Notes: generated from the letters alone by a model not told the origin. A stretch of 64,000 nt of DNA from Nitrospira sp. (GCA_005116965.1 SWDG01000027.1:285882-349881), one strand, 5' to 3'; counted from the stretch's first letter, positions 1-64,000 are shown. Translations and numbers: made by a program.

Positions 1-157
1 CTGCTACTGAGGGGGCCAGCCCCCTCGTATGCTCCCCACGCGGAGGAACTTTTCCCCCGCGGACCCTCTTGTTCGAATCCCACCCTCTCGTGGGTCTTCT
101 TACGGGCGATGGATTGAATGACCAGTTAAGCAAATTGAACAAACATGGCTGTTGGTA

Positions 158-247
158 TGGCGGAGAGGGTGGGGATCGAACCCACGGTCGAGTTACCCCG
201 ACAGCAGTTTTCGAGACTGCCCGATTCGGCCACTCTCGCACCTCTCC
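158..247 (-). tRNA. tRNA-Ser (anticodon CGA), CCA encoded
   Basis: Reverse complement starts ggagaggtgcgagagtggccgaat..., has anticodon arm gcagt-ctCGAaa-actgc, a long variable arm, T-arm ggttcgatcc, acceptor cctctcc, then G-CCA. Confidence 0.93.
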
Positions 248-432
248 GTTATGGTAGATCGTCGGCTGGATTGATGATCGAGCAGGTAAGGGAAACATGC
301 TCGACGGAAGGGCGAGCTTACCGTGGTCGATGGAGTTTTGCAATGGGCTTCGATGAAGGGCTTACGTGCTTGGATAGTTCGCGATCGGCACCGATGCTCT
401 AAGTAACGATACCGCAGGGATCAGATCTTCAA

Positions 433-1611
433 TCAGGCAGGAAAAGTGAAGTCTGACACTTCAGCCCTCTCCAACCCTTGCTTGACGAGTTGACTGATAT
501 CCAAGCTCCGCTCAACCTTTCGAAGGTCGTCGATCCTGGTTTTCGTGCTGGGATGGGGTGGGGTGAACAGCTTGCAGCAATCTTGGTCAGGTTCGATGGA
601 TGTCTCATAGGTTCGGATCCGCTTGGCCTCGTCGATGATCTCCCGTTTATCCATTCCGATAAGTGGCCTGAGAATTGGGATGTCGGCAGCTTCCTCAACG
701 ACCGTCAGATTCTCAGGAGTCTGCGACGCGACCTGCCCGAGACTATCTCCCGTAACCAACCCCCAACATCGTTCCTCCCGCGCGAGTTCTTGAGCAATGC
801 GAAGCATCATCCGCCGATAGAGCACCACGCGAAACGGTGGGGGTGTGCTCAGCACGATCTCGCGCTGGATTTCTCCGAAAGGAATGACGTAGAGGCGCGA
901 CGCATATTGATACGCCGTGAGGGTTTGGACTAGCTCCCGCACCTTGTCCTCAGAAGCACGACTGACCAACGGGCGGCCTGAAAAATGAACAAAGGAGGCA
1001 TGGCAGCCGCGTTTGATCATGCGGTAGGCGGCAACCGGTGAGTCGATGCCTCCCGAGATCAGACAGGCGATCTTTCCGCTGACTCCGACTGGCATCCCCC
1101 CAGGTCCCTCGATTTTTTCCGCCGCGCAATAGGCTTCCCTCGACAGTAGCTCGATATAAATGGTGACATCCGGTCTTTTCAGATTGACGGTCTTGCCGGT
1201 TCGTTCACAGACAGCTGCACCGATGGCTTTTTCGATATCCATCGACGTCAGTGCCAATCGCTTATCGGCTCGTTTTGCCGTGACTCGAAAGGTTGTGCAT
1301 GACGTTGCATTGATCCCTTCGATGGCGACCTCAGCGAGCGCCGCCAGATCTGGGTTCGCGATCTGCAGCGGAATCACGCGACCCAGCGAGAAGTTTGCGA
1401 TGCCACACACACGAACAAGCCGATCTCGCACAACATCCGCGTTCGCTTCCGGGGGGAGATCAATGCGGATCCGGCTGTGGAGGTTCTGAACCTGTCGAAC
1501 GCCTAAATCCTTGAGGGCTGTCCTGATGTTCTGAATGAGGCATTGCTCGAAGTAGTCGCGATTTCGGCCTTTGAGGGCGAGCTCGTGGTAGTGGGCGATG
1601 GCACAGCGCAT
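433..1611 (-). CDS. thiI: tRNA 4-thiouridine/thiazole sulfurtransferase ThiI (no C-terminal rhodanese domain)
   Basis: 392 aa; THUMP-like N-terminus and PP-loop CLISGGIDSPVAAYRMIKRG. Confidence 0.9.
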   Translation of the reverse strand: MRCAIAHYHELALKGRNRDYFEQCLIQNIRTALKDLGVRQVQNLHSRIRIDLPPEANADVVRDRLVRVCGIANFSLGRVIPLQIANPDLAALAEVAIEGINATSCTTFRVTAKRADKRLALTSMDIEKAIGAAVCERTGKTVNLKRPDVTIYIELLSREAYCAAEKIEGPGGMPVGVSGKIACLISGGIDSPVAAYRMIKRGCHASFVHFSGRPLVSRASEDKVRELVQTLTAYQYASRLYVIPFGEIQREIVLSTPPPFRVVLYRRMMLRIAQELAREERCWGLVTGDSLGQVASQTPENLTVVEEAADIPILRPLIGMDKREIIDEAKRIRTYETSIEPDQDCCKLFTPPHPSTKTRIDDLRKVERSLDISQLVKQGLERAEVSDFTFPA

Positions 1612-1626
1612 GTCAGCCCTAACGCC

Positions 1627-2568
1627 TCACCCTTCGCTGGACTCTAGGAATCGCTCGGCATCGATCGCCGCCATGCAGCCAGACCCGGCTGCGGTCACGG
1701 CCTGACGATATTTTGAATCCTGCACATCACCAGCGGCAAAGACACCTGGAATAGTGGTGGCTGTTCCCGCGTGAGTCCTGATGTAGCCCTTCTCGTCCAT
1801 ATCAATCTGACCGGCAAACAACGCTGTGTTAGGTTTGTGGCCAATAGCGACAAAGACACCGGCGCAGGGCACTTCCGATATTTTCCCAGTAACGATATTT
1901 TTCAGCCGCACGCCGGTGACAACTTCATGCCCAAGGATATCCTCAGCCACAGCATTCCAGATGAAACTGACTTTCTCGTTCTTCATGGCCCGATCTTGCA
2001 TAATCTTCGATGCACGAAGCTTGTCGCGTCGATGGACAATCGAGACTTTCGTCGCAAACTTGGTCAGGAAGGTTGCTTCCTCCATCGCACTGTCACCACC
2101 GCCAACGACAATGAGCTCCTTCCCACGAAAGAAAAACCCATCGCAGGTTGCGCACGTTGAGACGCCGTGACCGGTCAATCGCTTCTCATTGGGCAGGCCA
2201 ATCGGAATCGCTGAGGCTCCAGTGGCAATGATGGCAGTTTTCGCCTCGACGGTACGCTCACCATCAATCGTCAGGATCAATGGGAGGTTCTTGTTGAAGC
2301 TTACAGCGGAGACGTCACTGGTAAGAAACTCTGTCCCGAATCGCTCCGCCTGTGCCCGCATTTCCTTCATGAGTTCCGGACCCATGATGCCCTTTGCAAA
2401 CCCGGGATAGTTCTCGACTTCCGTCGTGGTCGTGAGCTGGCCACCGGATTGCCATCCCTCAATGAGAAGCGGTGAGAGATTGGCCCGCGCGGCATAGATC
2501 GCGGCAGTGAGTCCAGCCGGACCGGAGCCGATGATGACGAGATTGCGCATGGGTGAGGACTCTAACAC
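1627..2568 (-). CDS. trxB: Thioredoxin-disulfide reductase
   Basis: 313 aa; FAD motif IIGSGPAGLTAAIYAARA and redox motif CATCDG. Confidence 0.95.
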   Translation of the reverse strand: MLESSPMRNLVIIGSGPAGLTAAIYAARANLSPLLIEGWQSGGQLTTTTEVENYPGFAKGIMGPELMKEMRAQAERFGTEFLTSDVSAVSFNKNLPLILTIDGERTVEAKTAIIATGASAIPIGLPNEKRLTGHGVSTCATCDGFFFRGKELIVVGGGDSAMEEATFLTKFATKVSIVHRRDKLRASKIMQDRAMKNEKVSFIWNAVAEDILGHEVVTGVRLKNIVTGKISEVPCAGVFVAIGHKPNTALFAGQIDMDEKGYIRTHAGTATTIPGVFAAGDVQDSKYRQAVTAAGSGCMAAIDAERFLESSEG

Positions 2569-2640
2569 AGCATGAGAATCAGAAGGTAGAAGGTTGTTAC
2601 GCCTTATCCAGCCAGTCTTTTCACGGAAGAAAATGGCACC

Positions 2641-3258
2641 TTACAGCGACCGAAGATCTTTGCAAATCTTGGCCACGTCTTGTGTGAGGCGTCGTGTGTC
2701 TTTTGTTCCGTCGAGGACAAAGTCTGCGAGCCGGCGCTTTCGATTCATCGGCATCTGGCTCCTGATCCGTCGAAGGGCTTCGGATCGTGAGAGGCCATTT
2801 CGTGTGCTGAGGCGGGCAATTTGGGTTTCTCGATCAGCGGTCACGACAACGATCTTGTCGACACGTGTGTCGATACCCGCCTCAAATAGGAGGGGAACGT
2901 CATAGATAACGACGGCGCTCGGATCGAATCTGAGCGCCTGCCTAGCCAGTCGTTGCTGTTCACGAGCCACACGAGGATGAATGATACGCTCGAGCTGACG
3001 TCGTTTCCTAGGATGACTGAATACGAGCGAGCCGAGCGCAGGGCGGTTGATCGTACGATCAGGATTGAGGACTCCCATACCAAATGTGTGGACAATGTCT
3101 CGCCACGCTGGTTTGCCTGGCTGGACCACATCTCGCGCCAACTGATCGGCATCGATCACGACGGCACCGCATTGTCCGAACATTTTCGCGACCGTGCTTT
3201 TCCCGGTGGCGACGCCTCCAGTGAGTCCAATCAGTATCATGGCAGCTGAGCTTATCAT
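2641..3258 (-). CDS. coaE: Dephospho-CoA kinase
   Basis: IGLTGGVATGKSTVAKMF P-loop and DADQLARDVVQPG motif. Confidence 0.93.
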   Translation of the reverse strand: MISSAAMILIGLTGGVATGKSTVAKMFGQCGAVVIDADQLARDVVQPGKPAWRDIVHTFGMGVLNPDRTINRPALGSLVFSHPRKRRQLERIIHPRVAREQQRLARQALRFDPSAVVIYDVPLLFEAGIDTRVDKIVVVTADRETQIARLSTRNGLSRSEALRRIRSQMPMNRKRRLADFVLDGTKDTRRLTQDVAKICKDLRSL

Positions 3259-3309
3259 GTGCTGTATCTGTCAGGAAACCGCGATTGACATCACCAGCTC
3301 TCCGCTTGT

Positions 3310-4353
3310 ATGAAATTCTTCATGCGGCTTGTCTTTCTCACAATCATACTATTCGGGATAACCAGCGCTGGGTTTGCAGTAGCCCTGGCGGAGAACCCTG
3401 CACTAGCCCCACGAACCATTACTGTCGCGCTCGACGGCTCTGGTGATTTCTCATCGATTCAAGAAGCGGTCGATAGCGCCCTGAAGGGCGATACGGTATT
3501 CATCAAGGCCGGGGCCTACGCTCAGGACTTGACCATTCATAGTAAAGAACAGATCAAGATTGTCGGAGCAGGTGTCGACAAGGTCGTTCTCTCGGGGCGA
3601 GGTCAAATGGTCGGTGTGTTGCATGTGGGAAAGTGGCCGTATGGGGCGATGGATATTGAGATCAGCGACCTGACGATCAATGAACATGGAGGGCATGCCC
3701 TCGGAATTTTCAACGGACATCGCATCACGCTGCGCCAGCTGCGTGTGAAAGGCATGGTATTCGGCCAACAGGTACACGATGTTCGTATCGAAGATTGTGT
3801 GATCGGGGGAAGTGAGACGACCGGCGTGCATGTCACGGACTCTCAAGTCCAGTTGATTGGAAATGTGATCCATGACAACGACCACGGTGTGAATGTGACT
3901 GGCAAGTCTTCGGTGCGGCTTGAGCGCAATATCATCACCAGAAATTTGTTTGAGGCTGTCGTGATCAGTGACCAGGCAAAAGGGGTCCTGATCAGTAACA
4001 CTCTGGTCAAGAATGGTGGCGGAGCGGCATTCCTAGGCTCGTCGACGATCGAAGCCTCTGGAAATATTGTGAGTCTCAATAAAGTTGGCTTTCTCATTGC
4101 CGCGTCGAGTCATACCAAGACCTCGCATAATGCGTTGTTCAATAGTGATGCGAACTATATGAGAGCCGGATCCCCAAATGTTCCGGCGCCGGAGTTTCAG
4201 GCTGAGTCGGATATGACTACCGATCCACGCTTTGTCGATGCGGAGCATAATAATTTCCGGCTGAAACCCGACACGACCCTTCTCAATCACGGAGCCTTTC
4301 GTTACCTTGGCGCGCTTCCTCCGCTTCTGCCCCCCGCACAAAATATCCAATAA
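3310..4353 (+). CDS. Secreted right-handed parallel beta-helix (NosD/pectinesterase-like) protein
   Basis: Signal peptide; ITVALDGSGDFSSIQEAVDSALKGDTVFIKAGAY and repeated beta-helix rungs. Confidence 0.8.
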   Translation: MKFFMRLVFLTIILFGITSAGFAVALAENPALAPRTITVALDGSGDFSSIQEAVDSALKGDTVFIKAGAYAQDLTIHSKEQIKIVGAGVDKVVLSGRGQMVGVLHVGKWPYGAMDIEISDLTINEHGGHALGIFNGHRITLRQLRVKGMVFGQQVHDVRIEDCVIGGSETTGVHVTDSQVQLIGNVIHDNDHGVNVTGKSSVRLERNIITRNLFEAVVISDQAKGVLISNTLVKNGGGAAFLGSSTIEASGNIVSLNKVGFLIAASSHTKTSHNALFNSDANYMRAGSPNVPAPEFQAESDMTTDPRFVDAEHNNFRLKPDTTLLNHGAFRYLGALPPLLPPAQNIQ

Positions 4354-4503
4354 GCATTGTAGAAACAATGAGATAGAGAGATTACCCATGGTGGGAGGAA
4401 TCTGTATGGTATGATTTCTGTCTAGCGCGTGTACCTCCAGATCACTCCTACATTAAAGAAATACTGCAAGCGCACCGAGAAGGATTCAACCAGGAGGTCT
4501 CCC

Positions 4504-4689
4504 TTGGCTAGCTTTCGCAGCAATCTTGAAAAGTTGTCGGGTGAAGATATTCCCTCGCTCATGGATATGGAATCCGGCAAGCTGGTTGGGGCCGTGCTTC
4601 CCATGTCTGAACAGGCTCAAATCCAGATGCGAAACAGCATTGAGGTTATTGAGTACCTCTTGAATCAAGAGCGAGTGGTCTGGAGTTAA
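4504..4689 (+). CDS. Small conserved-looking hypothetical protein (~61 aa), TTG start
   Basis: In-frame TTG preceded by aggagg; hydrophilic helical product LASFRSNLEKLSGEDIPSLMDMESGKL... Confidence 0.5.
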   Translation: MASFRSNLEKLSGEDIPSLMDMESGKLVGAVLPMSEQAQIQMRNSIEVIEYLLNQERVVWS

Positions 4690-4957
4690 CCTCCCGGTCT
4701 ACTTGGCCCATCCGTTCCTCCAGTTACCTTCCCACAATCCTTAACACCTCCACTGCCTTCACCAACTACGTTTTGTAAGGCTGCCCTCCCTCTCTCGACA
4801 CAATCAGTGTCCCTTTCTTTAGAGTAAGCCTCGGAAAACCGAAGAGGAGAAGAGAATTGGTGATGATGATCAATGGGCACAGCTTGATTTAGGACCAGTG
4901 GAGGCGCATCGTAGCACCATCCTCCACATCATGATTCATACGTAGAAAAAAGGTGTT

Positions 4958-7639
<2,682 letters not shown>

Positions 7640-7642
7640 AAA

Positions 7643-7677
7643 CGTGAAGCGTTGTTCGTGAAACGTATCTCGCGAAT
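7643..7677. repeat. Heptad repeat (period 7, cgtgaaa-type), intergenic
   Basis: cgtgaag cgttgtt cgtgaaa cgtatct cgcgaat; reverse-complement style of the 26829 element. Confidence 0.55.
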
Positions 7678-7706
7678 GGCAAGATACGAGCGATGAGATA
7701 CGGCTG

Positions 7707-9719
7707 ATGTTGATCAGTAAAGACCATTGCCGAAACCTTGCTCGTGCACTGAGCCTTGAATGGTTGGAGACAAACGGTCGCGGTGGGTTTGCCTCAGGGA
7801 CCGTTGCCGGTGCTCATACACGTCGGTACCATGCGCTGTTATTGACGGCGCGCCGACCACCAACCGATCGGCATGTACTGGTCAATCACGTCGAAGAATG
7901 GGTTCACATCGGTAACGAGGAGTTTTCTCTCTCCACTAACCTGTATCCAGGCGCAATCCATCCCAACGGATACACACACTGCACCTCATTCTCATCAACC
8001 CCCTGGCCGACATGGACGTTTGCTTGCAGGGACCAACACATTCAGCGTGAAATCTTCTGTGTCCGAGGACGCGACATTGTAATTGTTCGATGGAAGTTGA
8101 TGGGCACAAAGAGTGCGCCTGTCGTGCTGAGAGTGCGACCGATGCTGACGGGACGTGAGTATCACGGCCTGCATCACGAGAACGGAAGTCTTTCGACGTT
8201 GGCCGTGATTGGCCAACAGTGCGTGGCCTGGTCTCCCTACGACAGTCTGCCGGCTGTTCGAGCGTTCCATTCAGGTACATATCACCATGAACCAGATTGG
8301 TATCGCCATCTGCAGCTTCCTCTGGAGCAACAGCGGGGACTTGATTGTGAGGAAGACTGGTGGTCACCGGGCTGGTTCTTGTTCGAGCTGAAACCTGGGA
8401 AACCCCACACACTCACATTTACCAGCAACGCGACCGATAGCCTCGACGTCACTCGGCTCATTTCTCGCGAGCGCGTGCGACGTGGACGGTTGCAAAAGTC
8501 TGCGGCAGGTGCCGATCCGTTGGCCGAAGCATTCAGGCAGGCAGCAGAAACGTTTCTCGCGGTGAGAGGCACGAAGCAGACGGTCATTGCTGGGTACCCC
8601 TGGTTTATGGATTGGGGGCGAGACACCTTCATCTCACTTCCAGGGTTGTGCCTTGTCACGGGGCGGCATGACGTTGCCCGACACATCATCGAATCATTTG
8701 CCGCTCATGTTTCAAACGGGATGGTGCCCAACCGATTCCCCGATCTTGGTGAGGAACCGGAATACAACACCATTGATGCATCACTCTGGTTTATCTATGC
8801 GGTCGACCGGTATCTTGCGTACAGTCGTCGTAGAAAGAGCATCCGATCCCTCGCCTGGCCTGCAGTCAAACAAATTCTGGATGGCTACCGTCGAGGCACT
8901 CGATACAACATTCACATGGATGGGGATGGGCTCATCGCTGGTGGAACGCCCGGCGTTCAGCTGACATGGATGGATGCAAAAATCGGGGACTGGGTTGTTA
9001 CACCTCGGTGCGGAAAGCCGGTAGAAATTCAGGCCTTGTGGATTAGGGCTCTGGACGTCGGCGCACGTCTGGCTGATGAATTTGGCGAATCGGAGTACGC
9101 CCTAGGCTGCCTGAAAGATCGGATGCACGCGGTGGAGTCTTTCCGTAAGAGATTCTGGTACGAAGACGGACAGTACTTGTACGATACGATTGATGGGCCT
9201 GAGGGAGACGACCCATCAATTCGTCCCAATCAAGTGTATGCCATCTCCCTCTGTGATGATCTGCTGACGAAGGAGCAGGCGAAGCAGGTGCTCTGCACGA
9301 TCAAAGACCATCTCCTCACGCCAGTGGGGCTGAGAACGTTGTCACCACAAGACAGTCGGTATCGCCCGCGATATGACGGTGGTCCTCTGGAGCGAGATAG
9401 CGCCTATCATCAGGGAACTGTCTGGCCGTTCCTCTTGGGTCCTTTTGTGACGGCCTGGGTGAAAACGTTTGGAGAGTCGGCCGAAACAAGGACTGAGGCG
9501 CGAGCCTTCCTCAACGGAATAGAGGCCCACTTACAAGAGGCCTGTATCGGACACGTGTCGGAGATTTTCGACGGGGACCCACCACACCAGCCACGAGGCT
9601 GTCCGGCACAGGCCTGGTCGATCGCGGAGCCGCTACGTGCCATGGTCGAAGAGCTGAGGGCGCCGATGACGACAACCAAGGCTCGGTCAACCACCCAGAA
9701 ACGGGCAGCTGAACTCTAG
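7707..9719 (+). CDS. Amylo-alpha-1,6-glucosidase / glycogen debranching enzyme
   Basis: 670 aa; ETNGRGGFASGTVAGAHTRRYHALLL and GYPWFMDWGRDTFISLPGL motifs. Confidence 0.88.
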   Translation: MLISKDHCRNLARALSLEWLETNGRGGFASGTVAGAHTRRYHALLLTARRPPTDRHVLVNHVEEWVHIGNEEFSLSTNLYPGAIHPNGYTHCTSFSSTPWPTWTFACRDQHIQREIFCVRGRDIVIVRWKLMGTKSAPVVLRVRPMLTGREYHGLHHENGSLSTLAVIGQQCVAWSPYDSLPAVRAFHSGTYHHEPDWYRHLQLPLEQQRGLDCEEDWWSPGWFLFELKPGKPHTLTFTSNATDSLDVTRLISRERVRRGRLQKSAAGADPLAEAFRQAAETFLAVRGTKQTVIAGYPWFMDWGRDTFISLPGLCLVTGRHDVARHIIESFAAHVSNGMVPNRFPDLGEEPEYNTIDASLWFIYAVDRYLAYSRRRKSIRSLAWPAVKQILDGYRRGTRYNIHMDGDGLIAGGTPGVQLTWMDAKIGDWVVTPRCGKPVEIQALWIRALDVGARLADEFGESEYALGCLKDRMHAVESFRKRFWYEDGQYLYDTIDGPEGDDPSIRPNQVYAISLCDDLLTKEQAKQVLCTIKDHLLTPVGLRTLSPQDSRYRPRYDGGPLERDSAYHQGTVWPFLLGPFVTAWVKTFGESAETRTEARAFLNGIEAHLQEACIGHVSEIFDGDPPHQPRGCPAQAWSIAEPLRAMVEELRAPMTTTKARSTTQKRAAEL

Positions 9720-9810
9720 CTGCATCCCCCCGACAGTTGCTGGATCTCTTGACAGCGTCTTTGGGCATCCGTAGTCTCAGTGTGCAGTAGAGGAAAGGGT
9801 AGGTGAGACT

Positions 9811-10359
9811 ATGATGCCTCCGTTCGTGCAGGAACCAATCAGTCACCTTGTCATTGTTGCAACGATAGTACTCTCTCTCGCAGGGCTACCCACGCCACAG
9901 TCAACATCTGCAGACGAGCTTCCAAAAGAATCAGTTTTACCGCTTGGGACAGCGACTAAGGCAATTCAGGCGGCATTGGACGCCTGCAAGAAAGACGGCT
10001 ATCGCGTGAGCGTGTCCGTGGTTGATCGAGCCGGCGTTCTGTGCGCAATGGGACGTGCCGATGGTGCCGGATCACATACGGTCGATAGTAGCCGGAAGAA
10101 AGCCTACACGGCAGCCAGTCTGCGACGCCCGACCAGTGAGCTAGCCGATCTCATCATAAAAGTCCCGACGCTGCAGGCGCTTCGGGACATGAACGGCGAG
10201 ATACTTATCCTGGGGGGAGGATTGCCCATCGAAATCAGCGGAGAAGTGATTGGGGGAATCGGTGTCGGTGGAGCACCGGGTGCCCATCTGGATGATACCT
10301 GCGCTCAAGAGGGGCTTAATGCCATCGGTGCGGCCTCAAAGGTTCCGGCGTCCAAGTGA
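9811..10359 (+). CDS. GlcG/HbpS family heme-binding-like protein, secreted
   Basis: SVSVVDRAGVLCAMGRADGAGSHTVDSSRKKAYTAAS and GGLPIEISGEVIGGIGVGGAPG. Confidence 0.8.
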   Translation: MMPPFVQEPISHLVIVATIVLSLAGLPTPQSTSADELPKESVLPLGTATKAIQAALDACKKDGYRVSVSVVDRAGVLCAMGRADGAGSHTVDSSRKKAYTAASLRRPTSELADLIIKVPTLQALRDMNGEILILGGGLPIEISGEVIGGIGVGGAPGAHLDDTCAQEGLNAIGAASKVPASK

Positions 10360-10811
10360 GTACGCGCTCATGGTCCGCCATCGTTGGAAGTGCGGTGCTC
10401 CTCTGCATCGGATGCAACAGTAACACTCCCGAGCCGGTTTCGGCGGAGATCTCGTCAGCAGAACTTCGGCTGACCATCGCGAGAATGGCGACAGACCCAT
10501 TCCTTCAGCGATTTACTCTCACCATGCACGTGAATAGTATGAGCGGTTGTTCTTCCTCTACCGAATTATTTCCCGATACCGGGTATGCCGGTCGACGGAA
10601 CATTTATCAGGCAGCAAAGGGAAAGGTGTATGTGGTTGGGCAGTACGATGCACGAGTCATCGATTCACAGAACTGCCGCACGAGTCTCTCGGAGTTTCGA
10701 TCTCTCGATCGAGACGTCATCTTTGTCGGAAGTTTTGATCAAGATGAGGCAAAACACTGGCGGTATTTCCCCGCTGCCCAGCGGCCGGAACTACCATTCG
10801 AGAAACGGTAA
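10356..10811 (+). CDS. Hypothetical lipoprotein
   Basis: N-terminal hydrophobic segment ending LLCIGCNS; overlaps the preceding stop (GTGA). Confidence 0.6.
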   Translation: MSTRSWSAIVGSAVLLCIGCNSNTPEPVSAEISSAELRLTIARMATDPFLQRFTLTMHVNSMSGCSSSTELFPDTGYAGRRNIYQAAKGKVYVVGQYDARVIDSQNCRTSLSEFRSLDRDVIFVGSFDQDEAKHWRYFPAAQRPELPFEKR

Positions 10812-10914
10812 CCTGGCGCTGTACTAAACGGATCACTGCGGAGAAAATGCCGCGACGTGTCCGCTGCTCTAATCGTTATCCGCTCTCCATCTGCAAGACG
10901 AGCATCGTTGTACC

Positions 10915-11130
10915 ATGCAACAGCCGATCATTGGGTATCACCAGGACGAACACGGCGATTGGGTGGCCGATCTGACCTGTGGCCATGGACAGCACGTACG
11001 GCATCAGCCTCCCTTCATCAATCGCCCGTGGGTACTCACCCTCGCAGGGCGCGAGCAGCATCTAGGCACCGATCTGAACTGTAAGAAGTGCGAGGAACCG
11101 GCGGCTGAATCTCTTCCGACTTCAGGATAA
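10915..11130 (+). CDS. DUF3565 family protein
   Basis: IIGYHQDEHGDWVADLTCGHGQHVRHQPPFINRPWVLTLAGREQHLGTDLNCKKC. Confidence 0.8.
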   Translation: MQQPIIGYHQDEHGDWVADLTCGHGQHVRHQPPFINRPWVLTLAGREQHLGTDLNCKKCEEPAAESLPTSG

Positions 11131-11188
11131 GCTCTGCATCGTCTATTCTCCTCCGTCACGAACGCTCCCTGTCCACGGCTCCAAGAGG

Positions 11189-11202
11189 GGTCCGATCGGA
11201 CC
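11189..11202. repeat. Perfect 14-nt palindrome upstream of the ydbH-like operon
   Basis: ggtccgatcggacc equals its own reverse complement. Confidence 0.6.
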
Positions 11203-11294
11203 ATGTCCGACGGCAGAGCCGTTCGGATCTCTTGACAGGGCTTGAGGATTTGTTTGACAACCGTTGCAAGTAATGAAGGCGGATCAGGCAAACG

Positions 11295-14093
11295 ATGTTG
11301 GCCCAACGATACCAGATTGTCGTTCTCCTTGGACTAATGGCGCTCTTTAGCTGCTATTTACTGTTGCCGCTGAGCGCATCCTATCTCTTAGCGAATAGGC
11401 TTCGTGACTATGGCTACAGCAACGTCATCCTCCAGCTCAGCTATCCAGGCTGGACGCATATGCGCATTCCCGTGGTTTCGTTTCAACAGGATTTGGGCGA
11501 AGAACGACTGATGGTCTCGCTGACAGATACGGAGGTACGATATGATCTGGCCGAACTGCTTCAAGGGCGTGTCAGTCGCATCTTATTGAGAGACGCGGCC
11601 ATCCATGTGCTAAACGTGCAATCCACCGAACCCACCGCGCAAGATGGACGAGATACGGATCAGCCTGATGATGAGCAATCACCATGGCGATTGTTGACGG
11701 CAGGAGATCTCTTACGCAGTCTTCCGATCCTCCCGTTCGACGAGTTGCAACTAGATCATCTCACCATCTTTCGTGAACAGGCAACGGGCCCACTGCGCAG
11801 AGTGACGATTGACGGAAATCTGACGTATCGCGGACGAGAAGTCGGTGGTCACCTCGTCTTTCGCGGACGCGATACCGCATCCTATGGCCTAACCGTCATT
11901 GCGCATTCCGCCAGTACCTGGTCGGTGATCTTGGCATCGCAGCGACCGCAAGCGGCGCCGATTGTTTCCTGGCAGTCGCAGTCGCATCCGAACGATTCAC
12001 AAATTCAGGTCAATGGGCGCCTCGAGATCAATGTGCAAGAACTGGCTCCATTCATCGCACTCCTGGTCCCGATCGGTCCCGAACTGGAAAAAGTCACGGG
12101 AGAGGTGGCGATAGAGTGGGCGGGGAATGCTGCCGCAGAGGCCGCACTCAGCTCGTTGTGGGAAGACGAACGTTCACATCTTGATGGCACGATGCGAATC
12201 AATGTCACGCTGCCGGCTCTGAAAGGCGTGGCAAAGGATATTGCCATCGCCTACGAGGGGAGATTCGGAGGAAATGCCACTCAGGCGGAGTGGGCCATGA
12301 GTCCCGGTGTCTTGCTGACCGCGACGATCAATACCCAACCACGCATTATTCCCGAAGCGGTCCGATTGATCCTTCCTCATGGAGATCAGCCTGTGCGGAT
12401 TGAAAATAGCAAGCCTGTGCAGGGGACTCTCTATTGGAAGGAAACGCCCATACGTACGGTAGCGCAAGGACCATTGCATGTGACCTACGGTCGGACACCA
12501 GGGCCGTTGGTGGCACAGTTCGAAACCACCCGTGCCGAGGGCCTTGGCTATGAGTTGGTATTGGCCGAAGGGGCCTATCACCTGGACGGTATTCTCCCGA
12601 AAGCCATTACTGAAAGACTTTCAGCGAAGGAGGCGACAGGAAGAGTTCAAGGGACCGTGAAGCTGGATCGGACACACCTACGTGGCATACTGTTACCTCC
12701 ATCTTCAGTGACGGCGAAACAGATCGGACAGGGCCCCGCGCTTATTTCCAGCGTGACGCTAAATTTGTCAGAGCCGCTGACAGTTGAATGCGACCTGACA
12801 GCGGTCCACTGCAGCGGGGGAGAGCTGATCTCGACGATTGGAGCTCCGACCATGAAACTAAGCGGTCGGAACATTCGTCTCACGCGAGGTATCTTGAGGC
12901 TCCAGGGGACAGAAACGACCAGGACCGCATGGGCCACACACGGAACGTTGTCGGTCGTGGGGGTCAGGCCGGAGGCTGGTTTTTGGGCGCCTACCACGAG
13001 TGATTGGATAGTCAAATTCACGGCAGATCAGGTCGGCCTTAAGGCCGACCTGCGAGTCGATACCCCGACACACGAAGGATTCCTGACCGCTAGGATCGAG
13101 CAACCGCTGCAGGCGGCGCAAGGAGTGATGCATGGTGTCATCGGCCCGCTGACGTTTAATGGCACAGACCAGCGGCTCAGCAAGATGATCATGGGACTTC
13201 CTCCTTCATCCGATCTGACCGATGGAAAGTTTACGGCCACTGTCGATGCCTCCTGGTCGAGCAGTTCCCGAGACCGGATCAATACGATGAATACCGTCTC
13301 AGCAACCGCGAAGATTGTGGCCGAGAAACTATCCGGCCACTACACCGATTATATTGTGAGGGGCTTGAGCACCACGATGGTGTTACACACCCAGGGGCTT
13401 GAATCAATTGTCATGACCCAACCAGCCTCAATCGCCGTTGCGGCAGTGCAGAGTGGTGTTGACGTGACAAACCTTATGGCCTCCTACCAGATACGATGGA
13501 AAGTAGCGGACGCTCTGCCGCTGGTCGAGGTCAGAGACTTCCAGTGCGAACTGTTTGGAGGAACAATCAGTAATCCGGGTCCTGTGGTAGACTTAGCCAC
13601 ACCACCGGTCACCACAACGTTTTCTCTGCGGAATCTTGATCTTGCGAAAATTCTCAACGTGGAACAACACAAGGGGCTTCAAGGAACCGGAACACTCAAT
13701 GGGACGCTTCCCGTCACTATCACCTCGGGTGGGGTCATTGTGCAAGATGGAGTGATCGAGGCACAGCCTCCAGGGGGGATTATCCGATATGCCTCAGCGC
13801 CCGATTCGTCAAAGCTCCTTTCAGATTCAGATCAACAACTCCAACTGGTTGCGCAGGCGCTCAACAACTTTCAGTACTCGCTGTTGCGCGTCGGCGTGAA
13901 ATACGGAGAAACCGGAATGTTGGACCTGAATGCTCGGTTGGAAGGCAGGAATCCTGACCTCCGCAATACTCCTCCGATTCACTTCAACCTGACTGTGCAG
14001 GAGCACATCCCAACGCTCCTCAAAAGCCTTCGCTTGGTCGAAGATATCCAGGGAACCATCGAACGAAAGTATAAACAAGTAGGACCATTATGA
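11295..14093 (+). CDS. YdbH-like AsmA/TamB-type intermembrane transport protein
   Basis: 932 aa with N-terminal TM anchor and long beta-rich body; followed by YnbE-like and YdbL-like genes. Confidence 0.78.
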   Translation: MLAQRYQIVVLLGLMALFSCYLLLPLSASYLLANRLRDYGYSNVILQLSYPGWTHMRIPVVSFQQDLGEERLMVSLTDTEVRYDLAELLQGRVSRILLRDAAIHVLNVQSTEPTAQDGRDTDQPDDEQSPWRLLTAGDLLRSLPILPFDELQLDHLTIFREQATGPLRRVTIDGNLTYRGREVGGHLVFRGRDTASYGLTVIAHSASTWSVILASQRPQAAPIVSWQSQSHPNDSQIQVNGRLEINVQELAPFIALLVPIGPELEKVTGEVAIEWAGNAAAEAALSSLWEDERSHLDGTMRINVTLPALKGVAKDIAIAYEGRFGGNATQAEWAMSPGVLLTATINTQPRIIPEAVRLILPHGDQPVRIENSKPVQGTLYWKETPIRTVAQGPLHVTYGRTPGPLVAQFETTRAEGLGYELVLAEGAYHLDGILPKAITERLSAKEATGRVQGTVKLDRTHLRGILLPPSSVTAKQIGQGPALISSVTLNLSEPLTVECDLTAVHCSGGELISTIGAPTMKLSGRNIRLTRGILRLQGTETTRTAWATHGTLSVVGVRPEAGFWAPTTSDWIVKFTADQVGLKADLRVDTPTHEGFLTARIEQPLQAAQGVMHGVIGPLTFNGTDQRLSKMIMGLPPSSDLTDGKFTATVDASWSSSSRDRINTMNTVSATAKIVAEKLSGHYTDYIVRGLSTTMVLHTQGLESIVMTQPASIAVAAVQSGVDVTNLMASYQIRWKVADALPLVEVRDFQCELFGGTISNPGPVVDLATPPVTTTFSLRNLDLAKILNVEQHKGLQGTGTLNGTLPVTITSGGVIVQDGVIEAQPPGGIIRYASAPDSSKLLSDSDQQLQLVAQALNNFQYSLLRVGVKYGETGMLDLNARLEGRNPDLRNTPPIHFNLTVQEHIPTLLKSLRLVEDIQGTIERKYKQVGPL

Positions 14094-14311
14094 GGCGGAC
14101 CATGCAGAGCGAAAGCATACGGATAGGTGCCGGAGTACTGGCGTGGCTCTCTCTGCTCCTGAGCGTGGGTGCCTGCACCCCGCGAGTCGAAGTGGCTGCG
14201 CCGGACAAACCGATTACGATTAATCTCAATGTGAAGATCGATCACGAGATTCGGCTGAAAGTCGACAAGGACTTGGAGCAGGTTCTGTCGAATGACAGCG
14301 GACTATTCTAG
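14090..14311 (+). CDS. YnbE-like lipoprotein
   Basis: Lipobox LLLSVGACTPRVEV, then PDKPITINLNVKIDHEIRLKVDKDLEQVLSNDSGLF; ATGA overlap with the upstream gene. Confidence 0.8.
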   Translation: MRRTMQSESIRIGAGVLAWLSLLLSVGACTPRVEVAAPDKPITINLNVKIDHEIRLKVDKDLEQVLSNDSGLF

Positions 14312-14323
14312 CTACTGGAGGGT

Positions 14324-14662
14324 ATGATGTTCATTGCACGGCTGACCATCGCAGTATGTGTGGCGACCCTATGCACTGCGGTCGCTTCTACCGGGTTCGC
14401 ACTGTCCTTGGATGACGCGAAAGCAAACGGGTTGGTCGGAGAAAAATCCAACGGCTACCTGGGGGCGGTGAACCCCGCCAATGCCGAAGCCCAAGCATTG
14501 ATCGAAGACGTGAATCGGAAGCGGCGGCAGGCCTATGAAGAAATTGCAAAGCGAAACAGCACCAACATTCGAGCCGTTGAAACGCTTGCCGGAGAAAAAG
14601 CCGTTCAGAATACCAAACCAGGAAACTTCGTCGAAGGTCCGGGTGGGTGGAGCAAGAAATAA
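14324..14662 (+). CDS. YdbL family (DUF1318) protein
   Basis: Signal peptide and ALSLDDAKANGLVGEKSNGYLGAV...ALIEDVNRKRRQAYEEIAKRN. Confidence 0.85.
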   Translation: MMFIARLTIAVCVATLCTAVASTGFALSLDDAKANGLVGEKSNGYLGAVNPANAEAQALIEDVNRKRRQAYEEIAKRNSTNIRAVETLAGEKAVQNTKPGNFVEGPGGWSKK

Positions 14663-14665
14663 CCG

Positions 14666-15310
14666 CTACCCGTAGCGATCGTTCTTCCACGGAAGCGCGG
14701 TGTTCGAATACCCTCGGACTTCCCAAAATCCTTTCTCATCTTTATCTGAAAACGTAATCTCCTTCACCCACTTCGCGCCCTTCCAGGCATACCGTTTCGG
14801 AACGATCACACGGACCGGGCCACCATGGTCTCGGGATAGGGGCTTGCCATTCCAACTATGGGCGAGCAGCACATCGTCATCGTCACAGACCTCAAGAGGG
14901 AGGTTCGTCGTGTAGTCGTCGTAGGACTTGAACAGGATAAATCGGGCAAGCGACAGCGGTTGCACGATGGACATGATGTGCTTGAAGCTCACGCCTTCCC
15001 AGTCGTTGTCATAACGACTCCATGATGTGACACAATGGAAGTCCGACCGGTCTTTGAATTGGGGTTGCGCCAAGAATTGCTCCCATGTCCAGGCAAGAGG
15101 GGCTGCGACAAATCCGCCGATACTGAGTCTCCATTCGCTTATGGGAATCTCTGGCTTGAAGCCGAGATCCAGTACGGGAAAGTTGTCAACAAGGTGCTGG
15201 CCTGGAGGGAGGCGTTCGTCTCCTTCATAGAACACTTCGCGTTCTTCTCCACCTCGACGAGCCTTCGCCCACTGTTCTTTCGTCTTTGTCAGTCTGTTTG
15301 GTTCATCCAT
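14666..15310 (-). CDS. Sulfite-oxidase-like molybdopterin-dependent oxidoreductase
   Basis: 214 aa; PVLDLGFKPEIPISEWRLSIGG...DFHCVTSWSRYDNDWEGVSF (Mo-ligand Cys). Confidence 0.85.
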   Translation of the reverse strand: MDEPNRLTKTKEQWAKARRGGEEREVFYEGDERLPPGQHLVDNFPVLDLGFKPEIPISEWRLSIGGFVAAPLAWTWEQFLAQPQFKDRSDFHCVTSWSRYDNDWEGVSFKHIMSIVQPLSLARFILFKSYDDYTTNLPLEVCDDDDVLLAHSWNGKPLSRDHGGPVRVIVPKRYAWKGAKWVKEITFSDKDEKGFWEVRGYSNTALPWKNDRYG

Positions 15311-15491
15311 TCCGGCCTCCTCTTAAACAGACTACGGGAATTAAGGCTGATCTGGCAACCTATGAGCCTGGATCAGTCTTGAGCTGAAATTCCGACAGCT
15401 CATATAGGCTCTAAAAAAAACCTCGCTAGACACATCTCGTCCGTCGCGCAAGCCTGTAAGGATTTCTCGTCTAGCCGGACACACACACTAG

Positions 15492-15625
15492 CAGTCTGCT
15501 GAAAAACTTGGTTTCTGCTTCGTGCACCATTGCATGATGACAGAAAAAAACCGTGGCACTCTCCATCTCAGAATGCTCAAAAGGGCCGTCCAGTAAGGCC
15601 ACAGCAAGCGAAGGGGCGAGCAACT
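15492..15625. repeat. Possible dispersed intergenic repeat / MITE-like element
   Basis: Termini gcagtctgctgaaaaactt and gaatgctcaaaagggccgtccagtaaggcc resemble, from memory, a multicopy intergenic element of Nitrospira-like genomes; only one copy in this window. Confidence 0.35.
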
Positions 15626-16206
15626 GTCTCGAATGTCACGCCCCTTTGTTGGCCTTCACGGATGCGAACTTTGTCTCGGCGGTGGGGATCTTCATCGCTG
15701 CGTACGTGATCGTTGCTGGGTTATCGCTGCCAGGCGCAGTCATCCTTACTTTAGCCGGCGGGTTCTTGTTCGGTGCCACCATGGCAACGCTGTTTATCAA
15801 TATTGGGGCCACCACAGGAGCAACCTTGGCATTTCTGACCGCACGGTATTTATTGCGGGACACCGTTGAACAGAAGTTCGGGAAGTGGCTGGAACCGTTC
15901 CAAGAAGGGTTTGCCAAGAACGCATTCAGCTACCTATTGACGTTGCGACTCATCCCGCTTTTTCCCTTCTTCGTGGTGAACCTTGTCTCTGGGCTCACAC
16001 GAGTGAGTATCGGAGCCTATGTTACAGCCACGGCGATTGGAATCATTCCCGGTTCGTTCGTCTACGCCTATGCAGGACGCCAACTGGGTACGATTAACTC
16101 TTTAAAAGAAATTGCGTCGCCGAATGTGATCGGCGCCTTTGTCCTCTTAGGACTGCTCGCCCTGGTGCCTATCGTCTATAAGAGAGTGACGGCCAAACCA
16201 GCGTGA
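15553..16206 (+). CDS. TVP38/TMEM64 (DedA-like) membrane protein; N-terminus uncertain
   Basis: FVSAVGIFIAAYVIVAGLSLPGAVILTLAGGFLFGA and multiple TM segments. Confidence 0.82.
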   Translation: MALSISECSKGPSSKATASEGASNCLECHAPLLAFTDANFVSAVGIFIAAYVIVAGLSLPGAVILTLAGGFLFGATMATLFINIGATTGATLAFLTARYLLRDTVEQKFGKWLEPFQEGFAKNAFSYLLTLRLIPLFPFFVVNLVSGLTRVSIGAYVTATAIGIIPGSFVYAYAGRQLGTINSLKEIASPNVIGAFVLLGLLALVPIVYKRVTAKPA

Positions 16207-16221
16207 TGAGCCATCCATCAA

Positions 16222-17838
16222 TTGACGATTCACAACGAAGAGTGTCACGCTATGATGACGGAACCTCTACCAAGGACAGCAGGAATGAGTGAGTACGATC
16301 AGCCGTTAGTCATCCCGAACGACGAGTTCAATCAGCAGCTAGTCGCCAACGTGCATCCGGCAGACTGGGTCAATCCCGAGTCTGCCGGTCGCTACAATAT
16401 CGTGGTGGTTGGGGCGGGAACTGCGGGTTTGATCACAGCGGTGGTGGCCGCGAGTCTGGGAGCCAAGGTCGCATTGATCGAGAAACATTTGATGGGTGGG
16501 GACTGTCTCAATGTTGGATGTGTGCCTTCTAAAGGCATGATCCAAGCCGCAAGGGTATGGGCCGATCTACGAAAGGCCACGGAATTTGGCCTCCACATTC
16601 CCGCCGGAGTGACGTATGACTTCGGTGCGGTCATGGCTCGGATGCGCAAGCTGCGCGCACGTATCAGCCTCAATGATTCGGTCCATCGCTATACGAAACT
16701 CGGCGTCGACGTGTATATCGGAAGCGGGCGGTTTCTCGGTGCTGATGCAATCCAAGTGAATGGGCCTGCAGGCGACCGGATTCTGACTTTTGCGAAAGCC
16801 GCAGTTTGCACCGGAGCACGTGCAACGGCACCGCCAACGCCAGGGCTCCATGAAGCAGGATATCTGACGAACGAAACTATCTTTTCACTGACGCAACTGC
16901 CGCAGCGTATCGGAGTGATCGGGGCCGGGCCGATCGGATGCGAGCTGGCGCAGTCCTTTGCTCGATTTGGGAGTCAGGTCTATCTGATCGAAGCAACGCA
17001 CGGCATCATGCCAAACGAAGATCGCGATGCGGCAAGCATCGTGGAGCAGCAAATGGTTCGGGATGGCGTGAAACTCCTCTGCTGTGGAAAAGACCTGAAG
17101 GTCCTCAAGACAAATGACGACAAGCGATTGATGGTCGATTCGCACGGCCAGCAGTACGATGTACCGGTCGACGAAATTCTTGTCGGAGTCGGACGGACAC
17201 CGAATGTGGAAAAAGTCGGATTGGAGGCCGCTGGAGTTCACTATGACAAAAATGGAATCAAGGTCAATGCCAGATTGCAGACATCGAATCCTAATATCTA
17301 CGCGGCAGGTGATGTCTGTTCACGGTACAAATTCACACATGCCGCTGATGCGATGGCTCAAATTGTCATCCAGAACGCGCTGTTCCCACATCCGTTGAGT
17401 TTGGGCTATGCCAATGTCGAGGCATTGGTGATGCCGTGGTGCACCTTTACCGAACCGGAAATCGCCCATGTCGGGATGTACGAAAAAGAGGCGAAGCAAA
17501 AAGGCTTCGAAGTGGAAACCTATACACATAAATTGGATGAGGTTGATCGAGCAATTCTCGATGGAGAAGAAGAGGGGTTTGCGCGAGTTCATATTCAAAA
17601 GGGAACGGACAAGATCCTGGGTGCGACGATCGTGGCTGCCCATGCCGGCGAGATGATTAGTGAATTCTCCGTGGCGATGAAAGCGGGCGGAGGAGCCAAA
17701 ACAATCGCCGGCACGATTCATCCGTATCCAACCCAAGCAGAAGTGAATAAGAAGGTCGTGAATCTCTGGCGGAAAGCACATTTTTCACAAAGCACGAAAA
17801 ATATCTTGGTGAAGCTGTTTGCTTGGATGAGGAGATGA
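16222..17838 (+). CDS. MerA/Lpd-like FAD-dependent pyridine nucleotide-disulfide oxidoreductase
   Basis: VVGAGTAGLITAVVAASLGAKVALIEKHLMGGDCLNVGCVPSKG; NAD(P) motif IGVIGAGPIGCELAQSFARFG. Confidence 0.88.
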   Translation: MTIHNEECHAMMTEPLPRTAGMSEYDQPLVIPNDEFNQQLVANVHPADWVNPESAGRYNIVVVGAGTAGLITAVVAASLGAKVALIEKHLMGGDCLNVGCVPSKGMIQAARVWADLRKATEFGLHIPAGVTYDFGAVMARMRKLRARISLNDSVHRYTKLGVDVYIGSGRFLGADAIQVNGPAGDRILTFAKAAVCTGARATAPPTPGLHEAGYLTNETIFSLTQLPQRIGVIGAGPIGCELAQSFARFGSQVYLIEATHGIMPNEDRDAASIVEQQMVRDGVKLLCCGKDLKVLKTNDDKRLMVDSHGQQYDVPVDEILVGVGRTPNVEKVGLEAAGVHYDKNGIKVNARLQTSNPNIYAAGDVCSRYKFTHAADAMAQIVIQNALFPHPLSLGYANVEALVMPWCTFTEPEIAHVGMYEKEAKQKGFEVETYTHKLDEVDRAILDGEEEGFARVHIQKGTDKILGATIVAAHAGEMISEFSVAMKAGGGAKTIAGTIHPYPTQAEVNKKVVNLWRKAHFSQSTKNILVKLFAWMRR

Positions 17839-17854
17839 GTGGCGGGGAGGCGAA

Positions 17855-18598
17855 ATGAGGAGGAATCCCATCATCAATCTTGTCCTCATGATCTGCGCGG
17901 CGTTGCCGGCTGTATCAGTGCATGCGCAAAGTCCAACCACGGTGGAGGTCGCGCGATTCTCCATAAGCGAACCAGGAGCGAGTCTGCCAGACGGGTGGAA
18001 GCCGCTGACCTTCAAGAAGATCCCCAAATTGACGACGTACGAACTGGTGAAAGATGGGGCCCAAGTCGTCGTCAAAGCCATGAGCGATTCATCGGCATCA
18101 GGCTTGACTAAAGAGGTCCGAATCGATCCGAAAGAATTTCCAATCGTACGATGGCGGTGGAAAGTCGACAATCTGCTCCAAAAGAGCGATGCCACCAGGA
18201 AAGACGGGGATGACTACCCGGCCCGACTCTACATCACGTTTGAATACGATCCTGATAAGGTGAATTTTGGAAAGAAACTCAAGTATAAGGCGGGCCAAGT
18301 ATTGTTTGGAGACATTCCGATCGGAGCGATCAACTATGTGTGGGAAACGAGAGCTCCAATTGGGGCCATCATCGACAATGCCTATACTGATTTTGTCAAA
18401 ATGGTCGTCGTGGAAAGTGGTCCGGGCCAGATCGGACTCTGGGTCGATGAATCACGAAACATCTATGAGGATTACAAGAAGGCCTTCGGGGAAGAACCAC
18501 CGCTGATCAATGGCGTCGCGATCATGAGCGATACCGACAACACTAAGGAACGAGCCACTGCCTACTACGGCGATATTGTGTTTATAAAAGCGCATTAA
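17855..18598 (+). CDS. DUF3047-like secreted protein
   Basis: Signal peptide; PIVRWRWKVDNLLQKSDATRKDGDDYPARLYITFEYDP and NAYTDFVKMVVVESG. Confidence 0.78.
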   Translation: MRRNPIINLVLMICAALPAVSVHAQSPTTVEVARFSISEPGASLPDGWKPLTFKKIPKLTTYELVKDGAQVVVKAMSDSSASGLTKEVRIDPKEFPIVRWRWKVDNLLQKSDATRKDGDDYPARLYITFEYDPDKVNFGKKLKYKAGQVLFGDIPIGAINYVWETRAPIGAIIDNAYTDFVKMVVVESGPGQIGLWVDESRNIYEDYKKAFGEEPPLINGVAIMSDTDNTKERATAYYGDIVFIKAH

Positions 18599-18863
18599 GA
18601 AGAGCCGTGCAACACGCCTCGATCTTGCTCCAACCCTCTGCCTGTTGAACAAACTACGTTCAAACACACCCGTGTCGAACCCCACACATTTCATCATCCT
18701 TCTGTTTACTGGGTATTGAATCCTCCTGGGGCTTGGAGGTCGCTGCCACAAGGTTCAGCTCTGTGACACAAATGTGATGCTTTCGCGAGAGTCGCGTGAG
18801 ATGGCGACGCTATTGTGGAAGAGTCGATTTCTTGCAATTTATCCATAAACTAAGGAGGATGGG

Positions 18864-19973
18864 ATGATACGTACATTGATCATGGGTGCGCTGGTAACGG
18901 CGATCACTCTTTCTGGGTGGGTGGCCAGCTCGGTATTCGCCAATGAAGACTGGCAATGGCCAACGGTCTACACGATGTCGAATGGGACAGACGGCAATGC
19001 GGTCTTGGCATTCAGGCAGCATGGAGACACGCTGGTTCCGGCTGGATCGTTTTCAACAGGGGGAAAGGGGTCAGGAGGCGGATTGGGCAATCAAGGCGCC
19101 CTCGCCTTCAGCGATGATGGCGACGCCCTCTTCGTCGTGAATCCTGGCAGTCATGATATCTCGGTGTTCGAAATCAACGGGCGTTACCTGAAACTGGTAG
19201 ACCGAGTGCCTTCCGGGGGAACCAGCCCGATCAGTATTGCCACCCATGAAGATTATGTTTATGTATTGAACGCAGGAGGGCAGGGGGTAGGGAACGTTGC
19301 GGGGTTCGAACTGACGCATCACAACAAATTGAAGCCGATCGCTGGATCGAATCAGCCGCTCAGTGGGGCCAACACCGCGCCGGCGCAAATCTCGTTCAAT
19401 CTCTCGGGAGATACGCTGGTCGTGACCGAAAAAGCAACAAACATCATTGACACCTATGCGGTGGATGAGGACGGTGTGGCATCTGCGCCGGTTTCACAGA
19501 AATCCAACGGCCAAACCCCGTTCGGCTTTTCCTTTACTCCGCGAGGGGTGTTGGTGGTCAGTGAGGCCTTCGGAGGCGCACCGAATGCGTCTGCCGTCTC
19601 GTCGTACCGCCTACGCGATGGACAATTGAACGTCCGGAGCGGGTCGATTGGCACCACCCAATCAGCCGCGTGCTGGATCGTGATTACTAAAAATGGAAAG
19701 TTTGCGTATGCCAGTAATACCGGCAGTAACAACATTTCAAGTTATCGAGTGGGAAGTGCGGGGAGGTTAACATTACAGGAAGCCGTGGCAACGCCCACCG
19801 GGGCTGGCCCCATTGACATGGCATTGAACAAGAACAGTCGGTTCTTGTATGTGCTGAATGCAGGATCCGATTCCCTCGAGGTCTTTCGGGTCAATCGTTG
19901 GAATGGGCGCTTGACCCAAGGGACTGGCGTTTCTGGCCTCCCTAATGGGGCCAATGGACTTGTTGCGCGATAA
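18864..19973 (+). CDS. Secreted lactonase-like / YVTN-type beta-propeller protein
   Basis: Repeated FVVNPGSHDISVFEI, YVLNAGGQGVGN, YASNTGSNNISSYRV, YVLNAGSDSLEVFRV blades; aaggagg before ATG. Confidence 0.82.
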   Translation: MIRTLIMGALVTAITLSGWVASSVFANEDWQWPTVYTMSNGTDGNAVLAFRQHGDTLVPAGSFSTGGKGSGGGLGNQGALAFSDDGDALFVVNPGSHDISVFEINGRYLKLVDRVPSGGTSPISIATHEDYVYVLNAGGQGVGNVAGFELTHHNKLKPIAGSNQPLSGANTAPAQISFNLSGDTLVVTEKATNIIDTYAVDEDGVASAPVSQKSNGQTPFGFSFTPRGVLVVSEAFGGAPNASAVSSYRLRDGQLNVRSGSIGTTQSAACWIVITKNGKFAYASNTGSNNISSYRVGSAGRLTLQEAVATPTGAGPIDMALNKNSRFLYVLNAGSDSLEVFRVNRWNGRLTQGTGVSGLPNGANGLVAR

Positions 19974-19995
19974 CCGTTTGCGCCATCAGGTCCCT

Positions 19996-20051
19996 AGTCT
20001 CAGGACCGCTCAGAAGTCTCGCGTCAGCGAGGCTTCTGAGTGGGTGAGACT
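19996..20051. other. Composite stem-loop between propeller gene and response regulator
   Basis: Inner stem ctcagaagtctcgc-gtca-gcgaggcttctgag (one G-T wobble), outer stem agtctca/tgagact. Confidence 0.6.
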
Positions 20052-20133
20052 GCTTATGTCTGTGCGAGTACTGGATCGCTGGCGCTGGTCAGGGCATGGT
20101 CAATTGCTTGGCGGTGGACAAGCTGGAGAAGAC

Positions 20134-20850
20134 ATGGCGTCTCGTATAATTCTTGTCGTTGAAGATGATCCTGACATCGCCCAGCTGGTGCAGTTGCATC
20201 TGCGCGATACGGGGTATGACGTTGATGTGGCGCAGGATGGTCCAGCAGGACTTCAGCAGGCCCTTGCCAAGTCCTATGACTTGATCATTCTCGATCTGAT
20301 GCTTCCTGGAATGGATGGACTAGAAGTGTGCCGAAAACTGCGCGCCTCATCGAAGTACAGTCTTGTCCTAATGCTCACAGCCAAATCGACGGAACTGGAT
20401 CGGGTGTTGGGCCTGGAAGTCGGTGCAGATGACTACCTCACCAAGCCATTCAGCATCTTGGAGCTCCTCGCACGAGTGAAAGCCTTGTTTCGGCGTATGG
20501 ACGCGCTTCGCGCACAGGCTCCTCTCGCCAAGCCCCTGACCATTCGCACAGGCGACCTCGTGATCGAGGTCAATAAACGAAAGGTCCAGCTGCGCGGTCG
20601 ATCGATCGAGTTGACGGCTAAAGAGTTTGACCTCTTACTCCAATTTGCCCAACACCCTGGCCAGGTCTATACCCGTGCCGCACTCTTAGATACCGTGTGG
20701 GGGTACTCACACGAAGGGTATGAACATACCGTGAATTCCCATATCAATCGGCTGCGGGCTAAAATCGAAGATGATAGCAGCAGGCCTCGGTATATTTTAA
20801 CCGTGTGGGGGGTCGGCTACAGCTTTTCTGAAGAATGGGCAGAACGGTAG
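20134..20850 (+). CDS. OmpR-family response regulator
   Basis: RIILVVEDDPDIAQLVQLHLRDTGYDV receiver plus winged-helix DNA-binding domain. Confidence 0.92.
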   Translation: MASRIILVVEDDPDIAQLVQLHLRDTGYDVDVAQDGPAGLQQALAKSYDLIILDLMLPGMDGLEVCRKLRASSKYSLVLMLTAKSTELDRVLGLEVGADDYLTKPFSILELLARVKALFRRMDALRAQAPLAKPLTIRTGDLVIEVNKRKVQLRGRSIELTAKEFDLLLQFAQHPGQVYTRAALLDTVWGYSHEGYEHTVNSHINRLRAKIEDDSSRPRYILTVWGVGYSFSEEWAER

Positions 20851-20854
20851 CGGC

Positions 20855-22399
20855 ATGTTCAACACGTTGTATGGAAAGTTAGCGACCGTTCTCTTTGGAC
20901 TCTTTTGTGTGATCGGCGCCGTAGCCATTATGCTCACGTTCTTTGCCACCCAATTATACTTCCAAGAAGGCAGCCAGAAGCTCAACCGGACCTTAGCCGA
21001 GCGGATAGTGTCCGACAAGGTCCTGATGCAGGAGGGGCAAGCCAATGACGCGGTGCTGAAGGAAATCTTTCACGAGCTCATGGTGATCAATCCCAGTATT
21101 GAACTGTATCTGCTTGATCCTCAGGGAACGATTCTCACCTTTTCCGCTCCCCCTGAGAAGGTCAAACGACAGCACATCTCCCTCGATCCACTCCAGCGTT
21201 TCCTGTCTGGTGCCGAGGACTTCCCTATTCTTGGGGATGACCCACGTGATCTCACGCGGAGGAAGGTGTTTTCAGTGTTTCCGATTGAAACCCTAGGCGG
21301 TTCCATCGAGGGCTATCTGTATATCATCGTAGGCGGGGAAGAGTTCGATTCGGTCATGCAGATGCTTCAAGAGAGTTACATTCTCCGGTTGAGTATATGG
21401 ACCGTCGGGGCCATCCTGGTACTGACCCTCCTGGCTGGGCTACTCTGCCTGAAACTCTTGACGCGAAGACTCAACTTCCTGGCCTTGGCGATGGACACCT
21501 TCAGACGCGGGGAACTCTCAGCACAACCGGACGTCTCGTCTCACTCCGATGCTCGACCATCTCCCCTCAGCTGTGGCGATGATATTGACAAGCTGGAGAC
21601 AACCTTTACGCACATGGCTGAGCTCATTCGTCAACAAGTTCACCAGTTGAAAGAGACCGATCAGTTGCGGCGAGAATTGGTTGCCAATGTCTCACATGAT
21701 CTGCGCACCCCTGTCACAAGCCTCCAGGGCTATCTTGAGACCTTGCTGCTGAAGGAAGGCACGCTCTCGTCTCAAGAGCGACAGCGGTATCTGGAAATTG
21801 CCACGGCACAGAGCAAACGGCTAGGAAATCTGATTGCGGAACTGTTTGAACTCGCCAAGTTGAATTCGCAGGAAATGAAGCCTCGTATCGAGTCGTTTTC
21901 ACTGAGTGAACTGGTGCAGGACGTCGTTCAAAAGTTTCGGTTGGCTGTTGAAGCCAAACAGATGACGCTTCAGGCCAAGCTGGGTGAGAATCTCCCATTT
22001 GTCTCGGCTGATATCGGACTGATCGCACGGGTCTTGGAAAATCTTATTGAGAATGCCCTCCGATACACGCCGCCAGGGGGGCGAATCATGGTGATCCTGA
22101 GCCGCATGGGGGAAAATATCATGACACGGATCACGGATACCGGCTGCGGCATTCCACCGGAGGACCTGCCGCATGTCTTTGACCGCCACTATCAAGTCGG
22201 GAAGAAACATCACGGTAATGACAAGGGAGCCGGGCTCGGACTCGCGATCACGAAGCGAATTCTAGAGTTACACGGAAGCGCCATTGAGGTGCAGAGTGTC
22301 GTCAATCAAGGGACGACCTTTTCTTTTCACCTCACAGTTGCCCAGCCGGGTGTCATGCGGGTCGCTACCCCGACAACTGAATACTCGCCCCACAGATAA
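20855..22399 (+). CDS. Sensor histidine kinase (HAMP, HisKA, HATPase)
   Basis: 514 aa; ELVANVSHDLRTPVTSLQGYLETLL and GAGLGLAITKRILELHG. Confidence 0.92.
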   Translation: MFNTLYGKLATVLFGLFCVIGAVAIMLTFFATQLYFQEGSQKLNRTLAERIVSDKVLMQEGQANDAVLKEIFHELMVINPSIELYLLDPQGTILTFSAPPEKVKRQHISLDPLQRFLSGAEDFPILGDDPRDLTRRKVFSVFPIETLGGSIEGYLYIIVGGEEFDSVMQMLQESYILRLSIWTVGAILVLTLLAGLLCLKLLTRRLNFLALAMDTFRRGELSAQPDVSSHSDARPSPLSCGDDIDKLETTFTHMAELIRQQVHQLKETDQLRRELVANVSHDLRTPVTSLQGYLETLLLKEGTLSSQERQRYLEIATAQSKRLGNLIAELFELAKLNSQEMKPRIESFSLSELVQDVVQKFRLAVEAKQMTLQAKLGENLPFVSADIGLIARVLENLIENALRYTPPGGRIMVILSRMGENIMTRITDTGCGIPPEDLPHVFDRHYQVGKKHHGNDKGAGLGLAITKRILELHGSAIEVQSVVNQGTTFSFHLTVAQPGVMRVATPTTEYSPHR

Positions 22400-22683
22400 A
22401 CCTTCCGGTCACACATCACTACTCCTGTCCTAGCCCTATTCAGTCGCCTCACGCGGACAAGCCGTGTTTTCTGCTGGGCCATGGTGTCATCGCACGACCA
22501 TGTGTCTGGAACACGATCAGTCTGTGACGAAGACGTCATGATTTCGTGACGGTTCGTTAATCATTTCCTGCGAACATACCGATGAGTCCATCGTGCCTTC
22601 ACGGATAAGGGCTGAATTGACTAGTTTCATCAGAACACTCTCGTATTGGAACACAAACGTCGAAGACGACCGTAGCGTAGAGA

Positions 22684-23382
22684 ATGAGCATGCGTACAAG
22701 CGTGACAAGAGATACAGGCTCGATTCCTCTTGCTGTATCAGCAGGGAACGTATCCCGCTTGATGAATGATGAGGATCGGCTTGTGTCACAACTCCGGGCA
22801 GGGGAGGAGGAGGCATTTGAAGCCGTCGTCACCCACTACCAGGAAACACTCATCCGAATGGCCATGCGCTATGTAGCCAATCGAGCAACAGCAGAGGAGG
22901 TTGCGCAGGAGACCTGGATCGCGGTCATGAGCGGGCTGAATCGGTTTGAAGGCCGGTCGTCCCTCCATGCGTGGATCTGTGCGATTCTCATCCACAAAGC
23001 GAAGGATCAAGGTGTTCGAGAGAAACGGCAGAAAGTCTTCTCAGACTTTAAATTGGAAACCGATGACTGGAGTAGCGAAATCAACCTATCCCGGTTTCGT
23101 CCGTGCAAGGAGTGGCCAGGGCCTGCGGAATTTTCACAGCATCTTTGGGACGATCGAACGCCTGAGAAACTGTTGGCATCAAGGGAGGCTACAGCCTGCA
23201 TGTGGCACGCGATCGAGACCCTGCCCAGACACCAGAAGGAAGTCCTGATTCTGCGCGATGTGCAGGGCATACACACCAAAGAAGTGTGTCAGCAACTGAA
23301 GATCACAGAAACGAACTTCTATGTACGGTTACATCGTGCTCGGGAACGCGTGAAAGTGGCGGTCGAGGCTGCGCTGGGATGA
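22684..23382 (+). CDS. ECF-type RNA polymerase sigma factor
   Basis: EEEAFEAVVTHYQETLIRMAMRYVANRATAEEVAQETWIAVMSGLNRFEGRSSLHAWI; region 4 PRHQKEVLILRDVQGIHTKEVCQQLKI. Confidence 0.9.
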   Translation: MSMRTSVTRDTGSIPLAVSAGNVSRLMNDEDRLVSQLRAGEEEAFEAVVTHYQETLIRMAMRYVANRATAEEVAQETWIAVMSGLNRFEGRSSLHAWICAILIHKAKDQGVREKRQKVFSDFKLETDDWSSEINLSRFRPCKEWPGPAEFSQHLWDDRTPEKLLASREATACMWHAIETLPRHQKEVLILRDVQGIHTKEVCQQLKITETNFYVRLHRARERVKVAVEAALG

Positions 23383-23505
23383 GATGATGTCCTGGTCTGA
23401 ATCATGTCGAGTATATCTTGGTCATTCATATGTGAATAATCCGTGATCCTCTCGTGACACTTCCTGCGTACCATGGTTCTTGAGAGGGGTGAATGGGATG
23501 ACATC

Positions 23506-23533
23506 GCAGCCCGCTTCAATCGAGGCGGGCTGC
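23506..23533. terminator. Hairpin between convergent genes, candidate bidirectional terminator (no clear U-tract)
   Basis: gcagcccgcttc-aatc-gaggcgggctgc, 12-bp stem with one G-T wobble. Confidence 0.5.
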
Positions 23534-23544
23534 TCAGGAGTCGA

Positions 23545-23949
23545 TCATTGAATGGAGTTGGCGAAGCGACCGTGGGTGATTTCAGCGCGCACGCGGTCTC
23601 CGACCTGCTTGTTGCCACGTAATTGCTTGGTTTCTCGGCTGACATAGAGGTGGATTTGATTGCCCTCGTAATCCTCAATGGTGTAGACATCGCCCTTGAT
23701 CTGCTTGACCGTTCCGCCGATGGTCTTCCACGCCGGACCAGGCTTACGATTCGGCTGAACCGCTGAAGAAGACAATGAGGCAGGTTCCGACGCCGAGCCA
23801 TCGCCCCCTGCAGGCGCTGGTGCAGAAGCATGACTACTCGGCTGCTTCCCATCTTGTGAGCGTGCGGTTGCAGTAAGAGGTATTACCACGAAGAGAATCG
23901 CGACACCTCCAAGGATAACCGAAAGGATGTTCCTGCGACTCATATTCAT
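23545..23949 (-). CDS. Secreted hypothetical protein with small beta-barrel-like C-terminus
   Basis: Start MNMSRRNILSVILGG with upstream aggaggt; TIGGTVKQIKGDVYTIEDYEGNQIHLYVSRETKQL. Confidence 0.7.
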   Translation of the reverse strand: MNMSRRNILSVILGGVAILFVVIPLTATARSQDGKQPSSHASAPAPAGGDGSASEPASLSSSAVQPNRKPGPAWKTIGGTVKQIKGDVYTIEDYEGNQIHLYVSRETKQLRGNKQVGDRVRAEITHGRFANSIQ

Positions 23950-24152
23950 CCTATACCTCCTGGTAGAAAGCCATGTATGGTGAACCATTGTTCGTTCAGC
24001 AAAGGATATGCCATCGAGTTTTGTCATACCCTTAGGTCTCTCAATAGGTTGCGAAACAGGGCTGCTTGTGCACATGGCGTCTTGAGGAGCCCAGGGAGAA
24101 AAATGTCACGTCATTGGGCAGAACTGCACAGCGACCACCAGACGGACCAGTC

Positions 24153-25211
24153 ATGCTGATACGCATCGAACGATCACAGCCTCAGGCAAATCCACAAGTC
24201 GATAGGCATTCTACGGAGAAGAAGGGGAAACCCAGCCTTCCTCAAGCACTATGGGGTGGACTGACCAATCTGGTGCTGAGGCGTCCGCTGTTGGCCGTGT
24301 TTCAAGTGAACCTTCGTTGTAATTCTTCCTGTGGCTACTGCAACCTTCCGTTGAATGTTGGCCGGTATGAGATGTCACGGCAAGAGATCCGGAACGTCTT
24401 CGCCGGCCTCTACAGGGACGGACTACGTCTCGTGTTCGTGCAAGGAGGCGAACCACTTCTACGCCGTGATTTGTCAGATATTCTTCAAGATTTAGTTGAG
24501 ATAGGGTTTCATCTGACTGTGATTACGAACGGAACCAAGCTGACTCCACACCTGGTACAGCAATTCGACGATCTCTCGGTGTCCCTCTCGATCAGCCTCG
24601 ATACCCTGGATCGCAACAGATACGAACGTATCCGGGGTGCCGATCAACTTCCCGCGGTTCTTGCCGGTCTTGATCTTCTCCAGCACTATCGCCGTCCAAA
24701 ATTCCTCACCTGTATCGTGAGCGAGATCAATCGGGATGAGGTGACCGAGGTAGTTGCGTTTGCCAGACAACGGGGTTTCTTGCCAGTCGTCGGTGCATAC
24801 CATTGGGATGTGGGACGATATGGCAAGCAGGATGGGACGTTGATGTATGACCGTCAACAGGCCAGGCTGGTCTTCCAACAATTGCTTGAGGAAGAGGCAC
24901 TGCCTCCTAGCTATCTTCGGCAATATGCGAAGGACAATGTGGCATGGCTAGGTGGAGAAACCCTGAAGCCGTGCGATGCAGGACGGTATAGTATTGCGAT
25001 CAATGCCTCCGGGAATGTCTCACCCTGCTTATCACTCCCAGAAGGTGGGAATCTGCTCCATTCGTCGCTCAGTGAGATACTTGAGGGGTTCGATCGACGA
25101 GCGATTCAGCATTGTTCCGATCAGTCGTCCTGTAACAGACTGGATGGGCGGATTATTGGCTCCGTACTCCGGCACCCGATCGCGGCATGGCAAACACCAG
25201 TGACATGGTAA
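24153..25211 (+). CDS. Radical SAM protein with SPASM/twitch-like C-terminus
   Basis: FQVNLRCNSSCGYCNLPLNVG (CxxxCxxC), FVQGGEPLLRRDLSDIL, C-terminal CDAGRYSIAINASGNVSPC. Confidence 0.88.
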   Translation: MLIRIERSQPQANPQVDRHSTEKKGKPSLPQALWGGLTNLVLRRPLLAVFQVNLRCNSSCGYCNLPLNVGRYEMSRQEIRNVFAGLYRDGLRLVFVQGGEPLLRRDLSDILQDLVEIGFHLTVITNGTKLTPHLVQQFDDLSVSLSISLDTLDRNRYERIRGADQLPAVLAGLDLLQHYRRPKFLTCIVSEINRDEVTEVVAFARQRGFLPVVGAYHWDVGRYGKQDGTLMYDRQQARLVFQQLLEEEALPPSYLRQYAKDNVAWLGGETLKPCDAGRYSIAINASGNVSPCLSLPEGGNLLHSSLSEILEGFDRRAIQHCSDQSSCNRLDGRIIGSVLRHPIAAWQTPVTW

Positions 25212-26023
25212 GGATGGCAGGGTTGTCGATGAAGTGGATGATGCCTGGCATGATGATCCTGCTTGCGGGATGTTCCACTGTCCCGACATCCTTCAAACCC
25301 ACCAATCCTATTCCGGCAACGGAGTTTTCACACAGGGCTTTCGATGAGCTATTACACACACATGTGAGGGATGGAGTCGTAGATTATCCTGGTATTCAAG
25401 CTGACAACCAGCTGCCGGCCTATCTCGCCCAACTGGATCGAGTGGATCCCAGTGCACTGGCTACACATCATGAACGGCTGGCCTTCTGGATCAACGCGTA
25501 CAATGCCTTCGCGATTAAAGGCATCCTCGATCGCTACTCGCCGATGAGCTATCTAGGGCGCTATTGCTATTTCATCGGGCGAGAGTATCGGGTTGGGGGA
25601 GCCACCATCAATCTCTACGATCTAGAACGGCAGATATTGATCAAGCAGTTTCAGGAACCGTTAATTCATTTTGCTATTGTATGCGCCTCTACCTCCTGTC
25701 CTAAGCTCCAGCCCTGGATCTATGATCCGAATCAACTCAACAGCCAGTTGGATCGAGTCGCCAGGGACTTCATTAACGATCCCACACGCAATCGTTTCGA
25801 CCGCGCGAACAAAGTGGCGTCCCTCTCGATGATCTTCAAATGGTTTCATGATGATTTTTCAAGAGCGGCCGGTTCTGTCCTGACCTACATTACTCGCTAC
25901 GTGAGCGATCCTGAACTAGTCCAGGACCTGATGCAATCGGACTATCGCATCGAGTATCTCGACTACGATTGGAGCTTAAACGGGACACCACCAAAGGAGA
26001 TGAGCGATGCTGGTCGGTCCTAA
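25187..26023 (+). CDS. DUF547 family lipoprotein
   Basis: Lipobox ILLAGCST; FWINAYNAFAIKGILDRYSP...HFAIVCASTSCPKLQPWIY. Confidence 0.88.
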   Translation: MANTSDMVRMAGLSMKWMMPGMMILLAGCSTVPTSFKPTNPIPATEFSHRAFDELLHTHVRDGVVDYPGIQADNQLPAYLAQLDRVDPSALATHHERLAFWINAYNAFAIKGILDRYSPMSYLGRYCYFIGREYRVGGATINLYDLERQILIKQFQEPLIHFAIVCASTSCPKLQPWIYDPNQLNSQLDRVARDFINDPTRNRFDRANKVASLSMIFKWFHDDFSRAAGSVLTYITRYVSDPELVQDLMQSDYRIEYLDYDWSLNGTPPKEMSDAGRS

Positions 26024-26642
26024 TGAGAGAGAGCCCATCGCCAGGCTGCTGGCGTTCTTAGAGCACGGCGAACGGATGGCGCATGAGTGCGCAAAAACCC
26101 AAGCCGCGTTGTCCGGCGATCCCAAAACGAGGCGATTTCTCCTGAGCCAGGCCAAACAGGAAGCAATGCATGCGCGAGTCTTTCAGGGAGCCATTGCCTG
26201 GCTGGCGCCGAAACACCTCCGTAATACGCCGTTTCTTCCTGCCCTGGAAGAATATCGAAGGATTCTAGACGATGCGCTGGCTCGCCGCGACCTCACGGAG
26301 ACGTTCCTTGCAGAGCAAGTAGTCCTTGAAGGTTTGGGAGAGGCCATTCTCACACGAATCGAACAAGGATTGGCAAAACGCGCCGCCCCGTTCGGACCGC
26401 TTCGCCGTATCCTGCTCAAGCAAGAAGAAGCGCATCATGGTTTCGGTCGTCGCCAAATCGAGCAGGCGATCCAGCGAAATGAGACCGATATGAAGGATCT
26501 TGGACGACGGGCGCAACGATACCTCGAATTAATCGACACCATGGTCCTTACCCTCTGCGACCTGTTCGAAAGCATCGATGAGGACCATAGAGCTTGGGCT
26601 CAAGATGTGCGGACATTCTTGCCGGACTGGTGTTCGGCATGA
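26007..26642 (+). CDS. Ferritin-like diiron-type protein (hypothetical)
   Basis: Helical protein with EAMHARVF and QEEAHHGFG (two ExxH-type motifs). Confidence 0.65.
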   Translation: MLVGPNEREPIARLLAFLEHGERMAHECAKTQAALSGDPKTRRFLLSQAKQEAMHARVFQGAIAWLAPKHLRNTPFLPALEEYRRILDDALARRDLTETFLAEQVVLEGLGEAILTRIEQGLAKRAAPFGPLRRILLKQEEAHHGFGRRQIEQAIQRNETDMKDLGRRAQRYLELIDTMVLTLCDLFESIDEDHRAWAQDVRTFLPDWCSA

Positions 26643-27379
26643 TCAGCGTCATCATTCCTGCTTATAATGAAGAGAAGGTATTGCCGAGTACGCTGAAGGC
26701 GTTGTTCGAGCAACCCGGCGAGTTTGAGGTGATTCTGATAGATGGCGGCAGCACCGATCGGACATGCGCGGTCGCCAAATCGTTTGGTTTCATCGATGGT
26801 GTGCACGACTACAATCGTTCTTCAGAGGCTTCACGAAATACCCTTCACGCTTCACGTCTCACGTTTTACGCACCGAAAGGTCGCGCCTCCCAAATGAATG
26901 CCGGCGCCAAACAGGCGAACGGCGAGTGGCTGCTCTTTCTCCATGCCGATACCATTCTACCGCCGGGGGCGCTCCAGCGACTCAATGAAATGGAGAACGA
27001 TTCCACGATTCAGGCCGGTGGCTTCATGCACCGGTTTTCCGGTGACGACTGGCGCTTGCGGTTCATTTCGTTCTTGGATAATTTCCGCTGCGTGCGCAGT
27101 CGCATTATCTATGGTGATCAAGCACTGTTCGTTCGGCGCGCGTTGTTCGAGCAGTTAGACGGATTTCCTAACCAACCCATTCTTGAAGATGTGGCGTTCT
27201 GCGAGCGATTGATTCGTGTTACCCAACCGCGACTCCTACCATCCACTGTCGTCACCGATGCCAGAAAGTTTGTGAAAATGGGCATCTGGCGAAGCTTTCT
27301 CCGAGTCCTCCTCATTATTTTGCATGTTGAATTCCGCTTACCAATTCTTCCTCGCGCATTTTTCCAAGATGTCCGATAG
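26639..27379 (+). CDS. Family 2 glycosyltransferase, TIGR04283-like
   Basis: MISVIIPAYNEEKVLPSTLKALFEQPGEFEVILIDGGSTDRT...GRASQMNAGA...FLHADTILPP. Confidence 0.85.
   Translation: MISVIIPAYNEEKVLPSTLKALFEQPGEFEVILIDGGSTDRTCAVAKSFGFIDGVHDYNRSSEASRNTLHASRLTFYAPKGRASQMNAGAKQANGEWLLFLHADTILPPGALQRLNEMENDSTIQAGGFMHRFSGDDWRLRFISFLDNFRCVRSRIIYGDQALFVRRALFEQLDGFPNQPILEDVAFCERLIRVTQPRLLPSTVVTDARKFVKMGIWRSFLRVLLIILHVEFRLPILPRAFFQDVR
26829..26870. repeat. Heptad repeat (period 7, cttcacg-type) inside the GT2 gene
   Basis: cttcacg aaatacc cttcacg cttcacg tctcacg ttttacg. Confidence 0.65.
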
Positions 27380-27491
27380 CGTACTTCTTCCATACTCCAA
27401 TTCACAGATGAAGAAGTATATGGGGAAGAAGCGATAGAGAGAATCAATTGACAGTCTCTCAACCTAATCCGATCCAGTAATGAGTTAACCA

Positions 27492-27520
27492 GTCCAGCCC
27501 GAGTAACACTCGGGCTGGAC
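27492..27520. terminator. Strong GC-rich hairpin after the GT2 gene
   Basis: gtccagcccgagt-aac-actcgggctggac, perfect 13-bp stem; no U-tract. Confidence 0.55.
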
Positions 27521-27580
27521 AATATCCCCTACCTTCGCAGGGCTAAAGCTTTCTAAGACCCCTGTTTACCTTTCTACCCA

Positions 27581-27618
27581 CCCTCCGTCTAACCCATCAG
27601 GCAAGGTTAGAAGGAGGG
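27581..27618 (+). promoter_or_regulatory. Hairpin that would sequester the Shine-Dalgarno of the 27623 gene
   Basis: ccctccgtctaacc-catcaggcaa-ggttagaaggaggg, 13 of 14 paired; SD aaggagg lies in the 3' arm, 5 nt before ATG. Confidence 0.65.
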
Positions 27619-27622
27619 AGTT

Positions 27623-28054
27623 ATGCAACCATTCCGTTCACACGTGAGCGCGTCTCTACTATCAGCAACGCTGCTGCTGTCCGGTTGTACCTCGACATTG
27701 GTTCACGATGAGGTGAAGCGAACGGCTGGACTCAAAGGCCACTGCGCCGGCAGCGAGTGGGTGGATGACTCATCGATTGCCGTGCTGCCTATCCCAATCG
27801 TCGCCTTTATTACCCCTCAAGTGGATCTTCGCGACGTCTCCAGTGAGCCCTATCTGAATCGGTGCGGAGCCTCAACTAGGGTGGTCAATCGTGAGGTATC
27901 GGTCAACCGACTGGCCTGTATGCCGGCCGGGCTCACACGCATCATCACTCTTGGCGTCTGGCAATGGTGCCCGGCGCGCATCACCTGGTCGGCTGATGTT
28001 CTGGGCGATATACCATGGTCGGTCGGCGTCTTGGCCGAGGACCGGAGAAATTAG
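27623..28054 (+). CDS. Hypothetical lipoprotein
   Basis: Signal peptide with lipobox LLLSGCTS; strong SD. Confidence 0.7.
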   Translation: MQPFRSHVSASLLSATLLLSGCTSTLVHDEVKRTAGLKGHCAGSEWVDDSSIAVLPIPIVAFITPQVDLRDVSSEPYLNRCGASTRVVNREVSVNRLACMPAGLTRIITLGVWQWCPARITWSADVLGDIPWSVGVLAEDRRN

Positions 28055-28090
28055 AAACCGCAGTCACAATTGTTTAACAAGGAACACACC

Positions 28091-29530
28091 ATGAATACCT
28101 TGAACACCTTACGATGTGTCTTCAGTGTGATGGGCATGATGGGACTCGCAGGACTCCTCGCCGCTTGCGGCAGTGAGGGGGCTCCCTCTGTGTCGGCAAG
28201 CGGATCAGGAAGCGGCTCTGCGTCGGCGTCAGGTACCATCACCGGCTTTGGCAGTGTCTTCGTCAACGGCAAGAAGTTTGAGACGAGCGGTTCATCATTC
28301 ACCGTCGATGGCCAATCCGGCAGCCAAAGCGACCTCAAGGTCGGGATGACCGTGACGGTCAATGGCTCGTTCAACGGCAATCAGCGATCCGCAAGCACTG
28401 TACGACAGAAAGATGCGGTGGAAGGGCTTGTTCAGTCCGTGGCTGCGGATGGTGTCAGTCTGGTCGTAATGGGGCAAACCGTGCTCATCGACAATACAAC
28501 ATTGATCGACGACAACATTCCGGGACGAAATATTCAGAATCTTGTGGCCGGGACAGACACCGTTGAAGTCAACGGCCATATTCGTCCTAACGGGATCATT
28601 CAGGCGACATTCATCGAAAAGAAATTAGTGGGGGTGACGCCCGAGGTGCGGGGATTTGTGAACAACCATGCTTCTGGATCTGCAACATTCCGGATCGGCA
28701 CTCTCACGGTGAGCTACAGTGGAGCGGACATCAGCGACATGCCGGTCCCCAATGGCAGCAACTGGGATGGTCGTTTCGTCGAAGTCAAAGGGACAACCTT
28801 TGCCAGTGCAACAACGACGATTATTGCGACAAGAGTCGAACCCGAGAACCAGGGCCTCGGCAATGCCATCGATGAATTTGAAGTCGAAGGCTTCGTAACA
28901 CAAGCCGGTCCCCCTAATGGCAAGGTTATCGATTTCACCATTGAGACTATACCGGTGAGGACAACAGCGAGTACGGAATTCAGGGGCGGCACCGTCGATG
29001 AGATCGTGGTCGGGGCCAAGATGTCCGCCGAAGGCCGGTTTGACGGCAGCACGCTCATCGCGAAGCATGTGAAGTTCCATGAGAGTATCCGGTTAGAAGG
29101 CGATATTGAGACGATCGGAACGAATGCCATCAGGATCAAAGGGCTGCCAAATGTAGACGTCAAGGTGAACAGTCAGACTGAGTTCGAAAATACCAGCCTG
29201 AGCAGTTTATCTTCCGGCAACCATATCCGAGTTCGTGGGCGCGTAAGCAATGCCAATTCAGTCATTGTGACGCGCATTGAGTTGCGATCGGCCGATGACG
29301 ATGTCGACCTGCAGGGGCCAGTGCAATCGATCACAGGTGATGATGTGCAAATCTTAGGCATCATTGTTGACACGTCGACGATCTCGAACGATAACTTTGA
29401 AGACCTCAACGGGCAAGTGATAAGACGGGCGGCCTTCTTCAATGCGGTCAAAGTGGGCACGCTCGTCAAGGTCCAGGGCAAACTGGTCGGCGGAAGCATT
29501 CAATGGCGTGAAGCAGAATTGGAGGATTAA
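28091..29530 (+). CDS. DUF5666-type lipoprotein
   Basis: Lipobox LLAACGSEG; repeats such as ITGFGSVFVNGKKFETSGSSFTVDGQSGSQSDLKVGMTVTVNG. Confidence 0.85.
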   Translation: MNTLNTLRCVFSVMGMMGLAGLLAACGSEGAPSVSASGSGSGSASASGTITGFGSVFVNGKKFETSGSSFTVDGQSGSQSDLKVGMTVTVNGSFNGNQRSASTVRQKDAVEGLVQSVAADGVSLVVMGQTVLIDNTTLIDDNIPGRNIQNLVAGTDTVEVNGHIRPNGIIQATFIEKKLVGVTPEVRGFVNNHASGSATFRIGTLTVSYSGADISDMPVPNGSNWDGRFVEVKGTTFASATTTIIATRVEPENQGLGNAIDEFEVEGFVTQAGPPNGKVIDFTIETIPVRTTASTEFRGGTVDEIVVGAKMSAEGRFDGSTLIAKHVKFHESIRLEGDIETIGTNAIRIKGLPNVDVKVNSQTEFENTSLSSLSSGNHIRVRGRVSNANSVIVTRIELRSADDDVDLQGPVQSITGDDVQILGIIVDTSTISNDNFEDLNGQVIRRAAFFNAVKVGTLVKVQGKLVGGSIQWREAELED

Positions 29531-29594
29531 ATAGCCGGACCCGAGTCGGATGGGTAGCATAAATCGACTATGCCAACGAACGAAAAGGAGATGG

Positions 29595-30128
29595 ATGATG
29601 AACCGAATCAGTTGGAAAGAAATGATCGTGGGTACGCTTGCAGGACTCTCGGTGATGACCGCACCGGCCATAGGCAAGATAAATAGTTCCATTGCAGGGC
29701 CGGAGGTGCGGGTTGACAACCGAGGGCCGGGATCGCTGAATAGTGGCCCAGGGTCGATGAATAGCGGTCGCGATAGCGATGATCATGGAAGAAGGCATGG
29801 GAAAGATCATATGGTCGTGACCCAAGCAACTGACGTACGACAGGAAGATCGTCGAGCTGATCGTCAAATGGATCGGCGCGCAGATCGCAGAGAAGATCGA
29901 CAGGCTGATCGCCGGGAGGACCACCGATCAAACGCTGGCGGCGAACTCCGTGGGCTTGATCGAGCCAATCACGTTGCCGGCGAACGTGGCCGTGACGGAA
30001 GAGACAACGCTCGTACGATGCAGATGGAGCGTCCGAACAGGCCGGAACGGATGGAGCGGCCAGAACGCCCAGACCATCAGGATAGACCTGATCGTGCTGA
30101 AAGACCGGAGCGAGGAGAGCGACACTAA
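29595..30128 (+). CDS. Secreted low-complexity R/D/E/P-rich protein
   Basis: Signal-like N-terminus; RRADRQMDRRADRREDRQADRREDHR and RPNRPERMERPERPDHQDRPDRAERPERGERH. Confidence 0.65.
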   Translation: MMNRISWKEMIVGTLAGLSVMTAPAIGKINSSIAGPEVRVDNRGPGSLNSGPGSMNSGRDSDDHGRRHGKDHMVVTQATDVRQEDRRADRQMDRRADRREDRQADRREDHRSNAGGELRGLDRANHVAGERGRDGRDNARTMQMERPNRPERMERPERPDHQDRPDRAERPERGERH

Positions 30129-30158
30129 CCAGTTAGTGGCATTAAGTCAGCCACCGAT

Positions 30159-30193
30159 ACCGGTGCCGGAACCACTCGTACTCCGGCACCGGT
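30159..30193 (+). terminator. Rho-independent-like terminator
   Basis: accggtgccgga-N11-tccggcaccggt, 12-bp perfect stem, followed by T-rich gttcccatttt. Confidence 0.65.
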
Positions 30194-30317
30194 GTTCCCA
30201 TTTTCCCCTATAGATCGTTGCGCTAGAATTTATTTATCGCTAAGGTAGCACCGTTAGGTTTTATTACGAGACCGCATAGTGTACAGACTCCTATGCAGAA
30301 AGGGTTGGTCGAGAACG

Positions 30318-31265
30318 ATGCAGAGATGGATGGTCCTGTGGATGATGGTGCTCGTCATAGTCGTTGGATTCTGTGACAACGAAGGCCTTGCCGCTGATCC
30401 GACCGATAAGCGGCCACAACAGGCGACTGAACGAAACTGGCAGATCGGGTTGACTCCCAGCTATAGCCACGGGAATTTCGGAAGCAATACGACAAGTGAG
30501 TTTATCTATGCCCCCCTCTCGATCCGACGATTCTTCTCCAAAGGTGATATTTCGCTGGTCATTCCTTCAGTGACGGCGATCACGGACGGGCGCACGACCG
30601 TCGTTGGAAATACTGCATTCCGTGTCGACGACAACAGCGGGTCTGGTAGTGGGGGCAGTGGTGGATCGGATGATAATTGTCGTAAGGATAACAGTGGCCC
30701 CGGCAATAATAATGATGTGCCTTGCGGTACCACGACGCGCATCGCCGGACAGAAAGTGACGACAACAGGCATCGGCGATGTGATTCTGAGGGGAAGATAC
30801 TACCTTGTTGAAGAACAGGATTATATGCCACTGATTGCAGTGACAGCTCGGTTGAAGTTCCCCACGGCTAACGCGAGTCAGGGATTAGGAACCGGTGAGT
30901 TTGATCATGGGTATGGGGTGGAGGTCTCCAAGCTGATCGGGGCTAGCTGGTTGGTGTTTTTCGACGGCGGGTACAACTTTATCGGCGATCCGGATCGGGC
31001 TGATGGCTCCGGTACGCTTGGTCTTCGCAACCAATACTGGTATGACGTGGGGGCCGGATACTACGTGACAAAGGACCTGTTGACCAGTGTGTATTTCGAG
31101 GAATATCGAGCCCTTCGACCAGGCTTACCGAACGCGAGAGACGTCTTTTTCTCGTCGAATTACCGCCTGTCGGCTGCTTGGCGCCTGAATGGCGGCGTGG
31201 CGGTCGGTCTCTCGAATGGAGCACCGGACTATGTCGTCTCAATCGGCACCAGTTACCGATTCTAG
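30318..31265 (+). CDS. Outer-membrane transporter-like beta-barrel protein
   Basis: Signal peptide, NWQIGLTPSYSHGNFGSNTTSEFIYAPLSIRRFF, terminal aromatic ...VSIGTSYRF. Confidence 0.72.
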   Translation: MQRWMVLWMMVLVIVVGFCDNEGLAADPTDKRPQQATERNWQIGLTPSYSHGNFGSNTTSEFIYAPLSIRRFFSKGDISLVIPSVTAITDGRTTVVGNTAFRVDDNSGSGSGGSGGSDDNCRKDNSGPGNNNDVPCGTTTRIAGQKVTTTGIGDVILRGRYYLVEEQDYMPLIAVTARLKFPTANASQGLGTGEFDHGYGVEVSKLIGASWLVFFDGGYNFIGDPDRADGSGTLGLRNQYWYDVGAGYYVTKDLLTSVYFEEYRALRPGLPNARDVFFSSNYRLSAAWRLNGGVAVGLSNGAPDYVVSIGTSYRF

Positions 31266-31381
31266 CCAACCTCTTCAGATTTTGAGGCTGTTTACGCCCC
31301 TCAAAGCGCTGCGTCTAATGAAGTGTATAGAGAAACACAGACGGTCCTGTGGCATCGGACCAAGCTAACCGGAGTCGGAGC

Positions 31382-31960
31382 ATGCCACTGGATCAGCAGG
31401 CAGTAGCAGATGATGCCGAATTAGTTGCCCGAAGCCTCAAGCAAGATCATGAGGCATTCGGACAGCTGATCGATCGGCATGCATCAATCATCATGAACCT
31501 TGCCTATCGGATGGTAGGAAATCGTGCTGAAGCAGAGGATTTGGCGCAGGAATCCTTTCTCGCGGCCTTTAAAGCACTCTCGACGTTCCGCGCAGACTCA
31601 AAGTTTTCGACCTGGTTGTACCGAATCGCCTCGAATAAGTGCAAAGACTGGTTGCGGGCCAAGCGGCCAGGGATGGGCCAACAGGATATCGACATCGACG
31701 AGATGCTCGATATCCATGTCGCTGAGGAGCAGACTCCTGAGCGCCTGCTCTCTCAGCAACAGGTCGCACTGGAGTTAGAACAGGCGATCCAACGATTGCC
31801 CCCTCTGTATCGTGAGGCGTTTGTGCTGAAACATGTCGAAGGATTGAGCTACGAGGAGATGGCGGAAATTCTCGGTGTGAACGGCGACACGTTAAAAATG
31901 AGAGTGTATAAAGGACGGCTGCAACTCAGCCGTGAGTTGGCATCGCTCAACCTTGCTTGA
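31382..31960 (+). CDS. RpoE-like ECF sigma factor
   Basis: DHEAFGQLIDRHASIIMNLAYRMVGNRAEAEDLAQESFLAAFKALSTFRADSKFSTWLYRIASNKCKDWLR. Confidence 0.93.
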   Translation: MPLDQQAVADDAELVARSLKQDHEAFGQLIDRHASIIMNLAYRMVGNRAEAEDLAQESFLAAFKALSTFRADSKFSTWLYRIASNKCKDWLRAKRPGMGQQDIDIDEMLDIHVAEEQTPERLLSQQQVALELEQAIQRLPPLYREAFVLKHVEGLSYEEMAEILGVNGDTLKMRVYKGRLQLSRELASLNLA

Positions 31961-31990
31961 GAGAACGTTCTGTATCAGTGGTGGTGCTCT

Positions 31991-32674
31991 ATGGATGAAC
32001 AAGAGCTTTTGGTTCAACGATTCTTGGATCAGGACTTGACGCCTGAAGAGCGAGTCGAGTTTTTGCAGGCTGTGGATGCCGATCCAACAATACGTCGACG
32101 CTGGCTTAATCTTGAGATGGTGGTCGCAGAGGCGGCCCAATTACCGAGAATGACTCCGTCCGTCAGATTTCTGAGTGAGTTGAAGGCCAAAGTCGCTCCG
32201 CACCCGCTCAGTCGGTGGGAACAGTTGTGGGCTACGGTGACGACGCCACGGACGTTTGAATGGAACCTTGCCGGTGCGGTCGCAGCGGCCTGTGTTGCAA
32301 TCGTATCGGTGGCGGGCTTGTTCGCAGTCATATCCCCGCGAGTCGTGGAGGTGCAAGTTCCGGCTATTCCAGCCCAGACGATCGCGACCAGCACGAAGCA
32401 GGAAGAACCAAAAATATTCGTACGGCTGGTCCTGCTGCAACCGGGAGCACGATCGGTATCAGTGGCAGGAGACTTCAATGGGTGGGATCCAGCTCAAACC
32501 AAACTGGAGCGATCGGATGGCGGTGTGTGGACCGCGACCATCCCATTGAAGCCCGGTCGGTATCAGTACATGTTCGTCATCGACGGGAAACAGTGGATGG
32601 CCGATCCGCTGGCTCCCGAAGAAACGACCGATGGATTCGGCGCACAGAATGCGGTGATTGATGTGGCAATTTAA
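31991..32674 (+). CDS. Transmembrane anti-sigma-like protein with C-terminal CBM48/AMPK-type glycogen-binding domain
   Basis: Cytosolic helical N-terminus, TM LAGAVAAACVAIVSVAGLFAVI, then SVSVAGDFNGWDPAQTKLERSDGGVWTATIPLKPGRYQYMFVIDGKQWMADP. Confidence 0.8.
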   Translation: MDEQELLVQRFLDQDLTPEERVEFLQAVDADPTIRRRWLNLEMVVAEAAQLPRMTPSVRFLSELKAKVAPHPLSRWEQLWATVTTPRTFEWNLAGAVAAACVAIVSVAGLFAVISPRVVEVQVPAIPAQTIATSTKQEEPKIFVRLVLLQPGARSVSVAGDFNGWDPAQTKLERSDGGVWTATIPLKPGRYQYMFVIDGKQWMADPLAPEETTDGFGAQNAVIDVAI

Positions 32675-32727
32675 ATTGTCCCAGGAATCTCTTGCAACGG
32701 GTCTAGTCTGTATGTACTCTCCCGCAC

Positions 32728-33114
32728 ATGGGAATGAGACTGACAAGGCTCGGACGCCTATCCAGAAGCCTCATCGCCATCATATTACTGTGCGGTTTCT
32801 GGGCCTGTGCCAAGCCCTTAGTGCTGAAGCCGAGCATGCCCAAGCCACTGGCCGGGGCCGTGCGTTTCACGGTGCTCGCGCCTGGCGCCAAACAAGTCGT
32901 TCTCGTCGGATCTTTCAATGGTTGGGCCAAGGGTATAACGCCGATGAAGATCGTAGATGGTTCTTCGGTCTGGTTGGTCGATGTGCCGTTGGCTGAAGGA
33001 GAACATACGTTCATGTATGTGGTCGATGGAATCAGATGGATGACGCCTCCCCAAGCCGAGGATTTTGTCATTGATGGGTTCGGGCAAACCAACGGCGTGG
33101 TGATCGTACGGTAA
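32728..33114 (+). CDS. CBM48/isoamylase-N-like domain lipoprotein
   Basis: Lipobox LLCGFWACAK; FTVLAPGAKQVVLVGSFNGWAKGITPMKIVDGSSVWLVDVPLAEGEHTFMYVVDGIRWM. Confidence 0.8.
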   Translation: MGMRLTRLGRLSRSLIAIILLCGFWACAKPLVLKPSMPKPLAGAVRFTVLAPGAKQVVLVGSFNGWAKGITPMKIVDGSSVWLVDVPLAEGEHTFMYVVDGIRWMTPPQAEDFVIDGFGQTNGVVIVR

Positions 33115-33118
33115 GACG

Positions 33119-34033
33119 ATGCGAAAGCGAATCGACATAGAGATGGGGGTGCTGAGCTTGATGGTGGTGTTGACCGCTACCTCGGTCTGGGCTGAACCCC
33201 TCTCGATTCAGGATCGAGAAGCGATCACCCGGCTAGGTTCGGCGCAGGGCCGTTCAGAGAACGAGATCACTCCCTTGCTCGATCACGTCAGTAAGGCTGG
33301 CGAGAGGGGGCTTCCCACCGAGTCGTTGCTGAATAAGATGAGAGAAGGTCTGGCGAAAGGGGTTGAACCCAAGCGTATCGATCCGGTACTGCGGCAGATG
33401 ACGTCACGGCTTGAATCTGCCCACGAAGTATTGGAGGAAGCGAAGGGACGTGGCATTTCAGAGGGCAACAGGCAACGCGCAGTGGAGACAATGGCGGAAG
33501 CCCTTGCGCGAGGAGCCACGGTCGATGAGGTGCGGGAGCTGAGTCGATTGTCGCAAGAAGGCCGCCATAAGGCGACCCAGGAAGAGCTCGCAGCCGGCGC
33601 AAAGGGCTTGGCCGTGATGAAAGAAGGCAGAATACCTTCAAAGGACGGAACGGCGTTAGTTGGTGAAGGAATGAAACAGGGGTATCGCTCATCTGAACTC
33701 TTAGATCTGAGTCGAGAAGTGAAGCGGCGAGGGTCCGATTTTGAGGAAGGACGAGCCAGTCTCAAAGCGCTTCGCGAGCAAGTGAGCCGTGGAGAACGGA
33801 GTGATCGGCTCTTCAAGGACGACGACCGCAGCGGATCCGGAGGCGATCGCGAGCGAGGAGATCGCAGCGATCGGGGAGGCAAGGGGAGTCGAGACGATTC
33901 TGACAGAGATCGATCTGACCGACAGGAACAGTCCGGGAGTCGAGACCGATCCGAGCGAATTGACCGTCCTGATAAAGTGGATCGAGTCGAACGCCCTGAA
34001 CGATCAGACCATTCCGGCCGTGGACGCGATTGA
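33119..34033 (+). CDS. Secreted helical hypothetical protein with R/D/S-rich C-terminal tail
   Basis: Signal peptide; tail DRSGSGGDRERGDRSDRGGKGSRDDSDRDRSDRQEQ...RPERSDHSGRGRD. Confidence 0.7.
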   Translation: MRKRIDIEMGVLSLMVVLTATSVWAEPLSIQDREAITRLGSAQGRSENEITPLLDHVSKAGERGLPTESLLNKMREGLAKGVEPKRIDPVLRQMTSRLESAHEVLEEAKGRGISEGNRQRAVETMAEALARGATVDEVRELSRLSQEGRHKATQEELAAGAKGLAVMKEGRIPSKDGTALVGEGMKQGYRSSELLDLSREVKRRGSDFEEGRASLKALREQVSRGERSDRLFKDDDRSGSGGDRERGDRSDRGGKGSRDDSDRDRSDRQEQSGSRDRSERIDRPDKVDRVERPERSDHSGRGRD

Positions 34034-34217
34034 TCGATCAGAAGCTCTTTCAGCCCGCACGTTTCGCCTTTACCAAACTGAAAGATATCGATCTTGTGCA
34101 GGTGAGCAGGCGGCTAGCTGTTGATGTTGCTGAGCATTCAGCATTGGATTGTGCTCACAGAAGCACGCCTCTTGTCCTCGTCAAAAGCTCACCTGCCACA
34201 CGACCGAATGATGCACG

Positions 34218-35702
34218 TTAGTAGAAGTTATACCGCAACAAGATGCTGGCGAGAAATGCGCCGTCGTGCCACGTTTCGGTAAAGGCTTTGCCAGGGAAGA
34301 AGTAACCGAGGACAAACTTGGTTTGGAGATGAGGTATTCCCTGATACCCCACCACAAGGTCAACTTCGCTCCCGACATGTTTGCTCAGCCCGGTTGGGTC
34401 TGTGTCCAGGTCTGACCCACGAATGCGCGTCGACACATGGTCTTGCAGGTAATAATGATAGACCAGATCGAATGAGGTTTTTTCAAATGGCCGGACGCCG
34501 AACCCCCCGGTGAAGACCATAAGGTTCGTCAATCTGGGATCCAGCACTTCGCCATAATACTTAAACCGTGCCACGCCATTGAATTTATCGGAATTACCTT
34601 GAAAGCCGCTCTGCCGAAATCGCGCATCGACATTGTCATTCGGGTTACTGTCTCCGGTGCCATAGGCGTACCCAATGGTGATAGACGGTTCCCAAGCTCC
34701 ATCAAAGCGTTGAGTCAGCCCCATATCGATGGCCTCACCTCGAATACGCTGGCCGCCGTCTGAACCGCGCACGGCAGCGGTTTGCAGCCAGTATTTCAAG
34801 TCACCGAAGAGTCGTCCCCCAGACTGGAGGCCAACCGTGACCGGTTGAGCCGTACCGATTCGTTGCTGATCCTGGTAGAGCGCAAAGAGGCCGATATGAT
34901 TTTTCTTGCCGAATTTATAATCGGCATAGGCGTAATAATTGACGAACCCCTCCTCGTCCTCTTCTGCCTCTCGTCTCAGTAGATTCCGTTGAACGAGGTT
35001 GAGTTGGCTGACCGACAGCTCCAGGGAAAATTGTTCATACTGATAGCCAAGCCTAATCGCGTCCATGTTTTCGTTGAACAGCCACCGCCGGGAGTCGATG
35101 AATCTCTGTCTGCCCAATTGCATTCTGGCTCCAGGGACGACGTTTTTCACCGTGAGATAGGCCAAGTTCATATTCAATTCGGTCGTCTGAGGCCGGTCTT
35201 CAATTTCTTCCACCGCGACCGGTATTTCGAGCACAGGGTTCACATACAGCTGCAGATACTGATTGGGCTCATAGGAGAACGCGGGGGCAAGGATGGGGGT
35301 CAGGATGCTATCGGCCTTGCCGAGGGTGGAAGAGAGGCGATAGTTGCGGTTGGTTTCTCCCTCGAGTGAGACATAGCCGCCAACGAAGAGATTGCGACCC
35401 ATGGGGATCGTAGCTCGCGGTGGCGCATTCGGATCAAAGGGCTCGGTCGCTGGAGTGGTCGTCTGCCCGTTAGCGGCGCCGTAGGTTGGAAGAAGTGGGC
35501 CGTTTGTGGACGAAAACCCTGTCGATGGCAGTGTCGGAGATTGTGGGGCCTGCTCAACGCCGCTCTCTGCAGCGTATGCGATGGAGGTAAGCGATAGCGT
35601 ACAAGCTACTGCCATGAGGATCAGCTGTCTTGTACGATCATGGGTCATACGTTTTAGACGCAAAGCGCGAGCTGGCGTTACCCTGTTTGTGTCCATTATC
35701 AA
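34218..35702 (-). CDS. Alginate-export (AlgE)-like outer-membrane beta-barrel protein
   Basis: 494 aa; VPGARMQLGRQRFIDSRRWLFNENMDAIRLGYQYEQFSLELSVSQ; terminal ...ILLRYNFY. Confidence 0.7.
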   Translation of the reverse strand: MIMDTNRVTPARALRLKRMTHDRTRQLILMAVACTLSLTSIAYAAESGVEQAPQSPTLPSTGFSSTNGPLLPTYGAANGQTTTPATEPFDPNAPPRATIPMGRNLFVGGYVSLEGETNRNYRLSSTLGKADSILTPILAPAFSYEPNQYLQLYVNPVLEIPVAVEEIEDRPQTTELNMNLAYLTVKNVVPGARMQLGRQRFIDSRRWLFNENMDAIRLGYQYEQFSLELSVSQLNLVQRNLLRREAEEDEEGFVNYYAYADYKFGKKNHIGLFALYQDQQRIGTAQPVTVGLQSGGRLFGDLKYWLQTAAVRGSDGGQRIRGEAIDMGLTQRFDGAWEPSITIGYAYGTGDSNPNDNVDARFRQSGFQGNSDKFNGVARFKYYGEVLDPRLTNLMVFTGGFGVRPFEKTSFDLVYHYYLQDHVSTRIRGSDLDTDPTGLSKHVGSEVDLVVGYQGIPHLQTKFVLGYFFPGKAFTETWHDGAFLASILLRYNFY

Positions 35703-35714
35703 AACTATGTTGAG

Positions 35715-37547
35715 CTATATCGGGGTATTTGCTTGAAGACGGGGCAGCTCGCCAGATTGTTGCGTGTAGAGGCTGGCGTAGAGCCCCTGGTGGTCCAACA
35801 AGTCCCGGTGTGTGCCCTGTTCGACGAGACGGCCTTGGTCCAGGACCACAATGTGGTCGAATAGTTCCATTCCAACGAAATGGTGGGTAATGACGAGTGT
35901 GGTGCGGTTCTCATGGATACGCGCAATGGTTTCTCGAATATAACTGGCCGATCGATGGTCCAATGACGCAGTGGGCTCGTCCAGAATGAGAATGGAAGGT
36001 TGTTTGACGAGTGCCCGTGCGAGACAGATCCGTTGCCGTTGCCCTCCGGACAGCGTGCTACCGCGTTCTCCGATGATGGTCTGATATCCGTCGGGAAGGC
36101 CCATGATGAATTCATGCGCATTGGCTTCCTGGGCTGCCTCGATGATCTGCTGGTGTGTCGCCTGTTCGATGCCGTAGGCGATATTGTCTGCGATACTGGC
36201 TCGGAATAACATCGTATCTTGGAGGACCACGCCGATGTGTCGGCGAAGTGACTCGCGCTCATAGTCGGCGAGATCGATACGATCGAGCCAGATGGTTCCT
36301 TGCGATGGTTGATAGAGCCGGAGCAACAGGCTGACCAGCGTGGATTTTCCGGCTCCGGATGGGCCGACCAGCGCAACGCGCTGGCCCGGCGCAATCTGAA
36401 AAGAGAGGCTCCGCAGTATCGGATATTCTTTGAGATAGCTGAACGAGACGCGCTCCAATCGAATATCGCCCCGTAGGTGGCGCACTTTAATAGCGTCCGG
36501 GCGGTCATAGATTTCCGGTTCGATGCCAAGTAAATCGGCAATGCGTTGGGCACTGACCATCGCTTTGGAAAATTGGGCCGACAGCTTCGACAGGTCTTTG
36601 ATAGGGCTATAGAGGTTCTTCATATAGCTGACGAAGATGAGCAGGTCGCCCGGTGTCATGCGGGCATTCAGCACCTGCCAGGCTCCGAAAAACACGGTGA
36701 TGGCGGTACTGATTGCCCCGATGATTGAGACGACGCGCGTCACCGCAGCGGTGGTTCTGGCCGTTTGAAGCCCGGTCTGTAAGTGTTTCGTGCTTTCCTG
36801 TTTGAATCGATCTTGTTCAAACCGCTCTCGACCGAATGTTTGGACGACGGAGATGGAGGAGAGGGATTCGCTGAGCTGTGAGGCCATGCGACCATCCTGC
36901 TCCCGCTGATCACGCGTCGTGGCTAAGATTTTCCGATTCAGGATAAAGAGACCGCTGACGAGGATCGGCATCGTGGCGAGAATGATGAGACTGAGCTCCC
37001 AATTGACGATGAACATGACCGTAAACATGCCGATGAACGTGAAGACGTGGCCGGAGACGGCCAACGGAATGTCGGTGAAGGCATTCTTCAAGGTCTGAGT
37101 ATCGCCTGCCAATTTCGTCAACAGTTCCCCGGACCGAGTTTGTGAATGGAACGACAGCGAGAGCCCTTGAACATGGGCGAAGAGATGCTGCCGGATCGTA
37201 AACACCAAGTGGTGGCCGATTTTGCTCGTCACGAACGATTGCGCGTACGAGAGGGCCCCGCTCATGATGGCAATCACGGCAATCGATGCGGCAAGGCCGG
37301 CCAACAGGGTCAATGGCTGGGTGTGATTGAGGGAACTGAGGAAGGCGAGCGATGGAGGAGCCGGCTTCTCCAGCAAGATATGGTCGAGAATGAGTTTGAG
37401 CGGCCATGGCGCCACCAGTTGCATGAGGGTAACACCCAATAGACAGCCTCCGGCCAAGGCTAGGTGTTTCTTGGCTGAGCGTAGATGCGAGACGATGATC
37501 GTTTGAAATCGCGCTCGTCCTCGTAGGTGGATCTCGGTCTGCATCAT
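35715..37547 (-). CDS. MsbA-like ABC exporter, fused TMD-NBD
   Basis: LVGPSGAGKSTLVSLLLRLY Walker A, TLSGGQRQRICLARALVKQPSILILDEPTASLD. Confidence 0.93.
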   Translation of the reverse strand: MMQTEIHLRGRARFQTIIVSHLRSAKKHLALAGGCLLGVTLMQLVAPWPLKLILDHILLEKPAPPSLAFLSSLNHTQPLTLLAGLAASIAVIAIMSGALSYAQSFVTSKIGHHLVFTIRQHLFAHVQGLSLSFHSQTRSGELLTKLAGDTQTLKNAFTDIPLAVSGHVFTFIGMFTVMFIVNWELSLIILATMPILVSGLFILNRKILATTRDQREQDGRMASQLSESLSSISVVQTFGRERFEQDRFKQESTKHLQTGLQTARTTAAVTRVVSIIGAISTAITVFFGAWQVLNARMTPGDLLIFVSYMKNLYSPIKDLSKLSAQFSKAMVSAQRIADLLGIEPEIYDRPDAIKVRHLRGDIRLERVSFSYLKEYPILRSLSFQIAPGQRVALVGPSGAGKSTLVSLLLRLYQPSQGTIWLDRIDLADYERESLRRHIGVVLQDTMLFRASIADNIAYGIEQATHQQIIEAAQEANAHEFIMGLPDGYQTIIGERGSTLSGGQRQRICLARALVKQPSILILDEPTASLDHRSASYIRETIARIHENRTTLVITHHFVGMELFDHIVVLDQGRLVEQGTHRDLLDHQGLYASLYTQQSGELPRLQANTPI

Positions 37548-39580
37548 CGTGGCGTCAGCTGTGATTCCTGTGAGAGCGGGAGCACCGTACGAAACGTATG
37601 GAACCGCACCACGGAGTGGCGGGTCAGCTCGCAGAGTAGCTGATCGAGAAATCTGAAGGCGTCTTTCGTCATGACCTTATGATGGAGCAATAACCCGACG
37701 AGGGGAAGTGCTTCCAACTGCCCAATCAATGTATGGACGATGTCATCCGGGGATTTCATACGGGCTCCTTCTTTCCAAGAGTAGAGATCCAGCGTTGTCG
37801 AAATCTCCCTGAACCGGTACTCGTCAAGACGATCCTTCCCTCGGTCCTTGGACAGCACCTGAAAGCCGAGCTCCTCAAGGGCTCGATAGGTGTCCGTGGT
37901 GCAGCGGTTCCACGGTGGTGTAAAGGCTGGATAAAACAGCTCCTCAAACGTGGATTCAAGAATGGCTTTCCCCTGTGCGATGTCGGTCAGTTGTTGGGTG
38001 AATGAACGGGAAGGGCCGAACTCGCATTTGCGTCCTTCCGGCTCGTGGTTACTGTGCATCCACCCATGTTGGTTGAGGCTCAATAGCGCATGGTCGGCTC
38101 GAAGCGTATTCTTGAGGACGGCCGTCCCGGCCGCCGTCAGCCGGCCTGGAATGATTTCCAGGTTCATCGGCACGCTTCGCGCCAGGGCAAGATCAAGAAG
38201 CTGCTTCAAGGAGTCCTCATCCTCATCAACATCATCATCTCGGAGAAAAAGGTGCAAATCATGTCTTTCTGCCTCTTTAGCATCGAGGAATTGTCGTAAG
38301 GTCATGAGCCATTGGTCCGATTGATGGCTGGATACGGTAGTCGACATGGTATCGGGAGCAAGGGGGCGCATCCGCGTCTGTGCGGCAAGCCGTTCAATGG
38401 TGGCCGCCGCATGTGTCCCGCCGTCGGTATTGATGGAATGCTGGCCAGGGTGGGGCATCGTCAAAGACGCCGCGATCTTTGCAGCCAGCCGATCTGGAGT
38501 CAGGTCTTCCGGCTCCAAGACGGTGAGCTGCCCACGTGTCTCGAGTTTTTTGGCGCGAATGGTTTGCTCGTCATTCTTGTGGCCGGTAAAGGGCAGGACC
38601 AACGCCCTGGTGCCGGTCTTCAAGACATTCATGCAAGTGTTATAACCCGCCATTGAGATGGAGAGTACAGCCTGTTGCATGAGAGCCTGGAACGTCGGAG
38701 TAAATCGCTGGACCTCAATGTGTGGGTGTTGGCTTGCAAGACGGCGGAGTGCTTCATACTGCTGGCCTGGCATGTACGGGCCGGTGAAGACAGCTAGGCG
38801 GTGAGGAAATGTCAACAGGGACGACGCCTGTACGGTGTTGTCTAGCAGCTCATAGCCCACGCGTCCTCCACCGACGCTTGCGAGAATCAACGGAATCTGT
38901 TGGGGTAATGGTGTCAGTGCTCCAACAGGTAGATCGGACTCTGTTTCAGAGTCCTGGGTCACGAAGCCAGTGTACTGCACGTCACAGCGGAGATCCTGGC
39001 AGCGTGAAAAGGTCTCATCCAACGTCTGAAAGGTCGGGTCAGAGTGGATCAGGAGCAGATCAAAGTACTGGTTCATGATACTGACCACCCAGTCTTCATG
39101 GCGAATCTGATCCGACTTCGTGACCAAGATGTCCCGTAAGCTGCACACCACTCGTGTCGAGCCTCCTGCAAGACGGATGTGAGCCAGCAACGGCAGTAAC
39201 TCGAACGCGAACCGCTTTCGCCCAAACGGAAATAGCTCGATGAGCAAGACGTCGGGGCGAATCGCGTCATAGAGTTCCATTAGGCGATGTTTCCTCACCT
39301 GTTGGACCTGTTCGAGTGTCGTGCCGTGGCCGTGAACTTTCAGCTCTTGGAACTCACTATCGGAACTGATCGACGGCAAGTTTTCCATGCTGACCCACGG
39401 TGGAACCTCCACGCCGGAGAGGGATTCACCCCCATTGATAAACGTGACCGCGCACTGTTTGAGTGCGCGCGCGATTGCCATGCTTCTGATGAGATGGCCC
39501 ATGCCAAGGACATGCTGGCAATAGATGAGGACGCGTGGTTGCTCCACGGCCGTTGTCTTGGGAAGCACCTCGTCGTTCAT
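37544..39580 (-). CDS. Fusion: MurG-like glycosyltransferase + NodB-like polysaccharide deacetylase
   Basis: N-terminus RVLIYCQHVLGMGHLIRSMAIARAL; C-terminus LHLFLRDDDVDEDEDSLKQLLDLALARSVPMNLEIIPG...LNQHGWMHSNH...YPAFTPPWNR. Start in ATGA overlap with upstream gene. Confidence 0.82.
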   Translation of the reverse strand: MNDEVLPKTTAVEQPRVLIYCQHVLGMGHLIRSMAIARALKQCAVTFINGGESLSGVEVPPWVSMENLPSISSDSEFQELKVHGHGTTLEQVQQVRKHRLMELYDAIRPDVLLIELFPFGRKRFAFELLPLLAHIRLAGGSTRVVCSLRDILVTKSDQIRHEDWVVSIMNQYFDLLLIHSDPTFQTLDETFSRCQDLRCDVQYTGFVTQDSETESDLPVGALTPLPQQIPLILASVGGGRVGYELLDNTVQASSLLTFPHRLAVFTGPYMPGQQYEALRRLASQHPHIEVQRFTPTFQALMQQAVLSISMAGYNTCMNVLKTGTRALVLPFTGHKNDEQTIRAKKLETRGQLTVLEPEDLTPDRLAAKIAASLTMPHPGQHSINTDGGTHAAATIERLAAQTRMRPLAPDTMSTTVSSHQSDQWLMTLRQFLDAKEAERHDLHLFLRDDDVDEDEDSLKQLLDLALARSVPMNLEIIPGRLTAAGTAVLKNTLRADHALLSLNQHGWMHSNHEPEGRKCEFGPSRSFTQQLTDIAQGKAILESTFEELFYPAFTPPWNRCTTDTYRALEELGFQVLSKDRGKDRLDEYRFREISTTLDLYSWKEGARMKSPDDIVHTLIGQLEALPLVGLLLHHKVMTKDAFRFLDQLLCELTRHSVVRFHTFRTVLPLSQESQLTPR

Positions 39581-40983
39581 ACAGGGAGTCCTCTCTGGGC
39601 CAGTCGCATCATCCCTACAACGATGTCCTCGAAACTTGGCGCAAATCGCAGGAAATGCCGGTAGGCCTTGTTCACTAGTTGCAGGCGAATATGCCACGCC
39701 AACCGTTCGGATAGTAGCTCCCAGGTCACCAGTTTCTTGTAGTGATGGCACAGTTCCGTCGAGATGAGCCTCGAGAATTCTTGATCGGCGAGACGGACGT
39801 GAAGGTCCACGATAAAGTTTGCCAAGTCTTGTAAGGGGTCGCCGACGATGAGTTCGTCGAGGTCACAAAAAATGAGTGTCCCTTCGGCAGCAAGGAGCTG
39901 ATCAATATGGAAATCCCAATGGATGGGGCAAAATGGGACAGCTGATGGAGCAGGGGCTGTCCGCGTAAGGGTATCACCTATCGCACTGATCATATCCGAG
40001 TGCTGTGGAAGTGCATCGGAGAGTTTCCTCAGTTTCTTGCGGATCTCGACCAGATGGTCCTCCGGCAAATGGGCTGCGAGGCCAGCGACGTTGCTGGTGT
40101 GTAGTGAGGAGAGGCCTTGGGCGACGGCTGCCATGTAGTGTTTGTAATTGGAGGTGTCCAGTACTTGGAGAAGCGGCGTGCCTGGCACTCCATGCTGCCA
40201 CACGGTATTGATCTCAGGGCTGTAGCCAAGAGGCTGGGCAATGCCCATTGCCGCTGGATCAGCCAGGGATCGGTCCCAGAAAAACTGTAGGCGCTCATAG
40301 AGGGTTTGCCCCTGTGAGTCGCAAAACGTTTTTCCAAACAGTTCGTCGGTCCGATCCTGCGTCGCGTCATAGAGGGTGTACCGATTGGTGCAACGAATCT
40401 CTGGTCGATAATTCACTACTTGCTGCGCCAAGACCTGAGGGGTGCCCTGTATGCCAATCTGCTTCAGGCCTTCTGATGGGAGATGCTGCTCGATAGCCAC
40501 GAGATCGACAAGATGGCGCAAATGAGGGAGGGCCGGATCGTGTGGAAATCTCCAGAGGATCAGATCGTACTCCGGCATATGGGTCACGGCGTATCGGAAT
40601 TCCATGTCAGACATTCCACTGGGAGTCAGCAGGCGAAAGACCTCCCTGCTGTTACCACGGAGAAATACCTTGGCGTAGAAGATGCGCTGAGAGGCTTGCC
40701 CAGTTGATCCCTCCCTCATCGTGAGGCGATAGCAGGCCGAGAGTGTAGACTTACCCTTGCTGGCCGGTTTGAGGTACGTTTTCAGTTTTGCATCGAGGAT
40801 GACGCAGTCGCTGATTTCATGCGTACCAGTGGAGAGCTCTGGGACACAGGAGCGAAGGATTTGAACAGCGCCTATGGGAGTCGTGAATCGTTGAAAGGTT
40901 CGACGCATGCTCGCCCAATCGGTAGCGACCGATGGTTGGGAAACCTGGTCAATATTCAACGGACTGTGGGTGGTAGACATCAT
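39577..40983 (-). CDS. APH/choline-kinase-like phosphotransferase (paralogue 1)
   Basis: HWDFHIDQLLAAEGTLIFCDLDELIVGDPLQDLANFIVDLHV; ILWRFPHDPALPHL. Confidence 0.78.
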   Translation of the reverse strand: MMSTTHSPLNIDQVSQPSVATDWASMRRTFQRFTTPIGAVQILRSCVPELSTGTHEISDCVILDAKLKTYLKPASKGKSTLSACYRLTMREGSTGQASQRIFYAKVFLRGNSREVFRLLTPSGMSDMEFRYAVTHMPEYDLILWRFPHDPALPHLRHLVDLVAIEQHLPSEGLKQIGIQGTPQVLAQQVVNYRPEIRCTNRYTLYDATQDRTDELFGKTFCDSQGQTLYERLQFFWDRSLADPAAMGIAQPLGYSPEINTVWQHGVPGTPLLQVLDTSNYKHYMAAVAQGLSSLHTSNVAGLAAHLPEDHLVEIRKKLRKLSDALPQHSDMISAIGDTLTRTAPAPSAVPFCPIHWDFHIDQLLAAEGTLIFCDLDELIVGDPLQDLANFIVDLHVRLADQEFSRLISTELCHHYKKLVTWELLSERLAWHIRLQLVNKAYRHFLRFAPSFEDIVVGMMRLAQRGLPV

Positions 40984-42131
40984 CCATGCCCCACGAATGC
41001 CAGGATGTTTGTGAGTACGCGGTCGGCATCGAAATAGGTTTCAGCGATGTCTCGAGCCGCACGACAATGGCCCAGATAATCCCTGTTGATGTCCTCGATG
41101 CCCGCAAGTGCCTCATCCATCGTGCGGAATGTGAGCAGCCCCTTGCCTGTCGGCAGGTGCGATTCAATGCCGGTTGATTGGACAAGCACTGGTCTCCCAG
41201 ACGCTAAGTAGAGAGCGCTTCGGTCGCTGAACCAGCCGACCGAAAATTCGACGACGCGATGATGTGCCACGCTGAATTCTGCACGGGAGTGTGAAATATA
41301 CTTTCTGTAATCCGCCAGCGTGCGAAACATCCTGGGGTCCGTCAGCCGCCAGCCGTTCCGTCGAAACATCTCACCATCGACTTCATCGCGGGGTTGAATC
41401 CGCAGCGCGATTTCCAGCTCCTGCGCAGTATTCTTCGGGAGGTCGATAAACTTGAGCCAACTATCAGATTTTTCACCCGAATCCGTTCCTTGCCACTGGA
41501 AGGTGGTTCGTCCCTTCCAACTGGAGATGGTCGTGAATCGCGTGCTCTCATGATCCAGACAAGTCGGCCACAGTGGGAGAACCACGGGACGTAGGATCGG
41601 ATGCCAGTGACGGTTTCCTGTCGGTAGGCGACAGGCGTCCGTTCCGATATTGAGACCCAAGGTGAACAGGTGATCGTAGTGATCCAACGCCTCGTACTCG
41701 CCGCCACGTTGTTGAAGGAAAACCTGCGTATTACCGGGATTGCCATCGATGTAAAGCCGACATCTCGGATTCGAAAAAATTCCTTCAGCCTTATGCATTT
41801 CGCCGCTTCTCGTCAGCAACACGTCACACCGCTTGGCAACGTTGACTGCTTCGGCGAACGGCATGCCGTGCGTGGCCTCTCCATTCCTGTAAATTAAGCA
41901 ACAACGCGGCCACATGCTGTACTCCCTCATCACGGCTTCGAAGTGCTGTCGGCCATTCCACTGAGCGAAAGGAACTGGTTGATTGGCTGAGTCTGTACAG
42001 CGTCCACGGCCCACATGCTCCATCACGTACACTTCATGGCCGAGTCGTTGCAGACCAACTGGATAGGCCATAATGCTGTCGATATGACCCGCAGTGGCAT
42101 TGGCTATTTTCCCTGTACAGATGATCAACAT
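40980..42131 (-). CDS. CgeB-like glycosyltransferase family protein
   Basis: GKIANATAGHIDSIMAYPVGLQRLGHEVYVMEHVG...VAHHRVVEFSVGWFSDRSALYLASGRPVLVQSTGIESHLPTGKGLLTF. Confidence 0.7.
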   Translation of the reverse strand: MLIICTGKIANATAGHIDSIMAYPVGLQRLGHEVYVMEHVGRGRCTDSANQPVPFAQWNGRQHFEAVMREYSMWPRCCLIYRNGEATHGMPFAEAVNVAKRCDVLLTRSGEMHKAEGIFSNPRCRLYIDGNPGNTQVFLQQRGGEYEALDHYDHLFTLGLNIGTDACRLPTGNRHWHPILRPVVLPLWPTCLDHESTRFTTISSWKGRTTFQWQGTDSGEKSDSWLKFIDLPKNTAQELEIALRIQPRDEVDGEMFRRNGWRLTDPRMFRTLADYRKYISHSRAEFSVAHHRVVEFSVGWFSDRSALYLASGRPVLVQSTGIESHLPTGKGLLTFRTMDEALAGIEDINRDYLGHCRAARDIAETYFDADRVLTNILAFVGHG

Positions 42132-42228
42132 GTACTCAGCGTCCTATCCATGCACATTGGATCGTCGTTTCGACGGACTGTTTGTACATTGTTCTCGACT
42201 TGCTCTTCCCACATCGAACTACTGATCC

Positions 42229-43206
42229 TCACTGCGTGTAGAAGCGGAGGAATTTGTCCCGGACGGCCGGCGCGAGGGACGCTTCCAACTTCTTCCGCGC
42301 GGCCTGTCCCACACGCTTCCGCAGCGCCGGATCGGCTTTGAGGGTCCGGAGGATCTCGACGGCCTCCACGTCGGTATCGAAGAGGAAGCCGTCGACTCGG
42401 TCTTCGATGTACTCGCTGTAGCCACCCCTCCTGTGGCAGACGACGGGCAGTCCGCAGGCCATGGCTTCAGAGACGACCCTGCCGCTGGGCTCGAAATACT
42501 TCTCCGACGTGCGGTAGAAGAAACAATCCAGGCTCTTCAGAAATACATCCGGCTCCTGCCAGCCGGATGGGAGTAAGGTCACCTCTGGTACATCTTCGAG
42601 CTCGCCGGCAAGACATCGGCCCCCCATGATCTTCACACTACCGCCTTCCGAGACAAGGCGGCGGTAGATCCCGACGTCGTCAGGGTGGTGTTTTTTGGAG
42701 TTGTCCCTGCTCAGCCGGCCGATTATGAAGTGCCCGTTTGGTCCATCGCCGCGCTCGCATGCGGCCGGCGCGAACCGTTGCAGATCTATCGGAGACATCT
42801 CGACAGGTCCCGAGAGGCTGCAGGCATCCATAAGCCACCGTGCCGCGAAGACGATCTCCACCTTCGGCTTCCCGAAGCACTGCAGTGTATGCAGGCGGTC
42901 TTGGAGCTGGTCAAGTCGCGATGTGTTGTAGATCAGAATGGTGCGCGTCGGCCGAGCCAGGTCAATCCAGGGCCCGAGCTCGTGATAGACGCCGACGATG
43001 ATGAAGGTGCCGGTCATCGGAAAAGACTTGCTCGAGAGGTCGATTCTGCGCATCGGATAGTCCGAGAAGCGGGGATTCGGCTCCGAAGAGCTCCAGAGCT
43101 GGACGTCGCAGTGCTTGGAGAGTTCTTCGAATAGTCTCAGAGTCCGCCACTCGCTGCCGCCCGACGCGTTCCCCATCGGATTGATCAGATGGACCTGTTT
43201 CACCAT
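42229..43206 (-). CDS. Family 4-like glycosyltransferase
   Basis: MVKQVHLINPMGNASGGSEWRTLRLFEELSKH...FFYRTSEKYFEPSGRVVSEAMACGLPVVCHRRGGYSEYIEDRVDGFLF. Confidence 0.82.
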   Translation of the reverse strand: MVKQVHLINPMGNASGGSEWRTLRLFEELSKHCDVQLWSSSEPNPRFSDYPMRRIDLSSKSFPMTGTFIIVGVYHELGPWIDLARPTRTILIYNTSRLDQLQDRLHTLQCFGKPKVEIVFAARWLMDACSLSGPVEMSPIDLQRFAPAACERGDGPNGHFIIGRLSRDNSKKHHPDDVGIYRRLVSEGGSVKIMGGRCLAGELEDVPEVTLLPSGWQEPDVFLKSLDCFFYRTSEKYFEPSGRVVSEAMACGLPVVCHRRGGYSEYIEDRVDGFLFDTDVEAVEILRTLKADPALRKRVGQAARKKLEASLAPAVRDKFLRFYTQ

Positions 43207-44636
43207 GAGCTTCGCCTCCACGCGGCAGTCGGAGTCCCGACTCCGCTCAGCGCGCATTTCGATGCGAGCCTCGTTGCGTTGCTGGCCAGATCCAAGATTC
43301 GCTGGACCTCCTGTTCGGTCCCGGCCGCTTGTTGGAAGTAGGCCCGATAGGCCTTGTTGAGGAACTGGACGCGCAGATGCCAAGCAAGGCGCTCGGCCGG
43401 CACCTCCCACTCGACCACGCGCTGATATGACGTGAGAAAGGTAGAACCCATCGCGTCCAGGAGCGTCGGAGAGAAGTCGTAGAAATGCAGATACACGATG
43501 AAATTTGCCACGTCCCGCGTCGGATCCCCTTGCACACAGTCGTCGAAATCGAAGAACGCCACCCGGTCATCTTGGGCCAGCAGGTTGCCGAACTGAAAAT
43601 CTCCGTGGATGAGCGTGTGGTCGGCTGAAGCGACTGAGGGCGCGTCGGTCTCCAGACGCCGGAGCAGGGCCTGCAGCGGCGCCGTCAACAGGGGGATGGC
43701 TTGCCCCAGCTTGAGCGATTTCTTTCGGGACTCGACGAGATGGTCATCGATGGTCACCGTACGCGAGCTGGCCAGGCGGCTCTTGTGGAGCGTTGCGAGA
43801 CCCGTCGCCGCTGAAGCGAGATAGTGTTCGAAATTGGTCTCGTCGATGACACGAGCCAACGGGACGCCGACGAGGGCCTGTTGCCAGATGGTTTTGACGG
43901 TTTCCGTGTAGGCGAGCGGCTGAGCCACCGTGATGCTCCCGGGATCTTGGCGCGATGTGTGCCAGAAGTGCATCACCCGCTCGTAAATCTCCTTCCCCTC
44001 CTCGCCCTTGAAGGTTTTGCCGTAGAGGGTGAGCTCGTGCGGAGTCCCGGCCGTTTGCCATCGCAAGTCGTAGCGTGTGGTGCAGCTTTTCTCCGGCAGG
44101 TAGTGAGCCACTCTATTGGTGAGATCAGTGAGTCCGCCTGGTCCGGGCACGCTGTTCGGCAGAAGCTCCCAGGGTAGGTGGGGCCGGACTCTCTCGGCAT
44201 CAATCACCTCCGGCAGATGCGTGAGCACCGGGTCGTGTGGGAACCTCCAGACGATGGCGTCGAGCTCCGGGACGTGAATCGGGAATGTTCCCGGACCTGG
44301 GCCGGTGCGGCTTGAGTCGGCCAGTTTCTCCCATTCGTTCTGGCTGCGCCCACCGAGATAGGCCTTGACGTAAAAGAGGGCCTCGTGCCGGTCCTCTCGA
44401 CGGCTGGGCACGTCGAGTCGGTAACAGACGGACAGTGAAGATTTGAGCTGCGACTGCGCCTTCAAATGCTTGTAGCGCACATAGACGATGGCGCAGGCGG
44501 TTGGACGGTCCTGGCCGTCGAAGCCCGCAGCGAGTCGCTGCCACAAGAGGTCCCCCATGGCCTTTGCGTCGGTGAATCGTGCGAAGGCTGCGATGGGCAC
44601 GTTCGCTATTTCGTTATTCTGACTGATCATCGTCAT
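43200..44636 (-). CDS. APH/choline-kinase-like phosphotransferase (paralogue 2)
   Basis: LIHGDFQFGNLLAQDDRVAFFDFDDCVQGDPTRDVANFIVYLHF; IVWRFPHDPVLTHLPEVID. Confidence 0.82.
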   Translation of the reverse strand: MTMISQNNEIANVPIAAFARFTDAKAMGDLLWQRLAAGFDGQDRPTACAIVYVRYKHLKAQSQLKSSLSVCYRLDVPSRREDRHEALFYVKAYLGGRSQNEWEKLADSSRTGPGPGTFPIHVPELDAIVWRFPHDPVLTHLPEVIDAERVRPHLPWELLPNSVPGPGGLTDLTNRVAHYLPEKSCTTRYDLRWQTAGTPHELTLYGKTFKGEEGKEIYERVMHFWHTSRQDPGSITVAQPLAYTETVKTIWQQALVGVPLARVIDETNFEHYLASAATGLATLHKSRLASSRTVTIDDHLVESRKKSLKLGQAIPLLTAPLQALLRRLETDAPSVASADHTLIHGDFQFGNLLAQDDRVAFFDFDDCVQGDPTRDVANFIVYLHFYDFSPTLLDAMGSTFLTSYQRVVEWEVPAERLAWHLRVQFLNKAYRAYFQQAAGTEQEVQRILDLASNATRLASKCALSGVGTPTAAWRRSSW

Positions 44637-44640
44637 GGTT

Positions 44641-45285
44641 CTACACTCTGGACAGCACTCCGGTCTGCTTGCCACCAAGGGCGATCGTGGTCAGCTCTGG
44701 ATGACTGCCGGTGATGATGCGATAAACGCACTGACTCTTGAGTGTCACGTGCGGCCACTGCTCTTCTGGTTGATGCATCAACATGCCGAACAGTGCCCGG
44801 TTTGTATTGCGATGCCCCACGATGAGGATCGTCCCACCGGCTTCATGAACAAGAATATCTTTCAGTACCTGTTTCACCCGTTCCGCCAGATCAATGAACC
44901 GTTCTCCGCCTGGAATCCGATAGGTGCGCTTGTCGTGCTTGCGCGCATCCCACAAGGCACGGGCTTCTGGATCCCGTGCATCACGAAACCGGCCTTCCAG
45001 CACGCCAAAATGCAGCTCGTTCAAGGCGGCCTGCCTCTGGATAGGGAGGCCATGGATCGCAGCAATCGGTCGGGCTGTTTCAATGGTTCGCTTGAGGGCG
45101 CTGGTATAAATTCCTGTAAAACGGATCTCGCAAAACTGGTCTGCCAGCAGGTGACTGTGACGAATACCTGTTAGGGAAAGCGGTGTGTCAAATTGGCCAG
45201 AAACTCGTTTTTCTAAGTTCAACTGACTTTCGCCGTGGCGAATCAGGTAGATCGTGGTTGGTCGAGATGTTGGCTGGCTCGTCAC
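44641..45285 (-). CDS. Histidine phosphatase (phosphoglycerate-mutase-like)
   Basis: IYLIRHGESQLNLEKRVSGQFDTPLSLTGIRHSHLLADQF. Confidence 0.9.
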   Translation of the reverse strand: MTSQPTSRPTTIYLIRHGESQLNLEKRVSGQFDTPLSLTGIRHSHLLADQFCEIRFTGIYTSALKRTIETARPIAAIHGLPIQRQAALNELHFGVLEGRFRDARDPEARALWDARKHDKRTYRIPGGERFIDLAERVKQVLKDILVHEAGGTILIVGHRNTNRALFGMLMHQPEEQWPHVTLKSQCVYRIITGSHPELTTIALGGKQTGVLSRV

Positions 45286-46775
45286 GGTTGCCTGCTCCTC
45301 TCATCGGTTTGGATCCATCCGTCAACTAGCGGTTCCAATGAAAGGGCTTCTGAAATCTTATCTGCAAGCTTCAAGAGATCCTCTACTTGCCCCCGCTGAT
45401 TGTCTTTCAGGCGGGTTATGCATCGGTGCGAGCGCTCGATAACCAACGCCACGGCGGTGAACCAGGCCACGACCGGCTGATCGACTTTCCATGTGACGGA
45501 CTGGTGATAGTGGCTGAGGAACGTTTGCACATGGCTGGCAATCCGGGAGAGTGACAAGTGTTTTGCCAAGGTTCCCGTGAGGAGTCCTGCGGTAAAGCTA
45601 CCGATGTCCCAACCGGGTGGTCCCTCGCACACGTTATCGAGATCGATCAATGCGATCTTGCCGTTTGTCAGGAAGAGGTTTTTCAAGTGAAGATCGCCGT
45701 GAAGTGTTGCGGTCCCGTGAACCTTGATCATTTCGGCTTGGTCCGTCAGTCGGCTCAGCAACGGAATAAGGATGGGTCGGCACGACGGCTGGACACGATT
45801 CAACATGGACCCAACGGCTTCGAGGTTGATGACCAGATCTGCGACCGTGACTGATCGGATCTTCGACAATGGAGTGGCATGGAGTGCCGCAATCGCCTGA
45901 GCGGCCTCCGCGAGGAGGAACGAAATACGTTCGGGGCTCTCGATAGCACAGCACTCCAGTGTGGTGCCGGGAATCCCCAGTTGCCACAACATCTTAAGTC
46001 TGGCGTCGTACCACAAGGGCTGGGCCATGCTCAATTGCCCGCTGCGTCGGGATTCGCTGTTCCACAGTTGTTGCATGACGCGATCGGTCTGAGCGCCTTC
46101 GTCGTCATAGTACGTTTTGCCGAAGATGCTCATGGTCTGGCGTGTCTGTTGAGCAGTGTTCAACAATTCGACCGATGTTCGGACTGTGCAAGTATGCTCG
46201 CCGACATAATGCACAACACGAGAGTGTGTATTGACGACTTGCCACTCAGTGCCCAAATGCGCGAGGAACCACTGAGAGAGGCGTCCGGGTGTGCTCTGGG
46301 CCAGCTGCATCGTCGCCGGCAGCGTGTGCATCTTGCGGTCGTTGGGGAAACTCCACAGCACCATCTCGATGTCTGGCAAATGAATGAGCGGGTTCCTAAA
46401 GCGAGGCTGAACAAGAGCGCGAGCTCCAGATTTCTCCCACTGTGATCGCGAACAGCCTGCTGGGAACGCACGGCCACACACAATGTGTTCTCCACGTTCT
46501 CCTGTCGACGTGTCCTCGATGTCCAGGCGATAGCTGACCATGCAGGACGCGGCCGGTTTGTAGCGAATCTGTATGATTTCGCACTGCCGGACCACAAACT
46601 GTGTTCGGTCACTGGCTGATGCGAAAAGGTAGTCCCCGAACTTGTCTCTCATAACCTCCACATCCAAGATGATCGGCAGCTGAGGAAGACGAGCATCTGT
46701 GGGGAGATCGTTGAGCCTTGTGCTCTTGGGAGGAGCGGAAGAAAACATGTTGTTGATCACGGCATGGTCCATCAT
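45282..46775 (-). CDS. APH/choline-kinase-like phosphotransferase (paralogue 3)
   Basis: TLHGDLHLKNLFLTNGKIALIDLDNVCEGPPGWDIGSF; MVLWSFPNDRKMHTLP. Confidence 0.78.
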   Translation of the reverse strand: MMDHAVINNMFSSAPPKSTRLNDLPTDARLPQLPIILDVEVMRDKFGDYLFASASDRTQFVVRQCEIIQIRYKPAASCMVSYRLDIEDTSTGERGEHIVCGRAFPAGCSRSQWEKSGARALVQPRFRNPLIHLPDIEMVLWSFPNDRKMHTLPATMQLAQSTPGRLSQWFLAHLGTEWQVVNTHSRVVHYVGEHTCTVRTSVELLNTAQQTRQTMSIFGKTYYDDEGAQTDRVMQQLWNSESRRSGQLSMAQPLWYDARLKMLWQLGIPGTTLECCAIESPERISFLLAEAAQAIAALHATPLSKIRSVTVADLVINLEAVGSMLNRVQPSCRPILIPLLSRLTDQAEMIKVHGTATLHGDLHLKNLFLTNGKIALIDLDNVCEGPPGWDIGSFTAGLLTGTLAKHLSLSRIASHVQTFLSHYHQSVTWKVDQPVVAWFTAVALVIERSHRCITRLKDNQRGQVEDLLKLADKISEALSLEPLVDGWIQTDERSRQP

Positions 46776-46778
46776 GAT

Positions 46779-48776
46779 TCAGGCCTGATACCGAAATAGA
46801 AGACGTCCCTCCTGGTTTGTTCGAGAGACACGCACATGTTTCGGAGAAGCGTGTTCAGGTACCTCGAATGCCTGGGTCGTCTCGTCGGTAAATACCAGTT
46901 CATCGGTATATCGGTGTCCATTGTGAGTAATCGTGATCTGTGCCGACGCTCGTTCGCCCAAGAGGAGAGCCTGAGGTCCTCTATCAGGTTCCGGCGTCTC
47001 AATGGAGATGAACGGTTCGTCACCCTTGTAGGGATACAGTACGGTGAGGAAGCATGTGCTTGAGTCGTGTTGAGTGAGCCGCACGATCGGCGCGCGCTGT
47101 TTTTCACCGTACACGCAGGACACAAAGCCTTCCAGGATAGAAGGGCGCACGTTCGGAATGAGAGGCTGAGCGAGAATAAGTTTCGGCGAATGGATCGCCA
47201 GTGTGTTATCCGACACCATGATCGAGACCTGATCCTGCGCCGGAGGCGACAGGTGAAACAACAGGTCGTAGGTATGGGACTCGGGGGCTCTCAAGAGGTC
47301 AACAATCACCCAGTATTCCCTGTTGACGAACAGCACCTTCCGCTCGTGAACAACAGGGTATTCATGACTCCTGGCTACCCCATGCAGATAATCGAACCCG
47401 GGCTCATGGATGAACGCTTTGCTCTCCCGCTCAGGCTCGGGGCCGGAAATCTTGAACCGATTCCTTTTCCACTCATACCGAGTTTGATTCAGTCCATCCA
47501 CCAGCACAGTGTTGTGAGCCGCAGTACTGCGAAAGCGGACACGCCAATTGACCGGTCCTGATTCATCATAGGTGTAGCGCCCTGGATCCATGATGAGCGG
47601 TGTGCCATAGGCATAGGCTTCGAAGCTGAGCAAATCCACATGCCCATGATTCCCAACGCCCAACGGGCCGCAGTCGAAGATCAAGTAGCGTTCATCCTGA
47701 TACGCTTCGGTCTGGTCGCCCCAGCCGCTTCGCAATACGTAATAGCCTGCGTGGGGAAATCCTTTTGAGCGGCTGACTGGAGGCTGTCCCTGAGCTCCTC
47801 GTGATGCAACATAGAGGAGGTCCTCTCCGCCATAGAGTTCGTAGCCCTGCTGTAAGAGGTCCAAGAAACAGCGGCTATCGCCGTCACTGAGCGCGGGGAT
47901 CATGCCGTCAGGTCTGTGGGAATAGAGTGAAAACTCCAAAGCCTTCTTCACGAGCAGGTCAAACTCCGCCGGCATTTCGATCTGGTTTAGGAGGGCAAGC
48001 TTCTTGATCCAGAGGTAATTCTTGAGCACCAGATGGTGGTAGTCGGTGGATTGTTCGCAGTGGACCCCGTCGGGCAGGAGATCGGAGTGAATATTTTTCA
48101 CCAGTTCGTCTTTAGACCAACTCAGCCATTCTGAAGATTCGACGAATTCTGGAAACACGATGGCTGCCAAGAAGATCGCGCAGAGTTCCAATGTTCGGTG
48201 ATTTCGAGCCGGGGTGACATGGTCTCTAAGGTAGGAGAGCTGCTGATGCAGTGACTCCAAGAAAGAACCATAGAACTCGGGTGTGACACAGTGTGGCTGT
48301 CCGTTACTCACGAAATAGTAGTGGGCGAAGATCCAATTCTGGATGCGTCGTCCGGCAACATCGCTCGGGAGGAAGTCGCGGGGGACGGTACCAATCCACG
48401 AGTTCGTCAACTCAACCCATTTCTCGGCGTAGTGAGGCGCATGTGTCTCGTGATAAGCCATGCCGAGCCCGACAGCGTAATAAAATTTGTGCAGCAGGAT
48501 CTGCCATTCCCGGTCGTTGCTGGGGTTAGTAAGCCACTGGATCGATCCAGGCAACTGGTGTCGTTCGCCGTTGAACTCAAATTGGTTGTCCAAGATGTGA
48601 TCGATTTTGGAACGAGCCGTCTCGACCACGTCTGGAACCGGGAAATAGTGGACCGTCGGCCTGGTTTGGAAATGCTGCAGTAGGGCTTCTGCGGTCAACC
48701 TTCGAAAGGGTGTCGTGAAAATATGCCGGCGATCCGTCTTCTCAGACGGCTGATGCTGACTAGTGGCAAGCAGCAT
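46779..48776 (-). CDS. Heparinase II/III-like (alginate-lyase type) protein
   Basis: GSIQWLTNPSNDREWQILLHKFYYAVGLGMAYHETHAPHYAEKWVELTNSWI; GVGNHGHVDLLSFEAYAYGTPLIMDPGRYTYDESGPVNWRVRFRSTAAHNTVLVDGLNQ. Confidence 0.88.
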   Translation of the reverse strand: MLLATSQHQPSEKTDRRHIFTTPFRRLTAEALLQHFQTRPTVHYFPVPDVVETARSKIDHILDNQFEFNGERHQLPGSIQWLTNPSNDREWQILLHKFYYAVGLGMAYHETHAPHYAEKWVELTNSWIGTVPRDFLPSDVAGRRIQNWIFAHYYFVSNGQPHCVTPEFYGSFLESLHQQLSYLRDHVTPARNHRTLELCAIFLAAIVFPEFVESSEWLSWSKDELVKNIHSDLLPDGVHCEQSTDYHHLVLKNYLWIKKLALLNQIEMPAEFDLLVKKALEFSLYSHRPDGMIPALSDGDSRCFLDLLQQGYELYGGEDLLYVASRGAQGQPPVSRSKGFPHAGYYVLRSGWGDQTEAYQDERYLIFDCGPLGVGNHGHVDLLSFEAYAYGTPLIMDPGRYTYDESGPVNWRVRFRSTAAHNTVLVDGLNQTRYEWKRNRFKISGPEPERESKAFIHEPGFDYLHGVARSHEYPVVHERKVLFVNREYWVIVDLLRAPESHTYDLLFHLSPPAQDQVSIMVSDNTLAIHSPKLILAQPLIPNVRPSILEGFVSCVYGEKQRAPIVRLTQHDSSTCFLTVLYPYKGDEPFISIETPEPDRGPQALLLGERASAQITITHNGHRYTDELVFTDETTQAFEVPEHASPKHVRVSRTNQEGRLLFRYQA

Positions 48777-51417
48777 GGGCCTCCTGCTGGTGGGCGGTAG
48801 CCTCAGCCGCTTCTGCCTGAAAGAGATCAAAGAGAGTTCTCGTTGTCTTGCGTGAGTCGAAGATTCGGCAAATTGTTTCACGCCCTGCCTGGGCGAGACT
48901 GTTCCGGAAGTCAGCGTCGACCAGCAGTTCTTCGATGGCTTTGGCGAGGGCCACTGGGTCGCGTGGCGCGACAAGAAGCCCGTTGCATCGATCGTCAATC
49001 AATTCTGGAATGCCGGAGACTGCGGTCGAAATGACCGGGACGCCGGAGGCCATGGCTTCCGCCAAGACGTTTGGAATCCCGTCACGATCACCGTTATCTA
49101 CGATATGACAAGGAAGGACGAAGATGGTCGATCCCTGATAGATCGCGCGGAGTTCCTCTTGCGATACGCCAGAGCCGATTGAAACCTCCTGTTCGAGGTG
49201 ATACCGGCGAATCAAGTCCTGTACCAAATCCGTCTGTTCATCCGGCTCACCGACGATTCGGCAGTGAAACGGCAATCCATGCTCTCTGATGATGCGGCAG
49301 GCCTCGATCAAGAAGGGAAACCCTTTCTTCTCCACAAAGCGTCCGACCGAGAGGATCGTCGGAATCGGAGGGACCTGTCGATCAACGGAGGGAGCAAAGC
49401 AAGCCGTATCGACGCCATGATAGATGGTATGGATCGGCGCACCCTGTGAGCAAACCTCTTGCAAGTGATGGTGGTTCGCGCCGGTGCAGGTCACCACAAA
49501 CTTTGCCCGGCGCAATTTGAGGCGCAGAAGATCGCCGGGATTGAGTTTTGGCAAGTAGATATCTTTGGCATGGGCGGTAAAGCTAAAGGGGAGATCACTC
49601 AATAGACCGGCAAACATGGCCATAGTCGTCGCTCCATGGCAAAAATGGGCATGCAGATGGCGAATATTTCCCGCATTGAGCACGGAACTGGCAATCGAAC
49701 CGGCACGGAGAAAGTCCTTGTAGAACACTTTCTTCGGCCATGAGAAGAACGTGCTTCGGCAGCGTAGGCTGAGTGTCCAGGCTTCCCATGCGGTGCGTAG
49801 GTATCGACGCGGTACGGTACGGATCAGTCGAAGATGACTGGAGAGATACCGAGGAAAGTTGCCGAGGAGCCATGCCAGAAATCCACTATCCGTTCGCTCA
49901 TGGTCTTCAGGCAGATAGGTCAGTAGCGATTGCAGGGGCCTTGTTTGGCCATCTGTGAAAACTGGTTCGCCTTGAAAGGCGGAGAAGAGCTGAAGCTGAA
50001 GCCCCATCCGTTCCAACAATAGAATCTCGTTCGTGATGAACGCTTCTGATCGGCGGGGAAATCCTTTCAAGACATAGCCAATCTTGTTGGCTGGTCCTGT
50101 GGATGCCGTATGGATGGGGATATTGCGGTGTTCGGGATGGTCGAGCGGGGTAAGCTCATGTGAGAGGTCCGCCCGGTCGGCCGTCAATGTCTCTCTGAGA
50201 AGGAGCGCTTTGAGACCTTGGCTGCCCTGGCTTGACGAAAATCGTTGCACGATCGTCTCGCGTCCCGCCTGCCCGAGGCGTTCACGGAGCGCCGGATTCT
50301 CAATGAGGTGGGCCAGAGCCAGGGCCAACGCTTCTGGGTCTCGTTGGGGGACCAGGAAACCATTGTCATCATGCCGGACGAGCTCAGGAATGCCGGATAC
50401 CTCTGTGGTCACAACCGGAAGCCGACAGGCCATGGCCTCCATGAGGACATTTGGAATGCCATCACGATCGCCGTCTTGAGACACCTGACAGGGCAGGGCA
50501 AAGATGTCAGCCTCTTGGTAGAGCGCCACTACTTCTTCGAGCGTTTTTTGTCCGACCAATGTCACGACCTGTTCGAGGTCTAACTCACGAATCATGGCTT
50601 CCAGATTGGCTTGAAGCGGTCCGCATCCAACAATGCGACAGCGAAAGCGATAGCCACGGATGGCCAGCAGATGGCAGGCGCGAAGGAGCGTGGGAAATCC
50701 TTTTTTGTCTCGGAAACGCCCCACGCTCACAATGGTGGGAACCGTCACAGGTCTTACTGAGACATTCGTGCCTAGCTGATCAAACCGCTCCAGATTCAGG
50801 CCGTGATAGAGACAATGGATCGGCGTGTCGCTGTCTGATATGTCTTGGAGATACCGACGATTATGTTCGGTGCAGGTGACGACGAATGCTGCATGGCGCA
50901 TTTTCCTGCGGAGTGTCGACGGAGCGGCCAGGAAGATGTCCTTGGCATGGCCTGTCATGCTGTAGGGAATTCCAGTGAATCGGTGAGTCAGCTCCGCGAC
51001 GCTCGTGGGGGCATTCGCGAAGTGGACATGGAGGTGGCCAATGTGTTGGTCTTGAAGTGCGGTGGCTAATGAGCCTGCCTGGACAAATTTCGACCACGAT
51101 GGTCGGCCTACAGTGTGAAGCCAAAAACGCAGGGTCGTCAGATAGCGTCGGGGAGATCGAAGGACCAGACGCATGTGGGCCCACAGGGGACTGTTGCGGA
51201 AGGTCAAAAACGAATCAGGCAGATAGGTGACAGATGCGCGGACATGAGCGGCCAGGCCGTGGGTGATGGTATCGGTTGGGGATTGGAGAGCGTAGATCGA
51301 AAGATTCACGCCCAGCGCTTCCAAGTCCAGGACCTCTTGAAGAATGAACGTCTCCGAGACCTTGGGGAAAATTTTAAGGAGATAGCCGATTTTCTTCGTG
51401 GTAGATTCGGTCGGCAT
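48760..51417 (-). CDS. Tandem GT4-GT4 two-domain glycosyltransferase
   Basis: 885 aa with two homologous halves: KIGYLLKIFPKVSETFILQEVLDLE / KIGYVLKGFPRRSEAFITNEILLLE and two GDRDGIPNVLMEAMAC / GDRDGIPNVLAEAMAS motifs. Confidence 0.9.
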   Translation of the reverse strand: MPTESTTKKIGYLLKIFPKVSETFILQEVLDLEALGVNLSIYALQSPTDTITHGLAAHVRASVTYLPDSFLTFRNSPLWAHMRLVLRSPRRYLTTLRFWLHTVGRPSWSKFVQAGSLATALQDQHIGHLHVHFANAPTSVAELTHRFTGIPYSMTGHAKDIFLAAPSTLRRKMRHAAFVVTCTEHNRRYLQDISDSDTPIHCLYHGLNLERFDQLGTNVSVRPVTVPTIVSVGRFRDKKGFPTLLRACHLLAIRGYRFRCRIVGCGPLQANLEAMIRELDLEQVVTLVGQKTLEEVVALYQEADIFALPCQVSQDGDRDGIPNVLMEAMACRLPVVTTEVSGIPELVRHDDNGFLVPQRDPEALALALAHLIENPALRERLGQAGRETIVQRFSSSQGSQGLKALLLRETLTADRADLSHELTPLDHPEHRNIPIHTASTGPANKIGYVLKGFPRRSEAFITNEILLLERMGLQLQLFSAFQGEPVFTDGQTRPLQSLLTYLPEDHERTDSGFLAWLLGNFPRYLSSHLRLIRTVPRRYLRTAWEAWTLSLRCRSTFFSWPKKVFYKDFLRAGSIASSVLNAGNIRHLHAHFCHGATTMAMFAGLLSDLPFSFTAHAKDIYLPKLNPGDLLRLKLRRAKFVVTCTGANHHHLQEVCSQGAPIHTIYHGVDTACFAPSVDRQVPPIPTILSVGRFVEKKGFPFLIEACRIIREHGLPFHCRIVGEPDEQTDLVQDLIRRYHLEQEVSIGSGVSQEELRAIYQGSTIFVLPCHIVDNGDRDGIPNVLAEAMASGVPVISTAVSGIPELIDDRCNGLLVAPRDPVALAKAIEELLVDADFRNSLAQAGRETICRIFDSRKTTRTLFDLFQAEAAEATAHQQEAHAACH

Positions 51418-51420
51418 GGT

Positions 51421-52695
51421 CTAGATCGGCAAGCTTTCCGCTCTCAGTCTCGGCAGCGTGTGAACATTTGAAGGGCGAGGTATGAGAGGGTGGTTAGTCC
51501 TGATGTCTTGGACATCCACGAAGAGTTGCTTCATGGCCTTCGAAACGTTGGCGGCGCCATCAAGGGGAATCCCGATATCCTCCGAGCGAGGGGGACGTGG
51601 CCGTTGAAGCGACTGCATGATGGCATGAAACAGGCGAGTGGAGGTCAACTTGGTGGGGTGAATCATCTCCAGAAGCCCCTTCGCCGCAAGACGTTCCGCG
51701 CGGATACACTGTTCAAGGCGCGGATGGACGCGCGGGACGATGATCCCACGTTGGTTGGCTGCCAGAATCTCCACAATGGTGTTATATCCCCCCATGGACA
51801 CGACGAGATCGGCGGCGGTTAAATACTCGTACAGACGCGGGGTGAAATCCGTGACCGTTAAGGCCAGCTCAGTATTCGCGGCTTGCTGTAGACGGAGGCG
51901 TTTACGCGGGTCCATCAACGGACCGGTGACGAGAAACGTATCGAACGTCGGGCGCCTCCCCCCAAACTGTTTCCGCAGCATGGCGATGTAAGTTTTTAAG
52001 AGCGAATAGCCATCGTCCCCGCCACCAGGCGTAACCAGCACCAACCGATCAGTCTGCAGCTGTAATTGTTCTCGAATGCGCTCCCGAGAGAGTTTGGGCT
52101 GATGTCTGCCCACATAGCCGCAAGAGACGATCTTCTTTCCAATGCTGTGCGAGAGCCCGTATTCCTCGACAGGATCGTAGATCGCGCGCGAACCGTAGAG
52201 AAAAATCGCATGGTACGTATTCTTCAACAACGGCAGGGTGCCGGATTTGGCCCATTCGGCGTGAACATGGTCGGGATGGTCCTCGATGTCCCGCATGCCC
52301 AATACAATTCTGGTTGAAGGCGATTTGGTTTTAAGAAATTGGAGGGCCGGCAAGAGTTCCCCGCGTATGCCTGCCGGGGCCTTATCGACCAAGAGGATGT
52401 CGGGGCGCAGATTGCGAACGCTCTCGAGAATGATTCGTTGACGCAGCTTTAGAGTGATATCGATCGTATGCGGAAGCAGGCGCGAACAATACTGTCCGCC
52501 GGAATCCTTGGTGAGCGCCGGCAGTTTGATGTATTCCATGCGTTCAGGCAACGCGTATGCGTGAGCCTGCATGGAACCGGTCAGCATGATCAGCGATGCA
52601 TCAGGGATGCTTTCGGATAGGTGCGTCGCGATTTCAAGGCTGCGGCGAATATGGCCGAGACCATAGCTATCGTGTGAGTAGAGCATAATCAACAT
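51421..52695 (-). CDS. MurG-like glycosyltransferase
   Basis: MLIMLYSHDSYGLGHIRRSLEIATHL...ADLVVSMGGYNTIVEILAANQRGIIVPRVHPRLEQCIRAERLAAKGL. Confidence 0.85.
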   Translation of the reverse strand: MLIMLYSHDSYGLGHIRRSLEIATHLSESIPDASLIMLTGSMQAHAYALPERMEYIKLPALTKDSGGQYCSRLLPHTIDITLKLRQRIILESVRNLRPDILLVDKAPAGIRGELLPALQFLKTKSPSTRIVLGMRDIEDHPDHVHAEWAKSGTLPLLKNTYHAIFLYGSRAIYDPVEEYGLSHSIGKKIVSCGYVGRHQPKLSRERIREQLQLQTDRLVLVTPGGGDDGYSLLKTYIAMLRKQFGGRRPTFDTFLVTGPLMDPRKRLRLQQAANTELALTVTDFTPRLYEYLTAADLVVSMGGYNTIVEILAANQRGIIVPRVHPRLEQCIRAERLAAKGLLEMIHPTKLTSTRLFHAIMQSLQRPRPPRSEDIGIPLDGAANVSKAMKQLFVDVQDIRTNHPLIPRPSNVHTLPRLRAESLPI

Positions 52696-52902
52696 ACGCG
52701 TGATACCAGCTTTCTTTACCTCATGACATCATGAGGATGAAGGTCTTGCGAGCATCGAACAGATCGCTTTGTGGCCCCTCTCGCATCAATTCACGTAAAA
52801 GGCTGAGGCACTCCCTGGTGTCCGGTTCTGTTGATGTCATGATCGTTGGACGACTCAAGGTGGATTTCGTAAACGCCTCCGATGCGATCCTGACGAATAG
52901 AG

Positions 52903-53319
52903 TTACTTTGCATGGACTTCCATTAGAAGGCCAGAAGGAGAATAGGACCTACGAAGACCTGCGATTGTTGCAACCAGATCTTCGAATGCAAATGGTTTTG
53001 CAAGATACGCATCCGCACCCGCCGCCTTGCTCACTCGTTCTGTTTCTGGGGTGCCTTTGGCGGTCATGATCAGGATAGGAGATTCCACTCGTCGCCGGCG
53101 AAGTGTTTGGCAGAGGTCGAGTCCGTCATCCGCCCCGAGAAAGATATCGATGATGAGAAGGTCGTAGAATCGGGCGTTGACCATATCGATGGCTTGAGAC
53201 GTTCCTGAAGCAACATCTATGTTGAAGTCTTCAGCTTCAAGCCCGCGCTTCATGAAACCAACAATTCGCTCATCGTCTTCGACGATCAAGATGTGCACAG
53301 CCTTGCCTTTCTTGAGCAT
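52903..53319 (-). CDS. Receiver-only response regulator (looks like OmpR-type lacking its effector domain)
   Basis: HILIVEDDERIVGFMKRGLEAEDFNIDV...LAKPFAFEDLVATIAGLRRSYS, then stop. Confidence 0.82.
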   Translation of the reverse strand: MLKKGKAVHILIVEDDERIVGFMKRGLEAEDFNIDVASGTSQAIDMVNARFYDLLIIDIFLGADDGLDLCQTLRRRRVESPILIMTAKGTPETERVSKAAGADAYLAKPFAFEDLVATIAGLRRSYSPSGLLMEVHAK

Positions 53320-53617
53320 ATGGGGAGTCCCGCAACCTGACCTAGGTAGTGATCGTACTCGGAAAATATAAGAAGCGAATGAGCATAAGATGAGAAATTA
53401 GTAAGAAACGAGATGGAGTTGGAGAAGCGCCTTCTACAGACTCGAAGAGAAGAGATCTTAGCTTACACTTGGAAGCAGGCGTGTGCAGATGTGACGCCTA
53501 GTTCGGTGTTCAGATAAGGAGAAGTCGGTAATGGCTATGCTCGACGCGCGCGCTGCAGCCGATAGTGCGAAATAACCGGGCTCGACTAGATCAGAAATCG
53601 GCACACTCCCGGTGAGA

Positions 53618-53941
53618 TCAGTTATCACGTTTTGCAGGAACAGTTTCGAGGCCGCTCTCCGCTGGTGAAGGTGGTGCATCGATCTTCTTCTCCTCCGAGC
53701 GTGGCACAGGCGTCACATTCGGTGTGGTGTCCCGCTCTGTGCATCCTGGAAATCTGAGTCCGTTTGCACGAAACTTTTGACCCGTGGGGTTCAGTTTTGG
53801 AATGACGTCGTGGCACGTGGAACAGGGCTCACCCGTCTGTCGGCTCATGGCAGGAATCGCGATTGCCGTTCTTGGAGCCACGACCAGCACAAATCCGGAC
53901 AGTACCACCCCCACAAAGAGTATAACGGCTCGTGCATACAT
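53618..53941 (-). CDS. Small secreted mono-heme c-type domain protein
   Basis: Signal peptide, AIPAMSRQTGEPCSTCHDVIPKLNPTGQKFRANGLRFP (CxxCH). Confidence 0.7.
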   Translation of the reverse strand: MYARAVILFVGVVLSGFVLVVAPRTAIAIPAMSRQTGEPCSTCHDVIPKLNPTGQKFRANGLRFPGCTERDTTPNVTPVPRSEEKKIDAPPSPAESGLETVPAKRDN

Positions 53942-54298
53942 GAGCGATTTCGTTGCCCTGTGTGAAGAGCGGCCCTGACACACCGGTGATATTGTACACC
54001 TTCTATTGCTGTTGCATTGCTATCAGTCCTGTAGAGCGTCTATCTGATTGAATTCAGCGCGTACCATTGTGAGTGATGGAAACTGGGTTGACTGGGATGG
54101 GATGGAGGGGCGTCTCTCCCGGGAGGACATGAGACGCACAACCTCGGTGGGCGCCAAGGTCCCCCTCCATCCGTTAGCAGCCTCTAGGCACGTCTCGTCA
54201 GTTGCACGAGGAACGAACTTCGCCACACCGTCCAGTCGATCTCTTGCCTCGCTCGCCGGCGGTCACCGGCACTGGACGTCGATCGGAAACGAGACGCG

Positions 54299-54658
54299 TT
54301 ACATCAGGGCGTCTCGTACAAACGAGCACAGTTGAGTGCTGACGACATCTTTTGCAAGATAGCGCACTGATGGATACTGGTGCAGGATACACACGCGCAA
54401 TTGCTCGTCTATTCCGCCTGACATTAGAATGATTGGAAGGGCCGGTTGTTGAGCCGACACCACCTGGATGACCTCCCTCCCATTCAGGTGAGGAAGCTGG
54501 AAGTCGGTAATGATCACGTCAGGCGCGTGCATACGCCAACAGTGAATCGCCTCGTTCCCATCCGCAGCTTCCACAACCCGATAACCGTCTGCCTCTAACT
54601 GACGTCGAAGCGCTTTCCGGAGGGCTGCATGATCTTCAACCAGAAGAATCGTAGCCAT
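54299..54658 (-). CDS. Receiver-only response regulator
   Basis: MATILLVEDHAALRKALRRQLEADGYRVVEAADGNEAIHCW...VIITDFQLPHLNG. Confidence 0.85.
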   Translation of the reverse strand: MATILLVEDHAALRKALRRQLEADGYRVVEAADGNEAIHCWRMHAPDVIITDFQLPHLNGREVIQVVSAQQPALPIILMSGGIDEQLRVCILHQYPSVRYLAKDVVSTQLCSFVRDALM

Positions 54659-54799
54659 TGTCGGACTCACTCATGAGACTTTCCATAGGATCGTTGGTCG
54701 GGCTCGACCCCGCTAGGGGTCACCGGTCAGTGCGCGGACTCTGTATCCATTGGTCGGTGTTTGTCCATCAGGCTCCCTTGTGAGCCAAGAAGTACTCTT

Positions 54800-55732
54800 T
54801 TAGGGGGTCTTCTCGCGTCGCGCTGGAGCCATCGGCGGTGCTGCCAGCTGCGGCGAGTGTGGCTCCATCTCGGAGAGCCGCTGACGCAACGCCCGCACAT
54901 CGTCTTTGAGGGCATCGAGTTCGAGGGCTTGTTCCTTCACCACGGCTTTGAGCGCCCGCGTCTCTTCGGCAGGTGACGGTGGTGTGCCTTGAGAAGCGGG
55001 AAGGCCATGATCGGGTCGAACAGACTGCGTGTCGGCGTGGTTCAGCAGAGGCGCATCTCCATGGAGCGGCTGAGATGGCGCAGCCTCAGACGGTAGATTC
55101 AACGCGGTGGCAAGCATGGTGTAGTCGATCATGAGCGTGGCGAGGGGAGGAGGATCGATCACGTCCGGCTGTTGATTGCGACTGGACCGCTGAACCGTTT
55201 CTGGAACAAAACGCAGCTGACGAGGTGCCAGTCCGTGCGGATTACGAGCCTGACGATCCAGAGTGGCCCACGAGTTGTTTCTGGCACCGTTCGCCCGGTA
55301 CTGGGTCAGCCACAGATGCAGGATTCGTCCCCTGGTAAACAGCAGCCCACCCGTCATTTCACTGTTGGGACCAGAGTCATGGGTGACGCGGAAGGCCACG
55401 AGCTGGCTCGTGGCCGCTTTGGAGAGGGCGGTACTCATCAACGGGCTGAGAAAGGCGATCTCTTCGTCAGAAAAAACCCGCACGGCCGTGGTCTGGTCAT
55501 CGGGTGCTGGGTGAGCCTGGACGCCACGCAACACGTGAGTGAGCAGGAGAGGGCTCGCCGAGACGGGGTGGGCGGTCCTGAACCATGCATCGTCCACGCG
55601 TTGGAGCAACACGGCGCCTCGAGGACCATCCGCAAAGACGGTGTCTTCGACTGTGCGAGACGTCGCACAAGCACTGATGAACAGGCACACCACGCTCGCC
55701 AGAAATGGAACGCCGACCCTTATGCTATTCAT
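54800..55732 (-). CDS. Hypothetical lipoprotein with C-terminal coiled coil
   Basis: Lipobox LFISACATS; EETRALKAVVKEQALELDALKDDVRALRQRLSEME. Confidence 0.65.
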   Translation of the reverse strand: MNSIRVGVPFLASVVCLFISACATSRTVEDTVFADGPRGAVLLQRVDDAWFRTAHPVSASPLLLTHVLRGVQAHPAPDDQTTAVRVFSDEEIAFLSPLMSTALSKAATSQLVAFRVTHDSGPNSEMTGGLLFTRGRILHLWLTQYRANGARNNSWATLDRQARNPHGLAPRQLRFVPETVQRSSRNQQPDVIDPPPLATLMIDYTMLATALNLPSEAAPSQPLHGDAPLLNHADTQSVRPDHGLPASQGTPPSPAEETRALKAVVKEQALELDALKDDVRALRQRLSEMEPHSPQLAAPPMAPARREKTP

Positions 55733-55855
55733 TCGAGAAGCTCCTGCACCACCGATTCAGTGCGGTGCCGTACAAGACGGTTACTGGATCTCATATAGGT
55801 GGAATGGTCTTCCCCTGCTTCCCCCATCACGAACCGGACTCTGTCAAACGGCACC

Positions 55856-57130
55856 CTAATACAGCGCGACGAGGAAGCCTCGGGCGGCATAGGAATCTTG
55901 CGATGAGGCGCCCGCCACACCGCCACCGTCATGGACGCGCCATTCTCCCTGAAGGTAGACGCTGGGGGCAATATAGTACCGACCCATCACGGTCGTGCGA
56001 CTGCTCGATTGTGCGAGCTCCTGATCGATATGATCGAAGCGGCCCCCTAGCACGAATTTCTTGTTGGGGATAAACGGGATATCGTGGGGAATAAATAAGA
56101 CTTCCGCCATATAGTTTTGAAGGGCCCTGTTGTAGGTGGCGCTCGTCAAGGTCCCATTGCCGGTTGCGGGGAGGCCATCAGAGCGAAAATACCCGGCGGT
56201 GGCGATAAACGGGCCCAGCTTCACTTCCCCCGCGATGCCCCATTTGTCCACGCCTTTCTTCCCAGTCGGAATGAGTGGATCGAGCTCCGAATTCACTACA
56301 TCGCGTTTGTAGATAGCTCCCAGCGTAAAGCGCTCCAGAAAGTGAATGGAATAGGTCGCATAGAGGCCTGGAAAGCCCAGATGGTTAATCCCCCCGAGCG
56401 ATTTTGGTTGAAAGATCCCGATGGCATAGCGATGGGTGATGCCCCCCAGCAGCTCTTTCTGGATCAGGTGTCCATTGAGCTCCACCCCGGTACTGTAGAC
56501 TTCCGGTGCCTCTGCCTCGGTACTGCCGCCGTTCCGACGCGCGCCCAGGATGCCGAGCGCTTCTTGCGCAAAGTAGCGCTGTTTAATCACCCGTTGCGAG
56601 TGTGAGAGAAACGGGAGGGCAACATCGAACTGACCGACTTTGACATTGAGCAATCCCTGGCCGGTCGCCCCGGCGAGATCGTTGACTTGCCCGTAGGCCT
56701 GCCCCACATTGACATTGCCTTGAGCGAAATCCAGCACCCCATACGCGGACACCCGGCCCTCTTTTCCAATGGGAGCCCCCGCGAGAAGTGCGACTTCATC
56801 AATCTTCAACAAGGTCTCCTGCCCCCCGGCGCCCACACCGCGTTCCTTGGTGAATTCCGCTTCAACCTCGACCTCGCCTGAAATCGGGACATGTTTCATA
56901 TCTTGGATGTCGTGCCACTCTTTGTCTTCGGGAAAGCGAAAGCCATTGGTGCGAAAGTTTTGCCCCGTTTGGTTCAGTTTGGGAAACGCCGTATGGCACG
57001 TCGAACACGATTCTCCGGTTTGCCGACTAAACGCCGGAATCGCCTCCGCCTCCTGAGGCGCGAGCATCGCTACCAGCCCCGAGGCCAGACTGCCGAGTAT
57101 AACGGCCAACATCAACACCCGAATACGCAT
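55856..57130 (-). CDS. c-type heme domain + beta-barrel-like (porin-type) protein
   Basis: Signal peptide, AIPAFSRQTGESCSTCHTAFPKLNQTGQNFRTNGFRFP, then beta-rich body to ...SYAARGFLVALY. Confidence 0.75.
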   Translation of the reverse strand: MRIRVLMLAVILGSLASGLVAMLAPQEAEAIPAFSRQTGESCSTCHTAFPKLNQTGQNFRTNGFRFPEDKEWHDIQDMKHVPISGEVEVEAEFTKERGVGAGGQETLLKIDEVALLAGAPIGKEGRVSAYGVLDFAQGNVNVGQAYGQVNDLAGATGQGLLNVKVGQFDVALPFLSHSQRVIKQRYFAQEALGILGARRNGGSTEAEAPEVYSTGVELNGHLIQKELLGGITHRYAIGIFQPKSLGGINHLGFPGLYATYSIHFLERFTLGAIYKRDVVNSELDPLIPTGKKGVDKWGIAGEVKLGPFIATAGYFRSDGLPATGNGTLTSATYNRALQNYMAEVLFIPHDIPFIPNKKFVLGGRFDHIDQELAQSSSRTTVMGRYYIAPSVYLQGEWRVHDGGGVAGASSQDSYAARGFLVALY

Positions 57131-57156
57131 GATTCCTCCCATTAGATTGAGGCACG

Positions 57157-57576
57157 CTACCGTGCAAAAGACCGAATATAGTGCACGAGACTCCACATCT
57201 GCTCGTCCGAGAGCTTCTTCTTGTATCCCTTCATTTCTGTGATGTCCGGATCGCTGCCATAGCAGATAATCCAGAACAACTGTCCGTCCGGTATCGTTTC
57301 CATCAGGGATTTAGCCGTATAATTTCTTGGTTTGACGTCCATGTCCTTGGTGGCGGATCCTTTGCCATCCCCATTGGAGCCGTGGCACTTGCTGCATCGG
57401 TTCTCGTAGAGGCTTTTGGCCTCTTGCAGCGTGTCGGTGGTATGGGGGACCGGATTGCTCATCTTGAGGAATGGTTCCGGTGCCCTCGGAGTCTCATGTT
57501 CTGTGGCGTAAGTTGCCATGGGCCACGCCACGAGCAGCGTGAAAAGCAGCGCCATGCCTGCATGAATGGTGTTCAT
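57157..57576 (-). CDS. Class I-like cytochrome c
   Basis: Signal peptide; AKSLYENRCSKCHGSNGDGKGSATKDMDVKPRNYTAKSLMETIPDGQLFWIICYG...MKGYKKKLSDEQMWSLVHYIRSF. Confidence 0.9.
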   Translation of the reverse strand: MNTIHAGMALLFTLLVAWPMATYATEHETPRAPEPFLKMSNPVPHTTDTLQEAKSLYENRCSKCHGSNGDGKGSATKDMDVKPRNYTAKSLMETIPDGQLFWIICYGSDPDITEMKGYKKKLSDEQMWSLVHYIRSFAR

Positions 57577-58136
57577 AGTCTTCTCTTCTCCTCTCCTCTC
57601 CACAGACTGACCTCTACGGACTTGAATAGCGGCCATAATCATAGAGGTACAACATGAGAATGGGTTAAGTACGAGATGAGAAACTCATAAAGAAACTTCA
57701 CATGACGATTGACCCATATGGAGCAAATAGGAGCAAGTGCGGTGTCGCGCCGTCCACATGCCCACCAGAGATATCTATTCCAGACCTGAACCGACATGAA
57801 GTAGGCGATGTTAGGGAGGGAACAACATTCGATGAAGGAAATATTGGCCGCGTCGACGGACAATCCATCTTCTCATTCGCAGAAGTTCGGTTGTAGGCAG
57901 ATGACTGCATCGACACTAGCCTTCCTTGCGAGAGTGATACGAAAAGGTACGGCAGTGAGGCCTGCACATAATATGGGAAATATATCCCAATTAAGCGATC
58001 TTAGTCAAGAGTGGCGGCAATTATTCTGCGAGTGGAGTCGCGTGATAAAACGGGTGGCTCTCGTGATGTAAGGGAATGCCTACGCACATACACTCGGTCA
58101 TGCTGCGACGGCCGGAGGTGCTGCGCCTTTCTCCTG

Positions 58137-58172
58137 ATTGGCTCACTGTGAGTCAATGGGACCGTTGTCCCA
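58137..58172. promoter_or_regulatory. Two adjoining dyads in a gene-poor intergenic region
   Basis: attggctcac-t-gtgagtcaat (9 of 10 Watson-Crick plus one wobble) and tgggac-cgtt-gtccca. Confidence 0.45.
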
Positions 58173-58459
58173 TAAAAGAAATCTTCTCTTCTGCACCGAT
58201 GTGCGATACCTCGTCCGTGAATTGAGCGATGAGCGGAAAGCGCCGGATTTCTATCAAGAACGCAGTACTCATCCGGCGCTGGTGTCAGATGCGGGAAACG
58301 GTTTACTGCGGCACAGGTAGAGTGAGAGCGGATTTACGCCCAGAGACGGCCTGTCGCTGTTGTTGATGACCTTCCCTAAAGACAAGCGAGGTTCCACATA
58401 TTTATTTCAGCGAAGCGATGTCGTTCCGTCGAAGCCGCTGATACGGGCTGGTGAAGCAG

Positions 58460-59740
58460 TCACGGCACGGTGTGGTCGGCAGAATTTGTGGCAGGGCTTG
58501 TTTCCGGAGGGCTTATTTCAGAAAGGCTTGTCACGCGTTCGAACTCCACTTTCGTCGCGCTCACGGTGCCGTCGACGACCGATCCGTACACTTCGAGATG
58601 GACACCCACCACGATGTCATTGATGGTGCCTCCTTCGAAGATCGTCTCGGCGTTCGTGAGTACCTGCACGTTTCCAAGAAAGAAATGACCAAGGCTGAGG
58701 ACCTGCATCACAGCGCCGTGAAGATCCGCGTCTTCCAGTTCCACCTCGGCTGCAGTCATGACCCCGCCGACCAAACGACCGTGGACCTCGAGATGCACGC
58801 CCACCAGAATGTCGGCATTGGTGCCCCCCTGAAAGACCGTCCTGGCATCCGACACGACCTGGAGATTGCCGAGAAAGAAGTTCCCTGGACTGAGCACCCG
58901 GGTCACAAATCCCTCCACCACGGCGTCCTCGCTATCGGAAGACCCCAATCCATCGAGTCGTACGCGGGATGCGGTGAGACGAAGACGGGGAGAACTCCCA
59001 GTCTCTGATGAAACCTGCGTGCCAATGACGTCGACTAAGAGCCCGTCCCAAACACCACCTGCCGGGCCCGGCAGATCCTGCAAGAGCGAATTCCGGTAAT
59101 CCACCGTCAGCCCGCCGATCTCGAACGTGCGTTGATCCACCCTGTGATTGGCGATGAGTCCCTTCACCTGATAATCCGGTGTAGCGGTGGCATCGAGTGT
59201 TTTCAGGTCAATCAAGGTGGCCCTGATGACCCCGTCTCCCATAACGAACCCGCTGATTTCCACGAGATCTCGACCCGGCACGAGGTTCAACACAGTGCCT
59301 CCCGGAATGCGGGCATCAATCAGCGTGGCTGGCGTGATCGTGACGGACTGACCGAGGACCACGAGATGCGAGCCCGTCGGCGTCATGGATTGGACGACTC
59401 CTTCGAGCGTATCCTCATACACTAGGGTCTCGGCCGTCCGCAGTGGTGCGTTCGTGTCGGACCGTTCCGTCACCGTGGCCTTGACACGCACCAGCATCCC
59501 CTTCTTGAGATCGCGTTGGCTCCCTGGCTGCCCGTCGACCGTCATGGAGGTGTTCGTCGTCTCATACTCCGTGCCGGAGACAAAGACGCTGCCGAACCCA
59601 GTGATCGGGCCGGAGGCGACGGACGTCAGGCGACCGGTTCCGCCGATGCCACCCCCGGCTTGTGGACCGGGGCTGCACGAAGCCAGCACGGCGAACAACG
59701 TCAGCGCGGCCAACAGATTCTGATATCTTATATCGCTCAT
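58460..59740 (-). CDS. DUF5666-type lipoprotein (second copy)
   Basis: Lipobox VLASCSPG; ITGFGSVFVSGTEYETTNTSMTVDGQPGSQRDLKKGMLVRVKATV parallels the 28091 protein. Confidence 0.85.
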   Translation of the reverse strand: MSDIRYQNLLAALTLFAVLASCSPGPQAGGGIGGTGRLTSVASGPITGFGSVFVSGTEYETTNTSMTVDGQPGSQRDLKKGMLVRVKATVTERSDTNAPLRTAETLVYEDTLEGVVQSMTPTGSHLVVLGQSVTITPATLIDARIPGGTVLNLVPGRDLVEISGFVMGDGVIRATLIDLKTLDATATPDYQVKGLIANHRVDQRTFEIGGLTVDYRNSLLQDLPGPAGGVWDGLLVDVIGTQVSSETGSSPRLRLTASRVRLDGLGSSDSEDAVVEGFVTRVLSPGNFFLGNLQVVSDARTVFQGGTNADILVGVHLEVHGRLVGGVMTAAEVELEDADLHGAVMQVLSLGHFFLGNVQVLTNAETIFEGGTINDIVVGVHLEVYGSVVDGTVSATKVEFERVTSLSEISPPETSPATNSADHTVP

Positions 59741-59764
59741 GACGATAAATAGTTCCAGTTGGAA

Positions 59765-60589
59765 TTAGTCAGATGGTTCTGGCTCTTCGAACTGATAGAT
59801 CCCGAGCCCCACTCGCACGCGGCCCGTCCCCTTCGAGACGGGATTCACATCACGATCTCGATGGGCGAGCCAACGATCAAGCTTCTCGAGGAGCACCTGT
59901 CCCTCTGCGGCGGCGAGAGTCCGAAATTCCGTGGCAGCCTCGAGCGGGACGTTGTCATACATGAGCTTGCGTTGGTACCGGGGCTTCGAGGGCGTTCCAT
60001 AGATATTATAATCAATGGTCGCAATGAGGTCGGCGGTGTCTGCACCCAGCACTCGCAATTTTGGCACCGACCCGTTTCGAGGGACATAGCCACGAGCGAC
60101 CAGGCCAATCCGTCCATCCTTCAAGTGTTTCACGGCACCGACGCGCACGAGCTCGTCCAACAAGGCTCGCACAGGAATGTCTCCACTATAGCGCTTGACC
60201 AACTGACTGAATGAGCCTCCCTTCCCCTCCATGGAAAGCGGACGTGGATGCCCTTTCCCATCTCCATATTTGGGATCGCGCAGCCAACCGGTGATGACTC
60301 GCGACGCCCGATGGTATTCTTCATCCGCGTTGGAGTTAGAATTGGGTGGGAGCGTCAATAACTGTTGTACTTCCTTGCGCGTCAATCCGCTGAGAATCGC
60401 AATCCTCGACACTGTTTGCTTCTTGCCAGGGATTGCGAACTCGGCGTTCGCCACCTCCACATAGACTTGCTTTGCCAACTCGGCAAACGTTCGATGAGAC
60501 ACATTGTTCCGAAGAAGTATTCTGACCAATGGCCGTAGCAATTGAAGCGTGGAAGCAGACAGCGCCTGAACGGGTGTGGCGTGAGCCAT
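59765..60589 (-). CDS. DUF6502-like protein
   Basis: LRPLVRILLRNNVSHRTFAELAKQVYVEVANAEFAIPGKKQTVSRIAILSGLTRKEVQQLL. Confidence 0.75.
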   Translation of the reverse strand: MAHATPVQALSASTLQLLRPLVRILLRNNVSHRTFAELAKQVYVEVANAEFAIPGKKQTVSRIAILSGLTRKEVQQLLTLPPNSNSNADEEYHRASRVITGWLRDPKYGDGKGHPRPLSMEGKGGSFSQLVKRYSGDIPVRALLDELVRVGAVKHLKDGRIGLVARGYVPRNGSVPKLRVLGADTADLIATIDYNIYGTPSKPRYQRKLMYDNVPLEAATEFRTLAAAEGQVLLEKLDRWLAHRDRDVNPVSKGTGRVRVGLGIYQFEEPEPSD

Positions 60590-60726
60590 GGTGGGTCGCT
60601 ACTATAGCCTCTCCCTGTTTGCATGCCAAGCCCATCTTTGCATCGAAGCCTATCAACACCAGGCCTTTATCATCGCACAGTTTGGAGCCTCGATGGTTTT
60701 CTGTCATGAGTTATGGATTATGTGGG

Positions 60727-61419
60727 CTAAGAGGGTTGGTGGTCTGAGATCTTGTATCCGAAATCCCGCACGGTCTGAATGAGCTTGATCGTTGATCCTG
60801 CATCGATCTTTTTCCGGAGATACCCGATGTACACATCGACGGTATTAGTCAGTGTGTCGTAATGATAGCCCCAGACATGTTCCAGGATAGAGGTACGACT
60901 GAGTGCTTTGTTGGGATTTGCCATGAGGAATGCCAGTAGATCGAATTCTTTTCTGGTCAGCGAAAGGGTTGTGTCTCCCTTGCGTACTTCACGAGAGCTT
61001 TGGTCGAGCATGAGATCGGCGACTTGCAGCAAGGGGACTACGTCCTCGTTGTAAGACGGCCTGCGTCGGAGCAGTGCCTTAATTCGCGCGAGAAGCTCCT
61101 CGAAGGCGAAGGGCTTGGTGAGATAGTCGTCAGCTCCGTGGTCGAAGCCGCTCAATTTGTCCTCAAGCGCATCTTTAGCCGTAAGAATCAAGATAGGGGT
61201 TTGGACCTGTTCACGGCGCAAGGTTTGACAGACCTCGTGGCCACTTTGGTCAGGCAGCAGAAGGTCAAGGAGGATGAGATCATACGGAGTCATGCCTTTC
61301 TCCACTCCTTCGCGTCCGTCCTGAACAACATCCACCAGATACCCTTCCGCCTCCAAACCGCGCCGGATGAAGCTCGAAATGCGTTCGTCGTCTTCAACCA
61401 CAAGAATATGCGTACTCAT
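60727..61419 (-). CDS. OmpR-family response regulator
   Basis: HILVVEDDERISSFIRRGLEAEGYLVDVVQDG plus winged-helix C-terminus. Confidence 0.94.
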   Translation of the reverse strand: MSTHILVVEDDERISSFIRRGLEAEGYLVDVVQDGREGVEKGMTPYDLILLDLLLPDQSGHEVCQTLRREQVQTPILILTAKDALEDKLSGFDHGADDYLTKPFAFEELLARIKALLRRRPSYNEDVVPLLQVADLMLDQSSREVRKGDTTLSLTRKEFDLLAFLMANPNKALSRTSILEHVWGYHYDTLTNTVDVYIGYLRKKIDAGSTIKLIQTVRDFGYKISDHQPS

Positions 61420-61515
61420 AGATCATTTCTCTCTGTCAGGGGAGTGGATAGCCTTTTGACGAATGCGGTTGAGTTTCGTAAACACATGATCGTGTTTTTA
61501 GGGACCACGGCAATC

Positions 61516-63753
61516 CTATCTGTCCGCTCGGGAGGTCTGGGATCCAGACAGGGGACATTCAACGGTGACGGTGGTTCCCCGATCCAGAGCGCTTGCGATG
61601 GAGATTGTTCCATGGTGCGCCTCGGCGATCCATTTGGCGATCGGAAGGCCGAGCCCTGCTCCGCCGACTGCCGATGGACGTCCCCGCCAGACTCGATAGG
61701 CTCGCTTGAAGACATGCGGAAGATCGGCTTCAGGAATTCCAAGCCCGTCATCGGTGATGATCACGCGTGCGGCTTCGTTCTTGCTCTCCAGACGTATCAC
61801 AATGCGGCCACCTGGTCGTCCGTATTTGATGGCATTGTCTGTGAGGATCATAAACAACTGTTTGAGCCGTTCTGGGTCTCCCTGCACGATTGCATCATGC
61901 GACGCCCCTTCACGTGTAGCACTCATACTTCGTGATCGAGCGAGAATATTCGTCTCTTGGCATACTTCGTCAAGAATGACCGGCAGCGATGTGGGCTTCA
62001 GATCGATCTGCAGAGTCCCTGATTCAGACCGAGCCAAAAACAGGATATCACCGACCAGCTTGTTCAATTGGTTGGACAATTGGACGATCCGTTCCAATGT
62101 GGTCCGATACTCCGAGATCGGCTTCTCCTTCCCTCTGAGTGTCACTTCAGCTTCGCCTCTGATGACGGTCAAGGGGGTCCTGAGCTCATGGCTGATGTCG
62201 GCAAAAAATTGCGACCGCAACTGGTCGAGCGCTTTCAGTTTCTGATGGGCATCCTGCATCGTGTCAACCGCTTCTTTTCGCTTTGTGACATCTTGTTTAA
62301 TGCTGACAAAATGACTGATCCCACCGTTCCGGTCGCGGACGGGAGTGATCGTTTCCTCTTCTGTGTAGAGGCGGCCATCCTTCTTCCGATTGGTGCTCTC
62401 ACCATGCCACACTTTCCCGTTCATGATCATCTGCCACTGTTTCTGATAGAAGGGCTGGTCTTGTCGATCAGATGTCAGATTGCGGATATCCCGGCCGATT
62501 ACTTCTCCATAGGAATAGCCGGTCAACACGGTGAAGGAGGGATTCACCCAGGTGATGCGCCCAGATCGGTCCATAATCATGACCGCATTCGCGGCGGATT
62601 CCAGCGCCGTACCTTGCAAACGAAGCTGCGCCTCCTGCTGCTTCAGCTCCGTCATATCCTTGGCGACACACGCGATGCCCTGCGTGCTTCCGTCCTCATT
62701 CTGCATCACAGCGGCGGAGAACAGCACTGGAAAGGCACGGCCATCTTTTGCGAGGTAGGTTGTTGTAATCTGATGAATCGAACCATGCCTGAGGATCTCC
62801 TGATACTTCGTCCCACCCAGTTGGTTTTCATTCGAGGGGAAAAGGACGTGAGCGTCTTGCCCCAACAACTCCTGTTCCTCGTACCCGAGTAGATTCAGAG
62901 CAGCATGGTTGACACTGCGGATCGTGCCATCAGGATTGAAGACAATCAGAATATCCGTCATGGAACGAATGACGTTGTCCACATAGTTTTTAGACACGGT
63001 GGTCTGTAATAACTGCTCGGTCATGCGGTTGAAGCAGTTCGCGAGTTCGCCCAACTCATCATTGCTGGAGACAGGAACGGTCGTGTGCAAATCTCCCTCC
63101 GCAACTTTCTTCGTCGCTTCAGTGAGGGGACCAATGATATGAAGAGATCGTCGGAGCAACAGAATAAATACACCGCCTCCGACCATGGTTATGAGCAGAC
63201 TGGTCACCAGAGTTTGGATGATTAGGGTATTGAGCCGTTGTTCAAGCGCGCGCCGATCGAGGAAGAGCCTGACCCATCCGATCGGTGGGGGAGTGAACCG
63301 GCTATCGTTCATGGTCGGATTCGCCACATCGACCACCATGCTTCCAAACTCCGAAACAGGAAACCCTTTTGTGAGGATCCCATCTTTCTCCCACACCTCC
63401 TCTGTCTCCATAAAATCCAGGTCCTCGACCGTGAGCTGAATACCAGAGAACTCGAGCCACAGCGTTTTTGACGACCGATAGGCCAGAATAGCCACGACAT
63501 CCTCGCCCTCACCAAGCGATTGCAGAAGAGAGGTCAACTCTTCCACATCTTGTTCGCGAAAATGCGATCGGGCTTGTGATGCGATAGTTTTAACGATGGT
63601 CCGCCCTCGTATTTTGAACTCCTGAAACATGGCGTTGCGGCTGGAGCTATACGCGAAATAGGTCAAGCCGGAGATGGCACATATGAAGACGGCGCAAAAG
63701 AGAGCCATCACCTTGTGTGACAGTGAGTATGTAAGCAACCGTGGAATCAGCAT
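61516..63753 (-). CDS. PAS/HAMP sensor histidine kinase
   Basis: 745 aa; HAMP, two PAS-like blocks, FADISHELRTPLTVIRGEAEVTL, GGAGLGLPIAKWIAEAHHG. Confidence 0.93.
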   Translation of the reverse strand: MLIPRLLTYSLSHKVMALFCAVFICAISGLTYFAYSSSRNAMFQEFKIRGRTIVKTIASQARSHFREQDVEELTSLLQSLGEGEDVVAILAYRSSKTLWLEFSGIQLTVEDLDFMETEEVWEKDGILTKGFPVSEFGSMVVDVANPTMNDSRFTPPPIGWVRLFLDRRALEQRLNTLIIQTLVTSLLITMVGGGVFILLLRRSLHIIGPLTEATKKVAEGDLHTTVPVSSNDELGELANCFNRMTEQLLQTTVSKNYVDNVIRSMTDILIVFNPDGTIRSVNHAALNLLGYEEQELLGQDAHVLFPSNENQLGGTKYQEILRHGSIHQITTTYLAKDGRAFPVLFSAAVMQNEDGSTQGIACVAKDMTELKQQEAQLRLQGTALESAANAVMIMDRSGRITWVNPSFTVLTGYSYGEVIGRDIRNLTSDRQDQPFYQKQWQMIMNGKVWHGESTNRKKDGRLYTEEETITPVRDRNGGISHFVSIKQDVTKRKEAVDTMQDAHQKLKALDQLRSQFFADISHELRTPLTVIRGEAEVTLRGKEKPISEYRTTLERIVQLSNQLNKLVGDILFLARSESGTLQIDLKPTSLPVILDEVCQETNILARSRSMSATREGASHDAIVQGDPERLKQLFMILTDNAIKYGRPGGRIVIRLESKNEAARVIITDDGLGIPEADLPHVFKRAYRVWRGRPSAVGGAGLGLPIAKWIAEAHHGTISIASALDRGTTVTVECPLSGSQTSRADR

Positions 63754-63763
63754 GACGGTCTCG

Positions 63764-64000
63764 TTATGGACTCTCGATAATCAGAATGACTTTAGTGAGG
63801 CCGTCATCGATCTGCCTGTACCGTGACAAACTGACATACCCGATTGCGCCTTCGATTGTGCCGACAAAGCGCAAGACGGCGTCGTCCGACCGCTCAATCA
63901 CGCTCTGCACAGGAATCGGCGTGCCTTGGCGGTAAAAGACTTGATCTGGTTTGGCATTCAAGACTTGAAGGTAAAATTCCTTTCTCGTCTCAGCTGACAT
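63764..64000 (-). CDS. Phosphate-binding-protein-like (PBP) domain protein, probably truncated by the window edge
   Basis: LQVLNAKPDQVFYRQGTPIPVQSVIERSDDAVLRFVGTIEGAIGYVSLSRYRQIDDGLTKVI. Confidence 0.6.
   Translation of the reverse strand: MSAETRKEFYLQVLNAKPDQVFYRQGTPIPVQSVIERSDDAVLRFVGTIEGAIGYVSLSRYRQIDDGLTKVILIIESP

Follow-up and report, generated by a model that had tools for sequence, protein, structure and literature searches.

The twelve co-directional genes on the minus strand between positions 34218 and 52695 of the window (the whole 64,000-nt stretch of Nitrospira DNA that was analysed) probably specify a dedicated system for the assembly and export of a surface glycan or glycolipid, equipped with a sensor of its own. 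On the best reading of the sequence, the product would be a phosphorylated, partly de-N-acetylated and probably uronate-containing glycan or glycolipid that is assembled in the cytosol and leaves it through a dedicated MsbA-type exporter. The original prediction for this DNA held up with respect to the domain identities, the view of the genes as a single unit and the lack of textbook pathway genes, whereas trimming after export, the absence of a polymerase and the extent of the locus had to be revised.

Open reading frames were found at or near the predicted positions of all twelve genes, which are transcribed in the order of Table 1, from the GT28 enzyme to the AlgE-like barrel, and the identities proposed for them agree with the Pfam assignments. 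When the junctions were read directly, the proposed ATGA overlaps were seen at 40983/40980, 39580/39577 and 37547/37544, but the one at 45285/45282 is GTGA. Corrected starts are likely for the lyase (about 48776, giving 665 aa and overlapping the last codons of the GT4-GT4 gene), K2 (about 44636), the GT4 enzyme (about 43206) and the GT28-NodB fusion, hereafter GT-NodB (39580). The GT28 enzyme keeps its position in many Nitrospira relatives at 65–96% identity, and the CgeB-like gene, although the weakest assignment, is conserved at 64–94% among relatives. The GT4-GT4 protein scores barely above the cut-off of the NCBIfam EpsE model (403 bits against 400), and the phosphatase falls under that of CobC (122.3 against 162.9). 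The operon is not a GC island (55.8% compared with 54.7% for the window), and in promoter and terminator scans matches were rarer than in shuffled sequences. Next to it, at 31349–33114, an ECF sigma factor gene is followed by two CBM48 genes, of which one encodes a protein that ends in an AMPK1_CBM/CBM48 domain and the other a small protein; such ECF sigma/CBM48 genes adjoin the operon also in loci L105, L096 and L075.

Table 1. Genes of the operon, in order of transcription, followed by those of the upstream module (positions in the window except for the last row).
Feature	Position	Strand	Evidence and remarks
GT28/MurG-like glycosyltransferase	51421..52695	-	operon gene 1; PF04101 C-terminal domain 9.6e-12
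GT4-GT4 glycosyltransferase	48760..51417	-	PF00534 9.9e-76; two GT4 domains
Heparinase III-like (PL12-type) lyase	46779..48776	-	Pfam Hepar_II_III N 5e-41, C 5e-37; ORF reaches 48998, likely start ATG 48776
K1, APH-fold kinase, tandem N-lobes	45282..46775	-	PF01636 1.0e-11; HGDLHLKN...DLDN
Histidine phosphatase branch 1, alpha-ribazole-phosphatase-like	44641..45285	-	PF00300 (His_Phos_1) 2e-46; accessory
K2, APH-fold kinase, tandem N-lobes	43200..44636	-	PF01636 5.3e-15; HGDFQFGN...DFDD
GT4 glycosyltransferase	42229..43206	-	PF00534 9e-17; accessory
CgeB-like glycosyltransferase	40980..42131	-	Glyco_trans_1_2 E 5e-4, under its cut-off; accessory
K3, APH-fold kinase, tandem N-lobes	39577..40983	-	PF01636 2.9e-8; loop HWDFHIDQ...DLDE, usual Asn replaced
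GT28-NodB/DUF2334 deacetylase fusion	37544..39580	-	PF04101 2e-14; PF10096 5.7e-7
MsbA-type ABC exporter, membrane and ATPase domains fused	35715..37547	-	ABC_membrane (PF00664) 1.7e-52; ABC_tran (PF00005) 9e-39
AlgE-like outer-membrane barrel	34218..35702	-	Alginate_exp PF13372 3e-34; N-terminal hydrophobic signal (hydropathy); accessory
RR1, receiver-only response regulator	52903..53319	-	PF00072 7e-25; directly upstream of operon
OmpR-type response regulator	60727..61419	-	relatives: 74–85% identity, just upstream of RR1
HAMP-PAS histidine kinase	61516..63753	-	relatives: 71–82%, adjoins OmpR
PstS-like periplasmic binding protein	63773..64000	-	cut by window end
Porin-like gene	G000:C12:350117-351367		beyond window, after PstS-like gene

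That these genes form one system, as had been proposed, is borne out by the recurrence of the same gene order in independent genomes of several lineages, and the gene-neighbourhood check likewise found the set together in other genomes. A search of 59 relatives for K2 and GT-NodB gave strong matches to both in the same six genomes of the same genus, although in one genome a contig end interrupts the block; in these six the order of the block is the same and identity is mostly 60–87%. Among 35 same-genus genomes, kinase and GT-NodB were both present in 6 and both absent from 29 (p = 6e-7, a value in which shared ancestry and linkage are not factored in). With GT-NodB as the marker gene, the operon was counted in 20 of 175 genomes of the family and in 19 of 396 of a phylum sample, and a scan of genome contigs gave 24 loci. 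The core, made up of GT28, GT4, GT4, lyase, K1, K2/K3, GT-NodB and ABC genes, is kept in order in Nitrospira, in most other Nitrospirota, on a Manganitrophus plasmid, where the copy is frameshifted (possibly by read errors), and in an Anaerolineales genome, where it lies on a 1.5 Mb contig and stops after the ABC gene. Part of the core is present on an acidobacterial contig, and reduced relatives with a kinase, a GT28 or GT4 gene and an ABC gene are found in another family of Nitrospirota as well as on contigs that carry the labels Betaproteobacteria, Gemmatimonadetes and KSB1.

By gene content, the AlgE-like barrel, the phosphatase, the CgeB-like and GT4 enzymes and one kinase are accessory, and a minimal form of eight genes is found in Anaerolineales. 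The phosphatase had no match in clusters L088, L090, L092 and L093, the GT4 enzyme is absent from G031/L107, and the GT4-GT4 gene is split in two in L088, L092 and L093. The barrel is absent from the Anaerolineales copy, as expected if it serves passage across an outer membrane. In the GT-NodB tree this copy is nested among those of Nitrospirota (support 95/93, on long branches), a placement which suggests that it was acquired by transfer. In its GT-NodB (L088/G199), the linker that joins the two domains (residues about 398–457) has about 30 other matches in the genome at 55–88% identity, several with in-frame stops, and it seems that a dispersed repeat has been inserted in frame within the gene. 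Several variants were also noted. Five loci (L087, L089, L092, L097 and L103) have an additional lyase of divergent sequence, in many cases accompanied by K1 and phosphatase genes that are likewise divergent, which represents either a tandem duplication or an alternative cassette. In the other Nitrospirota family the kinase is fused to the GT28 enzyme (L077 and L080), and in L077 the fusion adjoins an ABC exporter of 50% identity; a related K1-like kinase lies near GlgC-like and GH57-like genes in L078. One contig labelled Nitrosospira (L096, CAADGK010000015.1) falls inside Nitrospira in both trees and is probably a mislabelled comammox bin ('CMX').

The locus is larger than originally proposed: the twelve genes stand, but a sensor and regulator module belongs with them. 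In relatives, the stretch directly upstream of the operon encodes, in this order, a porin-like protein, a short binding protein of PstS-like type, a HAMP-PAS histidine kinase, the OmpR regulator and RR1, and RR1 is kept just upstream of GT28 at 43–85% identity. The porin-like protein (433 aa), which has no Pfam match, is encoded in 26 of 175 family genomes, namely in 20/20 of those with GT-NodB as against 6/155 of the others (p = 2e-21, shared ancestry and linkage not being factored in). Its position and co-occurrence suggest that the module regulates the operon. In the window, an insert of about 7 kb (53320–60726) parts OmpR from RR1, whereas the module is contiguous with the operon in relatives; the insert holds genes for DUF6502, DUF5666, cytochrome-like proteins, a CxxCH protein of 446 aa and another receiver, and a close relative (G118) has only part of it. 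The one clear case of the module with no operon behind it is G175. In G004, G151, G165 and G172 the module occurs without the operon on the stretch examined, some of these stretches ending at or near contig ends. An apparent loss of the operon in G116 was rejected, as the sequence at the junction consists of N and marks a scaffold gap, which gives no evidence of deletion. This gap (contig C15, L142, 14614–14716) takes exactly the place of the operon, with the histidine kinase gene on one side and the barrel gene on the other, which suggests that strain variation breaks the assembly at this position.

The sequences of the enzymes are those of cytosolic proteins, without signal peptides, and the active-site residues of the lyase and of the NodB domain are intact, as are those of most kinases. 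The catalytic residues of the heparinase HepIII (4MMH) are Asn240, Tyr294 and His424 (PMC12088678). Aligned to 4MMH, the lyase of the operon keeps them as N192, Y246 and H377, and they are invariant in 16 sequences. An AF2 model of the lyase (pLDDT 82.9) had HepC/HepIII at the top of its Foldseek matches, with human dermatan sulfate epimerase in twentieth place, which favours a lyase activity, an epimerase being less likely; against the NCBIfam HepC model the protein scores 137 bits, below the cut-off of 700. No signal peptide was found in any ortholog of the lyase by inspection and hydropathy; a secreted lyase was rejected on this ground, and the proposed trimming after export is unlikely. 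As it carries no signal peptide, the enzyme probably acts in the cytosol. To our knowledge, there is no precedent open to testing for a cytosolic heparinase-type lyase in biosynthesis, and this counts against the best reading. In the NodB domain, the motifs RDDD, HGxxH and FTPPWNR occur in 18/18 orthologs checked; the Asp/His/His metal site of NodB/DUF2334 enzymes is thus present, and PF10096 matches over its cut-off.

The three kinases are assigned to the APH kinase family, as their PF01636 matches all exceed the curated Pfam cut-off and catalytic HxD and DxD elements of an HxD...DxD site are present in each. K3 and most relatives of K2 have Gln in place of the usual Asn. In the AF2 model of K2 (pLDDT 85.6, pTM 0.84), a beta-beta-beta-alpha-beta-beta unit is found twice (residues 47–131 and 171–253), followed by a single C-lobe, and the two halves of the N-lobe region align with each other as profiles (HHalign probability 95%, E 2.5e-8). 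The lysine of the second lobe is invariant. The best Foldseek matches in the PDB were APH(2'')-Ib and choline-kinase-like folds. Since the query TM-score was at most 0.46 among the 50 matches listed, none of these 50 covers both N-lobes. Maltokinase, which bears an extra N-terminal cap, may be a possible comparison for the first of them. From fold and context, the kinases may phosphorylate the glycan. APH folds also phosphorylate many substrates other than sugars, which counts against this assignment.

The exporter is distinct from the lipid A flippase: it reaches 454.9 bits on the MsbA model (TIGR02203, cut-off 602), and the genome encodes a better match elsewhere, a true MsbA on contig C6 (620.9 bits), among seven PF00664 proteins in all. 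With each of the other named exporter models listed, too, its score stays under the cut-off. The barrel is well above the cut-off of PF13372 (118.9 bits against 25.2) and matches AlgE itself at 8e-9 over the C-terminal part. With regard to the textbook pathways, Pfam detects neither Wzx nor Wzy in the twelve genes and most of their neighbours. A single exporter with PF00664 and PF00005 takes the place of the separate ABC-2 permease and ATPase of Kps/Wzm-Wzt, and the operon has no membrane glycosyltransferase or GT2 synthase by hydropathy and Pfam, all of which agrees with the original prediction. An initiating phosphoglycosyltransferase is indeed missing within the locus, but there are two copies of PF02397 elsewhere in the genome, on other contigs, and supply from outside the locus is therefore possible. 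Similarly, no gene for Wzy or a synthase was found, but it does not follow that there is no polymerase, as GT4-GT4 proteins can be cytosolic polymerases; for the same reason the product may be an oligosaccharide or a polysaccharide.

Among known systems, the locus appears to work most like Wzk/PglK-type export in Helicobacter and Campylobacter, where soluble glycosyltransferases build a glycan in the cytosol and an MsbA-type half-transporter is used rather than Wzx or Wzm/Wzt. However, the exporter here gains 191.7 bits with the PglK model (NF050066), which has a cut-off of 1000, the locus has no initiating transferase, and nothing in Wzk/PglK systems corresponds to its kinases, its NodB fusion, its cytosolic lyase or its AlgE-like barrel. 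An MsbA-type exporter for a glycan is shared with the cyclic glucan (NdvA/ChvA) and heterocyst (HepA) systems, but the scores are 278.1 of 585 bits for ChvA and 396.5 of 725 bits for HepA, and a synthase for cyclic glucan is lacking. Kinases, soluble glycosyltransferases and an MsbA-type flippase are also combined when the LPS core is phosphorylated and moved by MsbA; here, in contrast, the kinases are of the APH family and not WaaP, and the true MsbA is encoded elsewhere. The alginate pathway has an AlgE-family barrel and a uronate-type lyase, whereas this locus lacks Alg8/44/K, its lyase is HepIII-like and unsecreted, and export is by an ABC protein. The Bacillus spore-surface genes CotS/CotSA/CgeB likewise place an APH-like kinase beside GT4 and CgeB-like glycosyltransferases, but they include no exporter or lyase, and K2 matches CotS (TIGR02906) only weakly (1.8e-4; 20.5 of 172.7 bits, far below the cut-off). 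The locus thus fits no named system as a whole; it is grouped here with ABC-exporter-dependent glycan assembly, with a fair chance that it represents a distinct class.

In the mechanism that we propose, the six glycosyltransferase domains would work in the cytosol, where they build up an oligo- or polysaccharide chain on a lipid of the membrane. The GT28 enzyme perhaps starts the process by the first transfer onto the lipid acceptor, presumably in the way known for its family (MurG, UgtP). An acetyl group would be taken off by the NodB domain, and sugar residues would receive phosphate from two to four kinases with tandem N-lobes; still before export, a stretch that contains uronate may be cut or edited by the heparinase III-like enzyme. 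Transport across the inner membrane would then fall to the MsbA-type exporter and, where there is an outer membrane, the AlgE-like barrel would pass the product or a released part to the outside. The PAS histidine kinase/OmpR pair, with the PstS-like protein and the porin, may switch the system on in response to a signal. It also speaks against this best reading that the locus has no initiating transferase or acceptor-specific gene and that the sensor module also occurs alone, as in G175.

Three other explanations have to be weighed. First, the locus could decorate a glycan or lipid A core made elsewhere, its glycosyltransferases, kinases and deacetylase acting on a lipid-linked glycan begun by one of the two initiating transferases outside it and the ABC protein being an accessory flippase. 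The two PF02397 transferases outside the locus and the lack of an initiating enzyme within it would fit, and kinases acting on LPS core sugars are known (WaaP/WaaY); but six glycosyltransferase domains, a dedicated exporter and a barrel exceed what decoration needs, and the same core is found in a genome of Anaerolineales, a group thought to lack LPS, so that we consider this unlikely. Second, the product could be a diffusible, aminoglycoside-like saccharide, with the kinases protecting the producer, the ABC protein exporting the phosphorylated form and the phosphatase activating it. Such a logic is that of streptomycin-type clusters, with their APH kinases, MsbA-type exporter, phosphatase, glycosyltransferase and deacetylase, and aminoglycoside kinases are among the top Foldseek matches. 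It is nevertheless very improbable, as the twelve genes include none for cyclitol, aminotransferase or deoxysugar functions, the phosphatase, which several clusters do without, shows neither a signal nor a membrane segment, and the lyase and AlgE-like barrel do not fit. Third, uptake and degradation of a uronate glycan, entering through the barrel, cut by the lyase and activated by the kinases, is hardly credible: the HepIII-type active site is intact and outer-membrane barrels can serve uptake, but the ABC protein is exporter-type, the operon has no import permease and six glycosyltransferase domains, the lyase has no signal peptide and the Nitrospira host is lithoautotrophic.

The genome of the host (3.7 Mb, 99% complete) has Nitrospira as most of its named relatives and is taken to be that of a comammox Nitrospira, as it has its own amoA (ammonia monooxygenase subunit A, C1:46572-47279). 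Ammonia monooxygenase (AMO) is encoded in 61 of the 175 family genomes, in 18/20 of those with GT-NodB but 43/155 of the others (p = 9e-8, ignoring phylogeny). A strict restriction to comammox was rejected: the two exceptions, G006 and G011, have the operon but neither AmoA nor AmoB, and many comammox genomes are without it. The six genomes with the sensor module and no GT-NodB match all show AmoA or AmoB. It is tempting, though doubtful, to speculate that the locus defines a separate class of surface-glycan assembly, with soluble enzymes that make a phosphoglycan, tandem-N-lobe kinases, a biosynthetic, cytosolic heparinase-type lyase or epimerase, an MsbA-type exporter of its own and a switch formed by the porin, the PstS-like protein and the PAS kinase, found within Nitrospiraceae mainly in comammox members.

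No characterised locus with such a gene set was matched in Pfam, NCBIfam, the PDB or open-access papers, and no description of such a pathway was found in the literature and databases searched. A search that covered mainly open-access papers gave no literature on heparinase, APH kinase and MsbA together, and in the same coverage titles and abstracts on extracellular polysaccharides of Nitrospira or comammox bacteria held nothing relevant. The unit of sensor and operon, about 30 kb, moves as a whole; it is present in more than one phylum and once on a plasmid, and nearly all Nitrospiraceae genomes that contain it also bear amo. In soils, sand filters and drinking water, complete nitrification is the work of comammox Nitrospira, which often live there in biofilms. 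If a phosphoglycan is made, the locus would give a heparinase-type enzyme a biosynthetic role, provide a two-N-lobe kinase architecture beyond the structural matches listed and extend the known export routes by one that the textbook pathways do not include.
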